Assembly: GCF_031458235.1 (NCBI RefSeq)
Contig: NZ_JAVDYB010000001.1
Location: forward strand, 8,457,001-8,521,000
DNA from: Catenuloplanes atrovinosus
Lineage (GTDB): Bacteria; Actinomycetota; Actinomycetes; Mycobacteriales; Micromonosporaceae
DNA: 64,000 nucleotides
Reading direction: 5' to 3'
Part shown: one piece after another, positions 1 through 64,000 of the stretch
Numbering within the stretch: position 1 is the first letter of the stretch
Layout: the number at the start of each line of letters is the position of its first letter
The notes under the pieces: generated by a model
Seen by the model: the letters and a program-made list of their open reading frames with translations, nothing else
Databases searched by the model: none
What the model was told of the DNA's origin: nothing
Position numbers and translations under genes: made by a program

Positions 1-224
1 TTTCGTTTACGCCTTGCGCTGGGTGAGGGTGGTCGGCGAGCGCTCGTCGCGACCCTTGCCGCCGGAGATCATCCTTCGGCCCACCCGGACCACACCGATC
101 CGGGTGGCAGCGAGGCCGATTCCACCGAGTCGGGGGCGCTCGCGGCGTGGATTCGTCACGCTCCGTGGTTGGTCGATGAGGGCCGTCCGCGCCGCGTCCT
201 TGCCCCCGACGAAGGGACCCCTTC
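1..224 (+). promoter_or_regulatory. Structured leader upstream of the transglycosylase gene
   Basis: No gene is supported here. The stretch holds a perfect 9-bp stem (81-89 pairing with 99-107, CCACCCGGA/TCCGGGTGG, 9-nt loop) and ends directly at a GTG start. Leaders of secreted cell-wall hydrolases in actinobacteria often carry a c-di-AMP (ydaO) riboswitch, but the conserved ydaO blocks are not recognisable, so this is only called a possibly structured 5' leader. Confidence 0.35.
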
Positions 225-965
225 GTGAGTCCGCTGTGGAGCCGTTACGGTGTCCGCTCGGCGTCCGTCGCCCTCCTCCTCTCCGGAGTCGCCGGCGGCG
301 TGTACCTGAGCCAGGACCGTGAGATTCAACAGCAGAGCGTCTCCGCGCAGGCCGAGTTCGATGCCACGCTCGCCGAGGAGCGGTACATCAAGGATCGGCA
401 CGCCGAGTACACCAAGGTGCACGCCCAGGAGGCCGAGTCCGAGCGGCTCGCCGCCGAGAAGGCGGCCGAGGCCGCCCAGGCCGCCGCCAAGCGCGCCGCC
501 GCCGCCGAGGAGTCCGCCAGCCGCAAGGCCGAGCGGGAGAAGGCGGAGAAGGAGGCCGCGGAGCGGGCGAAGGCCGAGGAGGAGGCCGCCGCGAACGAGG
601 ACGACGGCGGTTCCTCGGAGCCGGTGCCGTTCAGCGGCCCGATCCCCGAGTCGTGCGCCGAGTTCAGCGGCAACCGCGCCACCGGCTGCGCGATCATGCT
701 GGACCAGGGCTTCGGCATCGACCAGTTCCCGTGCCTGGACAAGCTGTGGACCAGGGAGTCCGGCTGGAACCACACGGCGACCAACCCGAGTTCCGGCGCC
801 TACGGCATCCCGCAGGCGCTGCCGGGCCCCAAGATGGCGTCCGCGGGCGGCGACTGGGAGTCCAACCCGGCGACGCAGATCAGCTGGGGCCTCGGCTACA
901 TCAAGGGCCGCTACGGCACCCCGTGTGAGGCCTGGGCGCACTCGGAGAGCGTCGGCTGGTACTAG
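225..965 (+). CDS. Secreted transglycosylase-like cell-wall protein with coiled coil
   Basis: The 246-residue product starts at GTG. It has an N-terminal hydrophobic export segment (about residues 12-28), a long Ala/Glu/Lys-rich coiled-coil stretch (about 35-125), and a C-terminal lysozyme-fold domain (about 140-246). Glu178 in TRESGWN is the expected catalytic acid, followed by NPSSGAYGIPQ and a C-terminal WAHSESVGWY typical of actinobacterial SLT-like or aggregation-promoting-factor proteins. The family cleaves the glycan strand of peptidoglycan outside the cell. The coiled coil may hold or regulate the catalytic domain (inference). A hairpin terminator follows at 990-1022, so it is probably a single-gene unit. 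Confidence 0.85.
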   Translation: MSPLWSRYGVRSASVALLLSGVAGGVYLSQDREIQQQSVSAQAEFDATLAEERYIKDRHAEYTKVHAQEAESERLAAEKAAEAAQAAAKRAAAAEESASRKAEREKAEKEAAERAKAEEEAAANEDDGGSSEPVPFSGPIPESCAEFSGNRATGCAIMLDQGFGIDQFPCLDKLWTRESGWNHTATNPSSGAYGIPQALPGPKMASAGGDWESNPATQISWGLGYIKGRYGTPCEAWAHSESVGWY

Positions 966-989
966 CCCGCAGCGGGCATGAGCTGCCGG

Positions 990-1022
990 AAGGGCGCGTG
1001 AGCGGTTCGCTCGCGCGCCCTT
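990..1022 (+). terminator. Hairpin terminator after the transglycosylase gene
   Basis: Positions 990-1003 pair with 1009-1022 as a 14-bp stem containing one T-G pair, with a 5-nt loop. It lies 25 bases after the stop codon and has no long T-tract, as usual in high-GC actinobacteria. Confidence 0.6.
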
Positions 1023-1073
1023 CGCGTTCCCGAAGATCGCCTGAAAAGCGCCATCCGTCGTATACGCCCACTT

Positions 1074-1889
1074 ATGCTGCCAGGGATGTCACGATACGTC
1101 CCGAAGCGCGCGCTCGCCGTACCGCTGCTGCTGCTCCTCGCCCTGGTCCTTCCGGTGTCCGCCGGGGCGCCGCCGGCCGCGGCCGCGCGCCACGAGCCGG
1201 AGGTGGTCGGCGGTGACCTGGCCCGGGCCGGCCAGTTCCCATGGGTCGTGCGGCTCTCCGCGGCCTGCGCCGGCACGCTGGTCGCGGCGCGGGTGGTGCT
1301 GACCGCCGCGCACTGCGTCGCCGGCATGCCGATCGAAGGACTCTCGGTCACGGCCGGCACCGTGGACCTGGACGACGCGCGGGCCCACCGGGTGCGGGTC
1401 ACGCGCGCGATCGTGGCCCCGGGGTTCACGCAGGTCACCGACGGGGACGACTGGGCGCTGCTACGACTGGACCGTGAGCTGCGCCTTCCGACGATCCCGG
1501 TCAACGACGCACCGGGGTACGACACCGGCCGGTTCACCGTGATCGGCTGGGGCGCCACCGCCGAGGACCAGGCACAACAGCGCAGGCTGCGGTACGTCGA
1601 GGTGCCGCTGGTCGCGGACCGCCGGTGCGTCGCCGCGTATCGCGAGGCCGGATACACGTACCGGCCGGACGAGATGCTCTGCGCCGGATATCCCGAGGGT
1701 CCGCGGCGCGACGCCTGCTACGGCGACTCCGGCGGCCCGCTGGTGCGGCGCGACCCGTACGGCGGATGGCGGCAGGTCGGCGTGGTGAGCTGGGGCATCG
1801 GCTGCGCGCGCCCCGGCCTGGCCGGCGTCTACACCCAGCTCTCCACGCACGCGCCCGACCTGAGGGCGGCGCTGTCCGCGCTGCGCTGA
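1074..1889 (+). CDS. Secreted trypsin-like serine protease (S1 family)
   Basis: The 271-residue product has a signal peptide (about 10-38) ending in an Ala-rich stretch, then a mature start near VVGGDLARAGQFPWVV typical of S1 proteases. The triad is visible: His80 in LTAAHC, Asp126 in DDWALL and Ser219 in GDSGGPL. Asp213, six residues before the serine, predicts cleavage after Arg or Lys. The cysteine pairs expected of the fold are present. A TATACG box ends 7 nt before the ATG at 1074, which fits a leaderless transcript. The internal ATG at 1086 is an alternative start and would leave the signal peptide intact. Confidence 0.93.
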   Translation: MLPGMSRYVPKRALAVPLLLLLALVLPVSAGAPPAAAARHEPEVVGGDLARAGQFPWVVRLSAACAGTLVAARVVLTAAHCVAGMPIEGLSVTAGTVDLDDARAHRVRVTRAIVAPGFTQVTDGDDWALLRLDRELRLPTIPVNDAPGYDTGRFTVIGWGATAEDQAQQRRLRYVEVPLVADRRCVAAYREAGYTYRPDEMLCAGYPEGPRRDACYGDSGGPLVRRDPYGGWRQVGVVSWGIGCARPGLAGVYTQLSTHAPDLRAALSALR

Positions 1890-1954
1890 GCGTCGCCTGT
1901 GACCTCAGCCGCCCGGGTGGCGCGAAGCGCAACCGCCTGGTAGCTCTTTGAGTT

Positions 1955-2584
1955 GTGAGCTACTACGCGGACCAGGATGCCGCCGGTCGGTTCGGCACCG
2001 ACGCGTTCTACGCCGCGATCGGCCGGGCGTTCGTGGCGATGTGCGCGGTGGTCCCGCTGCTGTTCGTCATCGAGGCGCTCGACGTCTTTCTCCGGCTCGG
2101 CCTGGACTACTCGCTGGGCATCCTGCCCTACCACGTGGAGGGCCTGGACGGCATCGTCTTCGCCCACTTCCTGCACGCGGACTGGGATCACCTCTACGGC
2201 AACAGCATCCCGCTGATTCTGCTCGGCACGTTCGTGCTGGCCGCGGGCGGCAAGCGGTTCATCTGGTCGACCGCACTGATCATGGCGGTCTCCGGCGTCG
2301 GCGTCTGGTTCACCGGCAGCCCGGACACGGTGGTGGTCGGCGCCAGCGGCGTCATCTTCGGCTACCTGGGCCTGCTGTTCACCCGCGGCATCGTGGAGCG
2401 CAGCTGGTGGAACCTGGGCGTGGTGCTGCTGATCGGCCTGCTCTACGGCTGGTCACTGCTCGGCATCCTGCCCACGAACAGCTCGATCTCCTGGCAGGGG
2501 CACCTGTTCGGCCTGATCGGCGGCGCGGTGGCGGCGATCCTCTTCCGCCGCCGCTCGCCCGCCGTGGGCCACGTCGCCGACTAG
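1955..2584 (+). CDS. Rhomboid family intramembrane serine protease
   Basis: The 209-residue multi-pass membrane protein carries the rhomboid signature. His79 to Asn83 in HADWDHLYGN, Ser131 in GASG, and His183 in QGHLFGLIGG form the hydrophilic pocket and the Ser-His dyad. About six membrane segments are visible, the minimal bacterial core without extra domains. Rhomboids cut transmembrane helices of other membrane proteins inside the bilayer; no substrate can be named. The GTG start at 1955 lies 9 nt after a TAGCTC box, so the message may be leaderless. The gene converges with the esterase gene, sharing the hairpin at 2639-2672. Confidence 0.9.
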   Translation: MSYYADQDAAGRFGTDAFYAAIGRAFVAMCAVVPLLFVIEALDVFLRLGLDYSLGILPYHVEGLDGIVFAHFLHADWDHLYGNSIPLILLGTFVLAAGGKRFIWSTALIMAVSGVGVWFTGSPDTVVVGASGVIFGYLGLLFTRGIVERSWWNLGVVLLIGLLYGWSLLGILPTNSSISWQGHLFGLIGGAVAAILFRRRSPAVGHVAD

Positions 2585-2638
2585 GGCGCGCCCGGTGGAC
2601 CTCGCCGCAGGCCGGCGACGATCCGCCGGGCACGCCCT

Positions 2639-2672
2639 GAGGGGACACCCCGGCCGCCCGGGATGTCCCCTC
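2639..2672. terminator. Bidirectional terminator between rhomboid and esterase genes
   Basis: GAGGGGACA (2639-2647) pairs perfectly with TGTCCCCTC (2664-2672), with a GC-rich 16-nt loop that can fold further. It fills the short gap between two convergent genes and can serve both. Confidence 0.65.
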
Positions 2673-2677
2673 GCGGG

Positions 2678-3970
2678 TCAGCCGGTGACGCAGGTGGAGC
2701 CGTTGAGCGCGTACGCGGTCGGGGCCGCGCTGTCGCCGGTGTGCGTGGCCTGGAAACCGATGGTGACCGAGCCGCCCGGCGGCAGTTGGGCGTTGTGTCC
2801 CACGTTCGTCGCGGTGACCCGCCCGGTCGTGGGCGCGTAGCCGGCGTTCCACCCGTTGGTGATGGTCTGGCCCGCCGGGAGGGTGAACGCGAGGCTCCAG
2901 CCGTTCATCGCCGAGCCGCCGGTGTTCGTGACCGTGAGATTCGTGGTCAGGCCGGTGTTCCACGCGGTGACGGTGCCGGCCACCCGGCAGGCCGTGCCGG
3001 CCGGCGGGGTCGAGGTCGGCGGCGTGACCGGCGGCGTGACCGGGGGAGTGACCGGCGGCGTGGTCGGGGTGGTGACGCTGCCGAACTGGCTGAAGAACCG
3101 CCACACCTCGGGGCCCACCCAGGACGTCGAGGCGTTGCGGTCGGTCGGCAGCGGCACGTGGTCGCCGTCGAACGCCGCCCACTGCACCGGGTACCCGGCC
3201 CGGCAGCCCGCGTACGCCGTGGTGATGTGGGTGCCGCTGCCCGAGGCCGGCTCCGGCGGGTTCTGCGCCGCACAGCCGTTGGCCCGGACGAACGTGTCCC
3301 GCAGCGAGCGCCCCATCGAGATGTTCAGCACGCTGTCGCGGATGCCGTGGATGCCGAAGTAGGCGACCGGCTGCGAGGCGGTGGAGCAGCCGCCGCTGAG
3401 GTTGGCACCGGCGATCGGCGCCACCGCCCGGAACACGTTCGGCCGGGCGCAGGCGAGCGCGAAGCTCATCGCGCCGCCGTAGCTGAAGCCCAGCGCGAAC
3501 CGCTGCGACGTCTCGACGCACAGGTCGTTCTCGACCACCCGGAGGATGTCGTCGACCAGCGTGACGTCCCGGCCGCCGGTGTTCGCCCAGCCCGCGTCCA
3601 GGCCCTGCGGCGCCACGAAGATCGCCGTGTTGTTCGCCTGCTGCTGGAGCCCGTAGAAGCCGTTGCCGACCACGTCGTTCGCGCTGCCGTTCAGCCAGTG
3701 CAGGCCGACGACCAGCCGATAGGCCCGGCTGCTGGTGTAGCCGGCCGGCAGCCGCAGGATGTACGTGCGGGACTGCCCGCTGCTGGAGATCGTGTACGTC
3801 CCGTCGCGCAGCGTCGGGTTCTTGCCGCAGCCGGCCGAGCCGGCCAGGACGTCCGCCTGCCCGGCCGACGCCGTGCCGCCGGCGAGCACCGTCGCGCCGG
3901 CGCCGATCAGCATCGCGGCGGCGACGGCCGTGCCGAGAAGGTGGCGTGTGAATGCGCCTCGCCGTGTCAT
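2678..3970 (-). CDS. Secreted PHB-depolymerase-like/feruloyl-type esterase with C-terminal CBM2
   Basis: The 430-residue secreted protein has a signal peptide (1-36), an alpha/beta-hydrolase domain of the LpqC/PHB depolymerase (CE1-like) group (about 45-295), a TPPVTPPV linker (about 299-325) and a C-terminal cellulose-binding CBM2 module (about 328-430) bounded by cysteines. Ser163 in GFSYGG is the nucleophile and His271 in DGDHVP is the likely catalytic His. The architecture suggests removal of acetyl or feruloyl groups from plant cell-wall polysaccharide while bound to cellulose. A strong GGGGGAGGAG ribosome site precedes the ATG. It is divergent from the PaaX-family gene, which could regulate it (inference). 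Exact ester specificity cannot be read from sequence. Confidence 0.9.
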   Translation of the reverse strand: MTRRGAFTRHLLGTAVAAAMLIGAGATVLAGGTASAGQADVLAGSAGCGKNPTLRDGTYTISSSGQSRTYILRLPAGYTSSRAYRLVVGLHWLNGSANDVVGNGFYGLQQQANNTAIFVAPQGLDAGWANTGGRDVTLVDDILRVVENDLCVETSQRFALGFSYGGAMSFALACARPNVFRAVAPIAGANLSGGCSTASQPVAYFGIHGIRDSVLNISMGRSLRDTFVRANGCAAQNPPEPASGSGTHITTAYAGCRAGYPVQWAAFDGDHVPLPTDRNASTSWVGPEVWRFFSQFGSVTTPTTPPVTPPVTPPVTPPTSTPPAGTACRVAGTVTAWNTGLTTNLTVTNTGGSAMNGWSLAFTLPAGQTITNGWNAGYAPTTGRVTATNVGHNAQLPPGGSVTIGFQATHTGDSAAPTAYALNGSTCVTG

Positions 3971-4233
3971 CGAGGTCTCCTCCCCCTATCGGGAATGCGT
4001 GGTGCGGATGTGCGCCGTTTCCGTGGAGTGGCGCATTCTCGTCGGCCATGACGCGCTTTTGTGAAAATGGCGCCCGGCTCACGTGGGACCGGATGGGCCG
4101 ATCGGACGCGTGGCACTTAGCGTGCTCCACGGGCGGCGAACTGTCAATCGAAGGATGTCGATCGGGTCGAGGCCTCGCGGGAGGCGGTCTACAGTCGTGA
4201 TCGACCGTCGTCAGGACCCCGCCGGAGCCGCGT

Positions 4234-5181
4234 GTGACCAGCCCGTACGACATCGACGAGATCTTTCCGGAGGACGCGGCCGGCGCGGTGCGGCTGCCCC
4301 GCCGCCAGACCGGGAACTCGCCCCAGGATCTCGCCGTGACCCTGTTGGCCGACTACACGCTGCGTACCCGCGCCTGGCTGCCGTCCGCGGCGATCGTCAC
4401 GCTGCTGGGCGAGGCCGGGGTGAGCCCGGCCGGCGCGCGGACCGCGATCAGCCGGCTCGCCCGCCGCGGCGTGCTGGAGGGGCGCCGGCACGGGCGGCAG
4501 AGCTCGTACCGGCTGACCGCGGCGGCGGCCGGGTTCCTGATCGCCGGGGGCGGCGCGATCGTCTCGCCGGTCGACGGCGGCGCGCCGTGGGACGAGCACT
4601 GGACACTGGTCGCGTTCTCGCTGCCGCAGGCGGAGACCGCCCGGCGCCGCGGGCTGCGCGCCCAGCTGCGCTGGATGGGGTACGCGCCGCTGTACGACGG
4701 GCTGTGGGTGTCGCCGCGCGCGCTCACCGCGGAGGCCCGGGCGCACCTGGAGCGGCTGGCGCACGGCGCGCTGACCGTGTTCCGCGCCCGGCACGTCGAC
4801 GTCGGCGCGGCGGGCGGGCGCGCGCCGATCGACGCCTGGGACACCGCGGCCGTCGCCGCCGAGTACGACGCGTTCATCCGGCGCTGGCGCGCGACGCGGC
4901 CCCGGGTGGACGCCGGGCACATCGCGGGCGCGGAGGCGGTGCGGGTGCGTACCGAGGTGATGGACGACTACCGGCGGCTGCCGATCCTGGACCCGGGCCT
5001 GCCCGCGCCGCTGCTGCCGGCCGGCTGGCTCCGCGAGCCGGCCCGGGACCTGTTCGCCGCGGTCTACGACGGGCTGGCCCACGCGGCGGAGCGGCACGTG
5101 CGCGCGGTCGCCGCCGGCGGGCCGGCCCGGGACGTCCGCGCGCACACCGTGGCCGAGCTGGCCGCCGGGCTGGCGGACTGA
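4234..5181 (+). CDS. PaaX family transcriptional regulator
   Basis: The 315-residue protein has an N-terminal winged helix (about 30-95, with GARTAISRLARRGVLEGRRHGRQSSYRLT), a central dimerisation region with the PaaX-typical WTLVAFSLPQ (about 120-210), and a C-terminal PaaX_C region. PaaX regulators are repressors that sense CoA-thioesters in aromatic catabolism, but many actinobacterial members have unknown ligands. No phenylacetate genes are nearby. The gene lies between the esterase (divergent) and a sugar importer (downstream, 240 bp away), so one of these may be its target (inference). A TACAGT -10-like box lies at 4190-4195. Confidence 0.85.
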   Translation: MTSPYDIDEIFPEDAAGAVRLPRRQTGNSPQDLAVTLLADYTLRTRAWLPSAAIVTLLGEAGVSPAGARTAISRLARRGVLEGRRHGRQSSYRLTAAAAGFLIAGGGAIVSPVDGGAPWDEHWTLVAFSLPQAETARRRGLRAQLRWMGYAPLYDGLWVSPRALTAEARAHLERLAHGALTVFRARHVDVGAAGGRAPIDAWDTAAVAAEYDAFIRRWRATRPRVDAGHIAGAEAVRVRTEVMDDYRRLPILDPGLPAPLLPAGWLREPARDLFAAVYDGLAHAAERHVRAVAAGGPARDVRAHTVAELAAGLAD

Positions 5182-5310
5182 GTGCCGGAAAATACCGATT
5201 GGCGATTGATGAAAAGCGCGCCGGAAATGTATTTCGAAGAAGTGTTATAAGCGGCGTGATCGATAGGTCGCGTTCCCATCGCCGTTCGGCCGGAAAGGCG
5301 ATTCCTCCCC

Positions 5311-5339
5311 TTGACCCTTCGATCATCGGGTCGTAGCGT
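5311..5339 (+). promoter_or_regulatory. Promoter of the sugar ABC importer operon
   Basis: TTGACC (5311-5316) and TAGCGT (5334-5339) are separated by exactly 17 bp, a good housekeeping sigma match. The surrounding 5182-5421 gap is clearly richer in A/T than its neighbours. Confidence 0.55.
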
Positions 5340-5373
5340 GCGCATACACCGCCGTAAATTTCCGGTCGAGAAT

Positions 5374-5384
5374 CGATAGTTTCG
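5374..5384. promoter_or_regulatory. Candidate sugar-repressor operator
   Basis: CGATAGTTTCG (complement CGAAACTATCG) is an imperfect palindrome one base away from the CGAAA-N-TTTCG type sites bound by LacI-family regulators of carbohydrate operons in streptomycetes. It lies about 30 bp downstream of the predicted transcription start of the importer operon. No LacI-family gene is visible nearby. Confidence 0.3.
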
Positions 5385-5421
5385 GTCCGATATCCGGCGA
5401 TGTTCTCGGGAGGGGGATCTG

Positions 5422-6705
5422 GTGAGGCGATGGAGTCGTAGGTCGGTGCTGGGCCTGGCCGGTGCCGGGACCGCCGGTCTGGTGCTGGGCGGGTGCGGGG
5501 GCGGCAGCGGATCCGGCACGGGCACGACGATCCGGTGGTGGCACATCGCCAACACCGATCCGATGCTCTCCGAGTGGGCGAAGATGGCCCGCCGGTTCGA
5601 GGCGGACCACCCCGGCGTGACGATCGAGATCACGGCGCTGGAGAACGAGGCGTTCAAGACCAAGCTGACCACCAACATCCAGGCCGGCGACCCGCCGGAC
5701 ATCTTCCACACCTGGGGCGGCGGCGTCCTCGCCCAGCAGGCCGAGGCCGGGCTGATCAAGGACCTCACGGCCGACGTCGGCGGGTGGCGGGACACGCTGA
5801 TCCCGGCCGCGCTGGACGCCTACACCATCGACGGCAAGGTCTACGGCTCCGCGGTGGACACCGGCATGGTCGGCTTCTGGTACAACAAGGAACTGTTCGC
5901 GCGGGCCGGGGTGACCGCGCCGCCGGACACCTGGGCCGGTCTGCTCGACGTGGTGCGCCGGCTCAAGGCCGCGAACGTCACGCCGATCGCGCTGGCCGGC
6001 AAGGAGAAGTGGCCGGGGCACTACTACTGGTCCTACCTGGCACTGCGCATCGGCGGGCTGGACCTGATGCGGCAGGCCGGGGACGACAAGGACTTCAGCC
6101 GGCCCGACTTCGTGGCCGCGGGCGCGCGCCTGTCCGAGCTGGTCGCGCTCCAGCCGTTCCAGACCGGCTTCCTCGCCGCGGGTTACTCCACCGCGGACGG
6201 CCAGGCCGCCACCATGGGCAACGGCAAGGCCGCCATGGAGCTGATGGGCCAGTGGGCGCCGACCGTGCAGAACGACAACTCGGTCGGCCGGAAGGGGCTC
6301 GGCGACCGGCTGGGCTTCTTCCCGTTCCCCGCCGTCGAGGGCGGCAAGGGCCGGATCACCGACGCGTTCGGCGGCGGTGGCGGATTCGCGGTCGGCATGA
6401 ACGCGCCGGCCGAGGCGATCGAGTTCCTCCGGTTCATCGCCCAGCCGGACAACGCCCGCATCGAGGCGCGGACCGCGGGCGTGCTGCCCGTGGTGGCCGC
6501 CGCGCAGGACGCCGTCACCGACCCGAACCTCAAGCTGGTGGCGCGGACGCTGGCCACCTCGACCGGCTTCCAGCTCTACCTCGACCAGACGTTCGCGCCC
6601 GCGGTGGGCCAGCAGGTCAACGACAGCGTGGCCGAGCTGCTGGCCGGCCAGGCGACGCCCGAGGAGGTGGCCGCGGCCATCACCACCGCGGCGAAGCAGG
6701 GCTGA
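5422..6705 (+). CDS. Sugar ABC transporter substrate-binding lipoprotein
   Basis: The 427-residue family 1 solute-binding protein begins with a twin-Arg-like RRWSRRSVLG segment and a lipobox (LGGC, Cys25), so it should be anchored on the outer face of the membrane. The mature part starts with TTIRWWHIAN and has the two-lobe pattern of CUT1 (oligosaccharide) binding proteins. A strong GGGAGGGGG ribosome site precedes the GTG at 5422. It is the first gene of a three-gene operon with two permeases; no ATPase gene is present, so it probably uses a shared MsiK-type ATPase encoded elsewhere (inference). The sugar is not evident from sequence. Confidence 0.9.
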   Translation: MRRWSRRSVLGLAGAGTAGLVLGGCGGGSGSGTGTTIRWWHIANTDPMLSEWAKMARRFEADHPGVTIEITALENEAFKTKLTTNIQAGDPPDIFHTWGGGVLAQQAEAGLIKDLTADVGGWRDTLIPAALDAYTIDGKVYGSAVDTGMVGFWYNKELFARAGVTAPPDTWAGLLDVVRRLKAANVTPIALAGKEKWPGHYYWSYLALRIGGLDLMRQAGDDKDFSRPDFVAAGARLSELVALQPFQTGFLAAGYSTADGQAATMGNGKAAMELMGQWAPTVQNDNSVGRKGLGDRLGFFPFPAVEGGKGRITDAFGGGGGFAVGMNAPAEAIEFLRFIAQPDNARIEARTAGVLPVVAAAQDAVTDPNLKLVARTLATSTGFQLYLDQTFAPAVGQQVNDSVAELLAGQATPEEVAAAITTAAKQG

Positions 6706-6711
6706 CGCGCG

Positions 6712-7674
6712 GTGGTCACCATCGAGCGGCCGGTCACCGCGACGCGCGCGCCGGCCGGACCCCGGCCGCGCCGCCGGCGCCCCTGGCCGACGATCGCGGT
6801 GTTCCTGGCCCCGGCGCTGCTGCTGTTCGGCCTGCTGGTGCTGGCGCCGATCGCGGTCGCCGGGTACGCCAGCTTCTTCACCTGGAACGGCTTCGGCGTA
6901 CCCACGGAGTTCGTCGGCGCCGAGAACTTCCGGCGGCTGCTGGCGGACGAGGTCTTCGCCGGCGACCTGCGGCGCACCCTGCTGCTGGTCGGCCTCTCCA
7001 TCGGCGTGCAACTGCCGTTCTCGCTGGCCCTGGCGATGCTGCTGCACCAGCCGCTGCGCGGGCGGCGGGCGTACCGCCTGGTGTTCTTCGCGCCGTACGT
7101 GCTGTCCGAGGTGGTCACCGCGGTGCTGTTCACCATGATCTTCTCGCCGAATCAGGGCCTGGCCAACCACGTCACCCGGCTGATCGGCCTCGGCGATCTG
7201 GGAGCGACCTGGCTCGCCGACACCCGTACCGTGATGTTCTCGCTGTTCCTGGTCATCTCCTGGAAGTACTTCGGGTTCCACACGCTGCTCTACCTGGCCG
7301 CGCGGCAGGGCATCCCGCAGGAACTGCACGACGCGGCCGCCACCGACGGCGCCGGCCCGTGGCGGGCGTTCCGGCACATCACCCTGCCGCTGCTCGGCCC
7401 GACCATCCGGATCAGCGTGTTCCTGTCGGTGCTCGGCACCATCCAGCTGTTCGACATGGTCTGGGTGCTCACCGGCGGCGGCCCGATCCGCTCCTCCGAG
7501 ACGCTCGCTGTCACCATGTTCCAGGAGGGCTTCAAGCGCTTCCAGGTCGGCTACGCCAGCGCGATCAGCATGGCGATCTTCCTGATCAGCCTGGTCTTCG
7601 GCCTGCTGTACCAGCGGTTCGTCCTCCGCCGCGACCTGGAGGGCGCGATCACCACGATGGGAGACCGGCGATGA
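6712..7674 (+). CDS. Sugar ABC transporter permease, MalF/UgpA type
   Basis: The 320-residue protein has six predicted membrane segments and the cytoplasmic EAA loop, visible as ELHDAAATDGAGPWRAFRHI, which docks on the ATPase. It forms the channel of the CUT1 importer with the product of the next gene. The GTG start lies 6 bp after the binding-protein stop, and its own stop overlaps the next start (ATGA at 7671-7674), so the three genes are translated as one unit. Confidence 0.92.
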   Translation: MVTIERPVTATRAPAGPRPRRRRPWPTIAVFLAPALLLFGLLVLAPIAVAGYASFFTWNGFGVPTEFVGAENFRRLLADEVFAGDLRRTLLLVGLSIGVQLPFSLALAMLLHQPLRGRRAYRLVFFAPYVLSEVVTAVLFTMIFSPNQGLANHVTRLIGLGDLGATWLADTRTVMFSLFLVISWKYFGFHTLLYLAARQGIPQELHDAAATDGAGPWRAFRHITLPLLGPTIRISVFLSVLGTIQLFDMVWVLTGGGPIRSSETLAVTMFQEGFKRFQVGYASAISMAIFLISLVFGLLYQRFVLRRDLEGAITTMGDRR

Positions 7675-8510
7675 GCCACGCGGACGGCGCCCGGGCGGCC
7701 CGGCACGGCGCGCTGCACCTGGTCGCCGTGCTGGTCGGCGCCACCGTGCTGGTGCCGATCGTGTTCGGCGTGCTGGGCGGTTTCAAGGACAACGGCCAGC
7801 TGTTCACCAACCCGTTCGGGCTGCCCGATCCCTGGGTGCCCGGCAACTACACCGACATCCTCGGCTCCGGGGAGTTCTGGCGGCAGACCGGCAACAGCCT
7901 CGGCATCGCGCTCGCCACCACCGTGCTCGTGGTCGGGATCGGCGCGATGGCCTCCTACATCTTCGCCCGGTACGCGTTCCCCGGCCGCGAGCTGCTGTTC
8001 ACCGTCTTCGCGATCGGCCTGATGTTCCCGTTCGCGGTCGCGATCCTGCCGCTGTTCGTGCTGCTGCGCGAGCTGGGCCTGCTCGGCAACCCGTTGGGAG
8101 TCATCCTCCCGCAGGTCGCGTTCGGGCTGCCGGTCACCATCGTCATCCTGCGCGGCTTCTTCCGCGGCATCCCGGGCGAGGTGGAGGAGTCGGCGGTGCT
8201 CGACGGCTGCGGCCCGGTCCGGTTCTTCTGGCGCATCCTGCTGCCCATGTCGCGGCCCGCGCTCGGCACGGTGTCGGTGCTCGCGGTCGTCGGCAGCTGG
8301 AACAACTACCTGCTGCCGCTGATCGTCTTCAACGACTCCCGCTGGTGGACGCTCCCGCTCGGCGTGCAGCAGTTCCAGTCGCAGTACTCGGCCGACACCG
8401 CGCGGATCCTCGCCTACGTCACGCTGGCGATCCTGCCGGCGCTGCTCTGCTACGCGCTGGCCGAGCGCCAGCTCGTGGCCGGGCTGACCAGCGGCATCGG
8501 CAAGGGCTGA
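7671..8510 (+). CDS. Sugar ABC transporter permease, MalG/UgpE type
   Basis: The 279-residue protein has six predicted membrane helices and an EAA loop, EVEESAVLDGCGPVRFFWRI, matching the second permease of CUT1 sugar importers. The ATG at 7671 overlaps the preceding stop by 4 bp, which fixes the start. The reading frame is open far upstream, but that extension is a shadow of the two preceding genes. The stop lies only 10 bp from the stop of the convergent TetR gene, leaving no room for a separate terminator. Confidence 0.92.
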   Translation: MSHADGARAARHGALHLVAVLVGATVLVPIVFGVLGGFKDNGQLFTNPFGLPDPWVPGNYTDILGSGEFWRQTGNSLGIALATTVLVVGIGAMASYIFARYAFPGRELLFTVFAIGLMFPFAVAILPLFVLLRELGLLGNPLGVILPQVAFGLPVTIVILRGFFRGIPGEVEESAVLDGCGPVRFFWRILLPMSRPALGTVSVLAVVGSWNNYLLPLIVFNDSRWWTLPLGVQQFQSQYSADTARILAYVTLAILPALLCYALAERQLVAGLTSGIGKG

Positions 8511-8520
8511 GGGTCCGGCG

Positions 8521-9213
8521 TCACGGCAGGCCGATCAGGTCCGCGGCCATGCCGACCTGGTGGTCGAAGAACGCGGGCCGCTCGAAGACGCTGTTCGCCA
8601 GGTGGCCGAAGAGGTCGAAGCTGATCAGCCCGAAGATCTGCACCCAGGCGAGCATGGTGCGGGACACCACGTCCGGCGGCAGCTCCGCGTGCATCAGCCG
8701 GGCCACCGCCGCCAGCTCGTCCCGGACCACCGGCGGGATCTCGCGCTGCGGCATCCGGGGCGTGATCCGCCCCGCCGCGACCGCGTCCCGCACCACGCCG
8801 ATCAGCGCGGCCGGCTGGCGGCTGGCCGGCTCGATCGTGTGCTGCGGCGCGGTGTAGCCGGGCACCGGGCTGCCGAAGATCAGCGCGTACTCGGCCGGGT
8901 GCCCGACCGCCCACTCGCGCGTCGCCCGCGCGATCGCGAGCAGCCGCCCCCGGTAGTCGTCGCGCGCCACGGTGGCGTCCGCGGCCTCGGCCGCCTCGCC
9001 GATCGCGGTGTACGCGTCGATGATCAACGCGGTGAGCAGTTCGTCGCGGCCGGCGAAGTACCGGTACAGCGCGGACGACACCATCCCCATGTCGCGGGCG
9101 ACCGCGCGGAGCGAGAGGTTCGCGCCGTCGGCGGCCAGGTGACGGCGGGCGACGGCCTTGATCTCGCTGATCATCTCGGCGCGGACGCGCCGGCGCAGCG
9201 ACGGTGCGGTCAT
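8521..9213 (-). CDS. TetR/AcrR family regulator, likely controller of trpBA
   Basis: The 230-residue protein has an N-terminal TetR helix-turn-helix (about 12-62, with LSLRAVARDMGMVSSALYRYF) and a C-terminal ligand domain resembling the WHG-type TetR C-domain. It is transcribed away from trpBA, and the 91-bp divergent gap carries two near-identical palindromes (9239-9248 and 9281-9290). A TetR repressor that faces a divergent operon across paired palindromes typically represses both promoters. Its ligand is unknown; an indole or tryptophan-derived signal is only a guess. Confidence 0.88.
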   Translation of the reverse strand: MTAPSLRRRVRAEMISEIKAVARRHLAADGANLSLRAVARDMGMVSSALYRYFAGRDELLTALIIDAYTAIGEAAEAADATVARDDYRGRLLAIARATREWAVGHPAEYALIFGSPVPGYTAPQHTIEPASRQPAALIGVVRDAVAAGRITPRMPQREIPPVVRDELAAVARLMHAELPPDVVSRTMLAWVQIFGLISFDLFGHLANSVFERPAFFDHQVGMAADLIGLP

Positions 9214-9238
9214 GTCCTCACTCTAGACCGCCGCAATT

Positions 9239-9290
9239 GTTCTAGAACTCTCGGCAAAGATATGCCACACTCTCGACAGAGTTATAGAAC
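9239..9290. promoter_or_regulatory. Twin palindromic operator between TetR gene and trpBA
   Basis: GTTCTAGAAC (9239-9248, perfect palindrome) and GTTATAGAAC (9281-9290, one mismatch) start 42 bp apart, which is four helical turns at 10.5 bp per turn. The outer halves also form the inverted pair TCTAGAACTCT (9241-9251) and AGAGTTATAGA (9278-9288). The second site lies just before the GGAGG ribosome site of trpB, so binding should block its transcription. Confidence 0.6.
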
Positions 9291-9304
9291 TGTGGAGGTG
9301 GGTC

Positions 9305-10447
9305 ATGACCGTGATGGGCGATCCCACGGCGCTCGGCCGGTTCGGCGACTACGGCGGCCGGTTCGTGCCGGAGAGCCTGGTCCCGGCGTGCGCGGAGGTC
9401 GAGGCCGCGTTCCGCGAGGCGTGGGCGGACGACGGCTTCCGCAAGGACCTCGACGACCTGCTCACCGTGTACGCCGGACGGCCCACCCCGGTCACGCCGG
9501 CCCGCCGCCTCTCCGCGGAGCTCGGGCTGACGCTGCTGCTCAAGCGCGAGGACCTGGCGCACACCGGCAGCCACAAGATCAATAACGTGCTGGGGCAGGC
9601 ACTGCTCGCCCGCCGGATGGGCAAGCGCCGGCTGCTCGCGGAGACCGGGGCCGGCCAGCACGGCGTCGCCGCCGCCACCGCGGCCGCGCTGCTCGGGCTG
9701 GAGTGCGTGGTGTTCATGGGCGAGCGCGACATCGAGCGGCAGGCGCCGAACGTGCGCCGCATGCGGATGCTCGGCGCCACCGTCGTGCCGGTCGGCTCCG
9801 GCAGCCGCACGCTCAAGGACGCCACCAACGAGGCCATGCGACGGTGGGTGGCCGACACCGCGGAGGCGTACTACTGCATCGGCTCGGTGATGGGCCCGCA
9901 CCCGTACCCGTGGATGGTCCGGCAGTTCCAGCGGGTCATCGGCGACGAGGCGCGTACTCAGGTCGACCGCGTGCCGGACGTGGTGGTGGCGTGCGTGGGC
10001 GGCGGGTCGAACGCGGCCGGCACGTTCGCCGGCTTCGCCGACACCGGCGCGCGGCTGGTCGGCGTGGAAGCGGCCGGCGGCGCCGCCATCACCGACGGCG
10101 CGCCCGGCGTGCTGCACGGGCACCGGTCGATGGTGCTCCAGGACGCCCACGGGCAGATCACCGAGGCGGAGTCGATCGCGGCCGGGCTCGACTACCCCGG
10201 CATCGGGCCGGAGCACGCCCACCTGGCCGCGATCGGCCGGGCTCACTACGCCTGCGCCGGGGACGCCGAGGTGGTCGAGGCCGTGCACCGGCTGGCCCGG
10301 ACCGAGGGGATCATCCCGGCGCTGGAGTCCGCGCACGCGCTCGCCTGGATCCTGCGCTCCGCCGGCGACCTGGCCGGGCAGACCGTCCTGATGACCCTCT
10401 CCGGCCGCGGCGACAAGGACATGGAGATGTTCAATGATCTTCCCTGA
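9305..10447 (+). CDS. trpB: Tryptophan synthase beta subunit
   Basis: The 380-residue product is a full-length type 1 TrpB. It begins with the conserved GRFGDYGGRFVPESL, has the pyridoxal-phosphate lysine Lys91 in HTGSHKINN, the glycine-rich phosphate loop CVGGGSNAAGTF, and ends with LSGRGDKDMEMF. It condenses indole, channelled from TrpA, with serine to make tryptophan in the cytoplasm. Its stop lies 14 bp inside trpA, so the pair is translationally coupled. No trpE, trpD, trpC or trpF is near, and the promoter carries a TetR operator; this may be a second trpBA copy serving specialised metabolism (inference). Confidence 0.96.
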   Translation: MTVMGDPTALGRFGDYGGRFVPESLVPACAEVEAAFREAWADDGFRKDLDDLLTVYAGRPTPVTPARRLSAELGLTLLLKREDLAHTGSHKINNVLGQALLARRMGKRRLLAETGAGQHGVAAATAAALLGLECVVFMGERDIERQAPNVRRMRMLGATVVPVGSGSRTLKDATNEAMRRWVADTAEAYYCIGSVMGPHPYPWMVRQFQRVIGDEARTQVDRVPDVVVACVGGGSNAAGTFAGFADTGARLVGVEAAGGAAITDGAPGVLHGHRSMVLQDAHGQITEAESIAAGLDYPGIGPEHAHLAAIGRAHYACAGDAEVVEAVHRLARTEGIIPALESAHALAWILRSAGDLAGQTVLMTLSGRGDKDMEMFNDLP

Positions 10448-11180
10448 CAAGACCCACCCCAGGCTGGTGCCGTACGTGACCGGCGGCATCGCGGACGACT
10501 GGACCGACTGCCTGCGCGCGTACGCGGACAACGGCGCGGACGCGATCGAGATCGGCCTGCCCTTCTCCGACCCGATGCTGGACGGGCCGACCATCCAGGA
10601 GGCCTCCGACCGCGCGCTGGCCCGCGGCGCCACCCTGGACCGCATCCTCGCCGAGGTCCGCGCGGTCCGCACCACCGTGCCGCTGATCGTGATGACCTAC
10701 GCCAACCTGGCGATCCGCACCGGCTTCTGCGCACGCCTGGCGGACGCCGGCATCCGCGGCCTGATCGTGCCGGACGCGCCGCTCGACGAGGCCGCCCCGC
10801 TCCGCGACGCCGCCGGCGCCGCCGGCCTCGACCTGATCCCGCTGGCCGCGCCGTCCACCCCGCCCGCCCGGCTGCGCGACATCGCGGCCGGCGCGCGGGG
10901 CTTCGTCTACGCCGTCTCGGTGCTCGGCACCACCGGCGAACGCTCCCGGCTCGACCCGGCCGCGGGCACCCTGGCCACCGCGCTCCGCGCGCTCACCGAC
11001 CTTCCGGTGCTGATCGGCTTCGGCGTCTCCACCCCCTCCCAGGCCGCCGCGGCGATCGAGCACGCGGACGGGGTGGTGGTCGCGTCGGCCCTGATGCGCC
11101 GCCTGCTCGACGGCGCCTCCCCCGCCGACCTCGGCGCGACGATCGCCACCTTCCACGAGGCGATGCGGTCCCGGCGCTAG
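10434..11180 (+). CDS. trpA: Tryptophan synthase alpha subunit
   Basis: The 248-residue TIM barrel carries the catalytic pair Glu39 in AIEIGLPFSDP and Asp50 in LDGPTIQ. It also has the phosphate-binding end GFGVSTPSQAAA. It cleaves indole-3-glycerol phosphate to indole and glyceraldehyde 3-phosphate and passes indole to TrpB. The ATG at 10434 overlaps the end of trpB by 14 bp. It is slightly shorter at the N-terminus than the Escherichia coli protein (268 residues) but keeps all active-site motifs. Confidence 0.96.
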   Translation: MIFPDKTHPRLVPYVTGGIADDWTDCLRAYADNGADAIEIGLPFSDPMLDGPTIQEASDRALARGATLDRILAEVRAVRTTVPLIVMTYANLAIRTGFCARLADAGIRGLIVPDAPLDEAAPLRDAAGAAGLDLIPLAAPSTPPARLRDIAAGARGFVYAVSVLGTTGERSRLDPAAGTLATALRALTDLPVLIGFGVSTPSQAAAAIEHADGVVVASALMRRLLDGASPADLGATIATFHEAMRSRR

Positions 11181-11217
11181 CCGGCGCCGGGTGGGCCGGT
11201 GCCGCCGGTTCGGGCGC

Positions 11218-11223
11218 TAGTGT
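11218..11223 (+). promoter_or_regulatory. -10 element for leaderless GntR gene
   Basis: TAGTGT ends 7 nt before the GTG at 11231, placing the transcription start on the start codon. No ribosome site is visible between them. Confidence 0.5.
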
Positions 11224-11230
11224 CGGGCGG

Positions 11231-11980
11231 GTGGAGACGCGGGAGCGGCGCGAGCCGAAGTATCTGACGATCGCCGCGGATCTGGCCGCGAAGATCCGGG
11301 CGGGGGAGTACGCGCCCGGCGCCGCGCTTCCGCCACAGCGGGAACTGAGCGTGGCGTACGGCGTCACGCTCGCCACGCTCCGCGCCGCGCTGGCCCGGCT
11401 GGAGTCGGACGGGCTGCTCAGCCAGCAGGCTGGCCGGGGCACGTTCGTGGCCGAGCCGGCCGCGGCGTACCGGCTGGACTCCCTCCGCAGCCTCGCCGAC
11501 GACCTGCGCGAACAGGGCCACGTGGTCGGCACCGACCTGATCGGCATCGGCCCCCGCAAGGCCCCGGCCTGGGCCACCGACGCGCTCGGCCTGCCGCCCG
11601 GCGACCGGATCACCCGCGTGGAACGCGTCCGCCTGATCGCCGGCCGCCCCGCACTGCACCAGATCTCCTGGGTCCGATCGCCCTACGGCACCCCGCTGCT
11701 CGACGTCGACTTCGCCCGCACCTCGCTCTACCACGCCCTCGCCGACCAGGGCGTGGTCGTCCACCGCGCCCACGAACGCCTCCGCCCCGACGTGCTGCGC
11801 CCCCCGATCGCACCCCTGCTCCGGCAACCCGAGGGCACCCCGGTCTTCCTCAGCGACCGGGTCACCTACGGCCTGGACGGCATCCCGGTCGTCATGGACC
11901 GCGCCACCATCCTCGGCACCACCATGGAGATCCGCGCCGAACGCACCGCCGCCGGCCTCTCCCTGCGCTGGCACGCCTGA
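11231..11980 (+). CDS. GntR family regulator, HutC/UTRA subfamily
   Basis: The 249-residue protein has a GntR winged helix (about 8-75, PGAALPPQRELSVAYGVTLATLRAALARLESDGLL) and a C-terminal UTRA effector domain (about 95-245). UTRA regulators bind small molecules such as amino sugars or histidine derivatives. It stands alone, 50 bp after trpA on the same strand, but with its own leaderless promoter. The N-terminal KYLTIAADLAAKIRAGEY is typical. Its targets cannot be told from the context. Confidence 0.87.
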   Translation: METRERREPKYLTIAADLAAKIRAGEYAPGAALPPQRELSVAYGVTLATLRAALARLESDGLLSQQAGRGTFVAEPAAAYRLDSLRSLADDLREQGHVVGTDLIGIGPRKAPAWATDALGLPPGDRITRVERVRLIAGRPALHQISWVRSPYGTPLLDVDFARTSLYHALADQGVVVHRAHERLRPDVLRPPIAPLLRQPEGTPVFLSDRVTYGLDGIPVVMDRATILGTTMEIRAERTAAGLSLRWHA

Positions 11981-12161
11981 CCCCGCGCCGGTCGTCGACC
12001 CCCGAGCACCCCGCGACAGGCGCTCCGCGCCCGAAATCTCGGCATATCGCGGCCGACGGTTGATCACTCGCGCGACTCTGTGAGCCTCAGGCACGTCATT
12101 CGAGCGGAATAACGAATGTGACCCCGCGGGACCGGCAGGGAGGAGCGCCGGCGACGACCGG

Positions 12162-12205
12162 TGCCCGCGGGAGCATGCGGACCGCGACCACGCCGGAAGC
12201 GGGAA
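12162..12205 (-). repeat. Convergent-gap repeat, copy R1 (blocks A-B)
   Basis: Read on the minus strand this contains block A (TTTCCCGCTTCCGGCG) followed by block B (CCGCATGCTCCCGCGGGC). It is the shortest clear member of the six-copy family described in the findings and lies in the 277-bp gap between the convergent GntR and glpX genes. A second partial block B lies inside the adjacent glpX terminator loop. Confidence 0.7.
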
Positions 12206-12245
12206 AGAAAGGCCTGGCGGATCGCGCGGGAGCATCCGCCAGGCC
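12204..12245 (-). terminator. Intrinsic terminator of glpX
   Basis: On the minus strand an 11-bp perfect stem (12235-12245 pairing with 12211-12221, GGCCTGGCGGA type) with a 13-nt loop is followed by TTTCTTT at 12204-12210. It starts 13 bp after the glpX stop. This is the only canonical hairpin plus T-tract terminator in the window, and its loop resembles repeat block B. Confidence 0.85.
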
Positions 12246-12257
12246 GGAGGGCCGGTG

Positions 12258-13265
12258 TCAGAGCTGGCCGTCGAAGTTGATGGAGGAGTAGAGGGCGAGT
12301 TTCTCGAGGCGGTGGAAGGAGTCGATGGTGCGGATGGTGCCGCTCTTGGAGCGCATCACGATCGACTGGGTGTAGGCGCCGCCGGAGCGGTAGCGGACGC
12401 CCTTGAGGAGGTCGCCGCTGGTGACGCCGGTGGCGACGAAGAAGCAGTTGTCGCCGGTGACCAGGTCGTCGGTGGTGAGGACGCGGTCGAGGTCGTGGCC
12501 GGCGGCCAGGGCCTTCTCGCGCTCGGCCGGGTCCTGGGGCCAGAGTTTGGCCTGGATCTCGCCGCCCATGCACTTGAGCGCGCAGGCGGCGGTGATGCCC
12601 TCGGGCGTGCCGCCGATGCCCATCAGCACGTCGACCTCGGCGTTCTCGCGGGCGGCGGAGATGGCGCCGGCGATGTCGCCGTCGGAGATGAACTTGATCC
12701 GGGCGCCGGCGTCGCGGACTTCCTTGATCAGGTTGGCGTGGCGGGGGCGGTCGAGGATGCAGACCGTGACGTCGGAGACGCTGCCGCCCTTGACCTTGGC
12801 GATCCGGCGGAGGTTCTCCTGCACGCCGGCCTCGATGTCGATGACGTCGGCGTACTCGGGGCCCACGGCCAGCTTCTCCATGTAGAAGACGGCGCTCGGG
12901 TCGAACATGGCGCCGCGCTGGGCGGCGGCCAGCACCGCGATCGAGCCGGGCATGCCCTTGGCCATCAGCGTGGTGCCGTCGATCGGGTCGACCGCGACGT
13001 CGACCTCGGGGCCGGTCTGGTCGCCGACGATCTCGCCGTTGTAGAGCATCGGGGCGTTGTCCTTCTCGCCCTCGCCGATCACCACGACGCCGCGCATGGA
13101 GATGGAGTTGATCAGCTTGCGCAAGGCGTCGACGGCCGCGCCGTCCCCGCCCTCCTTGTCGCCGCGGCCCACCCAGCGGCCGGCGGCCATGGCGGCGGCC
13201 TCGGTCACGCGGACCAGTTCGAGGGCCAGGTTGCGGTCGAGATCCTGCGGGATGTTGGCGGGCAT
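12258..13265 (-). CDS. glpX: Class II fructose-1,6-bisphosphatase
   Basis: The 335-residue product matches GlpX throughout: [19 protein letters not shown] near the N-terminus, [18 protein letters not shown] with metal-binding acids (about 60-80), and [16 protein letters not shown] (about 88-104) with the second metal and lithium-sensitive motif. It removes the 1-phosphate of fructose 1,6-bisphosphate in gluconeogenesis, in the cytoplasm. In actinobacteria this is usually the only FBPase and essential for growth on non-sugars. The gene is divergent from a DUF4245 gene, an order conserved in Mycobacterium tuberculosis (Rv1099c/Rv1100). Confidence 0.96.
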
Positions 13266-13439
13266 GCGGCCTCCTCGCTACGTTGCGGAGTCGGTCGATC
13301 GCCGTACGCGGTGCGTGGGCGTCTTCATCCGATCCTGGCACGGCGATTCGCCCGGGAGGTAGATGTCCGGCCAGTGGTGTCCGTCGCGCGCGGGTGTGCC
13401 GGATGGCACCGCGACGGGCGCATCCGTCAGGATGGGTAC

Positions 13440-14000
13440 GTGGACGCGGCAGCCTCGGCACAGGACCAGCCTCCGGCGCAGCAGCCGGTGACCCGGCACG
13501 AGCGGAACTGGAAGGACATGGTCCTGTCGCTGCTGGCCATCATGGTGCCGGTGGCGCTGATGGTCGGCTTCTACCGCTATGTCCTGGACGGCGAGGAGCC
13601 GATCGTGGTCGACACCGCGCCGGCGATCGAGGCGGCGCGGGCCTCCCGCGCGTTCCCGGTGCTCGAGCCGGCCGGCCTCGGTGAGGGGTGGCGGCCGACC
13701 AGCGCCGGCTTCCGCACGGTCGAGGGCGGAAAATCCCTTCGCATCGGGTACGTCAGCCCGTCCGACGGCGCGGTCCTGCTGATCGAGAGCACGGTCCCGA
13801 CCGAGAAGCTGCTGCCCGCGGAGCTGACCACCGCCGCGCGCCCCGGCGAGCGCACCACGATCGACGGCCGGGAGTGGCAGTCGTACTCGGCCCGCCCGGG
13901 CGAAAGCGCGCTGGTGCAGCTCAGTCCGGAGCGCACCGTTGTGATCGTCGGCACAGGTGAACGGGACGACCTGCGCGAACTGGCCGACAGCCTGGGCTGA
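13440..14000 (+). CDS. DUF4245 family membrane-anchored protein
   Basis: The 186-residue product has a cytoplasmic tail of about 25 residues, one membrane helix (about 26-46, MVLSLLAIMVPVALMVGFY) and an extracytoplasmic domain of about 135 residues. It matches the DUF4245 proteins found beside glpX in many actinobacteria. Function is unknown. The frame is open far upstream because it runs antisense to glpX; the start is set at GTG 13440, which lies 7 nt after a CAGGAT -10-like box and implies a leaderless message. Confidence 0.82.
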   Translation: MDAAASAQDQPPAQQPVTRHERNWKDMVLSLLAIMVPVALMVGFYRYVLDGEEPIVVDTAPAIEAARASRAFPVLEPAGLGEGWRPTSAGFRTVEGGKSLRIGYVSPSDGAVLLIESTVPTEKLLPAELTTAARPGERTTIDGREWQSYSARPGESALVQLSPERTVVIVGTGERDDLRELADSLG

Positions 14001-14099
14001 GCGCCGCACGGCGCCGAATAATCGCGAGGAATCGTCGGACCCCGTCGGTACGGTCTTCACAGTTTTCTTCCAGCACCCTCCGATGGAGAGAAATCCATA

Positions 14100-14927
14100 G
14101 TGAAGACCACACGGGGTTTCCACGCCGGCATCGCCGGTCTCGCCGCGGTCGCGGTCGCCCTCGGCGGCTGCGGTGCGCAGGGGAGCGCGGCACCGGCCCC
14201 CGCCTCGGCCTCGGCCACCGCCCAGGCCGTTCCGGCCGACCCCAAGGCGGCGCTCGCCGCATCCGTCAACGCGATCAACGTCGACACGCACTACGCGTTC
14301 GCCGTCGACTCCGCCTCGATGAAGACCTCCGGCGTCGTGCACGGGCCCACCCGTTCCATGGCGCTGACCTCGACGATGACCGGCGAGCCCGCGTTCTCGA
14401 TGGAGCTGTACTACGTCGAGCCGCACAGTACGTACATGCGGACCGACGTGTTCGCCGTGCTGGCCGAGGCCTTCGGCGCCGGCACCGCGGAGCTCACGCC
14501 GCTCGGCCTCGACGGTGAGAAGTGGCTGAGGTTCGACCCGGCGCGGGCGCGGGACTTCACCGCCATCTCGTTCGCGGACACCGACCTGGCCGACGTCGCC
14601 GAGCCGCTCGGCAAGGGCCTGGTCTCCGCCGAGCAGACCGGTCCGGGGCAGTACAAGGGGGTGGCGAACCTCTACGACCACACCCCGTCGGAGTACGTGA
14701 TGTTCCGGGATGAGGACGGGCTCGACGAGAAGCTCAAGGCCGTGCCGTTCACCGCGGCGCTCGACGCCCAGGGCCGGCTCACGTCGGTGGCCTACGACAT
14801 CGGCGGCGCGCCGCTCACCATCACGTTCTCCGAGTACGGGTCGGCCGCCGCGCCGGCCAAGCCCGCCGGCGCGGACGTGGTCGAGGCCACCGACGCGACG
14901 TACTCGCAACTCGACAGCCAGTCCTGA
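14100..14927 (+). CDS. Exported lipoprotein, paralogue 1
   Basis: The 275-residue protein has a lipoprotein signal with lipobox LGGC (Cys24), a low-complexity Ala/Ser/Pro spacer, and a soluble domain of about 220 residues beginning ADPKAALAASVNAINVDTHYAF. The layout resembles the LppX/LprG-like or DUF1396-type actinobacterial lipoproteins that carry lipids in a beta-sandwich pocket, but the match is too weak for naming. A GGAGAG ribosome site precedes the GTG. It is followed 13 bp later by a clear paralogue, so the two form a tandem duplicate operon. Confidence 0.8.
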   Translation: MKTTRGFHAGIAGLAAVAVALGGCGAQGSAAPAPASASATAQAVPADPKAALAASVNAINVDTHYAFAVDSASMKTSGVVHGPTRSMALTSTMTGEPAFSMELYYVEPHSTYMRTDVFAVLAEAFGAGTAELTPLGLDGEKWLRFDPARARDFTAISFADTDLADVAEPLGKGLVSAEQTGPGQYKGVANLYDHTPSEYVMFRDEDGLDEKLKAVPFTAALDAQGRLTSVAYDIGGAPLTITFSEYGSAAAPAKPAGADVVEATDATYSQLDSQS

Positions 14928-14940
14928 GGGGATCGCGGAC

Positions 14941-15753
14941 ATGCCCAGGTCACTCACCGCGATCACCGCGGCCGTCACGCTGTCGGCGCTGCTCGCCGGC
15001 TGCGCCACCGTCCCCGGCGGCACCGCCGCCCCGGCGCCCTCGATCTCCTCCGCGCCCGCGGTCGATCCGAAGGCGGCGCTCGCCTCCGCGTTCGCCGCGA
15101 TGGAGGAGGGCCGCTACGCCTACGACATCGCCTACGATCCGGGTGTCGGCGGCACGGTCCTGGTCGACAACGACTCCGGGTCGATCCACGCGACCGTGAC
15201 GATCACCGGCGAGGACGACTCGTCGATGACGTTCGAGTACCACATCACCGACGAGTTCCTGTTCATGAAGATGGACATGAGCGCCATCGCCGCGGAGCTC
15301 GGCGGCGGGCCGGTGCCGGAGGGCCTCGACGGGCGGAAGTGGATCCGGATCAGCCCGGAGCGGGCCGGCGGCCTCACCGAGAGCATGGACCAGATCGCGC
15401 TCGACCCGGCCTACGTCGAGCGCAGCATCCGGACGATCACGCAGCGGACCCCGCACACGTTCAGCGGCACGATCGACCTGACCACGCTCACCCCGAAGCG
15501 GTTCGGCCGCCTCGACCAGGACCCGGAGACGAAGGCGTTCGAGGACGCGGCGAAGAACGTGCCGTTCCGCGCGGAGACCGACGTCAAGGGCCGCATCTCG
15601 GTCTTCACGGCGACCGTGGAGGTCGACGGCGAGCCGATGATCATGTCGCTGCAATTCCGCGGCTGGGGCGAGGTCGCGTTCCCACCGGTGCCCGGCCCGG
15701 GAACGTATGTCGACCCGCCGGCCGGGTTCTCCGGCGCGGAGGTCACGGCCTGA
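14941..15753 (+). CDS. Exported lipoprotein, paralogue 2
   Basis: The 270-residue protein has lipobox LLAGC (Cys21) and a similar spacer, then VDPKAALASAFAAMEEGRYAYDI, which aligns with the same region of the preceding gene. Shared landmarks include a GLDG(E/R)KW(L/I)R stretch and an xKxVPFxAxxDxxGR segment near the C-terminus. The two probably act outside the membrane on related ligands (inference). The ATG at 14941 is chosen because it follows a GGGGATC spacer and begins the signal peptide. Confidence 0.82.
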   Translation: MPRSLTAITAAVTLSALLAGCATVPGGTAAPAPSISSAPAVDPKAALASAFAAMEEGRYAYDIAYDPGVGGTVLVDNDSGSIHATVTITGEDDSSMTFEYHITDEFLFMKMDMSAIAAELGGGPVPEGLDGRKWIRISPERAGGLTESMDQIALDPAYVERSIRTITQRTPHTFSGTIDLTTLTPKRFGRLDQDPETKAFEDAAKNVPFRAETDVKGRISVFTATVEVDGEPMIMSLQFRGWGEVAFPPVPGPGTYVDPPAGFSGAEVTA

Positions 15754-15760
15754 TCCGGCC

Positions 15761-15794
15761 CTCCGGCGCGGGTGGTCCGCCACTCGCGCCGGAG
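15761..15794. terminator. Bidirectional hairpin between lipoprotein and xseB
   Basis: CTCCGGCGCG (15761-15770) pairs perfectly with CGCGCCGGAG (15785-15794). The 14-nt loop can itself form GTGG/CCAC pairs. It lies in the 82-bp gap between two convergent operons. Confidence 0.65.
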
Positions 15795-15835
15795 GCGCCG
15801 GTGCCGCTGCTCGACGCGGGAGGCGCCGGTGGCCG

Positions 15836-16039
15836 CTACTGCGCGCGTGCCTCGCGGGCCGCGTCGAGCTTGGCGCGGGCGCCGTCCAGCCAGCGCTGGC
15901 AGATCGCGGCCAGCTCCTCGCCGCGCTCCCAGAGCGCCAGCGACTCCTCCAGCGAGGTGCCGCCGGCCTCCAGCCGCTCGACGACGCGGCCCAGTTCCTC
16001 GCGCGCCTGCTCGTAGCTCAGCTTCTGCTCCGTGGTCAT
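15836..16039 (-). CDS. xseB: Exodeoxyribonuclease VII small subunit
   Basis: The 67-residue product [20 protein letters not shown] is all helical and has the XseB signature [21 protein letters not shown]. Several copies bind one XseA to make exonuclease VII, which degrades single-stranded DNA in the cytoplasm. Its start overlaps the xseA stop (ATGA at 16036-16039), so the subunits are co-translated. The frame is open well upstream because it runs inside xseA. Confidence 0.93.
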
Positions 16040-17364
16040 GCACTGTCCTTCCGGGACTTGCGGGGCTTCGGGGTGGTCGCGCCGGCCGCGGAGTCGTCCG
16101 TGACGACCGCGGAGAGTGAGCCGGTGGCCAGGCGGACCCGCAGCGGTGTGCCCGGACCGGCCTCGTCGGCGGCCCGGACCACGTGGCCGTCTGCGGTGCG
16201 CTGGACGATCGCGTACCCCCGCTGGAGCGTCGCGGCCGGGGAGAGCGCGCGCAGCCGGGCCAGCGTGTGGGACAGCTCGTTGGCGGCGGTGGCCAGCCGG
16301 TGGCCGAGCGTGCGCTCGCCGCGGTCGCGCAGCGCGACCACCTCGGACGCACGCTGGTCGATCATCACGTGCGGGCGGGCGAGCACCGGGCGGGAGCGCC
16401 ACGCCTCGATGCGCTGCGACTCGCGGTCCAGGCGGTGCAGCACCGCGCGGTCCAGCCGGTGCCGGGCCAGCGAGATCAGCCGCTGCTCCTCGGCCAGGTC
16501 CGGGACCAGGCGTTTCGCGGCGTCGGTGGGGGTGGACGCGCGGACGTCGGCCACGTAGTCCAGCAGCGGCGTGTCCTCCTCGTGCCCGATCGCGCTGACC
16601 ACGGGCGTGCGGCAGGCGAACACGGCCCGGCACAGCGCCTCGTCGGAGAACGGCAGCAGGTCCTCCACGCTGCCGCCGCCGCGCGCGATCACGATGACGT
16701 CGACGGTGGGGTCGTCGTCCAGCACCTTCAGCGCGTCGAGGATCTGCGGCACCGCGGACACGCCCTGGGTGGCCACGTTGATCACGCGGAAGTCCACGGC
16801 CGGCCACCGGCGTCGCGCGTTCGTCAGCACGTCGCGCTCGGCCGCGGACGCCCGGCCGGTGATCAGGCCGATGCGTTGCGGCAGAAACGGCGGCCGTCGC
16901 TTCCGCTCGCGCGCGAACAGGCCCTCCGCGCCGAGCAGCCGCTTCAGCTTCTCCAGCCGGGCCAGCAACTCACCCAGCCCGACCTGCCGGATCTCGTCGG
17001 CCCGGAAGCTGAGCGTGCCGCGCGCCGCATAGAACTCCGGCTTCGCGTGCAGAACCACGCGCGCGCCCTCGGACAGCTCGGGCGCGCCGACGCTGAGCAC
17101 CTCGTGGCTGGTGGTCACGGTCAGGCTCAGTTCCGCGGCCGGGTCGCGCAGCGTGATGAAGACGGTGCCGCTGCCCGGCCGGCGGCTGATCTGCGCCACC
17201 TGCCCGTCGACCCAGACCCAGCCGAGCTTGGCGATCCAGGCGCTGACCTTCTGGCTGACCACGCGCACCGGCCACGGCTCGTCCGGCGTGCTGGCACCCG
17301 GGGCGCCCGGCGCGCTCGGCGCACCCAGCGCGCCGCCGCCGCGAGGGGTCTGTGTCACCCCCAC
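16036..17364 (-). CDS. xseA: Exodeoxyribonuclease VII large subunit
   Basis: The 442-residue product has an N-terminal OB-fold (about 30-125), the catalytic core with [33 protein letters not shown] and [24 protein letters not shown] (about 165-310), and a C-terminal helical region that carries the XseB subunits. It makes acid-soluble oligonucleotides from single-stranded DNA during repair. The first 25 residues are a Gly/Ala/Pro-rich extension before the OB-fold, so the real start could be a little downstream. Confidence 0.94.
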
Positions 17365-17448
17365 ACCCTAGAACCACCCTCCGACAGTCCCGCCCGCCCG
17401 GGACCGGGGGCCGCGGACGCGCTGTCGTCCGGCTCACACCCCGATCAG

Positions 17449-17493
17449 TTGCTTTGAATCCGAAGCAAGTCCTACTCTTCGATTACTACGAAG
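17449..17493 (+). promoter_or_regulatory. Promoter with two palindromes before the quinone oxidoreductase gene
   Basis: TTGCTT (17449-17454) pairs with AAGCAA (17463-17468), and CTTCG (17477-17481) pairs with CGAAG (17489-17493). TTGCTT can also serve as a -35 box, with TACTCT (17473-17478) 18 bp downstream. Overlap of palindromes with promoter boxes suggests control by a MarR- or HxlR-type regulator, but none lies nearby. Confidence 0.4.
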
Positions 17494-17519
17494 TCGAAGC
17501 AATGTTCGAGGAGATCGCC

Positions 17520-18446
17520 ATGAAGGCAGTGCGGTTCCATGAGTACGGCGACCCGTCCGTCCTGCGGTACGAGGACGTGGAGCGGCCCGTCCCCGGCGCC
17601 GGGCAGGTGCGCATCCGGGTCGCGGCGACGTCGTTCAACGGCGTGGACGGCAACATCCGGGCCGGCTACATGCGGGGCCCGATCCCGGTGACGCTGCCGC
17701 ACACGCCGGGACTCGACGTGTCCGGCACGGTCGACGCGCTGGGCGAGGGCGTGGACACCGTCACGGCCGGCGACGCGGTCATCGGATTCCTGCCGATGAC
17801 CGGCACCGGCGCGGCCGCGGAATACGTGATCGCCCCGGCCGGCATCCTGGCGCCGGCGCCCGCGAGCATCCCGCTGCCGGACGCCGCCGCGCTGCCGGTG
17901 GTGGGCCTGACCGCGTGGCAGGCGCTGTTCGACCACGCCCGGGTGACCGCGGGCCGGCGGGTGCTGATCAACGGCGCGGGCGGCGCGGTCGGCCGCTACG
18001 CCGTGCAACTGGCCAAGAACGCGGGCGCCTACGTGATCGCGACGGCCGCGCCGCGCAGCAGCGAGCGCGTCGCGGCGGCCGACGAGGTCGTCGACTACAC
18101 CACCACCGAGGTGACCGCGGCCGTCGCCGAGCCGGTCGACGTGGTGCTCAACCTCGCGCCGATCTCCCCGGAGCGGCTCGCCGCGCTGGTCACGCTGATC
18201 CGGCCCGGCGGCGTGCTGGTGAACACCACCGTGTGGATGCCCGCGCCGGGCGACGAGGCGCGCGACGTGCGCGGCATCGACCTCTTCGTGCGCAGCGACG
18301 CGGCCCAGCTCGCCCACCTGGCGAGCCTGGTCGACGCCGGTGAGCTGCGGGTTGACGTCGCCGCGCGGGTGCCGCTGGCGGAACTCGCGTCGGTCCACGC
18401 CGACCCGGCCGCCACGTCCGGCAAGACCGTCATCGTCGTCGCCTGA
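17520..18446 (+). CDS. NADP-dependent quinone oxidoreductase-like alcohol dehydrogenase
   Basis: The 308-residue product belongs to the zinc-free medium-chain reductase branch. It has the N-terminal GroES-like fold (MKAVRFHEYGDPSVLRYEDV), then the nucleotide-binding motif INGAGGAVGRYAVQLAKNAG (about 150-170) with VIATA after it. The zinc-binding cysteines of true alcohol dehydrogenases are absent. Such enzymes reduce quinones or enones with NADPH. The start is ATG 17520; the frame is open upstream, and an ATG at 17502 would add six residues without family support. The gene converges with a membrane protein gene over the hairpin at 18510-18541. Confidence 0.88.
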   Translation: MKAVRFHEYGDPSVLRYEDVERPVPGAGQVRIRVAATSFNGVDGNIRAGYMRGPIPVTLPHTPGLDVSGTVDALGEGVDTVTAGDAVIGFLPMTGTGAAAEYVIAPAGILAPAPASIPLPDAAALPVVGLTAWQALFDHARVTAGRRVLINGAGGAVGRYAVQLAKNAGAYVIATAAPRSSERVAAADEVVDYTTTEVTAAVAEPVDVVLNLAPISPERLAALVTLIRPGGVLVNTTVWMPAPGDEARDVRGIDLFVRSDAAQLAHLASLVDAGELRVDVAARVPLAELASVHADPAATSGKTVIVVA

Positions 18447-18509
18447 CTCTTTCCTCCCGCGACTTCCTGGCCGGGCACCGCGCCGAACCGGCGGCCTGCT
18501 CCGAGTCGT

Positions 18510-18541
18510 GACGCCGCCACCCGGACGCGGGTGGCGGTGTC
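18510..18541. terminator. Bidirectional hairpin between two convergent genes
   Basis: Positions 18510-18523 pair with 18528-18541 as a 14-bp stem (CCGCCACCCG/CGGGTGGCGG core, one G-T pair) with a 4-nt GACG loop. It overlaps the stop codon of the minus-strand gene. Confidence 0.65.
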
Positions 18542-19055
18542 ACGCGCGGGACCGGGCGGCGCGCACCGCCACGGTGACCAGCACGGCCAGGACCAGGCCG
18601 CAGTACGCCCAGAACAGCGCGTCCGCCGCCGCGTACCCCCAGTCCGGGCGCCACGGCACGTCGGACAGCGCGGCCCGGGCCACCGCCACCGACTCGCCCG
18701 GCGCGGTCCGGTGCGCCGCGTGCAGCGGATAGCCGAGCCGCAGCGTGTACGAGAACGCCTCCACCGAGCCCTGCTCGCGCACCAGCAGCGACGCCGCGGT
18801 CCCGGCCGGCCCGGCGACCGCCGCGGCGCCCAGCGTCCACCGGGTCAGCACGCCCCACCGCGACGCGTACAGCAGCAGCGCGCCGCCGGCCAGGTAGCCG
18901 GCGGCCAGCACGACGAGCCGGGAACTGGTCGCCGTGGTCGCCGACATGTAGATCAGCCAGCCGCCGGCGAGCATGCTGAGCAGGGCGAGACTGCGGCGCA
19001 GCGCGATCGGCACCGCCGCGCCCAGTGAGGCGAGTCCGCCCTGTTCATCCGGCAT
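18540..19055 (-). CDS. Four-helix membrane protein of unknown function
   Basis: The 171-residue product has about four hydrophobic helices (near residues 22-40, 46-64, 72-92 and 142-164) and a soluble stretch of about 45 residues between helices 3 and 4. No family is recognised. Its start is divergent from ispH, about 100 bp away. Basic residues close the C-terminus (VRAARSRA). Codon use matches its neighbours, so there is no sign of transfer. Confidence 0.65.
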
Positions 19056-19141
19056 GTGGATATTTTGTGCCGGGCCCGAGCGGGACGGGGCGGAACGTGT
19101 GCGGTGGGTCGCACGATCACGGGGTACGGCGGCGGGGTGCG

Positions 19142-19147
19142 TACCAT
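19142..19147 (+). promoter_or_regulatory. -10 element for leaderless ispH
   Basis: TACCAT ends 7 nt before GTG 19154. This placement supports that GTG over the upstream in-frame candidates. Confidence 0.55.
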
Positions 19148-19153
19148 GGCGGT

Positions 19154-20125
19154 GTGAGCGAGACGAGCCGTAAGCGGGTCCTGCTGGCCAAGCCGCGTGG
19201 CTACTGCGCGGGCGTGGATCGGGCGGTGCAGACCGTCGAAGAGTCGCTGAAACTCTACGGTGCGCCGATCTACGTGCGTAAGCAGATCGTGCACAACAGG
19301 CACGTGGTCACCTCGCTGGAGGCCAAGGGTGCGATCTTCGTGGAGGAGAACGAGGAGGTGCCGGAGGGCGCCACCGTCATCTTCTCCGCGCACGGGGTGG
19401 CGCCGGAGGTGCACGAGTCGGCGAAGGCCCGCAACCTGCGCGCCATCGACGCGACCTGCCCGCTGGTGACCAAGGTGCACAACGAGGCCCGCCGGTTCGC
19501 GGCCGAGGACTACGACATCCTGCTCATCGGCCACGAGGGCCACGAAGAGGTCATCGGCACCGCCGGTGAGGCGCCCGCGCACGTCCAGCTGGTCGACGGC
19601 CCGGACGGCGTGGACAAGGTGACCGTCCGCGACCCGTCCAAGGTCGTGTGGCTCTCCCAGACCACGCTCTCCGTCGACGAGACCATGGAGACCGTGGCCA
19701 AGCTGAAGACGAAGCTGCCGCTGCTGGTCTCGCCGCCGAGCGACGACATCTGCTACGCCACCTCCAACCGGCAGCACGTGGTCAAGGAGATCGCGCCGGA
19801 CTGCGACGTGGTGATCGTGGTCGGCTCCACCAACTCGTCGAACTCGGTGCGTCTGGTCGAGGTCGCGCTGCAGTACGGCGCGAAGGCCGGCCACCTGGTC
19901 GACTTCGCCCACGAGATCCAGGACGAGTGGCTGGAGGGCGCCACCACGGTCGGCCTGACCTCCGGCGCCAGCGTGCCGGACGACCTGGTCATGGACGTGC
20001 TGACGCACCTGGCCGCGCGCGGCTTCGCCGACGTGGAGGAGATCCTCACGGCGGAGGAGCGGCTGACGTTCTCCCTGCCGCAGGAACTCAAGCGGGATAT
20101 GAAGAAGGCCGTTCAAGCTCGGTGA
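19154..20125 (+). CDS. ispH: 4-hydroxy-3-methylbut-2-enyl diphosphate reductase
   Basis: The 323-residue product carries the three cluster-binding cysteines of IspH/LytB: Cys18 in [12 protein letters not shown], Cys102 in [10 protein letters not shown] and Cys200 in [11 protein letters not shown]. Conserved histidines sit in [17 protein letters not shown] and GHEGHEE. It performs the last step of the non-mevalonate isoprenoid pathway, reducing HMBPP to IPP and DMAPP with electrons from ferredoxin or flavodoxin. The frame is open upstream to 19025, but the GTG at 19154 after a TACCAT box gives the family start. The 3' end overlaps rmuC by 38 bp on the opposite strand. Confidence 0.97.
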
Positions 20126-21251
20126 GCTCCGGCGCCTGCGGTTGCCGCGGCGCGATCTCCAGCTGCGCGGGCGTCTCCAGCACGTCACCGGAGACGCCCA
20201 GGTCGGCGAGCTTGCGCGCGCTGACCAGCACGCGTGACTCCAGCGAGCCGACCGCCCGGTTGTACGCGGTGACCGCGCCGCCGAGCGCCGACCCCAGCTT
20301 GCCCACGTGGTCGCCGAGCGTGGACAGCCGGCCGTAGAGCTCCCGGGCCAGCCCGTGCACCACGGTCGCGTTCCGGGTCAGCTCCGAGTGCCGCCAGCCG
20401 TGCGCGATCGTGCGCAGCAGCGCCATCAGCGTGGCCGGCGTGGCCAGCACGACGTTGCGGGCGAACGCGTGCTCCAGCAGCATCGGGTCGCGCTGCAACG
20501 CGGAGTCGAGGAACGGGTCGGCCGGCACGAACAGCACCACGAAGTCCGGCGTGTCGTCGAACGCGGTCCAGTACGACTTCGCGGCCAGCGCGTCCACGTG
20601 CGCGCGCAGGTGCCGGGCGTGCGCGTCCAGGTGCGTGTCCCGGGTGCGCTCGTCCCGGGCCTCCATCGCGGACAGGTAACCCTCGAACGGCGCCTTCGCG
20701 TCCACCACCACGGTCCGGCCGCCGTGCAGCCGCACCACCAGGTCGGGCCGGACGGTGGCGGCGTCGGTCGCGGCCGTCACCTGCTCCGCGAAGTCGCAGT
20801 GTTCCAGCATCCCGGCCGCCTCCACCACCCGCCGCAACTGGTGCTCGCCCCACCGGCCGCGCACCTGCGGCGCCCGCAGCGCGGCGACCAGCTGCTTCGT
20901 CTCGGTCTGCAGCCCGCCCGCGACCGCGTTCATGGCCCGGACCTGTTCGCGCAGCTCCGCGTACGCGTCCACGCGCTCGTGCTCCAGTTCGGCCACGCGC
21001 GCCTCGTACCGGCGCAGCGCCTCGTGCAGCGGCGCCACCGCGCGGGCCACCGCCTCCTGCGACTGCGCGGTCGACTCGAACGACAGCGCGCGCAGCGACG
21101 CCTCCAGCCGCTGCTCGCCCTCGCGGGTCGCCGCGAGCGTCGCCTCCAGCCGGGCCAGGTCGGCCGAGGAGCGGGAGCGGGCCAGCAGCCAGCCGAGCGC
21201 GCCGCCCGTACCGAGGCAGACGATCACCACGAGCACCGTCGAGAGTTCCAC
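20088..21251 (-). CDS. rmuC: DNA recombination protein RmuC
   Basis: The 387-residue product has an N-terminal membrane helix (about 5-24), a coiled coil (about 28-125) and the RmuC nuclease-like core. The core shows [45 protein letters not shown] and [16 protein letters not shown]. RmuC limits inversions at short inverted repeats and is related to PD-(D/E)XK nucleases; the VVVDAK stretch fits that active site. It converges with and overlaps ispH, an order also found in other actinobacteria. Confidence 0.93.
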
Positions 21252-21374
21252 CCCACCGAGGATGCCGCAGCGGGCGCCGCGCGGCCGGGACCGCCACGGC
21301 CGGAATCCGAGAAACCGTCAGAACTCAGCAGACTCACAGGGCGGCGCACGGTGTCGCGGAGCTACCGTTCATTC

Positions 21375-22136
21375 ATGGAGTACGTGCTGTTCCTCGTCCT
21401 GGCCGTGATGATCGTCGGATTCCTCTTCTACTGGCGGCAGGCGGCCGCGTCCCGGCGGGAGCGCGAGCTGGCGGACGCCCGCGCCGACGCCCACCGGTGG
21501 TACGAGCGGCTCGGCGGCCAGGTGATGAACCTGCACGGCGACGACCCCGCGGCCCGGCAGGCGCTCGCCGACGCGTCCGAGCGCTACAACGCGGCCGGCG
21601 GCCAGCTCGACCAGGCCCGCACGCTCCGGCAGTTCGAGCTGGCCCGGGAGACCGCGCTGGAGGGCCTCGCCTACATCCGGGCCGCCCGCACCGCGATGGG
21701 CATCGACCCCGGCCCGGAGCTGCCGCAGCTCGCGGCCGCCCGCGGCGCCGGCACGCTCACCAAGGACCGCGAGGTCAGCGTGCAGGGCCAGACGTTCCGG
21801 GCGGGCCCGCACTCCAGTCCGCAGACGCCGTACTACTACCCCGGCGGCCGGGTGAACGGCCGCCCGGTGCCCCAGGGGTGGTACTCGACGCCGGTCTGGA
21901 AGACCGCGCTCGGCACGGCCGCCGGCGTGGTCGGCGGCATGCTGATCTTCGACGCGCTGTTCTCGCCCGCGTTCGCCGACCCGGGCATGGCCGGCTTCGA
22001 CGAGGGCTACGCCGACGGCTACCAGGAGGGCTTCGAGGACGCGGGCGGCGGTGATTTCGGCGGCGGAGAAGACGTCGGCGGGGGCGATTTCGGCGGCGGT
22101 GACTTCGGCGGTGGCGACTTCGGGGGTGACTTCTAG
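21375..22136 (+). CDS. Membrane-anchored coiled-coil protein with Gly-Asp-Phe repeat tail
   Basis: The 253-residue product has an N-terminal membrane helix (about 3-20), an alpha-helical region rich in Arg/Glu/Ala (about 25-110), a linker with PYYYPGGRVNG, a second hydrophobic segment (about 175-195), and an acidic tail. The last 30 residues are repeats of GGGDFGG. Similar tails occur in actinobacterial proteins of unknown role and resemble the Gly-rich ends of TPM-domain proteins, but no enzyme motif is visible. ATG 21375 is chosen because it begins the membrane anchor. Confidence 0.75.
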   Translation: MEYVLFLVLAVMIVGFLFYWRQAAASRRERELADARADAHRWYERLGGQVMNLHGDDPAARQALADASERYNAAGGQLDQARTLRQFELARETALEGLAYIRAARTAMGIDPGPELPQLAAARGAGTLTKDREVSVQGQTFRAGPHSSPQTPYYYPGGRVNGRPVPQGWYSTPVWKTALGTAAGVVGGMLIFDALFSPAFADPGMAGFDEGYADGYQEGFEDAGGGDFGGGEDVGGGDFGGGDFGGGDFGGDF

Positions 22137-22145
22137 GCGGGTCGG

Positions 22146-22174
22146 TTGACAGCTTCACCGCGGCTCGACAGGGT
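22146..22174 (+). promoter_or_regulatory. Promoter of the MOSC gene, leaderless
   Basis: TTGACA (22146-22151), a 17-bp spacer and CAGGGT (22169-22174) are followed after 6 nt by the GTG start at 22181. This is the best-formed leaderless promoter in the window. Confidence 0.6.
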
Positions 22175-22180
22175 TGGCAG

Positions 22181-22909
22181 GTGAGGCACGGGATCGAGGT
22201 CGGCAGGGTCGCCGCGCTCTGGCGCTACCCGGTCAAGTCGATGGCCGCGGAGCCGCTGGACAGCGCGGAGCTGTCCTGGCACGGTCTCGCCGGCGACCGC
22301 CGCTGGGCGTTCGTCCGCGACGTCCCCGCGCGCAACGGCTTCCCGTGGCTGACCATCCGGGAGCGGCCGGATCTGCTGCACTACCGCCCGTGGCTGGCCG
22401 AGCCGGACCGCCCGGACGCCTCGCCGGTCCTGGTCACCACGCCCGCGGGGGAGAAGCTCGACGTCGCCGACCCCGCCCTCGCCGCCGAGCTCGGCGACGG
22501 CGTACGCGTCATGAAGCTCAACCGCGGCCTGTTCGACTCCGCGCCGCTCAGCCTGCTCAGCACCCGCTCGGTCGACGGCCTGTCCCGTCTGCTCGACGAC
22601 GCCGAGGTCGACCCGCTGCGCTTCCGCCCGAACCTGCTGATCGAGCCCGGCGACACCGCCCCCGCGTTCCCGGAGGAGGCGTGGATCGGCGCGACGCTGT
22701 CCATCGGCGGCGCCCGCCTCCACCCGGACCGCCGTGACAAACGCTGCATGATCGTGAATGTGGACCCGGTCACCGCCCGCCGCGACCCCGGCATCCTGCG
22801 CGCCATCGCCCGCCACCGCGACGTGTGCTTCGGCGTCTACGCCTCACCGGTCGAACCCGGCCCGGTGGCCGTCGGCGACCCGGTGGTGGTGACCTCCGCC
22901 GAGAGGTAG
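22181..22909 (+). CDS. MOSC domain protein
   Basis: The 242-residue product has the MOSC N-terminal beta-barrel (about 6-110, beginning VAALWRYPVKSMAAEPL and GLAGDRRWAFV) and the MOSC domain (about 120-240). Cys189 in DKRCMIVNVDP is the conserved residue thought to bind the molybdenum cofactor or carry sulfur. Relatives include mARC-type N-hydroxylamine reductases and molybdenum cofactor sulfurase ends. The protein is short and has no ferredoxin domain, so a partner reductase would be separate. It stands alone, followed 47 bp later by a membrane protein gene with its own promoter. Confidence 0.9.
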   Translation: MRHGIEVGRVAALWRYPVKSMAAEPLDSAELSWHGLAGDRRWAFVRDVPARNGFPWLTIRERPDLLHYRPWLAEPDRPDASPVLVTTPAGEKLDVADPALAAELGDGVRVMKLNRGLFDSAPLSLLSTRSVDGLSRLLDDAEVDPLRFRPNLLIEPGDTAPAFPEEAWIGATLSIGGARLHPDRRDKRCMIVNVDPVTARRDPGILRAIARHRDVCFGVYASPVEPGPVAVGDPVVVTSAER

Positions 22910-22943
22910 TGCTAGCCGGATGGCTCCGCCGCCCTCCGCTTGG

Positions 22944-22949
22944 CAGAGT
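22944..22949 (+). promoter_or_regulatory. -10 element for a leaderless membrane protein gene
   Basis: CAGAGT ends 7 nt before GTG 22957; no ribosome site lies between. Confidence 0.45.
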
Positions 22950-22956
22950 CGATGCC

Positions 22957-23580
22957 GTGACCACCACCTCGGAGACCCCGCCCGCCCGGTACGTCGCCGC
23001 GCTCGGCCTCGGCATCGCGCTGCTCACCGTCATGGTGCTCAACCTGATCTTCGGCGACACCGGACGCCCCTGGGCCAACGCGATCCTGCTCCCCGCCGCC
23101 CTGATCGTCACCTCCGGCCTGGTCCTGCTCACCCGCGGCCGCGGCTACACGTTCCTCGGCTACCTCATCCTCTGCGCCGGCCTGATCGTCGCCACCGTCG
23201 GCGCCCTGCTGATCGCGAAGCGGATGACCTGGGGCTGGCCGCTGATGATCACGCTGCCCTGCCTGGCCGTCGCCGGCACCTACCTCTGGGCCCCACGCCA
23301 CCCCGTGGCCCGCGCCCTGCACCGCACCGTCGCCGGCCTCGCGCTCCTCGCCGCCACGCTCGGCCCCGCCTTCCTCCTGCTCCGCACCGCCCTCTTCACC
23401 TGGCCGGCACACTGGTGGGCGCTCTACATGATCGCCGCCGGCGCCGTCGTCCTCCTCAACGCCCTCGAACTCCCCCGCCACCCCATCCGCTACCGCCTCC
23501 AGGGCGCCACCCTCCTCGCCGGCCCCGCAATCATTGCCATGCTGCTCGGCTTCCGCTTCCTGACCGGCGCGCTCCCGTAG
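22957..23580 (+). CDS. Multi-pass membrane protein of unknown function
   Basis: The 207-residue product is almost entirely hydrophobic and contains about six to seven helices with short Arg-rich loops. The start is GTG 22957, placed by the CAGAGT box 7 nt upstream; the frame is open further upstream but runs through the end of the MOSC gene. No family is recognised and no catalytic motif is visible. It converges with valS across a 223-bp gap that holds repeat copy R2. Confidence 0.65.
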   Translation: MTTTSETPPARYVAALGLGIALLTVMVLNLIFGDTGRPWANAILLPAALIVTSGLVLLTRGRGYTFLGYLILCAGLIVATVGALLIAKRMTWGWPLMITLPCLAVAGTYLWAPRHPVARALHRTVAGLALLAATLGPAFLLLRTALFTWPAHWWALYMIAAGAVVLLNALELPRHPIRYRLQGATLLAGPAIIAMLLGFRFLTGALP

Positions 23581-23590
23581 CGGGGCTCCA

Positions 23591-23628
23591 CGTCCCGCTC
23601 CCGGCCAGGTCCGGCCCCGCATGCTCCA
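23591..23628 (+). repeat. Convergent-gap repeat, copy R2 (truncated A-B)
   Basis: A degenerate block A (GTCCCGCTCCCGGCC) is followed by a block B that stops after GCATGCTCC. It is the most decayed copy, 10 bp after the stop of the upstream gene and opposite valS. Confidence 0.55.
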
Positions 23629-23738
23629 CTCACCCCACCCCGTCACCGGCACGCCTTGCCGGTCGGGTCGCCGTTGAACGTCGCCGCGGACAGTAGGGAC
23701 GGCTTCGGGCTTCGCTGTCGAAGACGGCCATGGAGCGG

Positions 23739-23783
23739 GCCGCCCAGGCGCCCCGGCAAACGATCTACCGGGGCCCGGGCGGC
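23739..23783. terminator. Hairpin between valS and its convergent neighbour
   Basis: GCCGCCC (23739-23745) pairs with GGGCGGC (23777-23783), and inside it CCCCGG (23751-23756) pairs with CCGGGG (23768-23773). The arms are separated by small internal loops. It lies 20 bp after the valS stop. Confidence 0.55.
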
Positions 23784-23803
23784 GCCACCTCAGCTGCGGC
23801 CGG

Positions 23804-26368
23804 TCAGAAAGCGCAGGCGATGACCAGGTCGGCCGTGCGGTCCGGAAGCCGGTCCAGTTTGCCGATCCGGGCCGCGGCCCGCAGATCGTCCTCGACCAGC
23901 GCCAACCGCTCCAGCACCGCCGCCGGCCCGAGCGCCTCCGCCAGCGGCACCTCCGCCCTCATCGACAGCTTGCGCTCCGACTTGGCCCGGCGGACCTGGG
24001 ACAGTGCCTCCCCGGCCAGGGCCAGCAGCGACGCATCGATGAGGCCGGAGTCGGAGGCGGAACCGGCGGACAGCTCGTGCACCGTCGGCCACGGCGCGCG
24101 GTGCACGGACCCGTACCGCCACCACGACCACGCCTCCTCGGTCGCGTACGGCAGGAACGGGGCGAACAGGCGCAGCTGCACCTCCAGCGCGACCGCCAGC
24201 GCGGCGCGCGCCGAGACCGAGGCCGGCCCCTCGCCGTACGCCCGCTCCTTGACCAGCTCGATGTAGTCGTCGCAGAACGTCCAGAAGAACGTCTCCGCGG
24301 CCTGGAGCGCGCCGGTGTGGTCGTACGCGGCGAGCGCGTCCGTGGCGGTGCGGACCACGCCGGCCAGGCCGGCCAGCATCGCCCGGTCCAGCGGTTCCGT
24401 CGCCGGCTCGCGGAGCGCGGACGCGGCGCCGAGGCCCAGCACGAACTTGGACGCGTTCAAGATCTTGGTAGCGAGCCGGCGGCCGACCTTGATCTGTCCG
24501 GGGTCGAACGCGAGGTCGGTGCCGGGCCGCCCGCTGGCCGCCCAGTACCGGACCGCGTCCGCGCCGTGCTGCTCGAGCAGCGCGATCGGCGTGACCACGT
24601 TCCCCTTGGACTTGGACATCTTCTTGCGGTCCGGGTCGAGAATCCATCCGGAGAGGACGGTGTCCCGCCACGGCAGCACGCCGTGCTCCAGGTGCGACCG
24701 GACGACGGAGGAGAACAGCCAGGTACGGATGATCTCCTGCCCCTGCGGCCGCAGGTCCATCGGGAAGACCCGGGCAAACAGGTCCTCGTCCCGCATCCAG
24801 CCGCCGACGATCTGCGGGGTGAGCGAGGAGGTCGCCCAGGTGTCCATCACGTCCGGGTCCGCGATGAAGCCACCGGCGCGTCCACGGTGAACTTCGACAA
24901 AACCGGGCGGACACTCGGAAGAGGGATCAATCGGCAACGAGGACTCGTCCGGTGTGAGAGGGTTGTCGTAATCCGGCTCGCCAGCGTTGTCGAGCCGGTA
25001 CCAGACGGGGATCGGCACGCCGAAGAAGCGCTGCCGGCTGATCAGCCAGTCCCCGGTCAGGCCGCCCACCCAGTGTTCGTACCGGTGGTGCATGTGCCCG
25101 GGCACCCAGTTCAGCTCGCGGCCCCGCTCCAGCAGCTCGTCGCGCAGGCCCGCGTCCCGGCCGCCGTTGCGGACGTACCACTGCCGGGTCGCGACGATCT
25201 CCAGCGGCGACTCACCGTTCTCGTAGAACTTGACCGGGTGCGTGATCGGCCGCGGCTCGCCGATCATCTCGCCGGACCCGGTCAGCAGCCCGACGATCTC
25301 CTTCCGCGCCGCGGCGACGGTCAGCCCGGCCAGCCGCTCGTAGGGCGCGGCGTCGAGCGCGCCGGGCAGCAGCCGCCCGTCCCGGCCGATCGCGACGCGC
25401 GTGGGAAGGCGCAGCTCACGCCACCAGACGACGTCCGTGAGGTCGCCGAACGTGCAGACCATCGCGATGCCGGTGCCCTTGTCCGGCGCGGCCAGCGGAT
25501 GCGCGTGCACCGGGACCTCGATCCCGAACAGCGGCGTGGTGACCGTACCCCCGACGAGGTCCTTGTATCGGTCGTCGGACGGGTGGCAGACCAGCGCGAC
25601 GCAGGCCGGGAGCAGCTCCGGGCGCGTCGTGTCGATCAGGACGTCGGCGCCGCCGGGACCGTGGAAGACCAGCCGATGGTACGCACCCGGCCGCTCCCGA
25701 TCCTCCAGCTCCGCCTGCGCGACCGCGGTCCGGAAGCCGACGTCCCACAGCGTGGGCGCGTCCGCCGTGTACGCCTCACCGCGCCGCAGGTTCCGCAGGA
25801 ACGCGCGCTGCGACGCGGCCCGCGCCGCCTCGCCGATCGTGGTGTACGTCAGCGACCAGTCGACGGACAGCCCGAGCCGCCGCCACAGCGCCTCGAACTC
25901 CCGCTCGTCCTCCGCGGTCAGCGACGCGCACAGCTCGACGAAGTTGCGGCGCGAGATCGAGACCGGGTGCTTGCGCGCCTCCGCGGAGATCGGCCGGGCC
26001 GGCGGCGTCCAGGCCGGGTCGTAGGGCAGCGCCGGGTCGCAGCGCACGCCGTACACGTTCTGCACCCGGCGCTCGGTGGGCAGGCCGTTGTCGTCCCAGC
26101 CCATCGGGTAGAACACGGTCTTGCCGCGCATGCGCTGGAAGCGCGCGACCGTGTCGGTGTGCGTGTACGAGAAGACGTGTCCCATGTGCAGCTCGCCGGA
26201 TACGGTCGGCGGAGGCGTGTCGATCGCGTACACGTCGGCGCGGTCCCTCGACCGGTCGAACGCGTACGTACCCTCCTCCTGCCAGCGGCGCGACCAGGTG
26301 TCCTCGAGCCCGTCCAGCGTCGGGCGCTCGGGAACACCGGCGCGCGCGGAACGCTCCGTGTCCGTCAT
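23804..26368 (-). CDS. valS: Valyl-tRNA synthetase
   Basis: The 854-residue class I synthetase has HMGH (61-64) as the HIGH motif and KMSKS (583-587). The editing domain (about 215-370) and an anticodon-binding region follow the usual order, with GDWLISRQRFFGVPIPVW as the ValRS landmark. It charges valine to tRNA in the cytoplasm. The C-terminal part is shorter than in the 951-residue Escherichia coli enzyme and ends without a long coiled-coil arm, as in archaeal-like ValRS forms present in actinobacteria. No T-box leader is visible upstream. Confidence 0.96.
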   Translation of the reverse strand: MTDTERSARAGVPERPTLDGLEDTWSRRWQEEGTYAFDRSRDRADVYAIDTPPPTVSGELHMGHVFSYTHTDTVARFQRMRGKTVFYPMGWDDNGLPTERRVQNVYGVRCDPALPYDPAWTPPARPISAEARKHPVSISRRNFVELCASLTAEDEREFEALWRRLGLSVDWSLTYTTIGEAARAASQRAFLRNLRRGEAYTADAPTLWDVGFRTAVAQAELEDRERPGAYHRLVFHGPGGADVLIDTTRPELLPACVALVCHPSDDRYKDLVGGTVTTPLFGIEVPVHAHPLAAPDKGTGIAMVCTFGDLTDVVWWRELRLPTRVAIGRDGRLLPGALDAAPYERLAGLTVAAARKEIVGLLTGSGEMIGEPRPITHPVKFYENGESPLEIVATRQWYVRNGGRDAGLRDELLERGRELNWVPGHMHHRYEHWVGGLTGDWLISRQRFFGVPIPVWYRLDNAGEPDYDNPLTPDESSLPIDPSSECPPGFVEVHRGRAGGFIADPDVMDTWATSSLTPQIVGGWMRDEDLFARVFPMDLRPQGQEIIRTWLFSSVVRSHLEHGVLPWRDTVLSGWILDPDRKKMSKSKGNVVTPIALLEQHGADAVRYWAASGRPGTDLAFDPGQIKVGRRLATKILNASKFVLGLGAASALREPATEPLDRAMLAGLAGVVRTATDALAAYDHTGALQAAETFFWTFCDDYIELVKERAYGEGPASVSARAALAVALEVQLRLFAPFLPYATEEAWSWWRYGSVHRAPWPTVHELSAGSASDSGLIDASLLALAGEALSQVRRAKSERKLSMRAEVPLAEALGPAAVLERLALVEDDLRAAARIGKLDRLPDRTADLVIACAF

Positions 26369-26393
26369 GCGCCAAGGGTACGGCCGTCCCGGA

Positions 26394-26984
26394 TCAGATC
26401 ACCCGTGGATTTCCCACCACCGGATCCGGCGACTCGACCGCCGGGAACCAGAAGACCACGATGCCCGGGTCGTCCGGCCACGGCCAGCGCTGTGCCTCCT
26501 CGGTCCGCCCGTCGATCTCCGCCACGATCCGGTCCGCCGGTCCCACGTGGTAGCCGAACACCACGCCCGTCTCGCCCGGCACCGTGAACACGTGGAAGCC
26601 GGGCACGCGGTCCGACGCGCCGTCCGACATCTCGGCCTGCACCACCAGCGACTCGCCGAGCGCCCAGCCGGTGACCAGCAGCAGCCGCCCGTCCGGGCCG
26701 CGCTCCAACTGGAGAATCCGCCCGTCCGGCGCGCCGGTCCGGATCCACCCGGCGGACGGCGCGGTCTCCCCGGCCGCGACCGGCCCCACCGGCGGGTCCG
26801 GCCGGTACAGCACCGGCACCGCCACGCCGGCGGCCAGCACGGCCGCGGCGGTCCCCGCCACGATCAGCCGGCGGCGCCAGCGCAGCCGGCGACCCTTCGC
26901 GACGATCACGTCGAGGTCGATCGTGCCCGCCTCCGGGCCGAGCGGCGCGTGCAGCTCGCGGCGCAGATCCTCCAGCTCGGTCAC
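26394..26984 (-). CDS. Single-pass membrane protein, probable sigma-factor partner
   Basis: The 196-residue product has a cytoplasmic N-terminus of about 35 residues (MTELEDLRRELHAPLGPEAG), one membrane helix (about 40-60) and an extracytoplasmic domain of about 135 residues. Its start overlaps the stop of the SigE-family sigma gene by 4 bp. In this family the second gene often encodes a membrane protein that modulates the sigma factor, so an anti-sigma role is plausible, but no zinc-binding anti-sigma motif (HxxxCxxC) is present. Confidence 0.7.
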   Translation of the reverse strand: MTELEDLRRELHAPLGPEAGTIDLDVIVAKGRRLRWRRRLIVAGTAAAVLAAGVAVPVLYRPDPPVGPVAAGETAPSAGWIRTGAPDGRILQLERGPDGRLLLVTGWALGESLVVQAEMSDGASDRVPGFHVFTVPGETGVVFGYHVGPADRIVAEIDGRTEEAQRWPWPDDPGIVVFWFPAVESPDPVVGNPRVI

Positions 26985-27562
26985 GGCAGCTCTCCCTTCA
27001 GCGCGGGCTCGCCGATCCGCGAGCGCAGCTTCTGCAACGCCCGCGCGTTCATGCTCTTCACGGTGCCGACCGTGATCCCGAGTTCGTCCGCGACCGCCGT
27101 CTCGGTCAGGTCGAAGTAGTGCCGGAGCACGATCACCGCCCGTTCCCGCGCGGTGAGCAGCGCCAGCGCCTCGACCAGCCAGCGCTGCCGGGAGACGCCC
27201 TCGGCCACGTCCGCGGGGTCCCGCCGGTCGGGCAGCTCCGCGGTCGCGTACTCGCGGATCGGCCGCCGCCAGCCGTCACGGACGTGGTTGACCAGGATCG
27301 CACGGGCGTACGCGTACGGGTCCTGCCGCCGGATCCGCCGCCAGGACGCGTACGTGCGGACCATCGCGGTCTGCGCCGCGTCCTCGGCCCGGTGCCGATC
27401 GCCGGTGAGCAGGAAGGCCGCGTGCAGCAGCCGGCCCGACGCCTCCCGCGCGAACTCGGCGAACTCCCGATCTCCCCGGCCCACCGTCACCCCCTTCGCA
27501 CGCTCCGTCGTCCCTGCCATGACGGACGAGCCGGCCGGAAGGTTGCCGGTTCCGCCAGACAA
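26981..27562 (-). CDS. SigE family RNA polymerase sigma factor (ECF)
   Basis: The 193-residue product has sigma region 2 (about 32-95, LLHAAFLLTGDRHRAEDAAQ, a SigE-family hallmark) and region 4 (about 128-180, LTARERAVIVLRHYFDLTE and VKSMNARALQKLR). It directs RNA polymerase to a small regulon, probably for envelope stress. The first 25 residues are unusual for the family, so translation may start at the internal ATG (residue 15) or at a GTG near residue 26. It is translationally coupled to a membrane protein gene. Confidence 0.88.
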   Translation of the reverse strand: MSGGTGNLPAGSSVMAGTTERAKGVTVGRGDREFAEFAREASGRLLHAAFLLTGDRHRAEDAAQTAMVRTYASWRRIRRQDPYAYARAILVNHVRDGWRRPIREYATAELPDRRDPADVAEGVSRQRWLVEALALLTARERAVIVLRHYFDLTETAVADELGITVGTVKSMNARALQKLRSRIGEPALKGELP

Positions 27563-27623
27563 CTTTCACCCTGAGGAGACCGTCAACTGGGCAGCACATC
27601 GGAGGACGACGGGAGCATCACTC

Positions 27624-28382
27624 ATGTGGAGGAAGACACTGGTCGCGGCGCTGTGCGCGATCTCGGTGACCGGATGCGGCACCGTCGCGCCCGCACCGGG
27701 GTCCCCGCGCTCCGCACCGCCGCTGCCGGTCGCGATGACCGCGGCGCCCACGCCCGCCCCGTCCGAGCTCGACGCCCCACCCGAGATCACCTTCCCCGGC
27801 GACGGCCCCGGCACCTGGCGGATCGCGGCCGGCCCCGGCGACACCGCGGGCCGGTCCGGCACGCTGCTGCGCTACCGGATCGCGGTCGAGGACGGCATCG
27901 AGGGCGTCTCGCCCGACGAGTTCGCCGACGAGGTCGCCGACGTGCTGGGCGACGACCGGAGCTGGATCACCGGCGGCCAGTGGCGGCTGCGCCGCGCCGC
28001 CCCCGGCGAACACCCCGACTTCACGATCTTTCTGGCCACCCCCGGCACCCGCGACGAACTCTGCCAGATGGGCACCGACCGCTACACCTCCTGCCGCAAC
28101 GGCGACCGTGTGGTCCTCAACGTCGCCCGCTGGGCCGGCGGCGTCCCCCACTGGCGCGGCCCCCTCCCGGAATACCGCGCCTACCTGATCAACCACGAGG
28201 TCGGCCACCGCCTCCACCAGGGTCACGAACTCTGCCCCGAACCCGGCGGCCCCGCCCCCGTCATGCAACAGCAGACCCTCGCCCTGCACGGCTGCACCCC
28301 CAACGGCTGGCCCTACCCCAACGGCCACGACCGCCTGGCCGGCCCCTCCGGCGCCTACGACGACCCCCTGCCGACCTCCTGA
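27624..28382 (+). CDS. DUF3152 lipoprotein with HExxH metalloprotease-like motif
   Basis: The 252-residue product has lipobox VTGC (Cys18), a Pro-rich spacer, and a DUF3152 domain (about 60-235). The domain contains NHEVGHRLHQGHELCP with His191, Glu192, His195 and His201. That is the zinc-binding spacing of metzincin-type proteases (HExxHxxxxxH), although the usual Gly is His198. Two further cysteine pairs suggest an extracellular, disulfide-bonded domain. The family is widespread in actinobacteria and uncharacterised as an enzyme. The gene is divergent from the SigE-family sigma gene and may belong to its regulon (inference). Confidence 0.85.
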   Translation: MWRKTLVAALCAISVTGCGTVAPAPGSPRSAPPLPVAMTAAPTPAPSELDAPPEITFPGDGPGTWRIAAGPGDTAGRSGTLLRYRIAVEDGIEGVSPDEFADEVADVLGDDRSWITGGQWRLRRAAPGEHPDFTIFLATPGTRDELCQMGTDRYTSCRNGDRVVLNVARWAGGVPHWRGPLPEYRAYLINHEVGHRLHQGHELCPEPGGPAPVMQQQTLALHGCTPNGWPYPNGHDRLAGPSGAYDDPLPTS

Positions 28383-28398
28383 AAGACGTTGGCCGACT

Positions 28399-28560
28399 CC
28401 GGGGACGACCCCGGACCCCGATCTTCCCGCTCCCAGCCCGGTCCGGTCCGCATGCTCCCGCGGGCAAACCTCCGGCTTCCCTCCGACTCCGCTGGCGCTC
28501 CGCTCCGGTCCGCCGGTCGGAGCCGGCGTCCGTGTGGTCACCGAAGACCCCGCGAGTCGC
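28399..28560 (+). repeat. Convergent-gap repeat, copy R3 (blocks C-A-B-D)
   Basis: It begins 17 bp after the DUF3152 stop with block C, a 6-bp hairpin (CCGGGG, ACGA loop, CCCCGG, 28399-28414). Block A (TTCCCGCTCCCAGCCCGG), block B (CCGCATGCTCCCGCGGGC) and the tail block D (AAACCTC then ACTCCGCTGGCGCTCCGCTC) follow. It fills most of the 357-bp gap before the convergent ABC exporter gene. Confidence 0.8.
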
Positions 28561-28591
28561 GCTCACCCTCTCCCCGCAGCGCGCCATCCGT

Positions 28592-28664
28592 CCCGCTTTG
28601 CTCTGCTTACCCGGGCGGGTCGGGCGCGTCTTCCGGCCCGCTTTGCTCTGCTTACCCGCGCGGG
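28592..28664 (+). repeat. Two 28-bp direct repeats in the R3 gap
   Basis: CCCGCTTTGCTCTGCTTACC followed by CGGGCGGG (28592-28619) recurs as the same 20 bases followed by CGCGCGGG (28637-28664), with a 45-bp period. Only one base differs. Each unit has CCCGC and GCGGG at its ends and could fold as a hairpin. Confidence 0.75.
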
Positions 28665-28739
28665 GGCGGCGACGATCGGCTACCTGGGCGAGGCGCGGTC
28701 CGCGGGCGACAGGGCCGGCGCACGTGCGGGAAGCCGGGC

Positions 28740-30611
28740 TCAGATGAGGGACTCGCGCCACTGCTGGTGGAGGGCGGCGTAGCGGCCGCCGGCGTGGATC
28801 AGCGAGGACGGCGGGCCGTCCTCGACCACGCGCCCCTCGTGCAGCACCAGCACCCGGTCCGCGATCTCCACCGTGGACAGCCGGTGCGCGATGACCAGTG
28901 CGGTGCGGTCCGCCAGGATGGTGCGCAGCGCGCGCTGGACCAGGCGCTCGCTCGGCACGTCGAGTGCGGACGTGGCCTCGTCCAGGATCAGCACCGCCGG
29001 GTCCGCGAGGAACGCCCGGGCGAACGCGACGAGCTGCCGCTGCCCGGCGGAGAGCCGGCCGCCGCGTTTGTGCACGTCCGTGTCGTATCCGTCCGGCAGG
29101 CGGCGGATGAACTCGTCCGCGCCGATGGTCGCGGCCGCCGCGCGTACCTCCTCGTCACCGGCGTCCGGACGGCCGAACCGGATGTTGTCCGCGATCGTGC
29201 CGGAGAAGATGTGGTTCTCCTGCGTCACCATGACGACCGCGCGGCGAAGCTGGGCGTCCGCGAGTTCGCGCAGGTCGACGCCGTCCAGCCGGACCGCGCC
29301 GGTCGTCGGGTCGTAGAACCGGGCGGCCAGCTTCGCGATCGTGGACTTGCCGGCGCCGGTCGCGCCGACCAGCGCCACGGTCTGCCCGGCCGCGATCTCG
29401 ACCGACAGTTCGGGCAGCACCACCTTCCCCGGCCGGTACGCGAACTCGATGCCGGACAGCTCCACCCGGCCCGGCGGACGGCCGGCCGGCAGCGCGCGTG
29501 GCCGCTCCGGCTCCGGCACGGACGGCTTCTCGTCCAGCACGGCGGCCAGCTTCTCCAGTGCCGCGGTGGCGGACTGCAGCGCGTTGTAGAACTGGCTCAG
29601 CTCCTGCATCGGCTCGAAGAACCGGCGCAGGTAGAGCAGGAACGCGGCCAGCACGCCCACCTCGGCCCGGCCGTGCATCACCTGCCAGCCGCCGTAGGTG
29701 AGCAGCACCGCCACGGTCACGTTGCCGATCAGCTTGATCGTGGGGGAGTAGATCGCGATCAGCCGGTACGCGTGTAGCGTGGCCCGCCGGTTGTCGTCGT
29801 TTATCCCGGCGAATATCTGCTGGTTGCGCGGCTCGCGCCGGAACGCGTGCACGGCCCGGATGCCGCCCAGCGACTCCCCGAACCAGACGATCAGCAGCGC
29901 CACCGCCTCGCGGCTGCGCCGGTAGGCCAGCGACGACGCCCGCGCGAACCACCGCGAGATCAGCAGCAGGAACGGGAACGACAGCAGCGTGACCAGCGCC
30001 AGTGGCACGTCCAGCCAGAGCAGGATGCCGGTCACGGAGAGCACGGACAGCCCGGCCAGCACCAGGTCGTCGATGCCGCCGTCGAAGAGTTCCGCGATCG
30101 AGTCCATGTCGCTGGTCAGCCGTGCCACCATCCGCCCGGACGTGTACCGCTCGTGGAACCCGACGCTGAGCCGCTGGAACGTGTCGTACACCCGTTGCCG
30201 CAGGTCGAACAGCACGGCCTGGCCGATCCGCGCGGAGAGCAGCAGGAACCCGCGCTTCGTGGCGTACTCGGTGAGCGCGGCGGCCAGGAACGCGGTGCCG
30301 AGCAGCAGCAACAGCCCGGCGTCGCCGTGGCCGGCCAGCGGCGGTATGCCCCGGTCGATGATCAGCATGACCAGGAACGGCCCGGCCATGCCCGCCGCGT
30401 TCTGCAGTAGCAGCAGCGCGACCGCGCCGCCGAGCAGTCGCCGGTGCGGCCGCAGAAGATCACCGAGCAGACGCCGGCTGCGGGTACGCAGCCGCAGCAC
30501 CGCGCGTTCGTCCGGCGCCTCGGCCGCGGCCCGCTCCGCGTCCTCCTCGACGGCCCGGCCGCGCCACGCCTTCCGGTCGGCCGTCACGCCGGCCCCGCCC
30601 GGCGCGCTCAT
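28740..30611 (-). CDS. ABC exporter half-transporter with canonical catalytic site
   Basis: The 623-residue product has six membrane helices (about 55-345) and an ATPase domain (about 385-615). The ATPase has Walker A GATGAGKST, signature LSAGQ, and Walker B LILDEATSALD with the catalytic Glu. It overlaps the start of the upstream exporter gene by 4 bp (ATGA, 30608-30611), so the two surely form a heterodimer like BmrCD or TM287/288. The first 45 residues are a charged cytoplasmic extension. The substrate is unknown; drugs or lipids are the usual cargo. The open frame continues into the upstream gene, but the start is ATG 30611. Confidence 0.93.
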   Translation of the reverse strand: MSAPGGAGVTADRKAWRGRAVEEDAERAAAEAPDERAVLRLRTRSRRLLGDLLRPHRRLLGGAVALLLLQNAAGMAGPFLVMLIIDRGIPPLAGHGDAGLLLLLGTAFLAAALTEYATKRGFLLLSARIGQAVLFDLRQRVYDTFQRLSVGFHERYTSGRMVARLTSDMDSIAELFDGGIDDLVLAGLSVLSVTGILLWLDVPLALVTLLSFPFLLLISRWFARASSLAYRRSREAVALLIVWFGESLGGIRAVHAFRREPRNQQIFAGINDDNRRATLHAYRLIAIYSPTIKLIGNVTVAVLLTYGGWQVMHGRAEVGVLAAFLLYLRRFFEPMQELSQFYNALQSATAALEKLAAVLDEKPSVPEPERPRALPAGRPPGRVELSGIEFAYRPGKVVLPELSVEIAAGQTVALVGATGAGKSTIAKLAARFYDPTTGAVRLDGVDLRELADAQLRRAVVMVTQENHIFSGTIADNIRFGRPDAGDEEVRAAAATIGADEFIRRLPDGYDTDVHKRGGRLSAGQRQLVAFARAFLADPAVLILDEATSALDVPSERLVQRALRTILADRTALVIAHRLSTVEIADRVLVLHEGRVVEDGPPSSLIHAGGRYAALHQQWRESLI

Positions 30612-32392
30612 GATCCTTGAGCCGGTGCGGTCTCGGCGGCCAGCACCGCGCGGTACGCCGGCACGGTCGCCAGCAGCTCGGAGTGCGTGCCGACGGCCGC
30701 GATCCGCCCGTCCGCGAGCAGCGCGACCCGGTCCGCGTGCGCGATCGTGGACGGCCGGTGCACCACCAGCAGCGCGGTCGTGCCCTTCAGCACACGGGCC
30801 AGCGCGTCGTCGACCAGCGCCTCGGTGTGCACGTCCAGCGCGGAGAGCGGGTCGTCGAGCACCAGCACGCGCGGGCGGGCGAGCACGGCCCGGGCCAGCG
30901 CGAGCCGCTGCCGCTGCCCCCCGGAGAGCGACAGCCCCTGCTCGCCGATCCGGGTCTCCAGGCCCCAGGGCAGGTCGTAGACGTAACCGGCCTGGGTGAC
31001 CGCGAGCGCCTCGGCGATCTGCTCGTCGGTGGCCCCGGGCGCGCCCAGCGTGACGTTCTCCCGGACCGACATGGAGAACAGCACCGGCTCCTCGAACGCC
31101 ACGCCGACCAGGCCGCGCAGGCAGTCCAACCGGATGTCGCGCAGGTCGGTGCCGTCCAGCGTGATGTGGCCGGCGGTCGTGTCGTACAGCCGGGGGACCA
31201 GCGAGACCAGCGACGTCTTGCCGCTGCCGGTGACGCCGACGATCGCCATCGTCTCGCCGGGCCGCACCTCCAGGTCGACGCCGCGCAGCACCTCCTGGGT
31301 GGTGCCGGGATAGCGGAAGTGCACGTCGTGGAAGACGATCCGGCCGGGCCCGGGCTCCACGGCGCGCGCGTGCGGCGTGTCCGTGACCGCGGGCCGCGTG
31401 TCCATCACCTCGAAGACGCGGTCGGCCGCGGTCATCGACTCCTGCCCGTTCGCGATGATCCAGCCCAGCGACTCGATCGGCCAGATCAGCATCAGCTGCA
31501 ACGACGCGAACGCGACCAGCCGGCCGATGGTCAGCTCGCCGTTCGCCACCGCGAGCGAGCCGCCGACCAGCACCACGGCCAGCGTCAGGTTCGGCACCAG
31601 GTCGAACTTGGCGGACGCGCGGGACAGCAGCACGGCCTTGTCGACCGCGATGTCGCGCAGCTCGCCGATCTCGTCCGCGAACCGTGCGGCCATGAAGCGG
31701 CTGCGGCCGTACGACCGGATGGTCCGCAGCCCGAGCGCGGTCTCCTCGACCAGCGTGGCCACGTCGCCCTGCTGTTCCTGGAGCGCGCGCGAGGCCTGGA
31801 GGTATCCGCGGGCGAACTGCCGCGCGAAGATGAACAGCGGCACCGCGCTGGCGGCCACGACCAGGCCGAGCGGCCAGTAGAGCCGGATCAGCATGGCTGT
31901 CACCGTCACGTAGGTGATCGTGTTGACCACCAGGTAGATCAGCCCGAACGACAGGAACCGCCGGATCACGCCGAGGTCGCTGGTGGCACGGGAGAGCAAC
32001 TGCCCGGACTGCCACCGGTCGTGGAAGGACACCGGCAGTCGCTGGAGGTGGGCGTACAGGTCGTCCCGGATCGCCGCCTCCAGCCCGACCGCGGCGGCCG
32101 CGTGCGTCCAGCGCCGGACGAAGATCAGTGCGGCCTCGACCACGCCGAACGCCAGCGCCAGCGCGCCGAGCAGCAGCAACCCGCGGGTGTCACCGCGCGC
32201 GACGGGCCCGTCCACGACCCGCTGCACCACCAGCGGGACGGCCAGGCTCGCACCGGCCCCGCCGAGCCCGGTCAGGAGCAACCAGAGCATCTGCCATCGG
32301 TACGGACGGAGATAACGCCTAACTCGCCATAAATTCCGTGCAGGCCGATGGTGTGGGCCAATACTCAGAGTCCAGTGGCGATCACGCTGCAC
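30608..32392 (-). CDS. ABC exporter half-transporter with degenerate catalytic site
   Basis: The 594-residue product has six membrane helices (about 35-320) and an ATPase domain with Walker A GVTGSGKTS, signature LSGGQ and Walker B VLVLDDPLSALD. Asp replaces the catalytic Glu after Walker B, the mark of the degenerate site in heterodimeric exporters, while the switch His (VVHRPST) is kept. Its partner, encoded by the next gene, has the full Glu, so only one composite site should hydrolyse ATP efficiently. Export from the cytoplasm is expected; cargo is unknown. Confidence 0.93.
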   Translation of the reverse strand: MQRDRHWTLSIGPHHRPARNLWRVRRYLRPYRWQMLWLLLTGLGGAGASLAVPLVVQRVVDGPVARGDTRGLLLLGALALAFGVVEAALIFVRRWTHAAAAVGLEAAIRDDLYAHLQRLPVSFHDRWQSGQLLSRATSDLGVIRRFLSFGLIYLVVNTITYVTVTAMLIRLYWPLGLVVAASAVPLFIFARQFARGYLQASRALQEQQGDVATLVEETALGLRTIRSYGRSRFMAARFADEIGELRDIAVDKAVLLSRASAKFDLVPNLTLAVVLVGGSLAVANGELTIGRLVAFASLQLMLIWPIESLGWIIANGQESMTAADRVFEVMDTRPAVTDTPHARAVEPGPGRIVFHDVHFRYPGTTQEVLRGVDLEVRPGETMAIVGVTGSGKTSLVSLVPRLYDTTAGHITLDGTDLRDIRLDCLRGLVGVAFEEPVLFSMSVRENVTLGAPGATDEQIAEALAVTQAGYVYDLPWGLETRIGEQGLSLSGGQRQRLALARAVLARPRVLVLDDPLSALDVHTEALVDDALARVLKGTTALLVVHRPSTIAHADRVALLADGRIAAVGTHSELLATVPAYRAVLAAETAPAQGS

Positions 32393-32447
32393 ACAGTGAC
32401 GGTAGCAACTTCCTCGATATCCGCTCGATGGGAGGCATCCAGCGCCG

Positions 32448-32957
32448 TCACACCCGGGCCTCGTGATCGAGCAGCCAGCGCTTGACGTCCAGGCCCCAGC
32501 GGTAACCGCCGAGCCTCTGATCGGTGCGCAACACCCGGTGACACGGCACGAAGAACGCCACCGCGTTCCGCGCGCAGGCCGCCGCTGCCGCCCGCACCGC
32601 CGCCGGCCGCCCGGACAACTCGGCGAAGCGCGTGTAACTGACCGGCTCGCCCGCCTTGATCCGGCGCATCACCTCCCAGGCGTGCGCCATGAACACGCCA
32701 CCGGTGTGCTGATGCACCGCCACGTCGTCGATCGCGGTCAGATCACCGTCCAGGTAGGACCGCACCTTCGCGGTGACATCACCCAGGTCCGCGCGCTCCC
32801 GCGGCTCGCCGCCGCGCAGGGTCGGGTGGATCAGCGCCACCAGGCCCGGCACGTCCGCGGTGAAACCGGTGGCGCGCACCCGCCCGTCCGGCCCGGCCAC
32901 GATGGTCAGCGGCCCGGCCGGCGTCGGCATGGTCGCGTAGTCCAATGTGATCATCAT
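32448..32957 (-). CDS. ogt: Methylated-DNA-protein-cysteine methyltransferase
   Basis: The 169-residue product has the active-site motif FFVPCHRVLR with acceptor Cys139, and the DNA-binding helix region VSYTRFAELSGRPAAVRAAA. It takes the methyl group from O6-methylguanine in a suicide reaction. The ATG at 32957 overlaps the stop of the Ada-AlkA gene by 4 bp. Together the two genes form a compact alkylation-damage operon. An in-frame extension upstream runs inside the other gene and is not part of the protein. Confidence 0.94.
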   Translation of the reverse strand: MMITLDYATMPTPAGPLTIVAGPDGRVRATGFTADVPGLVALIHPTLRGGEPRERADLGDVTAKVRSYLDGDLTAIDDVAVHQHTGGVFMAHAWEVMRRIKAGEPVSYTRFAELSGRPAAVRAAAAACARNAVAFFVPCHRVLRTDQRLGGYRWGLDVKRWLLDHEARV

Positions 32958-34480
32958 TGCTCTCCTCGAATCTCGGGGGTGGAGAAACCGGCGGTCACCA
33001 GGGCGGGAGCCGCCGCCGCGCGCCACAGCCGGATCAGCGCGTACGACCGCCAGGGACGCCAGCGCTCCGCGCGCGCGACCAGCGCGGCGGGCGTGTGCGG
33101 CAGGCCGAGCGCCGCCGCGCCCTTGCGCACGGCCAGGTCGGTGGGGAGCAGCACGTCCGGGTCGCCGAGCGCGCGCAGCGCCACGTAACCCGCGGTCCAC
33201 GCGCCGATCCCGGGCAGCGCGGTCAGCCGGGCGGTGATCTCCACCCGATCGGCCCCCGGATCGAGCGTCAGCCCGCCCGCCACCGCCGCCGCCAGCGCAC
33301 GCAGCGTCTCCCGCCGCGCGGCCGGCATCCGGAACGCCGAATCCGGCAGCGCCAGCAGCCGCTCCGCGCCCGGAAAAGGCACCAGCCCGTCACGCGCGCA
33401 CCCGTCGTCGGCGGGCTCGCGGGCCGCGGCGGTGACCAGGTGTTTCAGGACCGCTCGGGCGGAGGCGACCGAGATCTGCTGGCCGATCACCGCGCGCAGG
33501 GCCATCTCGAAGCCGTCGACCGCGCGCGGGACACGCACGCCCGGCTCGTCCGACACCGAGGGCGAGAGATGCGGGTCGGCGTCGAGCGTGCCGTCGATCG
33601 CGTCCGGGTCGGCGTCGAGGTCGAGCAGGCGGCGGCAGCGGGCCACCGCGGGCGCCACGTCGCGCATGTCGGCCATCCGCAGCGTGGCCGCCACGTAACC
33701 GGGACGCGGCGTCAGCTCGGCGATCGCCGGACCGTTCGGCAGCGCCAGCGCGCGCCGGTAGGTCTCGCCGTCCGCCTCCTCCACGCCGGGAATCGCGCGG
33801 GCCGCCAGGAAGCCGAGCAGCGCGGGCGCGTGCAGCGGCGCGCGATAGGACATCCGCAGGTGGACCACGCCGGGCCCGGCCGCCCCGGCCGGGCCGGGCA
33901 GCGTCCACCCGGCGCGCTGCCGCCGCATCTCGCGCAGCCGGGACGGGCTGGCGTCGAAGACCTGCTGCATCGTCTCGTTGAACTGCCGCACGCTGCCGAA
34001 ACCGGCCGCGAACGCGATCTCCGTCAGGCCCAGCCCGGTGGTCTCGATCAAGATCCGCGCGGTCTGCGCGCGCTGCGCCCGGGCCAGCGCCAACGGGCCG
34101 GCGCCCACCTCGGCCGCGAGCATGCGGTGCAGGTGCCGCTCCGTGTAACCGAGCCGACGGGCCAGCCCGGACACGCCCTCGCGGTCGACCACGCCGTCGC
34201 CGATCAGCCGCATGGCACGGCCCACCGCGTCGGCCCGCGAATCCCACTCCGGCGAGCCGGGCGCCGCGTCCGGCCGGCAGCGCCGGCAGGCACGGAACCC
34301 GTTGCCCTGCGCGGCGGCGGCGGACGGGTAGAACCGCACGTTCTCCCGGCGCGGGGTGACGGCCGGGCAGGACGGCCGGCAGTAGATGCCGGTCGACGTC
34401 ACGGCCGTGAAGAACCACCCGTCGAACCGCGGATCGCGGCTGTCCACGGCCCGGTAGCAGCGCTCGAAGTCCAACTCCAC
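32954..34480 (-). CDS. Ada-AlkA fusion: methyl sensor, AraC regulator and DNA glycosylase
   Basis: The 508-residue fusion has an Ada N-terminal zinc domain with Cys34, Cys38, Cys65 and Cys68 (YCRPSC and CRRC), where one cysteine takes methyl groups from DNA phosphotriesters. An AraC-type DNA-binding domain (about 85-185) follows, then AlkA_N (about 205-310) and a helix-hairpin-helix glycosylase domain (about 325-500). The last shows LPGIGAWTAGYVALRALGDP and catalytic Asp448. It senses methylation, activates its own operon, and removes 3-methyladenine. Ogt is encoded next with overlapping codons. Such fusions are common in actinobacteria. Confidence 0.95.
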   Translation of the reverse strand: MELDFERCYRAVDSRDPRFDGWFFTAVTSTGIYCRPSCPAVTPRRENVRFYPSAAAAQGNGFRACRRCRPDAAPGSPEWDSRADAVGRAMRLIGDGVVDREGVSGLARRLGYTERHLHRMLAAEVGAGPLALARAQRAQTARILIETTGLGLTEIAFAAGFGSVRQFNETMQQVFDASPSRLREMRRQRAGWTLPGPAGAAGPGVVHLRMSYRAPLHAPALLGFLAARAIPGVEEADGETYRRALALPNGPAIAELTPRPGYVAATLRMADMRDVAPAVARCRRLLDLDADPDAIDGTLDADPHLSPSVSDEPGVRVPRAVDGFEMALRAVIGQQISVASARAVLKHLVTAAAREPADDGCARDGLVPFPGAERLLALPDSAFRMPAARRETLRALAAAVAGGLTLDPGADRVEITARLTALPGIGAWTAGYVALRALGDPDVLLPTDLAVRKGAAALGLPHTPAALVARAERWRPWRSYALIRLWRAAAAPALVTAGFSTPEIRGEQ

Positions 34481-34556
34481 GCCTTCGATCCTGCCCCCGC
34501 CGCCCGGCCGGTGGCTCGCGGGTTTCGGACATCACCGTGACCGGTCCGCCGGTCGG

Positions 34557-34562
34557 TACGGT
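34557..34562 (+). promoter_or_regulatory. -10 element for a leaderless LLM oxidoreductase gene
   Basis: TACGGT ends 7 nt before ATG 34569. Confidence 0.45.
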
Positions 34563-34568
34563 GGGGCC

Positions 34569-35477
34569 ATGCATGTCGGACTCGGCCTCCCGGTGGCCGG
34601 CGCGTGGGCCACCCCGGAGCGGATCGCGGCCGTGGCCACTCGCGCGGAGCGGCTCGGATACCACTCACTCTGGACGTTCCAGCGGCTCTACGTCCCGGCC
34701 GACCCGCAGCCGGACCCGGTCTACCGCAGCGTGCTCGACCCGCTGATCGCGCTCGCGTACGCGGCCGCGCACACCAGCCGGATCCGGCTCGGCGTCGCGG
34801 TGGTGAACGCGCCGTTCGTGCCGCCGCCGCACCTGGCCAAGCAGGCCACCACGCTGGACGTGCTCTCCGCCGGCCGCCTCGATCTGGGCCTGGGCAGCGG
34901 CTGGTCCGCGCCGGAGTTCGTCGCGACCGGCGCGGACCCGGCCCGGCGCGGCGCGCGGATCGGCGAGTACGTCCGGGTGCTCCGCACGCTCTGGTCCGGC
35001 TCCGGCGCCGCCCACGAGGGCGAGTTCTACCGGCTCCCGCCCGGCTACCAGCATCCGCTGCCGGTCCAGCGCCCCGGCCCGCCGATCCTGCTCGGCGGCT
35101 CCGCACCGGCCGCGCTGCGCCGGGCCGGTCGCCTCGCCGACGGCTGGATCAGCCGCAGCAAGGCGAACCTGGCCGAGATCGGCGACAGCGTGGCCATCGT
35201 GCGCGCCGCCGCGGCCGGCGCGGGCCGCGACCCGGCCGCGATCCGCGTGGTCAGCCGCGGCCCGGTCCGGGCCGGCGACGCGCTGCCGGAGGCCGGGCGC
35301 ACGCCGCTCACCGGTTCATACGCGCAGATCCGGGCGGACGTGGACCGGCTCGCCGAGGCCGGCGTCACCGAGGTCTTCCACGACCTGAACTGGGACCCGC
35401 TGATCGGCGCGCCGGACGCCGACCCGGCCGCCGCCGCCCGCCGCGCCGACGAACTCATCGAGGCGCTGGCCCCCTAG
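34569..35477 (+). CDS. LLM class F420-dependent oxidoreductase
   Basis: The 302-residue TIM barrel begins MHVGLGLPVAGAWATPERIA and has the luciferase-like landmarks LGYHSLWTFQR, IRLGVAVVNAPFVPP and LDLGLGSGWSAPEFVATG. It lacks any reductase domain. In mycothiol-producing actinobacteria this class usually uses coenzyme F420 rather than FMN, so an F420 role is likely but not proven. Its substrate is unknown. The stop codon overlaps that of the convergent VOC gene (35474-35477). Confidence 0.88.
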   Translation: MHVGLGLPVAGAWATPERIAAVATRAERLGYHSLWTFQRLYVPADPQPDPVYRSVLDPLIALAYAAAHTSRIRLGVAVVNAPFVPPPHLAKQATTLDVLSAGRLDLGLGSGWSAPEFVATGADPARRGARIGEYVRVLRTLWSGSGAAHEGEFYRLPPGYQHPLPVQRPGPPILLGGSAPAALRRAGRLADGWISRSKANLAEIGDSVAIVRAAAAGAGRDPAAIRVVSRGPVRAGDALPEAGRTPLTGSYAQIRADVDRLAEAGVTEVFHDLNWDPLIGAPDADPAAAARRADELIEALAP

Positions 35478-35932
35478 GACGCCCACTCCAGCGCCGCGGC
35501 CTGGATCTCCTCCACCGGTACGTCCCGGTCGTGCCGCGCGATCGCCCAGCGCACGCCGAACGGGCAGCGCAGCACACCCATCCGGTCGCCGGAGAAGACG
35601 TCCGCGACCTCGGACAGCGGTGTGGCGCCGGCCGCCACCGCGCGCGCGAAGACCTCGTCCGGGTCCGGCACCCACAGCGTGACCGTGAACGCGTTCCCCT
35701 CGGCCGGTGGCGGCACGATCCCGTACGCCGGCATCGGCTCGCTGAGCTGGAACCGCACCCCGTTGATCTCCACCTCGGCGTGCATGATCGAGCCGTCCGG
35801 CGCCTCCATCCGCACCGGCACGGCCGCGCCGAAGACGTCCCGGTAGAAGTCCAGCGCCTTGGCCGCCTCGTTCACCGTGAAGAAGAGGCTGACCTGGGCG
35901 TATCCGGCCGGAGCCACGTTTTTGTCAGACAT
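35474..35932 (-). CDS. VOC family protein, PhnB-like
   Basis: The 152-residue product has two beta-alpha-beta-beta-beta units of the glyoxalase/bleomycin-resistance fold, with DFYRDVFGA and MHAEVEINGVRFQLSEPMPAYG in the first half and WVPDPDEVFARAVAAGAT in the second. PhnB-like members are often annotated from this pattern; catalytic or binding role is unknown. The ATG at 35932 is preferred; an ATG at 35941 would add three residues. It is divergent from an AraC-type gene 18 bp away, so the two likely share a regulatory region. Confidence 0.85.
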   Translation of the reverse strand: MSDKNVAPAGYAQVSLFFTVNEAAKALDFYRDVFGAAVPVRMEAPDGSIMHAEVEINGVRFQLSEPMPAYGIVPPPAEGNAFTVTLWVPDPDEVFARAVAAGATPLSEVADVFSGDRMGVLRCPFGVRWAIARHDRDVPVEEIQAAALEWAS

Positions 35933-35950
35933 GGGGTCCATGCTTGTCCC

Positions 35951-36787
35951 ATGACGGCGACCGCGCTTGGACAAACGCGACAGGCGACCACCAGCACGCG
36001 CGGGCTGCTCGGCGCCCGTGACTACCGGGTGACCCGGCTGGCCCCGTCCGACGCGGTGTCCGAGCTGGTGGAGCGGCACTGGCTGGTCGACTGGGACCTG
36101 CCGGACGGGCGGACCTCGCGGGCCACGCTGCTGCCGCACCCGTGCGTGAACCTGACCTGGCTTCCGGGGACCGACGTGATGATCAACGGAGTGGGTCGCG
36201 GCCTGTTCACGTACCCGCTGGCGGGCCGGGGTTTCGTCTTTGGGGTGAAGTTCCGGCCGGGTGGCTTCGCGCCGTTCTGGCCCGGCCAGCTGGCCGAGCT
36301 GACCGACCGGGTCCGGCCGCTCGACCGGGCCGGCGAGCTGCGCGACGCGCTGGCCGCGGCCCGGGGTCCGGACGAGATGGCCGCGGCCGTGGAGCGGCAC
36401 CTGCTGGCCCGGTGGCCCGCGCCGGATCCGGCGGTCGCGCTGGTCGGGCGGATCATCCGGGTGCTGCTGCACGACCGCGAGGTGCGCCGGGTGGACGAGG
36501 TGGCCGCCCGGTTCGGCCTGTCCGCGCGCTCGCTGCAGCGGCTGTTCCGGGCGTACGTGGGTGTGACGCCCAAGGCGGTGCTGTCCCGCTACCGGCTGCA
36601 CGAGGCGGCCGAGCGGCTGGCCGATCCGGACTCCGGCGGGCCGTCCCAGGTCGCGGCGGACCTCGGCTACTTCGACCAGTCGCACTTCATCCGCGACTTC
36701 ACCCGGGTGCTGGGGGAGACCCCGGGCAGTTTTGAGTACCGGCACTCAGGGCCGGCACCGCGCGCGGCGGCAGGATCGTCCCCATGA
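35951..36787 (+). CDS. AraC family regulator
   Basis: The 278-residue product has an N-terminal effector-like domain (about 20-150, with ERHWLVDWDLPDGRTSRATL and HPCVNLTWLPG) and a C-terminal AraC helix-turn-helix pair (about 165-262, FGLSARSLQRLFRAYVGVTPKAVL and LGYFDQSHFIRDFTRVLGETP). It is divergent from the VOC gene, which it may regulate. The frame is open far upstream as a shadow of the preceding gene; ATG 35951 begins the conserved domain. It ends overlapping the next start by 4 bp. Confidence 0.88.
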   Translation: MTATALGQTRQATTSTRGLLGARDYRVTRLAPSDAVSELVERHWLVDWDLPDGRTSRATLLPHPCVNLTWLPGTDVMINGVGRGLFTYPLAGRGFVFGVKFRPGGFAPFWPGQLAELTDRVRPLDRAGELRDALAAARGPDEMAAAVERHLLARWPAPDPAVALVGRIIRVLLHDREVRRVDEVAARFGLSARSLQRLFRAYVGVTPKAVLSRYRLHEAAERLADPDSGGPSQVAADLGYFDQSHFIRDFTRVLGETPGSFEYRHSGPAPRAAAGSSP

Positions 36788-37197
36788 GTCGCACGAGTGC
36801 CGGGCTCCGGCAGGTCCTCCTCGGCGCGGTCGCCGGGGCCGCCGTCTTCGCGGTCGCCTGGGCCGCGTCATCCGCCGTCGTCTTCGGGCTCGGCAGCCTG
36901 CTGTGGCCGGAGAGCCCGGACGCCAACATCGGCGCCGGCCTGATCCTGCTGGCGATCCCGGCCGCCGTCATCCCGCTGGCCCTCTGGGCCGCGCTGCGCG
37001 CGTTGCGCGTGCCCGCCGCCGCGCTGATCGGCGCCGGCGGCATCGTCGTCTACGTGCTGGCCGTCCAGATCGGCACCGGCCAGTCCGCCTGGGAGCCGGT
37101 CTACCTGACCGCCGCGGCCGGCACCGCCGTCTTCGCCATCTACGCGGGCCTCGCGACCGCACTCGCCGGCGCGATCACGTCCCGCCGCGAGGCCTGA
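36784..37197 (+). CDS. Four-helix membrane protein of unknown function
   Basis: The 137-residue product contains four hydrophobic helices (about 12-34, 47-70, 76-94 and 105-130) and short charged ends. Its ATG overlaps the AraC-family stop (ATGA, 36784-36787), so the two are co-translated. No family is recognised. It is followed by a 485-bp convergent gap with a hairpin and repeat copy R4. Confidence 0.7.
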   Translation: MSRTSAGLRQVLLGAVAGAAVFAVAWAASSAVVFGLGSLLWPESPDANIGAGLILLAIPAAVIPLALWAALRALRVPAAALIGAGGIVVYVLAVQIGTGQSAWEPVYLTAAAGTAVFAIYAGLATALAGAITSRREA

Positions 37198-37271
37198 TCC
37201 CGGGGGGTGGGGATCGGGTCCGGGCGGCTGGGGGGCCGCCCGGACCCGCGACGTCCACGGCAGCACGTCGC

Positions 37272-37302
37272 CCCTGCCGGCGATTTTCCGCTGTCGGCAG
37301 GG
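37272..37302 (+). terminator. Hairpin after the AraC operon
   Basis: CCCTGCCG (37272-37279) pairs perfectly with CGGCAGGG (37295-37302); flanking ACGT sequences can extend the stem. It lies 74 bp after the stop codon. Confidence 0.5.
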
Positions 37303-37396
37303 ACGTCCGCGCGCGCCATGAGACCCGGCCGGCGGCGGCCGCCGCGTGCGGTTTCCGAGACGACGTGCCAGGGCCTGCGACAGCCGGGCCGTGGTC

Positions 37397-37410
37397 GGCG
37401 GCGCGCCGCC
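37397..37410. repeat. Perfect 14-bp GC palindrome
   Basis: GGCGGCGCGCCGCC is self-complementary and lies in the 37.2-37.7 kb convergent gap, outside repeat copy R4. A 10-bp palindrome GTTCCGGAAC follows at about 37417. Nothing else is recognisable in this part of the gap. Confidence 0.4.
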
Positions 37411-37510
37411 GGTCACGTTCCGGAACGGGATGCCCGTCGCGACCGAGGTTCCGCGGCGGAACGCCACGCGCGTCACGAGATCAGGCCGGCGGAGGCCGCG
37501 TAGGTTTGTC

Positions 37511-37680
37511 CTGGCCACGCCGGGACCGGCTCCGTCGCCGCGAGCGGAGCGGAGCGCCAGCGGAGTCGGAGCGCGCGGCGAGGTTTGCCCGCGGGAGCAT
37601 GCGGAAACCGGCCGCGCCGGAAGCGGGAATATGGGGTCCGGGGTTGTTCCCGGGGCTGGCGCAGTGCCCGCGGGAGCGAC
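37511..37680 (-). repeat. Convergent-gap repeat, copy R4 (blocks B-C-A-B-D, inverted)
   Basis: Read on the minus strand it holds a partial block B (CTCCCGCGGGCAC), block C (CCCCGGGAACAACCCCGG), block A, block B (CCGCATGCTCCCGCGGGC) and tail block D. Its D block is almost identical to that of copy R5 over about 70 bases, including ACTCCGCTGGCGCTCCGCTC and CGCGGCGACGGAGCCGGTCC. It starts 3 bp from the stop of the MazF-type gene. Confidence 0.85.
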
Positions 37681-37682
37681 GG

Positions 37683-37997
37683 TCACAGCTCGAAAAGGTC
37701 CCGGATCGCCTCGCTGAGCCGGGCCAGGCTGGCACCGGTGATCATGCCGACCTTCTCCGCGCCCGCGCTCGCCGGCAGCCGGCGCATCCGGTTCACCACC
37801 ACGACGCCCGACAGCGGGTCCGCCTCCGCGAGCGGCACCGCGAACGGGGGCAGCTCCGTCGAGCCGCGCTGGCGCACGATCGGGGCGCAGAACGGGGCGG
37901 CGCTGGGGCGCTCGTTGTGTGAGTCGCCGGACAGGACCACCACCCGGTACCGCAGGTCGCTGCGGCCACCGATGGTCCAGATCTCGCCCCGGTTCAC
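37683..37997 (-). CDS. MazF/PemK-type toxin
   Basis: The 104-residue product begins with VNRGEIWTIGG, the start typical of MazF-type endoribonucleases, followed by RYRVVVLSGDSHNE and VVVNRMRRLP. MazF toxins cut mRNA at short motifs when the antitoxin is lost. The GTG start at 37997 overlaps the antitoxin stop (GTGA, 37994-37997). The open frame extends upstream inside the antitoxin gene but has no family similarity there. The cleavage motif cannot be predicted. Confidence 0.82.
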   Translation of the reverse strand: MNRGEIWTIGGRSDLRYRVVVLSGDSHNERPSAAPFCAPIVRQRGSTELPPFAVPLAEADPLSGVVVVNRMRRLPASAGAEKVGMITGASLARLSEAIRDLFEL

Positions 37998-38245
37998 GCT
38001 GCGTCGGAGAGGTCGTTCCAGTTGGTCTCGAGCTTCTCCGCCAGACGGTCGAAGCCGTCCAACTCGTCGCGGACGTCGGGGTTGGCGGTGAGCCACTCCT
38101 CGTGGCGCCGGGCCGCCTGCCGCAGCGCCTCGCGCCGGACCGCGCGGTCCAGCCACGCCGAGAGCGTGAGACCCTCCTCGGCCGCGGCCGCCCGCGCCCG
38201 GGCCAGGGTGTCCGCCCTCAGGCCGAGGGTCACCTTTTCCGCCAT
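37994..38245 (-). CDS. Antitoxin of the MazF-type pair
   Basis: The 83-residue product begins MAEKVTLGLRADTLARARAA, a ribbon-helix-helix-like start, and has an acidic C-terminal part (WLTANPDVRDELDGFDRLAEKLETNWNDL) suited to wrapping a toxin. It lies directly upstream of the MazF-type gene with a 4-bp overlap, the usual antitoxin-first order. It should neutralise the toxin and repress the operon (family knowledge). The longer open frame upstream is a shadow. Confidence 0.8.
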   Translation of the reverse strand: MAEKVTLGLRADTLARARAAAAEEGLTLSAWLDRAVRREALRQAARRHEEWLTANPDVRDELDGFDRLAEKLETNWNDLSDAA

Positions 38246-38307
38246 ACGGCCGATCGTACGCGCGCCGGGCGTCCTCGCGAACTCAGCACGTCGCGTCCCG
38301 GACCAGA

Positions 38308-39084
38308 TCATGACCTGCCGGTACGCAGCCGGACCAGCAGGTCGTGCACCGCGTCCGCCGCACCCGGCCGCTCGGGCAGGTGGGTCGACGCGCGGGCCTG
38401 CTCCAGCGCGGCCTCCAGCGTGGCGAGGTCGGTGGCCAGCCGGTCGTCGCCCGGCCCGAACCCGGTGGCGGCCCGGTGCTCGCCGGCCGCCTTCGCCGCG
38501 ATCAGCTCGGGCAGGTATCCGGGTGCCTCGGGCACGATCCCGGCCAGCGTGGGCAGGTGCGCGCTCAGCTCGCCGGACCGCATCAGGTGCAGGCCGGTCA
38601 GGTACGCCCGGAACGTGTACAGCAGCGGCTTGAGCTCCCCGGACTTGGCGTAGAGCCGGTGCTGGGTCTGCGCGAAGCCGCGGTAGTGGTGCGCGTGGTG
38701 GCGGGTCACCGTGTCCGGGCCGAGCGCCACCAGTTCCTCGTGCGCGGGCGATCCGGCCACCACGATCGGCGAGAGCAGCTGCTCCAGCACGTACCCGTTG
38801 CGGCTCAGCAGCAGCCGGAAGAACTTGAACGCGTCGTGCGTGACCAGGTCGATCTCGGCGCCGTCCTGTTCCCACCCGGTGTCGATCGTGTCCCGGCCGG
38901 TCCGCAGCCCGACCACCTCCTCGATCGGCAGCAGGTGCGCGCCGCGCAGGTCGACGTCCGAGTCCCGGCTCGGGAAGCCGTAGAGGTGCGCGCCGGAGAC
39001 GGTCACGAACAGCAGCGGGTACGGCTGACCGGCCGTGATCGCGCGCAGCTCCGCCAGGTCCAGCACGGTCATGTCGCGCGTCAC
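38308..39084 (-). CDS. Nucleotidyltransferase (COG3541 type), member 1 of a pair
   Basis: The 258-residue product carries the polymerase-beta nucleotidyltransferase core GAHLYGFPSRDSDVDLRGAH, with the metal-binding Asp-x-Asp pair, and a third acid in GAEIDLVTHD. The first motif has Gly-Ala instead of the usual Gly-Ser. A helical C-terminal part follows. Proteins of this type are uncharacterised; some are suggested to modify RNA. It overlaps a second nucleotidyltransferase gene by 4 bp, and a toxin-antitoxin pair starts 62 bp downstream on the same strand. Confidence 0.82.
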   Translation of the reverse strand: MTRDMTVLDLAELRAITAGQPYPLLFVTVSGAHLYGFPSRDSDVDLRGAHLLPIEEVVGLRTGRDTIDTGWEQDGAEIDLVTHDAFKFFRLLLSRNGYVLEQLLSPIVVAGSPAHEELVALGPDTVTRHHAHHYRGFAQTQHRLYAKSGELKPLLYTFRAYLTGLHLMRSGELSAHLPTLAGIVPEAPGYLPELIAAKAAGEHRAATGFGPGDDRLATDLATLEAALEQARASTHLPERPGAADAVHDLLVRLRTGRS

Positions 39085-40004
39085 GCCAGCGCCTCCCGCG
39101 CGCTGCGGGCCCGCACCGAGCGCAGCCAGGCGTCGACGCGGGCCGCGTCCGGCACGGCGGGCAGCGGCGTGGCGTCCAGCGCGTCGTCGATCTGCGCGTG
39201 CAGCGACAGCCGCCAGGTCTCCACCTCCGGCCAGGCGCGCTCGCCCCGCCGTACCGACAGCAGCCGTTCGCGGTGTTCGCCCGCGTCGGTGCGGAACGCG
39301 CCGGTCGCGAGCACGTCCCGGCAGGCCAGCAGCAGCCGGAGCAGGTGCATCACGTGCTTCCAGCGCGGTTCCCCGTCCCGCCGCAGGTCCGCCTCGATCT
39401 TCTTGAACTGACTCAGTACATAACCGGAGTAGGTCTGGTACATCAGCTGGGACAGGAACGCGCCGCGCAGCTCCACCAGTTCCTCGCCGAGCGGCGTGAT
39501 CGTCTCCACCATCGGCGAGTGCAGCACCTCCAGCAGGTTCGGGTTCGCCTTCAGGGCCAGCTCGCAGAAGCGCTCCACCTCCCAGGAGAACTGCTCCGGG
39601 GCGGGACCCTCCACGTGCCGCGGCGGCTTGCGCAGCGACCAGAACGCGTCCGCCGGTGCCGCGTAGACACCGCGCAGGTCGGTGTCCGAGCCCTCGACGT
39701 CCAGCCCGAACGCGCGCGAACCGACCACCGCGGCGTAGATCGTGTGATCCGTGACGTAGCGGTGGTCGTCCGTGACCGGCCCGGACCGGGTCGCGTCCCG
39801 CTGGTAGGCCTTGCGCAGCGCCAGGTCGCCGCGCCCGGCCGTGATCTGGCGGCCGTCGGTGAGCCGGATCAGGTATCCGCCGGACTCCGCGTCGCCGACC
39901 ACGCGACCGGTCGCGCCGCGCTGCACGCGGGCGCCGGCCTGGTCCAGGGAGGCCTCCCGGAGCACCACCTGGGTGCCGCCCGGGAGACGGGGAGAAGTCG
40001 TCAT
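39081..40004 (-). CDS. Nucleotidyltransferase (COG3541 type), member 2 with N-terminal beta-barrel
   Basis: The 307-residue product has an N-terminal SH3-like segment of about 65 residues (RVQRGATGRVVGDAESGGYLIRLTDGR) and a nucleotidyltransferase core VVGSRAFGLDVEGSDTDLRG with intact Gly-Ser and Asp-x-Asp. A helical region with NPNLLEVLHSP, and RWKHVMHLLRLLL follows. It differs from member 1 by its full first motif and added domain, so the two may act as an active/regulatory pair (inference). The ATG at 40004 lies 2 bp after the stop of a lipoprotein gene. Confidence 0.82.
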   Translation of the reverse strand: MTTSPRLPGGTQVVLREASLDQAGARVQRGATGRVVGDAESGGYLIRLTDGRQITAGRGDLALRKAYQRDATRSGPVTDDHRYVTDHTIYAAVVGSRAFGLDVEGSDTDLRGVYAAPADAFWSLRKPPRHVEGPAPEQFSWEVERFCELALKANPNLLEVLHSPMVETITPLGEELVELRGAFLSQLMYQTYSGYVLSQFKKIEADLRRDGEPRWKHVMHLLRLLLACRDVLATGAFRTDAGEHRERLLSVRRGERAWPEVETWRLSLHAQIDDALDATPLPAVPDAARVDAWLRSVRARSAREALA

Positions 40005-40006
40005 CG

Positions 40007-40633
40007 CTAGGCGATCGTACGTTCGCCCCGCTCGAAACCCCGGCCGGTCCAGGTGAACCGGTCCGTCACGGTCAGGCTGCCGCCGGACGCGTTGTCGTCC
40101 TTCTCGGTGAACGCGCGTGAGGTGACCACCACGGTGCCGTTCTCCAGCAAGAGCTTCTTCACCCGAAGGCCGCGGTCGTCCTCGCCGTCCTGGTACGTGA
40201 GCAGCACGCCCAGCCGCCGCCAGCCACCCGCGGGCGGCGCGCCGTCGTACGCGTGCACCACGGACGGCCAGCTCGACGTGGACGCGGTGCAGGAGGCCGC
40301 GACCAGGACGTCCGCCACGCCGTCGCCGGTCACGTCGCGGTTGGCCACCGCACCCTGCTCGACCGGCATCGCGGCGGCCGGGCACGCCAGCGCCGCGGCC
40401 AGCGCGGACTGCCAGTCGCCGGTGCCGGTCTCACCGGGCGCCGCCGGTGGGGCTTCGCTGGTCGCGGGCGGGGCCGCGCCGGTCGCCGATGGCGCCGGGG
40501 CGGCGGCGGAGGCGGCGGCGGGCGCGGAGATGGTGGACGGCGCCGGCTGGGGTGCCCTCGCCTCCTCCTCGCCTCCGTTGGTGCACGCCGTGAGCGCCAG
40601 CGCCAGTGCCAGCACGCCGATCTTCTTGATCAT
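40007..40633 (-). CDS. Lipoprotein with Ala/Pro spacer
   Basis: The 208-residue product has lipobox LTAC (Cys17), an Ala/Pro/Ser-rich spacer of about 50 residues, and a soluble domain (about 75-208). The domain contains NRDVTGDGVADVLVAASC, which resembles a calcium-binding FG-GAP-like repeat. No function can be assigned. It ends 2 bp before the start of the nucleotidyltransferase gene, so it may head that operon, although a surface lipoprotein is an odd partner for nucleotidyltransferases. The open frame continues upstream into the MFS region as a shadow. Confidence 0.75.
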   Translation of the reverse strand: MIKKIGVLALALALTACTNGGEEEARAPQPAPSTISAPAAASAAAPAPSATGAAPPATSEAPPAAPGETGTGDWQSALAAALACPAAAMPVEQGAVANRDVTGDGVADVLVAASCTASTSSWPSVVHAYDGAPPAGGWRRLGVLLTYQDGEDDRGLRVKKLLLENGTVVVTSRAFTEKDDNASGGSLTVTDRFTWTGRGFERGERTIA

Positions 40634-40713
40634 GTCGAGTTCCTCCCCGTGACGGACGACTGTCGGTTCGCACCAACGGCACGCCTCAGCCGCGGTGCCG
40701 GTTGCACCCGATC

Positions 40714-41865
40714 TCAATCTCTGGCGAGTACGGCCGCGCCCAGCACGCCGGCCGCCGCGTGCACGCCCGCGGCCGCGAACAGCAGGCCGTGCGCGCCGGC
40801 GCCGGCCGCGTACCCGGCGAGCGCGGTGCCCAGCGCCGCTGTGGTCACCTTCAGCCCGGCGCCGAGCGTGAAGACCTGCGTGTGCACCGCGGCCGGCGCG
40901 TGCCGGTCCCGGCTGGTGAACAGCGCGGCCGACTGCGGCCCGAAGAAGAACCCGGCCGCGCCGAAGAGCAGGGCCGCGGGGATCACGCCGGGCACGAACG
41001 GCACCGCGGCCAGCGGCAGCGCGGAGGCCACCAGACAGATCATCACGGTACGTTCCGGACGGCGCGCGCCGATCGGGTACCGCGCGTACAGCAGCGATCC
41101 GGCCATCCCGCCGATCGCGGCCGCGGACAGCAGCGCGCCGGAGGCGTACCCGGCGTGGTACTCGATCGCCAGCAGCGCCGCGATCAGCGGGAACGCGCCG
41201 GTCGCGCCCGCGCCCAGGCTGGTCGCCAGCGTCACCGCGCGCAGCCGGCGGATTCGCCAGATCGCGCCGAACCCGCCGGTCAGCATGCCGCCCAGCGTGG
41301 CGGCCGGCGCCTCGCGCCGGGTCAGCGGCAGCGACAGCACCACCAGCCCGGCCGTGAGCGCACCACCGCCGAGCAGCAGCGTCGCCGCGCGCGGGCCGGG
41401 CGTCTCCGCCACCACGGCCGCCGTGGCGGGGCCGCAGATGCCGGCCAGGTTGTAGGTCATCACGTCCAGCCCGTAGACCCGGTCCCGCCGCCCGGCCGGG
41501 AACAACTCCTTGATCAGGCTGGACAGGCCGCCGAAGCCCAGCGGCGCGCAGGCACCGCCGAGCACCGCGACGAGCAGCACCACCGCGGCCGGGAGCACGC
41601 CGGTGAGCAGGCCGCACACGGCCAGCGCCGCACCGTACCCGCCGAGGAACAGCGCGTAGACCGGCGCCCGGCGGCGGGCCCGGTCCGCGATCACGCCGAC
41701 CGCGGACGCCGCCAGCACGTGCGGCACCATGAACGCGGCGGCCAGCGCACCGCCGAAGAACGTGCTGCCGGTCGTGTCCAGCGCCAGCAGGAGCAGCGCC
41801 ACCCGGGCGCCCTCGTCCGCGAACCGGGCGAGCACCGCGACGGCCAGATATCGATAGATCATCAC
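40714..41865 (-). CDS. MFS transporter
   Basis: The 383-residue product has about twelve membrane helices and the MFS loop motif between helices 2 and 3 (GVIADRARRRAPV). Conserved Gly-rich helices 5 and 11 are present. It resembles drug or metabolite efflux permeases of the DHA1 or enterobactin-exporter type, but the substrate is not identifiable. It is divergent from ychF with only about 50 bp between starts. Confidence 0.88.
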   Translation of the reverse strand: MMIYRYLAVAVLARFADEGARVALLLLALDTTGSTFFGGALAAAFMVPHVLAASAVGVIADRARRRAPVYALFLGGYGAALAVCGLLTGVLPAAVVLLVAVLGGACAPLGFGGLSSLIKELFPAGRRDRVYGLDVMTYNLAGICGPATAAVVAETPGPRAATLLLGGGALTAGLVVLSLPLTRREAPAATLGGMLTGGFGAIWRIRRLRAVTLATSLGAGATGAFPLIAALLAIEYHAGYASGALLSAAAIGGMAGSLLYARYPIGARRPERTVMICLVASALPLAAVPFVPGVIPAALLFGAAGFFFGPQSAALFTSRDRHAPAAVHTQVFTLGAGLKVTTAALGTALAGYAAGAGAHGLLFAAAGVHAAAGVLGAAVLARD

Positions 41866-41905
41866 CGAAGACGATAGGCCGGACCGGCGCGATCCGCGCG
41901 GGCAC

Positions 41906-41911
41906 TAAGCT
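41906..41911 (+). promoter_or_regulatory. -10 element for probably leaderless ychF
   Basis: TAAGCT ends 8 nt before GTG 41920. Confidence 0.45.
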
Positions 41912-41919
41912 GGTCAGTC

Positions 41920-43005
<1,086 letters not shown>

Positions 43006-43016
43006 CAGGGGGCGTC

Positions 43017-43754
43017 GTGGCGGCGGATGAGCCGACGATTCTGGCGACCAGCATGGTGTTTCGCGGGGCCGGGGCCGGGCCGTACGACTGGCAGGCGCCG
43101 CCGGTCTACCGGTACGCGGCGGAGCTGGCCGGGACCGGTGGGCGGCGGCCGAAGCTGTGCTACCTGGGGCAGGCCGACGGGGACAGCATGAACTCCCGTG
43201 CCGCGTTCTACGCCGCGCTGAGCGCGGAGGGGTTCGCGGTCTCGCACCTGGCGCTGTTTCCCATGCCGAACCACCGGGACGTCCGGCGGCACCTGCTGGA
43301 GCAGGACGTCATCTGGGTCGGCGGCGGCAGCGTGGCGAACATGGTGGCGGTCTGGCGGGTGCACGGGCTGCCGGAGATCCTGCACGAGGCGTGGCAGGCC
43401 GGCGTGGTGCTGGGCGGCGTGTCCGCGGGCAGCATCTGCTGGACGCTCGGCGGCACCACCGACAGTTTCGGCCGAGACCTGCGCGCGTTCACCGGCGGAC
43501 TGGGCTGGCTGCCGTACGCGAACGGCGTGCACTACGACGCGGAGGAGCAGCGGCGCCCGCAGATGCACCGCCTGATGCGCGAGGGCGTGCTGGCCCCGCA
43601 CGGATACGCCACGGACAACGGCGCCGGCCTGGTCTTCCGCGGCACCACGCTGGCCGGGGCGATCACCGACCGGGACGGCGCCGGCGCCTACGAACTGCAC
43701 CGCACCGACACCGGCGACGTCACCGAGACCCCGCTCCCGACCACCCGGATCTGA
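43017..43754 (+). CDS. Peptidase E (S51) family protein
   Basis: The 245-residue product has a class-I glutamine-amidotransferase-like fold with the nucleophile elbow GGVSAGSICW (Ser136), IWVGGGSVANMV before it, and the later catalytic His/Asp region (HGYATDNGAG). Peptidase E cleaves N-terminal aspartyl dipeptides in the cytoplasm. It follows ychF by 11 bp and has a GGGGG ribosome site, so it may be co-transcribed. It is convergent with the PH-like gene with a 2-bp gap. Confidence 0.88.
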   Translation: MAADEPTILATSMVFRGAGAGPYDWQAPPVYRYAAELAGTGGRRPKLCYLGQADGDSMNSRAAFYAALSAEGFAVSHLALFPMPNHRDVRRHLLEQDVIWVGGGSVANMVAVWRVHGLPEILHEAWQAGVVLGGVSAGSICWTLGGTTDSFGRDLRAFTGGLGWLPYANGVHYDAEEQRRPQMHRLMREGVLAPHGYATDNGAGLVFRGTTLAGAITDRDGAGAYELHRTDTGDVTETPLPTTRI

Positions 43755-43756
43755 CG

Positions 43757-44119
43757 CTACGAGATGTAGAAGAGGATGACGTTGTGGACGTGGTGGGCCT
43801 TGTGGTCGCCGCGGAACTCGACCTCGTAGGTATGGGTGCCGACGTTGATCGCGATGGTGCTGGAGCCGAAGAAGGTGCCGGCCCACGACTTGTTGCTGAC
43901 GACGCTGACGCTGGTCACCCTGGCGTAGGGGATGCTGGTGATCGCGAACTTCTTGCCGACGAACGACTTGTCCTGGATGATCACGCGGCGGTTGGTGAGG
44001 CCGATGAAGCCGGTGCCGACGCCGACCGCGTCGTAGACGGCGATGACGTCCTCACCCTCGAGGAGGCCGCTCTCGATCTGCTTCAGCTGTTCCTTGCGGT
44101 CATAGGTCGCCTGTGCCAT
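43757..44119 (-). CDS. Bacterial PH-domain protein
   Basis: The 120-residue product is a single PH-like beta-barrel. It shows GLLEGEDVIAVYDAVGVGTG, LTNRRVIIQDKSFVGKK, the typical IPYARVTSVSVVSNK and a closing amphipathic helix HHVHNVILFYIS. Single-domain bacterial PH proteins have unknown roles; no partner domain or signal peptide is visible. Confidence 0.78.
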   Translation of the reverse strand: MAQATYDRKEQLKQIESGLLEGEDVIAVYDAVGVGTGFIGLTNRRVIIQDKSFVGKKFAITSIPYARVTSVSVVSNKSWAGTFFGSSTIAINVGTHTYEVEFRGDHKAHHVHNVILFYIS

Positions 44120-44161
44120 GACCTGAAGGCTAGACCGGCCGCGCTGTGGCGAGCGTCACCA

Positions 44162-44539
44162 TCAGGCGGCGGTGACGGTGCGGTACGCGTCCTCGATACG
44201 GGCGGCGAGTGCCACCTGACCTTCCGTTATGGACTCGGCGCCGGCGGCGGCGACCCGGATCTGGGTCTCGCCCTCCAGGCGCCGGATCTCCGGCCGGAGG
44301 TGCAGCGCGTCGGCCGCCACCTTGATCCGCTCGGTCAGGTCCGCATGCTGTGCCTCGTTCAGAGCTAGAGTTCGGCTGAGCTGCTGGCCGTCGCGGGTCC
44401 ACCCGGACAGGACGGTCAGGGCGTCACTCAGATAATCGCGGTTCGCTGTGCGTCCGCTGTTGCTCCAGAGAGCACGCATCGCCACGCCTCCCCCAGGCGT
44501 CGTTGCCGGCTTGTGGCCAAATCGTCGCCGTGTCGTCAT
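44162..44539 (-). CDS. Divergent pterin-4a-carbinolamine dehydratase-like protein
   Basis: The 125-residue product has the helix-strand order of the PCD/DCoH fold: LSGWTRDGQQLSRTLAL, LTERIKVAADALHLRPEIRR and GITEG-like ESITEGQVALAARIEDAY. The active-site motif of true dehydratases (His-His-Pro) is replaced by His-Leu-Arg-Pro, so the pterin activity is doubtful. Phenylalanine hydroxylase is not encoded nearby. The first 20 residues may be extra; an internal ATG at residue 21 is possible. Confidence 0.6.
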   Translation of the reverse strand: MTTRRRFGHKPATTPGGGVAMRALWSNSGRTANRDYLSDALTVLSGWTRDGQQLSRTLALNEAQHADLTERIKVAADALHLRPEIRRLEGETQIRVAAAGAESITEGQVALAARIEDAYRTVTAA

Positions 44540-44650
44540 GGTGTCGCCCCTAGTCTTCCCGCTGACGGGTTGGCGTGTCCATGGCTACTGGACCACCTTG
44601 TCGTCGTACTAAGAGTTGATGCCGTCCACCCGAAATACCGATTGATCTGG

Positions 44651-44656
44651 CACTCT
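44651..44656 (+). promoter_or_regulatory. -10 element for leaderless NUDIX gene
   Basis: CACTCT ends 8 nt before GTG 44665, favouring that codon over the in-frame TTG at 44659, which would be too close. Confidence 0.4.
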
Positions 44657-44664
44657 GGTTGCCC

Positions 44665-45081
44665 GTGTACACGGAACAGGCCAGGTCGAAGGTCGTCGTC
44701 GGCGCTGCCATCCTCTCCGGCGGACGCGTCCTGGCCTGCGCGCGCTCGGCGCCCCCGGAGGTCGCCGGCCGATTCGAGTTCCCCGGCGGCAAGGTCGAGC
44801 CGGGCGAGTCCGAGACCGACGCGGTCGCACGCGAATGCGCGGAGGAACTGGGCATCACGGTCCGGGCCGGCGCGCGTCTCGGCGGCGACGTGCCGCTCGG
44901 CAACGGCTGGGCGGTCCTTCGCGTCTACCTCGCGGAGCTGATCGGCGACGCCCAGCCACGCGCGCTGGAGCACCGCGAACTCCGCTGGCTCGCCGCGGAC
45001 GAGCTCGACTCCGTCCCCTGGCTGCCCGCCGACGTACCGATCGTGGCCGCCCTCCGCAACCACCTGCGGGACCACTCCTGA
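44665..45081 (+). CDS. NUDIX hydrolase, MutT-like
   Basis: The 138-residue product has the NUDIX box GGKVEPGESETDAVARECAEELGI (about 36-59) with the full set of metal-binding Glu residues. The flanks GRFEFPGGK and a C-terminal ELRWLAADELDSVPWLPAD are typical of MutT-like (d)CTP or 8-oxo-dGTP pyrophosphohydrolases that clean the nucleotide pool. Start GTG 44665 is preferred on promoter distance. It is convergent with sdhB across a repeat-bearing gap. Confidence 0.9.
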   Translation: MYTEQARSKVVVGAAILSGGRVLACARSAPPEVAGRFEFPGGKVEPGESETDAVARECAEELGITVRAGARLGGDVPLGNGWAVLRVYLAELIGDAQPRALEHRELRWLAADELDSVPWLPADVPIVAALRNHLRDHS

Positions 45082-45095
45082 GCGCCGAGAACCGA

Positions 45096-45290
45096 TTTCC
45101 CGCTTCCGGCCCGGCTGGGTCCCGCATGCTCCCGCGGGCACTGTGCCGGCCCCGGGGACGACCCCGGACCCCAATCTTCCCGCTTCCGGCCCGGCTGAGC
45201 CCCGCATGCTCCCGCGGGCCAACCTCGCCGCGGGCTTCGACTCCGCTGGCGCTCCGCTCCGCTCGCGGCGACGGAGCCGGTCCCGGCGTG
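45096..45290 (+). repeat. Convergent-gap repeat, copy R5 (blocks A-B-C-A-B-D)
   Basis: Block A (TTCCCGCTTCCGGCCCGG) occurs twice exactly 80 bp apart (CGCTTCCGGC at 45101 and 45181), each followed by block B (CGCATGCTCCCGCGGGC). Between them is block C with the same CCGGGG-ACGA-CCCCGG hairpin as R3 (45152-45167). The tail D block (45220-45290) is nearly identical to R4. It lies in the 321-bp gap between the NUDIX gene and convergent sdhB. Confidence 0.85.
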
Positions 45291-45317
45291 GCCGGGGAAG
45301 AACCACGCGACGGCCGT

Positions 45318-45347
45318 CGCCGGCCGAGCCGCGTGGCGCGGCCGGCG
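45318..45347. terminator. Hairpin after sdhB
   Basis: CGCCGGCC (45318-45325) pairs with GGCCGGCG (45340-45347), 14-nt loop, 55 bp after the sdhB stop on the minus strand. Confidence 0.45.
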
Positions 45348-45402
45348 TTGCGGGGGCGTGGCGGCCGCCGGACGCCTGCGGAGTCATGACGGGGAGGCAC
45401 CG

Positions 45403-46458
45403 CTAGTGGAGCGGCTCGTCCCGTACCACCTCGGAGATCGCCTCGGCGGGGGTGCGGCCGGGGCGGTCGCGCGCCGGGTGGTGGTAGTTCAGGTCCTCGA
45501 CCGGCAGCGGGAACGTCACGTCGTCGCCGAACGGGGACGGCGCCGCCTGGTTCTCGAAGGTCAGTTCCGTCAGCGGCAGGTGCCCGCGGTCGTCGGTCGC
45601 GGCCGCCTGCGCGCCCCGGTGCGGGCGCTGCCGGTCGGGTTCGCCCGGGGCCGGCTCGCGGGGCGGCAGCACGCCCAGGGCCGGGTCCGGCGCGGCGTCC
45701 TCCAGCTGGTCCCGGCGGAAGATCTTGCGGCCGAGCCAGACCAGCGGGTCGTAGCGGCGGTCGACCACGCGCTCCTTCATCGGGATGATCGCGTTGTCGG
45801 TGATCTTGATGTGTTCCGGGCACACCTCGGTGCAGCACTTCGTGATGTTGCAGAAGCCCAGGCCCATCGATGCCTGCGCGTGCTCCTTGCGGTCCGCCTG
45901 GGAGTCCAGCGGGTGCATGTCCAGCTCGGCCGCGCGGATGAAGAAGCGCGGCCCGGAGAACGGCGGCTTGTTCTCCTCGTGGTCGCGGATCACGTGGCAG
46001 GTGTTCTGGCAGAGGAAGCACTCGATGCACTTGCGGAACTCCTGCGAGCGCTCCACGTCGACCTGCTGCATGCGGTACTCGCCCGGCGCCAGCGACGGCG
46101 GCGGCGCGAACGCGGGCGTCTCGCGCGCCTTGTCGTAGTTGAAGGACACGTCCGTGACCAGGTCGCGGATGACCGGGAAGGTGCGCAGCGGCGTGATGGT
46201 GACGGTCTCGTCCTCGGTGAAGGTCGACATCCGGGTCATGCAGCCCAGCCGCGGCATGCCGTTGATCTCCATCGAGCAGGAGCCGCACTTGCCGGCCTTG
46301 CAGTTCCACCGGCAGGCCAGGTCCGGCGTCTGGGTGGCCTGCAACCGGTGGATGACGTCCAGCACGACCTCGCCCTCGTTCACCTCGACCTGGAAGTCGC
46401 GCAGCTCACCGCCGCTCGCGTCGCCCCGCCAGACCCTGAAGTTGCGCTTCGTGCCCAT
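45403..46458 (-). CDS. sdhB: Succinate dehydrogenase iron-sulfur subunit with long C-terminal extension
   Basis: The 351-residue product has the [2Fe-2S] cysteines 53, 58, 61 and 73, and the C-terminal cluster motifs CIECFLCQNTC (144-154) and CNITKCCTEVC (203-213). The core ends near residue 250, the full length of normal SdhB. About 100 further residues rich in Pro, Arg and Glu follow, with no known domain. It carries electrons from the flavoprotein to the membrane anchor. The three-subunit order anchor-flavoprotein-iron-sulfur matches Sdh1 of mycobacteria (Rv0249c-Rv0247c). Confidence 0.94.
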   Translation of the reverse strand: MGTKRNFRVWRGDASGGELRDFQVEVNEGEVVLDVIHRLQATQTPDLACRWNCKAGKCGSCSMEINGMPRLGCMTRMSTFTEDETVTITPLRTFPVIRDLVTDVSFNYDKARETPAFAPPPSLAPGEYRMQQVDVERSQEFRKCIECFLCQNTCHVIRDHEENKPPFSGPRFFIRAAELDMHPLDSQADRKEHAQASMGLGFCNITKCCTEVCPEHIKITDNAIIPMKERVVDRRYDPLVWLGRKIFRRDQLEDAAPDPALGVLPPREPAPGEPDRQRPHRGAQAAATDDRGHLPLTELTFENQAAPSPFGDDVTFPLPVEDLNYHHPARDRPGRTPAEAISEVVRDEPLH

Positions 46459-46462
46459 CTGC

Positions 46463-48358
46463 TCATGCCTCCGGCAGCGCGTCGAACTCGGCCAGTTCCT
46501 CGTCGGTCAGGTATTTCGACATCTCGGTACGGTCGAACAGCCGCAGCAGCTCCGGCCGCATCCTGGGCAGCGCCTTCCGGGTCAGCCGTACGCCGTCGCC
46601 GTCCAGCGCGCAGACCAGGTTCACCCGCCGCCAGGCCGGGTCCATCGCCGGGAAGTCCTCGCGCGTGTGCCCGCCGCGCGACTCGGTGCGCTCCAGCGCC
46701 GCCCGGGCCGTGCACTCGGAGACCACCAGCATGTTGCGCAGGTCGAGCGCGAGGTGCCAGCCCGGGTTGTAGCGCCGGCCGCCGGTCGCGCTCACGCCCG
46801 CCACCCGCGCCCGCAGCTCGTGCAGCCGCTTCAGCGCCTCGGACAGCTCGGACTCGCGGCGGATGATGCCGACCAGGTCACCCATGATCGCCTGCAGTTC
46901 CTGCTGGAGGTGGTACGGGTTGTCGCCGCCGGCGCGCTCCAGCGGGCCGAGCGCGGTGCTCACCGCCGCCGCCAGGTCACCGGCCGAGACCCGGGGCCGC
47001 CCGGCGGTGTCGCAGTACGCCGCCGCGTGCTCGCCCGCGCGCTTGCCGAAGACCAGCAGGTCGGAGAGGGAGTTGCCGCCCAGCCGGTTGGAGCCGTGCA
47101 TGCCGCCGGAGACCTCGCCGGCCGCGAACAGCCCGCGCACGCCGCCCAGCGCGGCCGCGGTGTCCGGGTCGACCTCCACGCCGCCCATCACGTAGTGGCA
47201 GGTCGGGCCCACCTCCATCGGCTGGGCCGTGATGTCGACGTCGGCCAGCTCCTTGAACTGGTGGTACATCGACGGCAGTCGCCGGCGGATGGTCTCGGCC
47301 GGCATGCGGGTGCTGACGTCCAGGTAGACGCCGCCGGCCGGGGTGCCGCGCCCCTCCTTGACCTCCGTGTTGATCGCGCGGGCCACCTCGTCGCGGGGCA
47401 GCAGCTCGGGCGGGCGGCGGTTGTTGTCCGGGTCGTCGTACCAGCGGTCGGCCTCCTCCTCGGTCTCCGCGTACTGCTTGCGGAAGACGTCGGGGACGTA
47501 CCCGAACATGAAGCGCTTGCCGTCGGAGTTCTTCAGCACGCCGCCGTCGCCGCGCACCGACTCGGTGACCAGGATGCCCTTCACGGACGGCGGCCAGACC
47601 ATGCCGGTCGGGTGGAACTGGAGGAACTCCATGTTGATCAGGTTCGCGCCGGCCCGGAGCGCCAGCGCGTGCCCGTCGCCGGTGTACTCCCACGAGTTCG
47701 ACGTGACCTTGTACGACTTGCCGACGCCGCCGGTGGCCAGCACCACGGCCGGCGCCTCGAAGAGCACCAACTCGCCGGACTCGCGGTAATAGCCGAACGC
47801 GCCGGCGATCCGGTCGCCGTCCAGCATCAGCTCGGTGATCGTGGTCTCCGCGAACACCCGCAGCCGCGCGTCGTAGTCGCCGAACTCGCGGTGGTCCTCC
47901 TGCTGCAACGACACGATCTTCTGCTGCAGCGTGCGGATCATCTCCAGCCCGGTCCGGTCGCCGACGTGGGCGAGCCGCGGGTACTCGTGACCGCCGAAGT
48001 TGCGCTGCGATATCCGCCCGTCCTTGGTCCGGTCGAACAGCGCGCCGTACGTCTCCAGCTCCCAGATCCGCTCCGGCGCCTCCTTGGCGTGCAGCTCGGC
48101 CATCCGGAAGTTGTTCAGGAACTTGCCGCCGCGCATGGTGTCCCGGAAGTGGACCATCCAGTTGTCGCGCGAGTTGACGTTGCCCATCGCGGCCGCGGCG
48201 CCGCCCTCGGCCATCACCGTGTGCGCCTTGCCGAACAGCGACTTCGAGATGATCGCGGTCCGCTTCCCGGCCAGCCGCGCCTCGATCGCGGCCCGCAGCC
48301 CGGCGCCGCCCGCGCCGATGACCACCACGTCGTACCGGTGCCGTTCTGTTCGTGTCAT
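46463..48358 (-). CDS. sdhA: Succinate dehydrogenase flavoprotein subunit
   Basis: The 631-residue product has the FAD-binding start VVVIGAGGAGLRAAIEA, the KAHTVMAEGG stretch with the His for covalent FAD, EFLQFHPTGM and the substrate-binding HYVMGGVEVDPDT. It oxidises succinate to fumarate (or the reverse) on the inner membrane face. It lies 4 bp upstream of sdhB and 9 bp downstream of the anchor gene. Confidence 0.96.
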   Translation of the reverse strand: MTRTERHRYDVVVIGAGGAGLRAAIEARLAGKRTAIISKSLFGKAHTVMAEGGAAAAMGNVNSRDNWMVHFRDTMRGGKFLNNFRMAELHAKEAPERIWELETYGALFDRTKDGRISQRNFGGHEYPRLAHVGDRTGLEMIRTLQQKIVSLQQEDHREFGDYDARLRVFAETTITELMLDGDRIAGAFGYYRESGELVLFEAPAVVLATGGVGKSYKVTSNSWEYTGDGHALALRAGANLINMEFLQFHPTGMVWPPSVKGILVTESVRGDGGVLKNSDGKRFMFGYVPDVFRKQYAETEEEADRWYDDPDNNRRPPELLPRDEVARAINTEVKEGRGTPAGGVYLDVSTRMPAETIRRRLPSMYHQFKELADVDITAQPMEVGPTCHYVMGGVEVDPDTAAALGGVRGLFAAGEVSGGMHGSNRLGGNSLSDLLVFGKRAGEHAAAYCDTAGRPRVSAGDLAAAVSTALGPLERAGGDNPYHLQQELQAIMGDLVGIIRRESELSEALKRLHELRARVAGVSATGGRRYNPGWHLALDLRNMLVVSECTARAALERTESRGGHTREDFPAMDPAWRRVNLVCALDGDGVRLTRKALPRMRPELLRLFDRTEMSKYLTDEELAEFDALPEA

Positions 48359-48367
48359 GGTCGGCCC

Positions 48368-49150
48368 TCAGTTGATGAAGCGGAGGTCGGAGATCCAGCC
48401 CGCGGACAGCGCCATGATGTACGCGTCGGTCAGCGCGAGCGTGCCGAGCGTGATCCAGGCGAGCTGCATGTGCCGGACGTTCAGTTTCGACACGAGCGTC
48501 CAGAACCGGTACCGGATCGGGTGTCTGGAGAAGTGCTTGAGCCGACCGCCCGCGATGTGCCGGCAGGAGTGGCAGGACAGCGTGTACGCCCACAGCATGA
48601 TCACGTTCACCCAGAGGATCACGTTGCCCAGGCCGAGCCCGGTGGCCTGCGCCAGCGCCGCGTCGTACGTGTTGATCACCGAGATGACCGCGGCGGCGTA
48701 GAACGCGTACCGGTGCACGTTCTGGAAGATCAGCGGGAAGCGCGTCTCGCCGGTGTACCGCTTGTGGCCGTCCGGCACCGCGCAGGCCGGCGGCGACAGC
48801 CAGAACGCCCGGTAGTACGCCTTCCGGTAGTAGTAGCAGGTCAACCGGAACAGCAGCAGGAACGGCAGCGTCATCGCGGCGTCCGGGATGATCCACCAGC
48901 CGGGCAGGAACCGTCCGAAGTGGGCGGCCTCCTCGACGCACCGCTGGGTCACGCACGGCGAGTAGAACGGCGTGAGGTAGTGGTAGGCCTCGACCCAGTA
49001 GTTCTCGTGCAGGAAGACCCGGACCGTGGCGTAGGCGACCCAGGCGCCCAGCCCCACGAACGTGACCAGCGGCGGGAACCACCACCGGTCCACCCGGAGC
49101 GTTCTGGCCGTGATCGCGGCCCGGCCCGGACCCGTCGCCGTCGTCGTCAT
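48368..49150 (-). CDS. sdhC: Succinate dehydrogenase membrane anchor (Sdh1 type)
   Basis: The 260-residue product has about five membrane helices and histidines suited to heme or quinone binding (FQNVHRYAFYA, CHSCRHIAGG, NVRHMQLAW). Its length and single-polypeptide form match the Rv0249c-type anchor, not the separate SdhC/SdhD pair. ATG 49150 (MTTTATGPGR) is preferred over an upstream in-frame ATG at 49195, which would add 15 arginine-rich residues. Confidence 0.9.
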   Translation of the reverse strand: MTTTATGPGRAAITARTLRVDRWWFPPLVTFVGLGAWVAYATVRVFLHENYWVEAYHYLTPFYSPCVTQRCVEEAAHFGRFLPGWWIIPDAAMTLPFLLLFRLTCYYYRKAYYRAFWLSPPACAVPDGHKRYTGETRFPLIFQNVHRYAFYAAAVISVINTYDAALAQATGLGLGNVILWVNVIMLWAYTLSCHSCRHIAGGRLKHFSRHPIRYRFWTLVSKLNVRHMQLAWITLGTLALTDAYIMALSAGWISDLRFIN

Positions 49151-49331
49151 CCAGGCTCCCCTGACGCTGTGAACGCGCGCTCGTCTGTGACCCACGTTAC
49201 GCCGTGTGTGACGTGGACCATGCGAAAGGGAGTCTGGGTGTTACGGGCCGACTACGAAACCCCTGCCGGGCCGTTACGGGACAATGTGGCCAAGGTCACT
49301 GATCACGATGGACGGTTGATCTTGCATAGAC

Positions 49332-49952
49332 TCACAGCGATGGCTCGGTGAGCCGGCGCAGCGGGCCGTCGCACCCGTCCGGGCCGTCCGCGATCAGCCG
49401 GTCCGCCACCGGGTCCGCGTCCTCGTCGCGCGGTGGCAGGTAGAACGCGGGGTCGCCGCCGCCGGCCGCCCGGTCCAGCGCGTCCGCGTAACTGGCGCGC
49501 GCCTCGATCACCTGCCGCCAGCCGTCCGACCACTCCTGGTCCAGGTAGTCCCCGGCGTGCCCGGCCGAGTGCGCGGCGCGGACCCGCTCCAGCTCCAGCA
49601 GGAACGGGCGGGCCGCCACGTTCTCGTCGCGGATCGCCTTCGCCCGCGCGGCCGGGCCGTTCGTGGCGCCGGGCGGGACCAGCCGGTTGAGCCGCTGCTC
49701 CAGGTCGAGACAGGCCGCGTCCACATCGGTGCGCACCTCCGCCTCCACGGCCCGGTCCTCCCGGTTCAGGTCGACCGCGCCGCGCACGGCCGCCATGACC
49801 GCGAGCAGGGCGCCGCAGCTGACCAGCACGATGAGCACCAGCGCGCCGGCCACGATCAGCGTCCAGCCGCGCCGGCCGATGCCCCGCCGCGCGGGCGCCT
49901 CGGGCGCCGGCTCGGGCGCGGGGTCCGATGGCGAAGGCGATGAATCCGTCAC
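49332..49952 (-). CDS. Single-pass membrane protein of unknown function
   Basis: The 206-residue product has a Pro/Ala-rich cytoplasmic tail (1-27), one membrane helix (about 30-58) and an outer helical domain of about 145 residues (VDAACLDLEQRLNRLV, FLLELERVRAAHS). No family is recognised. It lies between the S9 homologue and sdhC on the same strand, with separate spacing of 24 and 181 bp. Confidence 0.65.
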   Translation of the reverse strand: MTDSSPSPSDPAPEPAPEAPARRGIGRRGWTLIVAGALVLIVLVSCGALLAVMAAVRGAVDLNREDRAVEAEVRTDVDAACLDLEQRLNRLVPPGATNGPAARAKAIRDENVAARPFLLELERVRAAHSAGHAGDYLDQEWSDGWRQVIEARASYADALDRAAGGGDPAFYLPPRDEDADPVADRLIADGPDGCDGPLRRLTEPSL

Positions 49953-49976
49953 ACGTGCCAGTGAAGCACCCGGACG

Positions 49977-52082
49977 CTAAACGGTGGGCAGATGCCGGCG
50001 GACGAAATCCAGCTCCAGCGGCAGCAGCCGCTCCGCCACCCCGGCCGCGGCCAGCCGCGCCACCCCGGAGAGCGGCAACACCGCGTGCGGGCGCCCGGCC
50101 GCCACCATCGCGGCCGAGAGCCGCAGCGTGTGCGCGGCCAGGATGGAGTCGTCCGCCATGCCGTGCACCAGCAGCAGCGGGCGCGCCTCGTCCGGCCGGA
50201 CCGGCGGCTCGGCCGCGATCTCCACCAGGTTGTGCCGCGCGTAGACCTCGTCGTCCGGCAGCCCCAGGTACCGCTCGGTGAACGCGGTGTTGTGCAGCGC
50301 CCAGTCGGTCAGCGGCGTGCGCGCCACCCCGCAGGCGAAGACGTCCGGGCGGCGCAGCACCGCGAGCGCGGCCAGCCAGCCGCCGAGCGCCCAGCCGCGC
50401 ACGGCGATCCGGCGCAGGTCCAGGTCCGGGTGCTTCTCGCCGAGCGCCTCCAGCGCGTCCACCTGGTCGGCCAGCGCGATGTCGGCCAGCCGCCGGTGCA
50501 CCACCTTCTCGAAGCTGGGCGCGACGCCGGGCGTACCCCGGTTGTCGATGGTCACGACGGCGAAGCCGGCGTCCGCCCACCACTGCCGCTCCAGCCACCA
50601 GGCGCGTGCGGCCAGCACCTCCTGCCGGCCCGGACCGCCGTAGACGTCCAGCAGCACCGGCAGCCGGCCGCCGGCGTGGTGGCGCGGGTAGAGCACCGCG
50701 GCCGGCAGCCGCCGGTCGGTGACCCGGGACAGCGCGGGCCGCGGCGCGAACGGCGGCGGCGACGCGTGCGAGGCCAGCCCGCCGATCCGGGTGTCGCCGC
50801 GCCAGACCGACCACTGGGTGCCCGCGTGGTCCAGCGACAGCCGGCCGATCGCGAGCAGCCCGCCGGCCGCGGCGGCCACGTGCCAGCCCGGCTCCGTGGT
50901 GAGCCGCTTCGCCTCCATGCCGCCCGCGCCGAGCGCGCCCCGAATCCGGTAGACGTGCTGCTCCGAGGGCTCGCCGTCGGTGCCCTCGACCAGCAGGTCC
51001 GGCGCGCCGCCGGCGACCGGGCCGACCACCCGGCGCACGTAGAGCGAGGGCGGCGTGAGCAGGCTGCCGTCCGCGAACAGGCAGCGCGCGTCGTATCCGT
51101 CGTGGGCCAGCTCGCCGCCGACCAGCACCCGGCCGTCCGGAAGGTGGCAGGGCGTGCCCTCGACCGGCTCCACCCAGCGCGGGTCGGTCAGCTCCGCGTG
51201 CACCTGCGTCTCGCCGGTGCGCGGGTCCACGGAGAGCACCAGCCCGTGCTGCTGCAGCCGGCGCAGCACCGCGATCAGCGGGCCGCCGTCGGCCCAGCGC
51301 ACCGCCACCGGGTACGGGTACGTCTCCCGGTCCCAGTGCACGTCCACCCAGCCGCCGTCCAGGTCCAGCAGGTGCAGGCTGACCTGCGGGTTCGGCCCGC
51401 CGGCCCGCGGGTACGCCAGGCTCGGCGCCGGCTCGCCCGGATCGACCGGGTCGTGCAGGTAGACCCGGGGCAGCCGGGACGTGTCCACCCGCGCCGCCAG
51501 CACGGTCCGCCCGTCCGGCGACCACCAGTAGCCGCGCCCCCGGTCGAACGCCTCGCCGGCCAGGTAGTCGATCGCCCCCCAGGAGACCGTGCCGTTGCTG
51601 TCCAGCTCACCCGCGAGCATGACATCCGTGCCGTCCGGCTCCACGATGTGCAGCGCGGTCGTGGCCGTGGGCTCGCCGCGCGCGGTCAGCCCGGGGTGCG
51701 CGGTCAGGTACGCGATCCGCTCGCCGGCCGGGTCGGGCCGCGGATCGACCGCCGGCCCGGCCGTCACCACCTCGACCACGTCGCCGTTGATCAGGTCGGC
51801 GCGGAACAGGCGCCCGGCGACGGTGAACGCCGCGATGTGCCCGTTGCGGTCCAGCGCGTACGACGTGATGCCCTCACGCCGGTCGCCGACCAGCTCGACC
51901 GGCTCCGCGACCAGCCGCTCCTCGCCGGTGGCGGCGTCCAGCATCCAGAGACAGCCGGCCGGGTCCTCCGGCCCGGTGGAGCGGATGAAGATCACCCGGC
52001 CGCCGTCGCCCGCGACGCTGACCGAGAGCGGGCTCCCATTGGTGAACCGGCGGGTACGGGCGGCGAGTTCTGGATAGTCCAC
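49977..52082 (-). CDS. Inactive S9 (dipeptidyl peptidase IV-like) homologue
   Basis: The 701-residue product has a seven- or eight-bladed beta-propeller (about 30-450) and an alpha/beta-hydrolase domain (about 455-700), as in cytoplasmic S9 DPP IV-like peptidases. The nucleophile elbow GWSxGG reads GWALGG with Ala565, and the position of the catalytic His (SGVTH in relatives) reads SGVAR with Arg676. Asp644 in GMADDS remains. Two of three triad residues are thus gone while length and fold are complete. The frame is intact and codon use is normal, so it is a pseudoenzyme rather than a decaying gene. A binding or scaffold role is inference. Confidence 0.88.
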
Positions 52083-52145
52083 CGTCAGATCATCCTCCAG
52101 AAACCGTGCTTTTGGGCTGTTTCGGGGGAGGGCCGGGCCCCCGCG

Positions 52146-52151
52146 TAGAGT
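52146..52151 (+). promoter_or_regulatory. -10 element for leaderless mshB
   Basis: TAGAGT ends 7 nt before GTG 52159, so transcription should begin on that codon. An upstream in-frame GTG (52150) would lie inside the -10 box and can be ruled out if this promoter is used. Confidence 0.6.
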
Positions 52152-52158
52152 GTCTCGG

Positions 52159-53076
52159 GTGACGACGCACAGCGCGGCCCGCCGCCTCCTGCTGGTGCAT
52201 GCCCATCCCGACGACGAGTCGATCGGGACCGGCGCGACGATGGCTCACTACGCGGCCGCCGGCGCCCACGTGACGCTCGTGACCTGCACGCTCGGCGAGG
52301 AGGGCGAGATCCACCTGCCGGAGCTGATCGGCCTGGCCGCGGACGCGGCCGACCAGCTCGGCGGCTACCGGGCGGCCGAGCTCTCCGCCGCCTGCGCCGC
52401 GCTCGGCGTGACCGACCGGCGGTTCCTCGGCGGCGCCGGCCGCTACCGCGACTCCGGCATGATGGGCCTGGCCACCAACGCGCACCCGCGCGCGTTCTGG
52501 CAGGCCGACCTGGACACCGCGGCCGGCTTCCTGGTCGAGGTCATGCGCGAGGTCCGGCCACAGGTGGTGGTCACCTACGACGACAACGGCTTCTACGGCC
52601 ACCCCGACCACATCCAGGCGCACCGGGTCACGATGCGCGCCTGCGAGCTGGCCCGGGCCGAGGGCTTCGGGCCCGACAAGATCTACTTCCAGGCCACGCC
52701 GCGCAGCGTGCTCGCGGCCGGCATCGAGCAGTTCGGGCAGACCACGGGCAACCCGTTCTCCGGCGTCGAGGTGCCGGACGAGTTGCCGTTCGGCTCGTCG
52801 GACGAGGAGATCGCGGCCCGGATCGACGCCACCGACTCCGCGGACGCGAAGGTGGCGGCGATGAAGGCGCACGCCAGCCAGATCCCGCTGGACTCCTGGC
52901 TCTACTCGATCGCGGGCAACTTCGGCGGCGAGTTCATGGGCGTGGAGTTCTACACGCTGGCGTACGGCGAGCGTGGCCCGGGCGACGGCCCGCACGGCTG
53001 GGAGAGCGACCTGTTCGCGGGCCTGGCGACGGAGCCGGCCGGCGCGGAGGTCCCCGCCGGGGCGCTGTCGAGGTGA
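52159..53076 (+). CDS. mshB: GlcNAc-inositol deacetylase of mycothiol synthesis
   Basis: The 305-residue product has the zinc motif AHPDDE (His16, Asp19, Glu20) and HPDH (His151), as in MshB. MshB deacetylates GlcNAc-Ins, giving GlcN-Ins for coupling to cysteine by MshC. This shows that the organism makes mycothiol and so is an actinobacterium. The start at 52159 removes three residues from the longest frame and follows from the -10 box position. The downstream small membrane gene overlaps by 4 bp, as at Rv1170-Rv1171. Confidence 0.94.
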
Positions 53077-53546
53077 GCGCGCCGCCCCCCTCGCCGTACC
53101 CGCACCGGGTGCCGGCGCTGGACATCGACCCGGAGTGGCTGGAGCCGCTGCCGGAGGCGAAGGGCATGACCGTCACCGACCTGCTGCTGCGCATCCTCGG
53201 CGGCGTGCTGGTGGTGCTGGCCGCGGTGGTCACCGCGGTGCTGGAGGTGTTCTTCACGCCGCTGCGGCTGGGCGGCGTCCTGATCGGCGCGTCCGCGCTC
53301 GGCGCCGTCGTGGCGAACGTGGCGCTCGCCGTGTTCGCGCTGCGCACGGTCGGCGCGAAGTGGGCGGTGGCGCTGCCCGCGGTCGCCTGGTTCACGGTGC
53401 TGATGTGGGGCGCGGGCAGCACCAGCGAGGGCGACATCCTGCTGGCCGACAACAACTGGGTCGGGCTCGCCACCATCTTCACCGGCTCGATGGCGTTCGC
53501 GGTCGTGGCGTACCGCGTCATCCTGCCGCCGCCCGATCGCTCCTGA
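53073..53546 (+). CDS. Membrane protein coupled to mshB
   Basis: The 157-residue product has a proline-rich start ([24 protein letters not shown]) and four hydrophobic helices (about 34-55, 63-82, 92-112 and 128-150). Its GTG overlaps the mshB stop (GTGA, 53073-53076). A small membrane protein is found at the same place in mycobacteria, but no function is known. Translational coupling suggests a link to mycothiol production or transport (inference). Confidence 0.75.
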
Positions 53547-53709
53547 CCAGGCAAAACGTTATCGGTTCGTCATAACGCGCGGGCAGGATGGCTGCGGCTG
53601 ATCCACTGAGCAATTCTCAACCTGGCCCGCGTGGCGGGGCGGCGTGGCGACGATCGACGATCCGGGTGCGTCAGGTTGAAGAAGGCTCACTGCCTGGCGA
53701 GGTGCCGAC

Positions 53710-55386
53710 GTGACCGTTCCCCCGTTCTCCGAGGACGACGCCCCGACCGTGCGGTTCGCCCGCATAGCCGGGTTCGCGCCGACCGCGCTGCCGGACGTAC
53801 CGCCCCCGGCCGAGAACGCCCGCCCCCGCCGCCGCTGGCCGGTCGCGCTGGCCGGCCTGCTGGTCGCCGCGGTGCTCACCGGCGGCGGCGGGGTGGCCTG
53901 GGCCGCGCGCGGCGACGTGCCGCACGGCACCCGCGTGCTCGGCGTCCACCTGGGCGGCCTGACCGCCGCGGAGGCCGGCGAGCGGCTGCGCGCCGACGCC
54001 CGCCTGTCCCGCCGGCTGACCGAGCCGTTCACCATCTCGCTGGCCGGCGCGGAGATCGTCACGGTCGAGCCGGCCGCGATCGGCCTGGCCGTCGACGTGC
54101 CGGCCACGGTCGCGGCCGCGGCCTCCGGCGGCCGGCTGATCGGCATCGCGGACGTGGCGCCGGTGGTCACGGTCGACGGGCGGAAACTGCACGACGTGCT
54201 GCACGCCGCCGCGGTCCGGGCGAAGCTGGCCACGCCCGGCACGCCCGCCGCGATCACGTACCGGGGCACCACGCCGGTCGCGGTCCACCCGGAGCCGGGC
54301 CGCGGCATCGACGCGACGGCCGCCGCCGCGGTCGTCACCTCCGCCTGGGCCCGCCGGGACGTGCCGCGCGTCGCGTTCACCGAGACCGCGCCGGCCACCA
54401 CCCGCGAGGACGTGGACCGGCTGATGCGCGAGCTGGCCGTGCCCGCCACCGCCGCGCCGGTCCGGGCCGGCGCGTTCGAGATCTCGCCCGAGGTGATCGC
54501 GCGGAGCCTGGTCTTCGAGGGCGACCCGCTCACCCCCCGGATCGACGAGAAGCGGCTGCGCCAGGCGCTGGGCACCACGCTGACCGACCTGGAGACCCCG
54601 GTCCGCGACGCCGCGATCGACGTCGACGACGGCTGGCCGCGAATCACCGAGGCGGTCACCGGCCGCACCGCCGACCTCGGCGCGCTCGCCCGCGACCTGT
54701 TCCACGTGCTGCCGGCGACCGGCGACCGCACGATCACCGCCACGTTCACCGAGACCCGGCCCGCGGTCGGCACCGCGGACGTGGAACGGCTCGGCATCAC
54801 GGAGCGGCTCGCCTCGTACACCACGTACGGCACCGAGCCCGCGTCCGTGGACGAGCGGCTGAACGGCACGGTCATCAAGCCCGGCGAGACGTTCTCGCTG
54901 CACGACGCCGCCGGCCGGGACGCGAGCCCGCAACTGGCCGCCACCGTGTTCGTCGCGGCGTACCGGGCCGGGCTGGAGGACGTGGAGCACCGGCCGCACG
55001 CCACCTACCGGGAGAACCTGCCCGCGGTGACCGAGGCGACCGCCGGCCCCGGCCAGGACCTGCGCTTCCGCAACGACACCAGGCACGGCGTGCTGGTCGC
55101 GGCGCGCGTGTCCGGCCGGGCGATCACGGTGTCGCTGTGGGGCACCCGGGTCTACGACTGGATCGGCACCGAGTACGGCCCGCGCACCGGCGTCACCGAC
55201 CTGGAGATCGAATATCGTGAGCCCGGTCCCGACTGTGAATTCGAGGCCGGATCCCGAGGCTTCTCCCAGGACGCGTGGCGTATCTTCCGCAGGGACGGCA
55301 GGGAAGTCGCACGCGAGAAGTTCAGCTGGACCTATGAGTCACTGCCCCGCGTCGTCTGCGGGCAGGGGAGGGGAGTGTCACGATGA
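53710..55386 (+). CDS. VanW/YoaR-like membrane-anchored cell-wall protein
   Basis: The 558-residue product has a cytoplasmic tail, one membrane helix (about 43-66) and a long outer part. Two PG_binding_4-type repeats (about 75-185 and 210-340) precede a VanW domain (about 360-480) with NGTVIKPGETFSLHDAAG and DLRFRNDTRHGVLVAA. The usual GGGxxQ loop of VanW is replaced by a shorter RDASPQLAATVFVAAYRAGL segment. Such proteins bind or shape the cell wall. GTG 53710 begins the conserved tail. A membrane protein gene follows with a 4-bp overlap. Confidence 0.85.
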   Translation: MTVPPFSEDDAPTVRFARIAGFAPTALPDVPPPAENARPRRRWPVALAGLLVAAVLTGGGGVAWAARGDVPHGTRVLGVHLGGLTAAEAGERLRADARLSRRLTEPFTISLAGAEIVTVEPAAIGLAVDVPATVAAAASGGRLIGIADVAPVVTVDGRKLHDVLHAAAVRAKLATPGTPAAITYRGTTPVAVHPEPGRGIDATAAAAVVTSAWARRDVPRVAFTETAPATTREDVDRLMRELAVPATAAPVRAGAFEISPEVIARSLVFEGDPLTPRIDEKRLRQALGTTLTDLETPVRDAAIDVDDGWPRITEAVTGRTADLGALARDLFHVLPATGDRTITATFTETRPAVGTADVERLGITERLASYTTYGTEPASVDERLNGTVIKPGETFSLHDAAGRDASPQLAATVFVAAYRAGLEDVEHRPHATYRENLPAVTEATAGPGQDLRFRNDTRHGVLVAARVSGRAITVSLWGTRVYDWIGTEYGPRTGVTDLEIEYREPGPDCEFEAGSRGFSQDAWRIFRRDGREVAREKFSWTYESLPRVVCGQGRGVSR

Positions 55387-55865
55387 GAAACCGCTGGCTG
55401 CCGGTTGGCGTGCTCGCCGGTGTGCTGTTCCTGATCAACGTCATCGCGCGGCTGATCAGCCGGTTCGCGTTCGACGACGATCCGAGCGCGCAGGACACGG
55501 TGTCGACCGTGATGTTCCTGGTGATCGGCGTGATCATCGCGGTGCAGGCGTTCCGCTGGGGCCGGGCGCGCCCGCTCGACTCGTGGAGCGGCGACATGGT
55601 CGCCATCGTGACCGCCGCGATGCTCCTGACGGTGCTGGTCGGCCCGTTCATCAGCGGCGACTCGCCGTTCGTCAACGGCGCCGGCGCGTTCTTCGCCCAG
55701 ATCTGGCTCTACCTGGGCGTCACCATCGGCGGCGCGATCCTCGGCTACCTACTGCTGATGGCGCTCGGCTGGGACTACCGCTCACAGTCGCTGAAGCGCT
55801 ACGAGGAGAACCGCCTGGCCGCCGCACGCCCCACCAAGAACCGCCGCACCACCATCCGCCGCTGA
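55383..55865 (+). CDS. Four-helix membrane protein coupled to VanW-like gene
   Basis: The 160-residue product has four hydrophobic helices (about 6-28, 41-58, 76-94 and 106-130) and a basic C-terminus (RPTKNRRTTIRR). The ATG overlaps the VanW-like stop (ATGA, 55383-55386). Function is unknown. A repeat-rich convergent gap of 482 bp follows. Confidence 0.72.
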   Translation: MRNRWLPVGVLAGVLFLINVIARLISRFAFDDDPSAQDTVSTVMFLVIGVIIAVQAFRWGRARPLDSWSGDMVAIVTAAMLLTVLVGPFISGDSPFVNGAGAFFAQIWLYLGVTIGGAILGYLLLMALGWDYRSQSLKRYEENRLAAARPTKNRRTTIRR

Positions 55866-55928
55866 AGGCCCCATAAGCCCGACATATCCGCCTCGGGGGT
55901 GTCGGGGTTACGCGCTTCGGCGGAACGA

Positions 55929-56220
55929 TCCCGGACCCCGATCTTCCCGCTTTCCCGGCGGGGTCGGGGTCCGCGTGTTCCCGCGGGCGCCGTGCCGGTT
56001 CCGGGGGCGACCCCGGACCTCTCTTCTCCCGCTCCCGGCGGGTCCGCACGCTCCCGCGGGCGCCGTGCCGGTTCCGAGGGCGACCCCGGACCTCGATTTC
56101 CCGCTCCCGGCGCGGTCGCGGTCCGCATGCTCCCGCGGGCAAACCTCGCGGCGTCTCCGCCGCCGCTCCGCCGCCGCGTCGGAGCCGGTGCCGCCGCTGG
56201 TCACCCAAGACCGCGCGACA
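55929..56220 (+). repeat. Convergent-gap repeat, copy R6 (three tandem units plus tail)
   Basis: Three units each hold block C end (CCCGGACC, at 55930, 56012 and 56085), block A (TTCCCGCT...CCGGCG) and block B (CCGCATGCTCCCGCGGGC and variants), giving periods of 82 and 73 bp. CGCCGTGCCGGTTCCG links units 1-2 and 2-3. The last unit runs into tail block D (AAACCTCGCGGCG then GTCGGAGCCGGTGCCG). It is the largest copy. Confidence 0.85.
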
Positions 56221-56222
56221 TC

Positions 56223-56256
56223 GCCTGTGGTCGCGGCACCGGCCGCGGCCACAGGC
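56223..56256. terminator. Hairpin between VanW operon and GNAT gene
   Basis: Positions 56223-56236 pair with 56243-56256 as a 14-bp stem (GCCTGTGG and CGCGG arms, one T-G pair) with a 6-nt loop. It lies between R6 and the GNAT stop. Confidence 0.6.
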
Positions 56257-56347
56257 ACGTGGCGGACCGCGCGGCGGCGCGCCGCGAGCCTCGGGACCGG
56301 CACCGGCGCACGAGTGTGGCGGCCGGAGGCCGCCAGGGCGGCGTGGG

Positions 56348-57310
56348 TCAGGACGGGGCGGTGCGGGTCAGGTAGGTGTGGTGGGTGGTGAAGCCGAGCC
56401 GGTTGTAGAGCGCCACCGCCGCCGCGTTGTGCTCCTCCACCTGGAGGAACGCCCGCCGTGCGCCGATCTCCTGCCCCCACCGCGCCGCCGCGCGCACCAG
56501 GTGCGAGCCCAGCCCGCGCCGCCGGTGCTCCGGCACCACGTCGACCAGCGCCACGCCCAGCCACTCGCCACCGCCGGTGACGGTGGCCCGGGTGACCCCG
56601 ATCGGCGCACCGTCCTCGCCGTACACCTCCAGGAACGCGATCTCCGGCACCGCGGTCAGCACGTGCCGGGCCACGGCCGGGGGCGTCCCCTTGCGCGCCG
56701 CCGCCACCGCGAGCCACTCGTCGGTCATCCGGTCCCGGACCCGTACCGCCGGAAGGTCGTGGCGGTCCGGCGCGCTCTCCAGGATCGCCGCCACCTGAGC
56801 GGTCTGGAACAGCGTCAGCGGGTTGGTCGTCCAACCGCGCAGATCCAATTCCGCGTTCACCGGCGCGGCCAGCGGCAGCGGCACGTTCATCCGCGGCGGG
56901 AGGCCGTGGGCGCGGTACCAGACCTCCACCGCGTCGATCGCGGCGGGCAGCGGACGGTCCGGATCGCCGATCGGCAGCGCGGAGTTGGCCCGGCCGGTCC
57001 AGCCACCGGCCGCGCGCAGCAGCCAGCCGCCCTGGGTCTCCTGCACCGGTGCCGGCCAGGCCTCATTCGCCGCGATCTCGGCGGCGACGACGTCGGCCGC
57101 GGTGGGGCGCCGGGTGGGCGGTACGCGCTTGGCGCGGTGCACCTCGTCGAGCGGGACCCGGACCGTGCCGTCGGAGGTGGCGATCGTGAGATCGGTCTCG
57201 CTCAGGGCCACGAGTTCGCCGAGCGAGTCGGAAAAGAGCGTCCGGCCGCCGCGGGATCCGACAATTCGCCTCACTACGACGCGGTGTCCCACATCCTGCC
57301 TACGGAGCAC
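56348..57310 (-). CDS. GNAT acetyltransferase with N-terminal SH3-like domain
   Basis: The 320-residue product has an N-terminal SH3-like barrel (about 5-62, GHRVVVRRIVG and VPLDEVHRAKRVPP) as in Rv0428c-type proteins, a middle region, and a C-terminal GNAT domain (about 205-318). The acetyl-CoA loop is VVPEHRRRGLGSHLVRAAA, and HNAAAVALYNRLGF is the second GNAT landmark. It should acetylate a small molecule or protein; substrate unknown. It is divergent from the ferredoxin gene. Confidence 0.88.
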   Translation of the reverse strand: MLRRQDVGHRVVVRRIVGSRGGRTLFSDSLGELVALSETDLTIATSDGTVRVPLDEVHRAKRVPPTRRPTAADVVAAEIAANEAWPAPVQETQGGWLLRAAGGWTGRANSALPIGDPDRPLPAAIDAVEVWYRAHGLPPRMNVPLPLAAPVNAELDLRGWTTNPLTLFQTAQVAAILESAPDRHDLPAVRVRDRMTDEWLAVAAARKGTPPAVARHVLTAVPEIAFLEVYGEDGAPIGVTRATVTGGGEWLGVALVDVVPEHRRRGLGSHLVRAAARWGQEIGARRAFLQVEEHNAAAVALYNRLGFTTHHTYLTRTAPS

Positions 57311-57394
57311 GATCGACCCCCTCCCCGGCGAGATACTAGGCTCTTATGCGCCGTGGGTTGTAAACGAGCGGCGTTGTAATCGGAGGAGAGACCC

Positions 57395-57721
57395 GTGACC
57401 TACATCATCGCCGAGCCCTGCGTCGATGTTCTGGACAAGGCATGCATCGAGGAGTGCCCGGTCGACTGCATCTACGAGGGCAACCGCATGCTCTACATCC
57501 ACCCGGATGAGTGCGTCGACTGCGGTGCTTGCGAGCCGGTCTGCCCGGTCGAGGCGATCTTCTACGAGGACGACGTGCCGGACCAGTGGAAGAACTACAC
57601 CTCGGCCAACTACGGCTTCTTCGAGGAGCTCGGTTCGCCCGGTGGCGCCTCGAAGGTCGGCAAGATCGACAAGGACGACCCGTTCGTCGCCGGTCAGCCG
57701 CCGCGCGGCGAGGGACACTGA
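57395..57721 (+). CDS. fdxA: 7Fe ferredoxin
   Basis: The 108-residue product has cysteines at 9, 17, 21, 25 and 40, 43, 46, 50, matching FdxA-type ferredoxins with [3Fe-4S] and [4Fe-4S] clusters and a C-terminal extension. It carries electrons in the cytoplasm and may serve IspH or P450 enzymes (inference). A GGAGGAGA ribosome site precedes the GTG at 57395. The stop overlaps the dapC start, as CTGA. Confidence 0.94.
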
Positions 57722-58821
57722 CCGGCCTCGCGGCGCGACTGCCGGACTTTCCCTGGGACCAACTGGCCCCGGCGAAGGCGACGGCGTCCGCCCACCCCGG
57801 TGGGCTCGTCGACCTGTCGATCGGCACGCCGGTCGACCCGGTTCCCGCGGTCGTGCGCGACGCGCTCGCCGCGGGGTCGAACGCGCCCGGATACCCGCTG
57901 ACCGCCGGTAACCCGCGGTTGCGGGCCGCCATCGCGGACTGGTTCGCGGCCACCTGCGGCGCCGACCTGCCCGGTCTCGGCGTGCTGCCCACGATCGGCT
58001 CCAAGGAGCTGGTCGCGTGGCTGCCCACGCTGCTCGGCATCGGGCCCGGCGACACCGTGGTGATCCCGGAGGTCGGCTACCCGACGTACGAGGTGGGGGT
58101 GACGCTCGCCGGTGCCCGGGCGGTCCGGTCCGTCTCGCTCACCGCGCTCGGCCCGCAGCGCGTCCGCCTGGTCTGGGTGAACTCCCCGTCCAACCCCACC
58201 GGCCGGGTGCTGCCGGCCGCCCACCTGCGCAAGGTGGTGGACTGGGCGCGCGAGCGCGGCGCGATCGTGGCCAGCGACGAGTGCTACCTGCCGCTCGGCT
58301 GGGAGACGGAGCCGGTCTCCGTGCTCTCCCCGCAGGTGCGGGGCGGCAGCTACGCGGGCGTGCTCGCGGTGCACTCGCTGTCCAAGCGGTCCAACCTGGC
58401 CGGATACCGCGGTGGCTTCCTGGGCGGCGACCCGGCGATCGTGTCCGAGGTGCTGGCCGTGCGCAAGCACGCCGGCATGATCGTGCCGGAGCCGGTGCAG
58501 GACGCGATGACCGCCGCGCTCGGCGACGAGCGGCACGTGACCGAGCAGCGCGCGCGGTACGCGGCCCGGCGCACCCGGCTGCATGCGGCGCTCACCGCGG
58601 CCGGGTTCCAGATCTCGCACTCCGAGGCCGGCCTCTACCTGTGGGCGACCCGGGACGAGGACTGCTGGGCCACGGTCGGCCGGCTGGCCGAGCGCGGCAT
58701 CCTGGTCGCGCCGGGCGCGTTCTACGGCCCGGCCGGCGCCAAGCACGTGCGGGTGGCGCTCACCGCGTCCGACGAGCGGATCGACGCGGCGGTCGCCCGG
58801 CTCACCGGAAGCGGTTCGTGA
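57718..58821 (+). CDS. dapC: Succinyldiaminopimelate transaminase with CTG start
   Basis: The 367-residue fold-type I aminotransferase has Lys223 in [11 protein letters not shown] for pyridoxal phosphate, [12 protein letters not shown] and [10 protein letters not shown]. It makes N-succinyl-diaminopimelate in lysine and peptidoglycan synthesis. Relatives begin with [14 protein letters not shown]; here that start falls on a CTG at 57718 overlapping the fdxA stop. No ATG, GTG or TTG is in frame close by; the next GTG would remove over 40 residues. The 3' end overlaps the convergent sensor gene by 20 bp. Confidence 0.9.
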
Positions 58822-60628
58822 CGGAGCGCCGGTTCTTTCCCGGCGCCGAGTCCAGCAGCGCGCGCTGGATGGCCGCCTGCTCCCGGCGGTGGCGGCCGGC
58901 CGCGTCGCAGAGCGTCAGCACGTAGCCGCGGACCAGCCGGTCGGTGCGCAGGTCACGGCAGCTGACGTCGAGCACGACGCGGCTGCCGTCCTCGCGCATC
59001 AGGCTCCACTCCTCGTGCACGCCGTCCGCGCCGCCGGAGCCGCGGGCCAGCTCGAGCGTGCGGTGCACCTGCGGCCGGTCGTCCGGCTGGACCAGGTCGG
59101 CGAGCGTGCCGAAGGCCCGCGGCCGGACGCCGAGCACGGCCGGCAGCGACGGCGAGTAGTACCTGATCCGGTCCGCCTCGTCCACGATCACCACCACGTC
59201 GCTGGTGTTCTGCACGACCGCGCTGACGTACTGGTCGGACTCCCGCCGGTTCACCTCGTCGGTCAGGAAGATCCGCTCCAGCGCCAGCGTGGCCTGCACC
59301 GCGACCACCTCGATGCTGTCCTGCAGCGCGGCCAGCACCGGCCGGTCCGCGGCCACGAACAGCGCGCCGACCCGCGGTGGGCCGGCCGAGTCGTCCAGCA
59401 CCAGCGGGCAGACCAGGGTGCCGGGCAGGCCGCCGAGCTGGTCGGCCAGCGCCGGGTGCAGCGCCTGCGTGCGCAGCAGCCGGGTGCGCCGCGCCGCGGC
59501 CGGCGTGGGCAGCGGGTACGGCGCCGGGATGCCCGGCCCCCACACGCTGCTCGCGGCCGTGGGCTTGCCGTCCGCGCGGTGCACGCGCAGCACGATCCGG
59601 TGCTCCGCGCCCTCGAGCAGCGCGCGCACCGCGTCCCGGATCGCGCGGTCCACCTCGTCCGGTCCGGTGGCCGCGACCAGCGTGCCGCAGATCTCCCGCA
59701 GGTCCCGCTCGCGGGCCAGCAGCCGGCGGTGCTTCTCCGCCGCATCGTACAGCCGGGCGAAGACCGCGCCGTAGATGACCGTGGCCAGCGCCGCGATCAC
59801 CACGCCGTCGGTCACCGGGCCGCGCAGCGTCTCGGCCAGCAGCACGCCCGGCGGGATCAGCACGGAGACGCCGAGCAGCACCTTCCACACCAGGCGCAGC
59901 TCGCCCGGCTCGGTGGCCGGCGGCGAGCTCAGCCGGGACATCGACGGGTGCAGCGCGGCCTGCCCCCAGGCGGCGTAGAACAGCAGGTAGGCGAGCTCGA
60001 ACGGGCTGCTCTCCGGCCAGCCGTCGTACCGGACGGACAGCACCAGCCAGGCGATGTCGCCGAAGAGCAGACCGGCCGAGCCGACCGCCAGCAGCGTGAC
60101 GGACACGCTGAGCCGGGTGTTGATGGTCAGGCCCACGGTGGCCAGCAGCAGGAACAGGCAGCCGACCGAGTGGGTGGCCGCGCTGGTGCCGTCGCCGCCG
60201 CCGTGGCGCAGCGCGGGGCCGATCAGCAGCACCCAGGTGAGCAGCGCGGCCGAGGCGCCGAACGTGATCCAGTCCAGCAGCCGCGACCGGTCCCCGGCCA
60301 GGCCGTTCGGCCGGGTGAGCTGCACCAGGCCGATCACGATCAGCGGGAACATGGCGAGGTAGGCCACCTCGGACACGATCAGCGCGGTGCCCTGCTGGTG
60401 CTGGCCGTAGAACGTGTCGCCGATCGCCATCACGCCGGCGGTGGCGCCGAGCCACCACCAGGGCGCGCGGCGCAGCGGGCCGTTGAGCCGCACGCCGCCC
60501 GCGATCGCGCCGACCGTGGTGAGTCCGATCAGGGCGAAGACCACCGAGTCCGGCAGCGAGGTGAAGACGGCGCCGCCGAGCACGAGCATCACCACGGCGT
60601 GCACGGCCATCCAGCGGCGGGGCGTCAC
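58802..60628 (-). CDS. Membrane sensor with GAF and PAS domains but no output domain
   Basis: The 608-residue product has about eight to nine membrane helices (about 8-300), a GAF-like domain (about 310-470) with REICGTLVAATGPDEVDRAI, and a PAS domain (about 480-590) with NTSDVVVIVDEADRIRYYSPS and WSLMREDGSRVVLDVSCRDL. In actinobacteria the same array usually leads into GGDEF-EAL or kinase domains; here it stops after a short helix (RREQAAIQRALLDSAPGK). The missing output may mean truncation, or a protein that signals by partner contact. No other gene for an output domain lies next to it. Confidence 0.85.
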   Translation of the reverse strand: MTPRRWMAVHAVVMLVLGGAVFTSLPDSVVFALIGLTTVGAIAGGVRLNGPLRRAPWWWLGATAGVMAIGDTFYGQHQQGTALIVSEVAYLAMFPLIVIGLVQLTRPNGLAGDRSRLLDWITFGASAALLTWVLLIGPALRHGGGDGTSAATHSVGCLFLLLATVGLTINTRLSVSVTLLAVGSAGLLFGDIAWLVLSVRYDGWPESSPFELAYLLFYAAWGQAALHPSMSRLSSPPATEPGELRLVWKVLLGVSVLIPPGVLLAETLRGPVTDGVVIAALATVIYGAVFARLYDAAEKHRRLLARERDLREICGTLVAATGPDEVDRAIRDAVRALLEGAEHRIVLRVHRADGKPTAASSVWGPGIPAPYPLPTPAAARRTRLLRTQALHPALADQLGGLPGTLVCPLVLDDSAGPPRVGALFVAADRPVLAALQDSIEVVAVQATLALERIFLTDEVNRRESDQYVSAVVQNTSDVVVIVDEADRIRYYSPSLPAVLGVRPRAFGTLADLVQPDDRPQVHRTLELARGSGGADGVHEEWSLMREDGSRVVLDVSCRDLRTDRLVRGYVLTLCDAAGRHRREQAAIQRALLDSAPGKNRRSVTNRFR

Positions 60629-60736
60629 GGGCCTGCCAACCTCCGGTCCGGTCTCGTGTCGGATCGTCGTCTGTCCGTCGAAGGGCGTGAGCGCATATCG
60701 TCCGCCCGCACGGCGGATCTGTGCAATAGCGGCGCG

Positions 60737-61360
60737 TCAGCTCAGCGGGACGATGAGATCGGCACGGCCCTTGGTGGTGGCGATCAGCTCCGCGTTCGCC
60801 TGGTCGCTGCCGAGCGCGCGCTCCCGGGCGGTGGCCTCGTCCCGGCCGAACGCCATGTGCCGCGCGACCAGCCGGCGCAGCCGCTCCGGCTCATCGAGAT
60901 CCAGATACCAGGCCTCGTCCAGCAGGCCGCGCACGTCGCCCCAGACACCGTCCGGGACCAGCAGGTAGTTGCCCTCCGTGATCACCAGGCGGGTCTCCGG
61001 CGGCACCGGGATCGCGCCCGCGACCGGCTCCTCGATCTCCCGCCGGAAGATCGGCGCGTACACCACGCCGTCGGTCTCCCGGCGGATCCGCCGCAGCAGC
61101 GCGACGAAGCCGGCACCGTCGAACGTGTCCGGCGCGCCCTTGCGCGCGTGCCGCCCGAGCCGGTGCAGTTCCGCGTCCGCGAGGTGGAAACCATCCATCG
61201 GTACGACCGTGACGGCCACTCCCGCGCCGGTCAGCGCCGTGGCGAGGCGCCCGGCGACGGTCGACTTCCCGGCGCCGGGCGGGCCGGCGATGCCCAGGAC
61301 GCGACGCTGTTCGCCGCCGGCCAGCCGGCGCGCCCGGTCCACGAGATCGTCCCACTGCAT
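60737..61360 (-). CDS. Uridine kinase-like P-loop kinase
   Basis: The 207-residue product has Walker A GPPGAGKST (26-34), PMDGFHLAD with the substrate-binding Asp, and EGNYLLV as the conserved second acid region. It belongs to the phosphoribulokinase/uridine kinase fold and resembles the YfhL or fructose-system kinase relatives; the substrate is uncertain (nucleoside, pantothenate or sugar). The frame is open upstream, but ATG 61360 gives the usual start. Confidence 0.85.
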   Translation of the reverse strand: MQWDDLVDRARRLAGGEQRRVLGIAGPPGAGKSTVAGRLATALTGAGVAVTVVPMDGFHLADAELHRLGRHARKGAPDTFDGAGFVALLRRIRRETDGVVYAPIFRREIEEPVAGAIPVPPETRLVITEGNYLLVPDGVWGDVRGLLDEAWYLDLDEPERLRRLVARHMAFGRDEATARERALGSDQANAELIATTKGRADLIVPLS

Positions 61361-61471
61361 GGCTTCAGCATAGGAATGGGCCTTCTCGACCCCGGTCCCC
61401 ACCCGGATCGGCCCGTGCCGTCGAGCTTCGCCCGGGTGTATCAGCGCCGAGCCGGGTGGAAGAAGCCTCAG

Positions 61472-61497
61472 CGGCTCCCCGCGATCGCGGGGAGCCG
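61472..61497. terminator. Perfect 26-bp palindrome, probable terminator
   Basis: CGGCTCCCCGCGA is followed directly by its reverse complement, giving a 13-bp arm with no spacer in DNA. It lies 125 bp after the stop of the minus-strand secreted protein gene and 112 bp before the kinase start, so it may end that transcript or act as an operator. It is single-copy; no array is present. Confidence 0.5.
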
Positions 61498-61621
61498 TCA
61501 GGGCGTACCGCCGAGGCTTTACCGCATCCCGACCGGCGGGGCGCGATAGGTAACAGAGCGTGGGCACCGGTACGCGTCGCTGGGAATTTTAGCTCGCGAA
61601 ACCGCTTTCGTCGAAAGATCT

Positions 61622-62116
61622 TCAGGCGGATTCCGCCGTGGACAGGCGAAGTGCCGTCCCGGTGATCAGAAACCGGTAGGTGGCGGTGCGGCAGGCCGCG
61701 GACACCGCGGGCGGCACGAAGACCGGGATCGTGCCGGCGTCCACGCTCTCGCCCGGCCCCAGCGTGAGCGGCAGCCGCGGCGGCCCGCCGTGCGGCCCGA
61801 TCGTCAGGTCCGAGGCGGTCGCGTGGCAGTCCGGGCGGGACACCTCCAGGACCGTGCCGATCAGCGCCTCGATCCGTACCCGCTCGCCGTGCGGGTTGGT
61901 CAGTCGCACCCGCAGCGGCGTGGTGCTGCCCGGCTCCGGCGCCACCACCGGATCGCTGCGGAGCCGGAACTGGAACGTGCCGTCCGGCCGCGACGGCGCC
62001 GCCGACTCCTCCGCCGTGGTCGCGTCCGCCCGCATGGACAGGCCGCCGAGCAGGGCGGTCGTCGCCAGGACCGCCACCGACATCGCCACCCAGCGCCAGC
62101 GGTAGATGGTCCGCAT
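61622..62116 (-). CDS. Small secreted protein of unknown function
   Basis: The 164-residue product has a signal peptide or membrane anchor (about 8-32) and a mature beta-rich domain of about 125 residues with FRLRSDPVVAPEPGSTTPLRV and two cysteine residues near SRPDCHAT and SAACRTATYRF. It resembles a small immunoglobulin-like domain but is not recognised. A GGAGGTG ribosome site precedes the ATG, and a 17-bp perfect hairpin lies immediately upstream of that site, which could control its translation. Confidence 0.7.
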   Translation of the reverse strand: MRTIYRWRWVAMSVAVLATTALLGGLSMRADATTAEESAAPSRPDGTFQFRLRSDPVVAPEPGSTTPLRVRLTNPHGERVRIEALIGTVLEVSRPDCHATASDLTIGPHGGPPRLPLTLGPGESVDAGTIPVFVPPAVSAACRTATYRFLITGTALRLSTAESA

Positions 62117-62136
62117 GCGCTCACCTCCGTGTTGTC

Positions 62137-62188
62137 ACCGGTAGGGGCGGGCGAGTGTCTCCCCAGCCCTCCGCCCGCCCCTACCGGT
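62137..62188 (-). promoter_or_regulatory. 17-bp perfect hairpin in the leader of the small secreted protein
   Basis: ACCGGTAGGGGCGGGCG (62137-62153) pairs perfectly with CGCCCGCCCCTACCGGT (62172-62188), 18-nt loop. In the minus-strand message it ends about 20 nt before the start codon and abuts the GGAGGTG ribosome site. A plain terminator is not expected here, as the gap is divergent. Confidence 0.7.
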
Positions 62189-62895
62189 AGATCACTGTGC
62201 CGGCGCGCCCGGTGGCCGCCGGGTGTCCCGCCGCGCCGCGCGACCGCCCGGCCGGCATCGGTTGACGACGCGACGGCGGTGCCGGCGGGCGGGCGGGAAC
62301 TGGTGCACGGCCTCGTCCTTCGTCTGCTGTGGCGCCCGCCGGGCACCGTCGGCTGCCGCGGTGCCCGGCGGGCTCGGAGTTTCGGCTCTCGCGCCTGCGT
62401 GGCGCTGAGAGAGAATCTGCCGGATCGCGCGGGCGCCGGTAATCCGTTGTCCGTGCGAGAAGATTGAGCGCTCACTCGTCCGGTCCGGCTGACCGGGTTA
62501 CCCCGTTAGGGCTAACGTCCCACGTCGATGTGCGACGAACGGCTCGGTGGCGCGGGCGATCGGCGCGGCGCGCCGGTGGCTGGGTAGGGCTCGCGGTACA
62601 ACGCCTTCAACTACGCGCCGCGCGGCCGGTGACGGCGGATGGCGCGGTGTCCGCCGACCCGGGGACGGCGGCACCGGCCGATGTGGATGAATGTCGCATT
62701 TCGCCCACCTATGGAAGTCGATGGATCGCAGCCGTTGACGTGGCCGTAGCGTGTCTGCAACATTTGGCGCAGCTGGCTGCAAAATCTGTACAACAAGTCG
62801 CCGGATATCAAACGAGTGATCGGAATACCGGCGCAGCATGCGCGCACGTACCCGAAATATCGGCACAAGTCGCCCTTCTCCACCGAAGGACCGCC
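62189..62895. other. Large divergent gap without recognised gene
   Basis: No frame in this stretch looks like a real gene. It has a 14-bp perfect hairpin (62334-62347 with 62360-62373, 12-nt loop) and a short inverted repeat CGTTAG/CTAACG (62504-62517). The last 200 bp is A/T-richer, as expected of a promoter region; TTGACG at 62735 may be a -35 box with CAACAT at 62758. Confidence 0.5.
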
Positions 62896-64000
62896 ATGAG
62901 ACATCGACTGGCCACGCTGCTGGCCGCCGCCGTCACCCTCACCTCGACCGTCCTCGTCGTACCGCCCGCCACCGCGGCACCCGTCAACCTCGCGCAGGGC
63001 AGGACGTTCACCGCGAGCAGCGGTAACGGCTCCTACACCGCGGCCAACGCCGGCGACGGCGACCAGGCCACCTATTGGGAGAGCGCGAGCAACGCCTGGC
63101 CACAGTGGATTCAGGTCGATCTGGGCGCCGCCGCCGCGGTCACCAGCGCGGTGCTCCGGCTGCCCGCCGGCTGGGAGGCCCGCACCCAGACCATCGCGGT
63201 GCAGGACGGCGCGACCGGCGCCACGCTCGCCGCCGCGGCCGGCCGCGCGTTCAGCCCCGGCAGCGGCAACACCGTGACGATCCCGCTCTCCGCCACCGTC
63301 CGCCAGCTGCGGCTGGTCGTCACCGGGAACACCGGCTGGCCCGCCGCGCAACTGTCCACCCTGGAGGTCTGGGGCGAGCGGCCCACCGAGCCGGACCCGG
63401 GCACGAACCTGGCGCAGGGCAAGCCGATCACCGGCTCGTCGGCGATCCACTCGTTCGCCGCGGCCAACGCGAACGACGGGAACGTCGCCACCTACTGGGA
63501 GAGCGCGGCCGGGGCGTACCCGGCCACGCTGACCGTGGCGCTCGGCGCGAACGCGTCGCTCACCTCGGTGACGGTCGCGCTCAACCCGGACGCCGCGTGG
63601 GCCGCCCGCACCCAGAACATCCAGGTCCTCGGCCGCGCCGCGGACGCGACCGCGTTCACCAGCCTGGCCGCGGCCGCGAACCGCGCGTTCGACCCGGCCA
63701 CCGGCAACACGGTGACCATCCCGGTCACGGGCACGGTCGCGGAGGTGCAGCTGCGGTTCACCTCCAACACCGGCGCGCCCGGCGCACAGGTCGCGGAGCT
63801 GCGCGTGTCCGGCACGCCGGTGGCGGAGCCGGCCAGCTCCGACCTGATCGCGTCGCCGGTGAGCTGGTCGCCGGCGAACCCGGCGGCCGGCGCCACGGTC
63901 TCGTTCACCGTCGCGATCAAGAACCAGGGCACGGTCGCGTCCGCGGCCGGCGCGCACGGGATCACGCTGACCGTCCTCAACGAGTCGGGCGCGGTGGTGC
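62896..64000 (+). CDS. Secreted protein with two discoidin (F5/8 C) domains, cut by window end
   Basis: The partial product (at least 368 residues) has a signal peptide (1-29, MRHRLATLLAAAVTLTSTVL). Two discoidin domains follow (about 30-160 and 170-315), each beginning NLAQGxxxT and containing DGxxATYWESA, with VTIPLSATV or VTIPVTGTV. After residue 318 a CARDB-like beta-sandwich begins (DLIASPVSWSPANPAAGATV). Such architecture often precedes a glycoside hydrolase domain that should lie beyond position 64000. GAAGGA is the ribosome site before the ATG. No stop codon is seen in the window. Confidence 0.88.
   Translation, partial: MRHRLATLLAAAVTLTSTVLVVPPATAAPVNLAQGRTFTASSGNGSYTAANAGDGDQATYWESASNAWPQWIQVDLGAAAAVTSAVLRLPAGWEARTQTIAVQDGATGATLAAAAGRAFSPGSGNTVTIPLSATVRQLRLVVTGNTGWPAAQLSTLEVWGERPTEPDPGTNLAQGKPITGSSAIHSFAAANANDGNVATYWESAAGAYPATLTVALGANASLTSVTVALNPDAAWAARTQNIQVLGRAADATAFTSLAAAANRAFDPATGNTVTIPVTGTVAEVQLRFTSNTGAPGAQVAELRVSGTPVAEPASSDLIASPVSWSPANPAAGATVSFTVAIKNQGTVASAAGAHGITLTVLNESGAVV

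Follow-up and report, generated by a model that had tools for sequence, protein, structure and literature searches.

Lineage-Restricted, REP-Like and Very Probably Mobile Repeats with a Preference for Convergent Gaps in Catenuloplanes

The genome of Catenuloplanes atrovinosus contains a dispersed family of hairpin-forming repeats, a genuine, lineage-restricted group of REP-like elements that very probably move. The starting point was the window, a stretch of 64 kb corresponding to bases 8457001-8521000 of an 8.907-Mb single-contig genome, in which six copies (R1 to R6) lie in gaps between convergent genes. An earlier note on this DNA had offered a bidirectional terminator, a supercoil-relief or nucleoid-protein site, and a mobilized repeat as possible explanations. 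Among these guesses the mobile repeat is the best supported, namely by the presence and absence of copies between sister species. We consider it probable that the copies are short, directional, modular, and non-autonomous mobile repeats with a REP-like life style. This explanation draws on copy counts and their controls, random placement, orthologous gaps, a hairpin retained at R4, oppositely oriented copies at R3, tails that differ between species, and targeting of the repeat by insertion sequences.

Repeat Copies in the Window

The six copies are assembled from blocks A, B, and C and a tail D. R1 (12130-12205, minus strand) is a single A-B unit, with A at 12188-12205, B at 12163-12180, and a short tail D2 at 12130-12162; between this copy and the stop of the minus-strand gene, a hairpin and T-rich run can be made out by eye. 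R2 (23592-23628, plus strand) is a decayed copy, with A and B broken off after CCGCATGCTCC and no tail seen. R3 (28399-28551, plus strand) comprises the C hairpin (28399-28414), A (28424-28441), B (28448-28465), and a long D1 tail that extends to about 28540. In R4 (37511-37680, minus strand), A occupies positions 37612-37629, B 37587-37604, and D1 approximately 37511-37586, and a partial second unit is present with a C-like hairpin at 37638-37653. The copy R5 (45097-45300, plus strand) contains two A-B units (A at 45097 and 45177, B at 45122 and 45202) that are joined by a C linker at 45152-45167, with D1 located after the second unit. Three A-B units (B at 55971, 56044, and 56123), C linkers, and a diverged D1-like tail constitute R6 (55929-56210, plus strand). 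Block B is exact in R1, R3, R4, R5 (twice), and R6 (once), the other two B units of R6 having one and two mismatches. The sequences of blocks A, B, C, and D were checked and lie where the earlier note had placed them; its description of the copies is amended here in two respects, since R1 has a tail too (of the D2 type) and R4 a partial second unit.

Genes were called by our own codon-usage caller trained on the C. atrovinosus genome, and not taken from a curated annotation. According to these calls, there are six convergent gaps longer than 220 bp in the window (277, 223, 357, 485, 321, and 482 bp), which are those of R1 to R6, while the remaining convergent pairs are at most 93 bp apart or overlap. 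The previously described pattern, in which each of the six long convergent gaps has a repeat, is therefore reproduced within the window.

Genome-Wide Occurrence and Chance Controls

The repeat is a genuine genome-wide family that exceeds chance expectation. In the 8.9 Mb of the C. atrovinosus genome, the 16 bases of block B occur exactly 201 times (93 forward and 108 reverse), versus 0 + 0 matches for the reversed block B pattern used as a control; when up to two mismatches are allowed, the respective counts are 318 and 33. An A+B profile with a cut-off of 13 bits was run on 1.66 Mb (five stretches) of the same genome and identified 94 units scoring at least 13 bits (best score 59.7), whereas the best score in the reversed sequence was 12.0 bits. 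Block B is exact in 54 of these profile units, has one mismatch in 16, and two or more in 24. The proposed family thus proves real beyond the window, by the 201 exact B copies and by profile units above the reversed-sequence maximum. No Rfam family matched the window at the gathering score, and a lax Rfam search of four loci yielded one microRNA match, which is located in locus L130 away from the repeats of that locus. One 123-base copy from C. japonicus had no match in plasmid and phage collections, and literature searches limited to open-licence papers brought up no description of the repeat family.

Exact block B is present at 105-201 copies per genome in all five examined genomes of the genus of the window. 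A search of 250 genomes representing 44 genera of the family detected it in 13 genomes, namely all five from the own genus, five of the six genomes of the genus g31 (8-52 copies), and three genomes from two further genera with one match each. A more permissive scan of 111 genomes used a longer pattern with up to three mismatches and gave 196-312 matches per genome in the own genus and 30, 114, 7, 95, and 24 matches in five g31 genomes; a g24 genome had 15 matches (control, 4) and a g18 genome had 6 (control, 3), whereas all remaining genomes had at most 4. The genome G078, which belongs to a carrier genus, has no exact block B and only seven inexact matches (up to three mismatches). The family is hence above the control level in its own genus and in one other of the 44 sampled genera, and may be weakly so in a third. 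When named genomes were scanned by pattern, 76 stretches were recovered, all from Catenuloplanes japonicus. The tail subfamilies vary from species to species.

Anatomy and Hairpins

A basic copy begins with an A+T-rich lead, continues with blocks A and B, may carry a hairpin tail of the D1 or D2 type, and closes with a short end segment. The element is directional in the order A-B-D and about 110-200 bp long, and its tandem units are joined by C. The base composition of 148 leads is A 0.26, C 0.30, G 0.18, and T 0.26, and that of the 30 nt behind ordinary convergent stops is A 0.13, C 0.40, G 0.34, and T 0.13; in young copies of C. japonicus, the lead looks like a part of the copied unit. Block B is a small hairpin with the stem YCCGC/GCGGG and a loop that is mostly ATGCTCCC (57 of the 94 C. 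atrovinosus profile units). In 160 of 165 copies, the B stem has C or T facing an invariant G, although the invariance of B in these sets is partly a matter of choice, because a near-match to B served to select the sets of 180 and 165 copies, and an exact pattern was used for the loci of C. japonicus and g31. The 180 near-B copies comprise 81 with a D1 tail, 54 with a D2 tail, and 45 with another tail, none, or a further unit, the last class being a mixture of tail-less copies and inner units of arrays. Neither terminal inverted repeats nor target-site duplications were noticed in the aligned young copies. We also considered whether a perfect hairpin regularly follows the tail and rejected this, since a stem of at least 9 was found within 200 nt of 8 out of 113 tails, compared with 26 out of 300 control windows.

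The D tail keeps its hairpin through many two-sided changes. In the 13-pair stem of the C. japonicus D1 tails, 523 of 611 cells are paired, versus a mean of 368 and a maximum of 395 in 2000 shuffles; slid stems pair in 33-47%, and the stem holds most of the top-ranked covarying columns, which were found without a prior structure. These stems contain 20 cells with A-C mismatches and eight with G-U pairs. Since G-U pairs do not exceed A-C mismatches, the D stem does not demonstrate selection at the RNA level, and template switching or a DNA hairpin fits it equally well; the B stem, unlike the D stem, points towards RNA by its C or T opposite the invariant G. In g31, block A differs, while B and a similar end segment recur; many copies have a D hairpin with the GCTGGCGCTC core, as in Catenuloplanes, and the inner D arms are found in two paired forms, GGCTCGC/GCGAGCC and GGCGAGC/GCTCGCC, besides unpaired mixtures of both.

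The first rival explanation concerns the D stem only and ascribes its paired changes to template-switch palindrome correction during DNA copying, or to a DNA hairpin, instead of RNA selection. We hold it to be possible but rather doubtful: the lack of a G-U excess over A-C and the coexistence of both paired forms with unpaired mixtures in the g31 inner arms speak for it, but the counts are small and come from related copies, and the spread and position of the repeat would be left unexplained. This account of the D stem is compatible with mobile repeats as the explanation of the family as a whole.

Gene Context of the Copies

Within the 1.66 Mb, the units form 72 loci (73 if they are split by strand), of which 47 are convergent, 23 co-directional, one divergent, and one in a region called as coding. 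A copy is present in 42 of 255 convergent, 22 of 940 co-directional, and one of 252 divergent gaps; the corresponding numbers for gaps of at least 220 bp are 32 of 68, 18 of 133, and one of 91. Random placement in the intergenic DNA of C. atrovinosus (1000 draws) gave a mean of 19.1 and a maximum of 32 convergent loci versus 47 observed, and a mean of 19.9 and a minimum of 6 divergent loci versus one observed. A similar context is seen in g31, where the 22 units with two called neighbors comprise 12 convergent, 10 co-directional, and no divergent ones. By our own reading, the 'divergent' locus at 166881-166925 and a 'convergent' locus at 165066-165343 are a single copy region split by an IS110 element (165382-166880), the transposase of which was taken as a neighbor gene, and, if its IS110 element is disregarded, the co-directional copy at 5462983 becomes convergent; all counts were left as computed.

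Convergent location is thus a strong tendency and not a restriction, and divergent gaps are avoided by the repeat. The restriction to convergent gaps proposed in the earlier note fails beyond the window and is rejected, as about one third of the loci (23 of 72, next to 47 convergent ones) are co-directional. Its statement that every convergent gap longer than 220 bp has a copy is true of the window (six of six) but not of the 1.66-Mb sample, whereas its statement that short convergent gaps have none extends to all 155 convergent gaps under 100 bp. Divergent and co-directional gaps had both been described as free of copies, which is nearly so for the former but does not apply to the latter.

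Orthologous Gaps in Sister Species

Gaps between orthologous neighbors were compared with four sister species, about 100 kb in each, that are diverged to the extent that orthologous proteins are on average 84-88% identical. R1, R2, and R5 are each present in one of five genomes (C. atrovinosus only) and R4 in one of four comparable genomes, so that none of these four copies has a counterpart in any comparable sister gap; R3 is present in two and R6 in four of the five genomes. In four more gaps, a copy is found exclusively in sister species, which brings the total to ten gaps. The sister gaps opposite R1, R2, R4, and R5 range from a 24-bp overlap to 127 bp, with the addition of one gap of 260 bp that has no repeat (species G003 at R5). 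Orthologous convergent gaps have a median length of 34.5 bp when empty (n = 56) and 439 bp when filled (n = 14). With the copies absent in the sisters and the empty gaps this short, the convergent gaps appear to be long because of the repeats.

Compact hairpins occupy several of the empty sites. In three sister species, such a hairpin fills the short gap that corresponds to R4; in C. atrovinosus it persists beside the plus-strand gene, and the new DNA separates it from the minus-strand stop, an arrangement that points to insertion. The R3 copies of C. atrovinosus and species G001 are in opposite orientation and hence represent two separate arrivals in one gap. The flanks are too diverged for a target duplication or an exact insertion boundary to be readable between filled and empty sites. 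On these sequence comparisons, the reading of the between-species difference as insertion appears well supported; we infer insertion rather than loss, as precise loss in several lineages would be less parsimonious. Filled gaps often contain more unexplained non-coding DNA than repeat.

Orientation of Copies and Folding at Gene Ends

A second rival explanation regards the repeat as a functional 3'-end module, the transcribed hairpins of which would terminate transcription or protect the end of the mRNA and would be retained for this role, with spread being secondary. In its favor, the copies sit at stop codons: in C. atrovinosus, 52 of 72 loci are within 60 bp behind a same-strand stop, compared with a mean of 7.4 and a maximum of 16 under random placement. 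However, nearness to a stop is almost automatic for any insert in a short convergent gap, and the finding that 45 of 47 convergent loci are in sense behind a stop codon says little, because a directional element in such a gap has its A end near a stop either way. The co-directional loci are in sense in 17 of 24 cases in C. atrovinosus, 21 of 36 in C. japonicus (the context count excludes 22 loci of this species that lie at locus edges), and 6 of 11 in G001-G004. Pooled over Catenuloplanes, the sense orientation accounts for 44 of 71 loci (one-sided p 0.028), a value computed on related copies with at least one locus counted twice (L156 and G002 99262), and our own count in g31 is just 4 of 10 units. 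A sense preference in co-directional gaps is accordingly possible, whereas a strict rule of sense placement behind a stop was rejected on the same numbers.

The folding data are unremarkable. The mean z-scores of whole elements in sense are -0.74 (25 D2 copies of C. atrovinosus), -1.16 (22 D1 copies of C. atrovinosus), and -1.27 (25 D1 copies of C. japonicus); they range from -0.53 to -1.05 in antisense, and 40 ordinary 3' regions have -1.65. The best 44-nt window averages -23.7 kcal/mol for elements, as against -24.2 for other 3' ends, -21.2 for coding DNA, and -17.4 for divergent gaps (70 each). The consensus has no T run following B or D. Overall, the degree of structure in the repeat is close to that of an ordinary gene end and does not exceed it, so that the folding energies lend no support to a special terminator, including the bidirectional terminator envisaged in the earlier note. 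The 3'-end module could further claim the retained D1 pairing in C. japonicus (523 of 611 versus 368 expected), the C or T opposite the invariant G in the B stem (160 of 165), as in an RNA stem that tolerates G-U, and the A+T-rich, G-poor lead. The D1 stems have more A-C than G-U (20 versus 8), though, and orthologous genes often do without the repeat, and on balance we regard this explanation as unlikely. A protein-binding DNA site (for gyrase or a nucleoid protein) relieving supercoils between convergent genes, a role previously proposed for BIMEs, would agree with B as the best-kept part (54 of 94 exact, 16 with one mismatch) and with the location of most copies between convergent genes, but is highly improbable given that 36 of 68 convergent gaps of at least 220 bp and all 155 under 100 bp have no copy and that presence is mostly not common to species.

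Search for a Mobilizer and Associated Insertion Sequences

The RAYT-type Y1 transposase gene that the earlier note proposed to look for was not recovered: the Y1/RAYT domain PF01797 had no match (E <= 0.001) in any of 11 genomes of the two carrier genera, including C. atrovinosus, while it matched in 5 of 14 control genomes. Ten of the 11 searched genomes have exact block B, and two (G102 and G078) are fragmented assemblies. A transposase shared among the flanking genes was also considered, and none was recognized by eye in the 14 largest flanking-gene clusters, which cover a part of each genome. No autonomous relative was found; at locus L137, two ordinary genes lie between inverted copies.

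The repeat itself is used as a landing site by other insertion sequences. Two identical 1499-bp IS110 elements (5463023-5464521 and 165382-166880) are inserted inside block B at the same point, and their protein contains the DEDD_Tnp_IS110 and Transposase_20 domains. In locus L133 of C. japonicus, an element with the same two domains is located in the D1 loop, and the same end sequence recurs in L168; an IS4-type element (Nterm_IS4, DDE_Tnp_1) is found in a D2 tail. As to a possible pairing between a bridge RNA and block B, the IS end shows matches of just 7 bases, in two places, which is about the chance level.

Comparison with Known Repeat Systems

As short extragenic palindromic repeats in high copy number, the copies resemble REPs, and the likeness to REP/BIME elements in position but not in sequence that had been suggested for them holds. 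Shared features with REP, BIME, and REPIN elements, as these are described in PMC2817692 and PMC3116915, include hundreds of copies, extragenic location, imperfect hairpins, tandem composites, and species-specific subfamilies. Tobes and Pareja (PMC1525189) report that REPs often occupy the gaps of convergent gene pairs and serve as targets for IS110, IS4, and other families; the Catenuloplanes repeat has the same convergent-gap preference and is likewise targeted, by IS110 in block B and D1 loops and by IS4 in the D2 tail. The target sequence differs from those described for REPs (PMC1525189) and for IS621 with its bridge RNA (PMC11208160).

PMC2817692 links REPs with both RAYTs and a GT(A/G)G head, and their dependence on RAYT enzymes is the view given there; PMC3116915 ties them to REP doublets. 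The Catenuloplanes repeat, in contrast, is longer and directional (about 110-200 bp, A-B-D), no Y1/RAYT gene was found in the 11 searched genomes of its carrier genera, and no clear GT(A/G)G head is seen at the foot of its palindrome. GTGG or GTAG does occur within 18 nt before GCATGC in 26 of 72 C. atrovinosus and 83 of 93 C. japonicus copies, but this motif belongs to block A, with a few bases separating it from the B stem, and C. atrovinosus has not conserved it. By description, the repeat can also be likened to the MITE-like RU-1 and RU-2 elements of enterobacteria (PMC2759123), which are non-autonomous, 100-200 bp long, intergenic, and dispersed; one difference is that no terminal inverted repeats were noticed in it.

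Discussion

Mobile, REP-like repeats remain the probable explanation, set against which are the searches that found neither an enzyme nor an autonomous relative, the unreadable target duplications and insertion boundaries, the extra unexplained DNA in many filled gaps, and the one repeat-free sister gap that is also long (260 bp). We propose that copies would settle in short spacers behind stop codons, and that an insertion would extend such a spacer from some tens to several hundred base pairs. Most copies would then be kept in convergent gaps, because there is no promoter in them, co-directional gaps would keep some, and copies in divergent gaps would be purged. An enzyme acting in trans may copy the elements via the B and D hairpins. 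A more far-reaching version is tentative and less probable than its alternative: the family would be a new class of mobile hairpin repeats that is moved by a non-Y1 enzyme and lands at the ends of transcription units, with B serving as the signal and D as a single-stranded DNA hairpin, and that would have made 32 of the 68 long convergent gaps in the 1.66-Mb sample.

If the mobile-repeat explanation is true, the gene-end niche of REPs would have been filled more than once, in this case with no RAYT found. Dispersed repeats are seen here to lengthen convergent gaps, and in an actinomycete the repeat serves IS110 elements as a landing site.

Distribution of the Repeat and Associated Motifs

The first megabase of the C. 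atrovinosus genome holds 36 exact copies of block B, whereas none of the matches listed falls between 4045246 and 4897459, and 200 kb sampled from the 4.05-4.9 Mb region yielded one weak unit with the profile of A plus B (21.2 bits at 4472354). A second dispersed motif, CCCGAAATNTCGNNATAT, occurs at positions 12030-12047 of the window (8469030 in the genome) and at 53 other places; these 54 places, counted at ≤1 mismatch, compare with 0 for the control. Exact block B lies within 1 kb of this motif at 12 of its 28 places below 5.388 Mb, vs. 3.8% for random places. Long convergent gaps also hold several copies of a third short repeat, which reads GGTAAGCAGAGCAAAG or the complement of this sequence, at about 28590-28655 of the window and about 8170770-8171220 of the genome. 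In addition, a unit of ~30 bp (ACACCCGCACAGAAACCGGCGGC...) forms a tandem array at about 5236200-5236520, in a convergent gap, where it is flanked by two copies of the repeat that are inverted relative to each other.

The 3702-bp contig 70 of C. japonicus (L137) terminates on each side within a copy of the repeat, and these two copies are inverted and almost identical; thus, the repeat may break short-read assemblies.

Insertion Sequences within the Repeat

Insertion sequences were found in both hairpin tails and in block B. In C. japonicus, an IS110-family element lies after CTCCGCTGGC in the D1 loop of two copies, located on stretches L133 (about 6560-8000) and L168 (about 1860-2026, where only the element end is on the stretch). 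In C. atrovinosus, a D2 tail on stretch L109 breaks off after ACCGGTC, and an IS4-type transposase gene (3336933-3338162; 6933-8162 of L109) adjoins it. The C. atrovinosus genome also carries two identical 1499-bp IS110 elements (5463023-5464521, on L084, and 165382-166880), both of which break block B at one common point, GCATGCTC / CTCCCGCGGGC. The 5′ non-coding end of these elements contains complements of CTCCCGC over 7-base stretches, which possibly represent a bridge-RNA guide.
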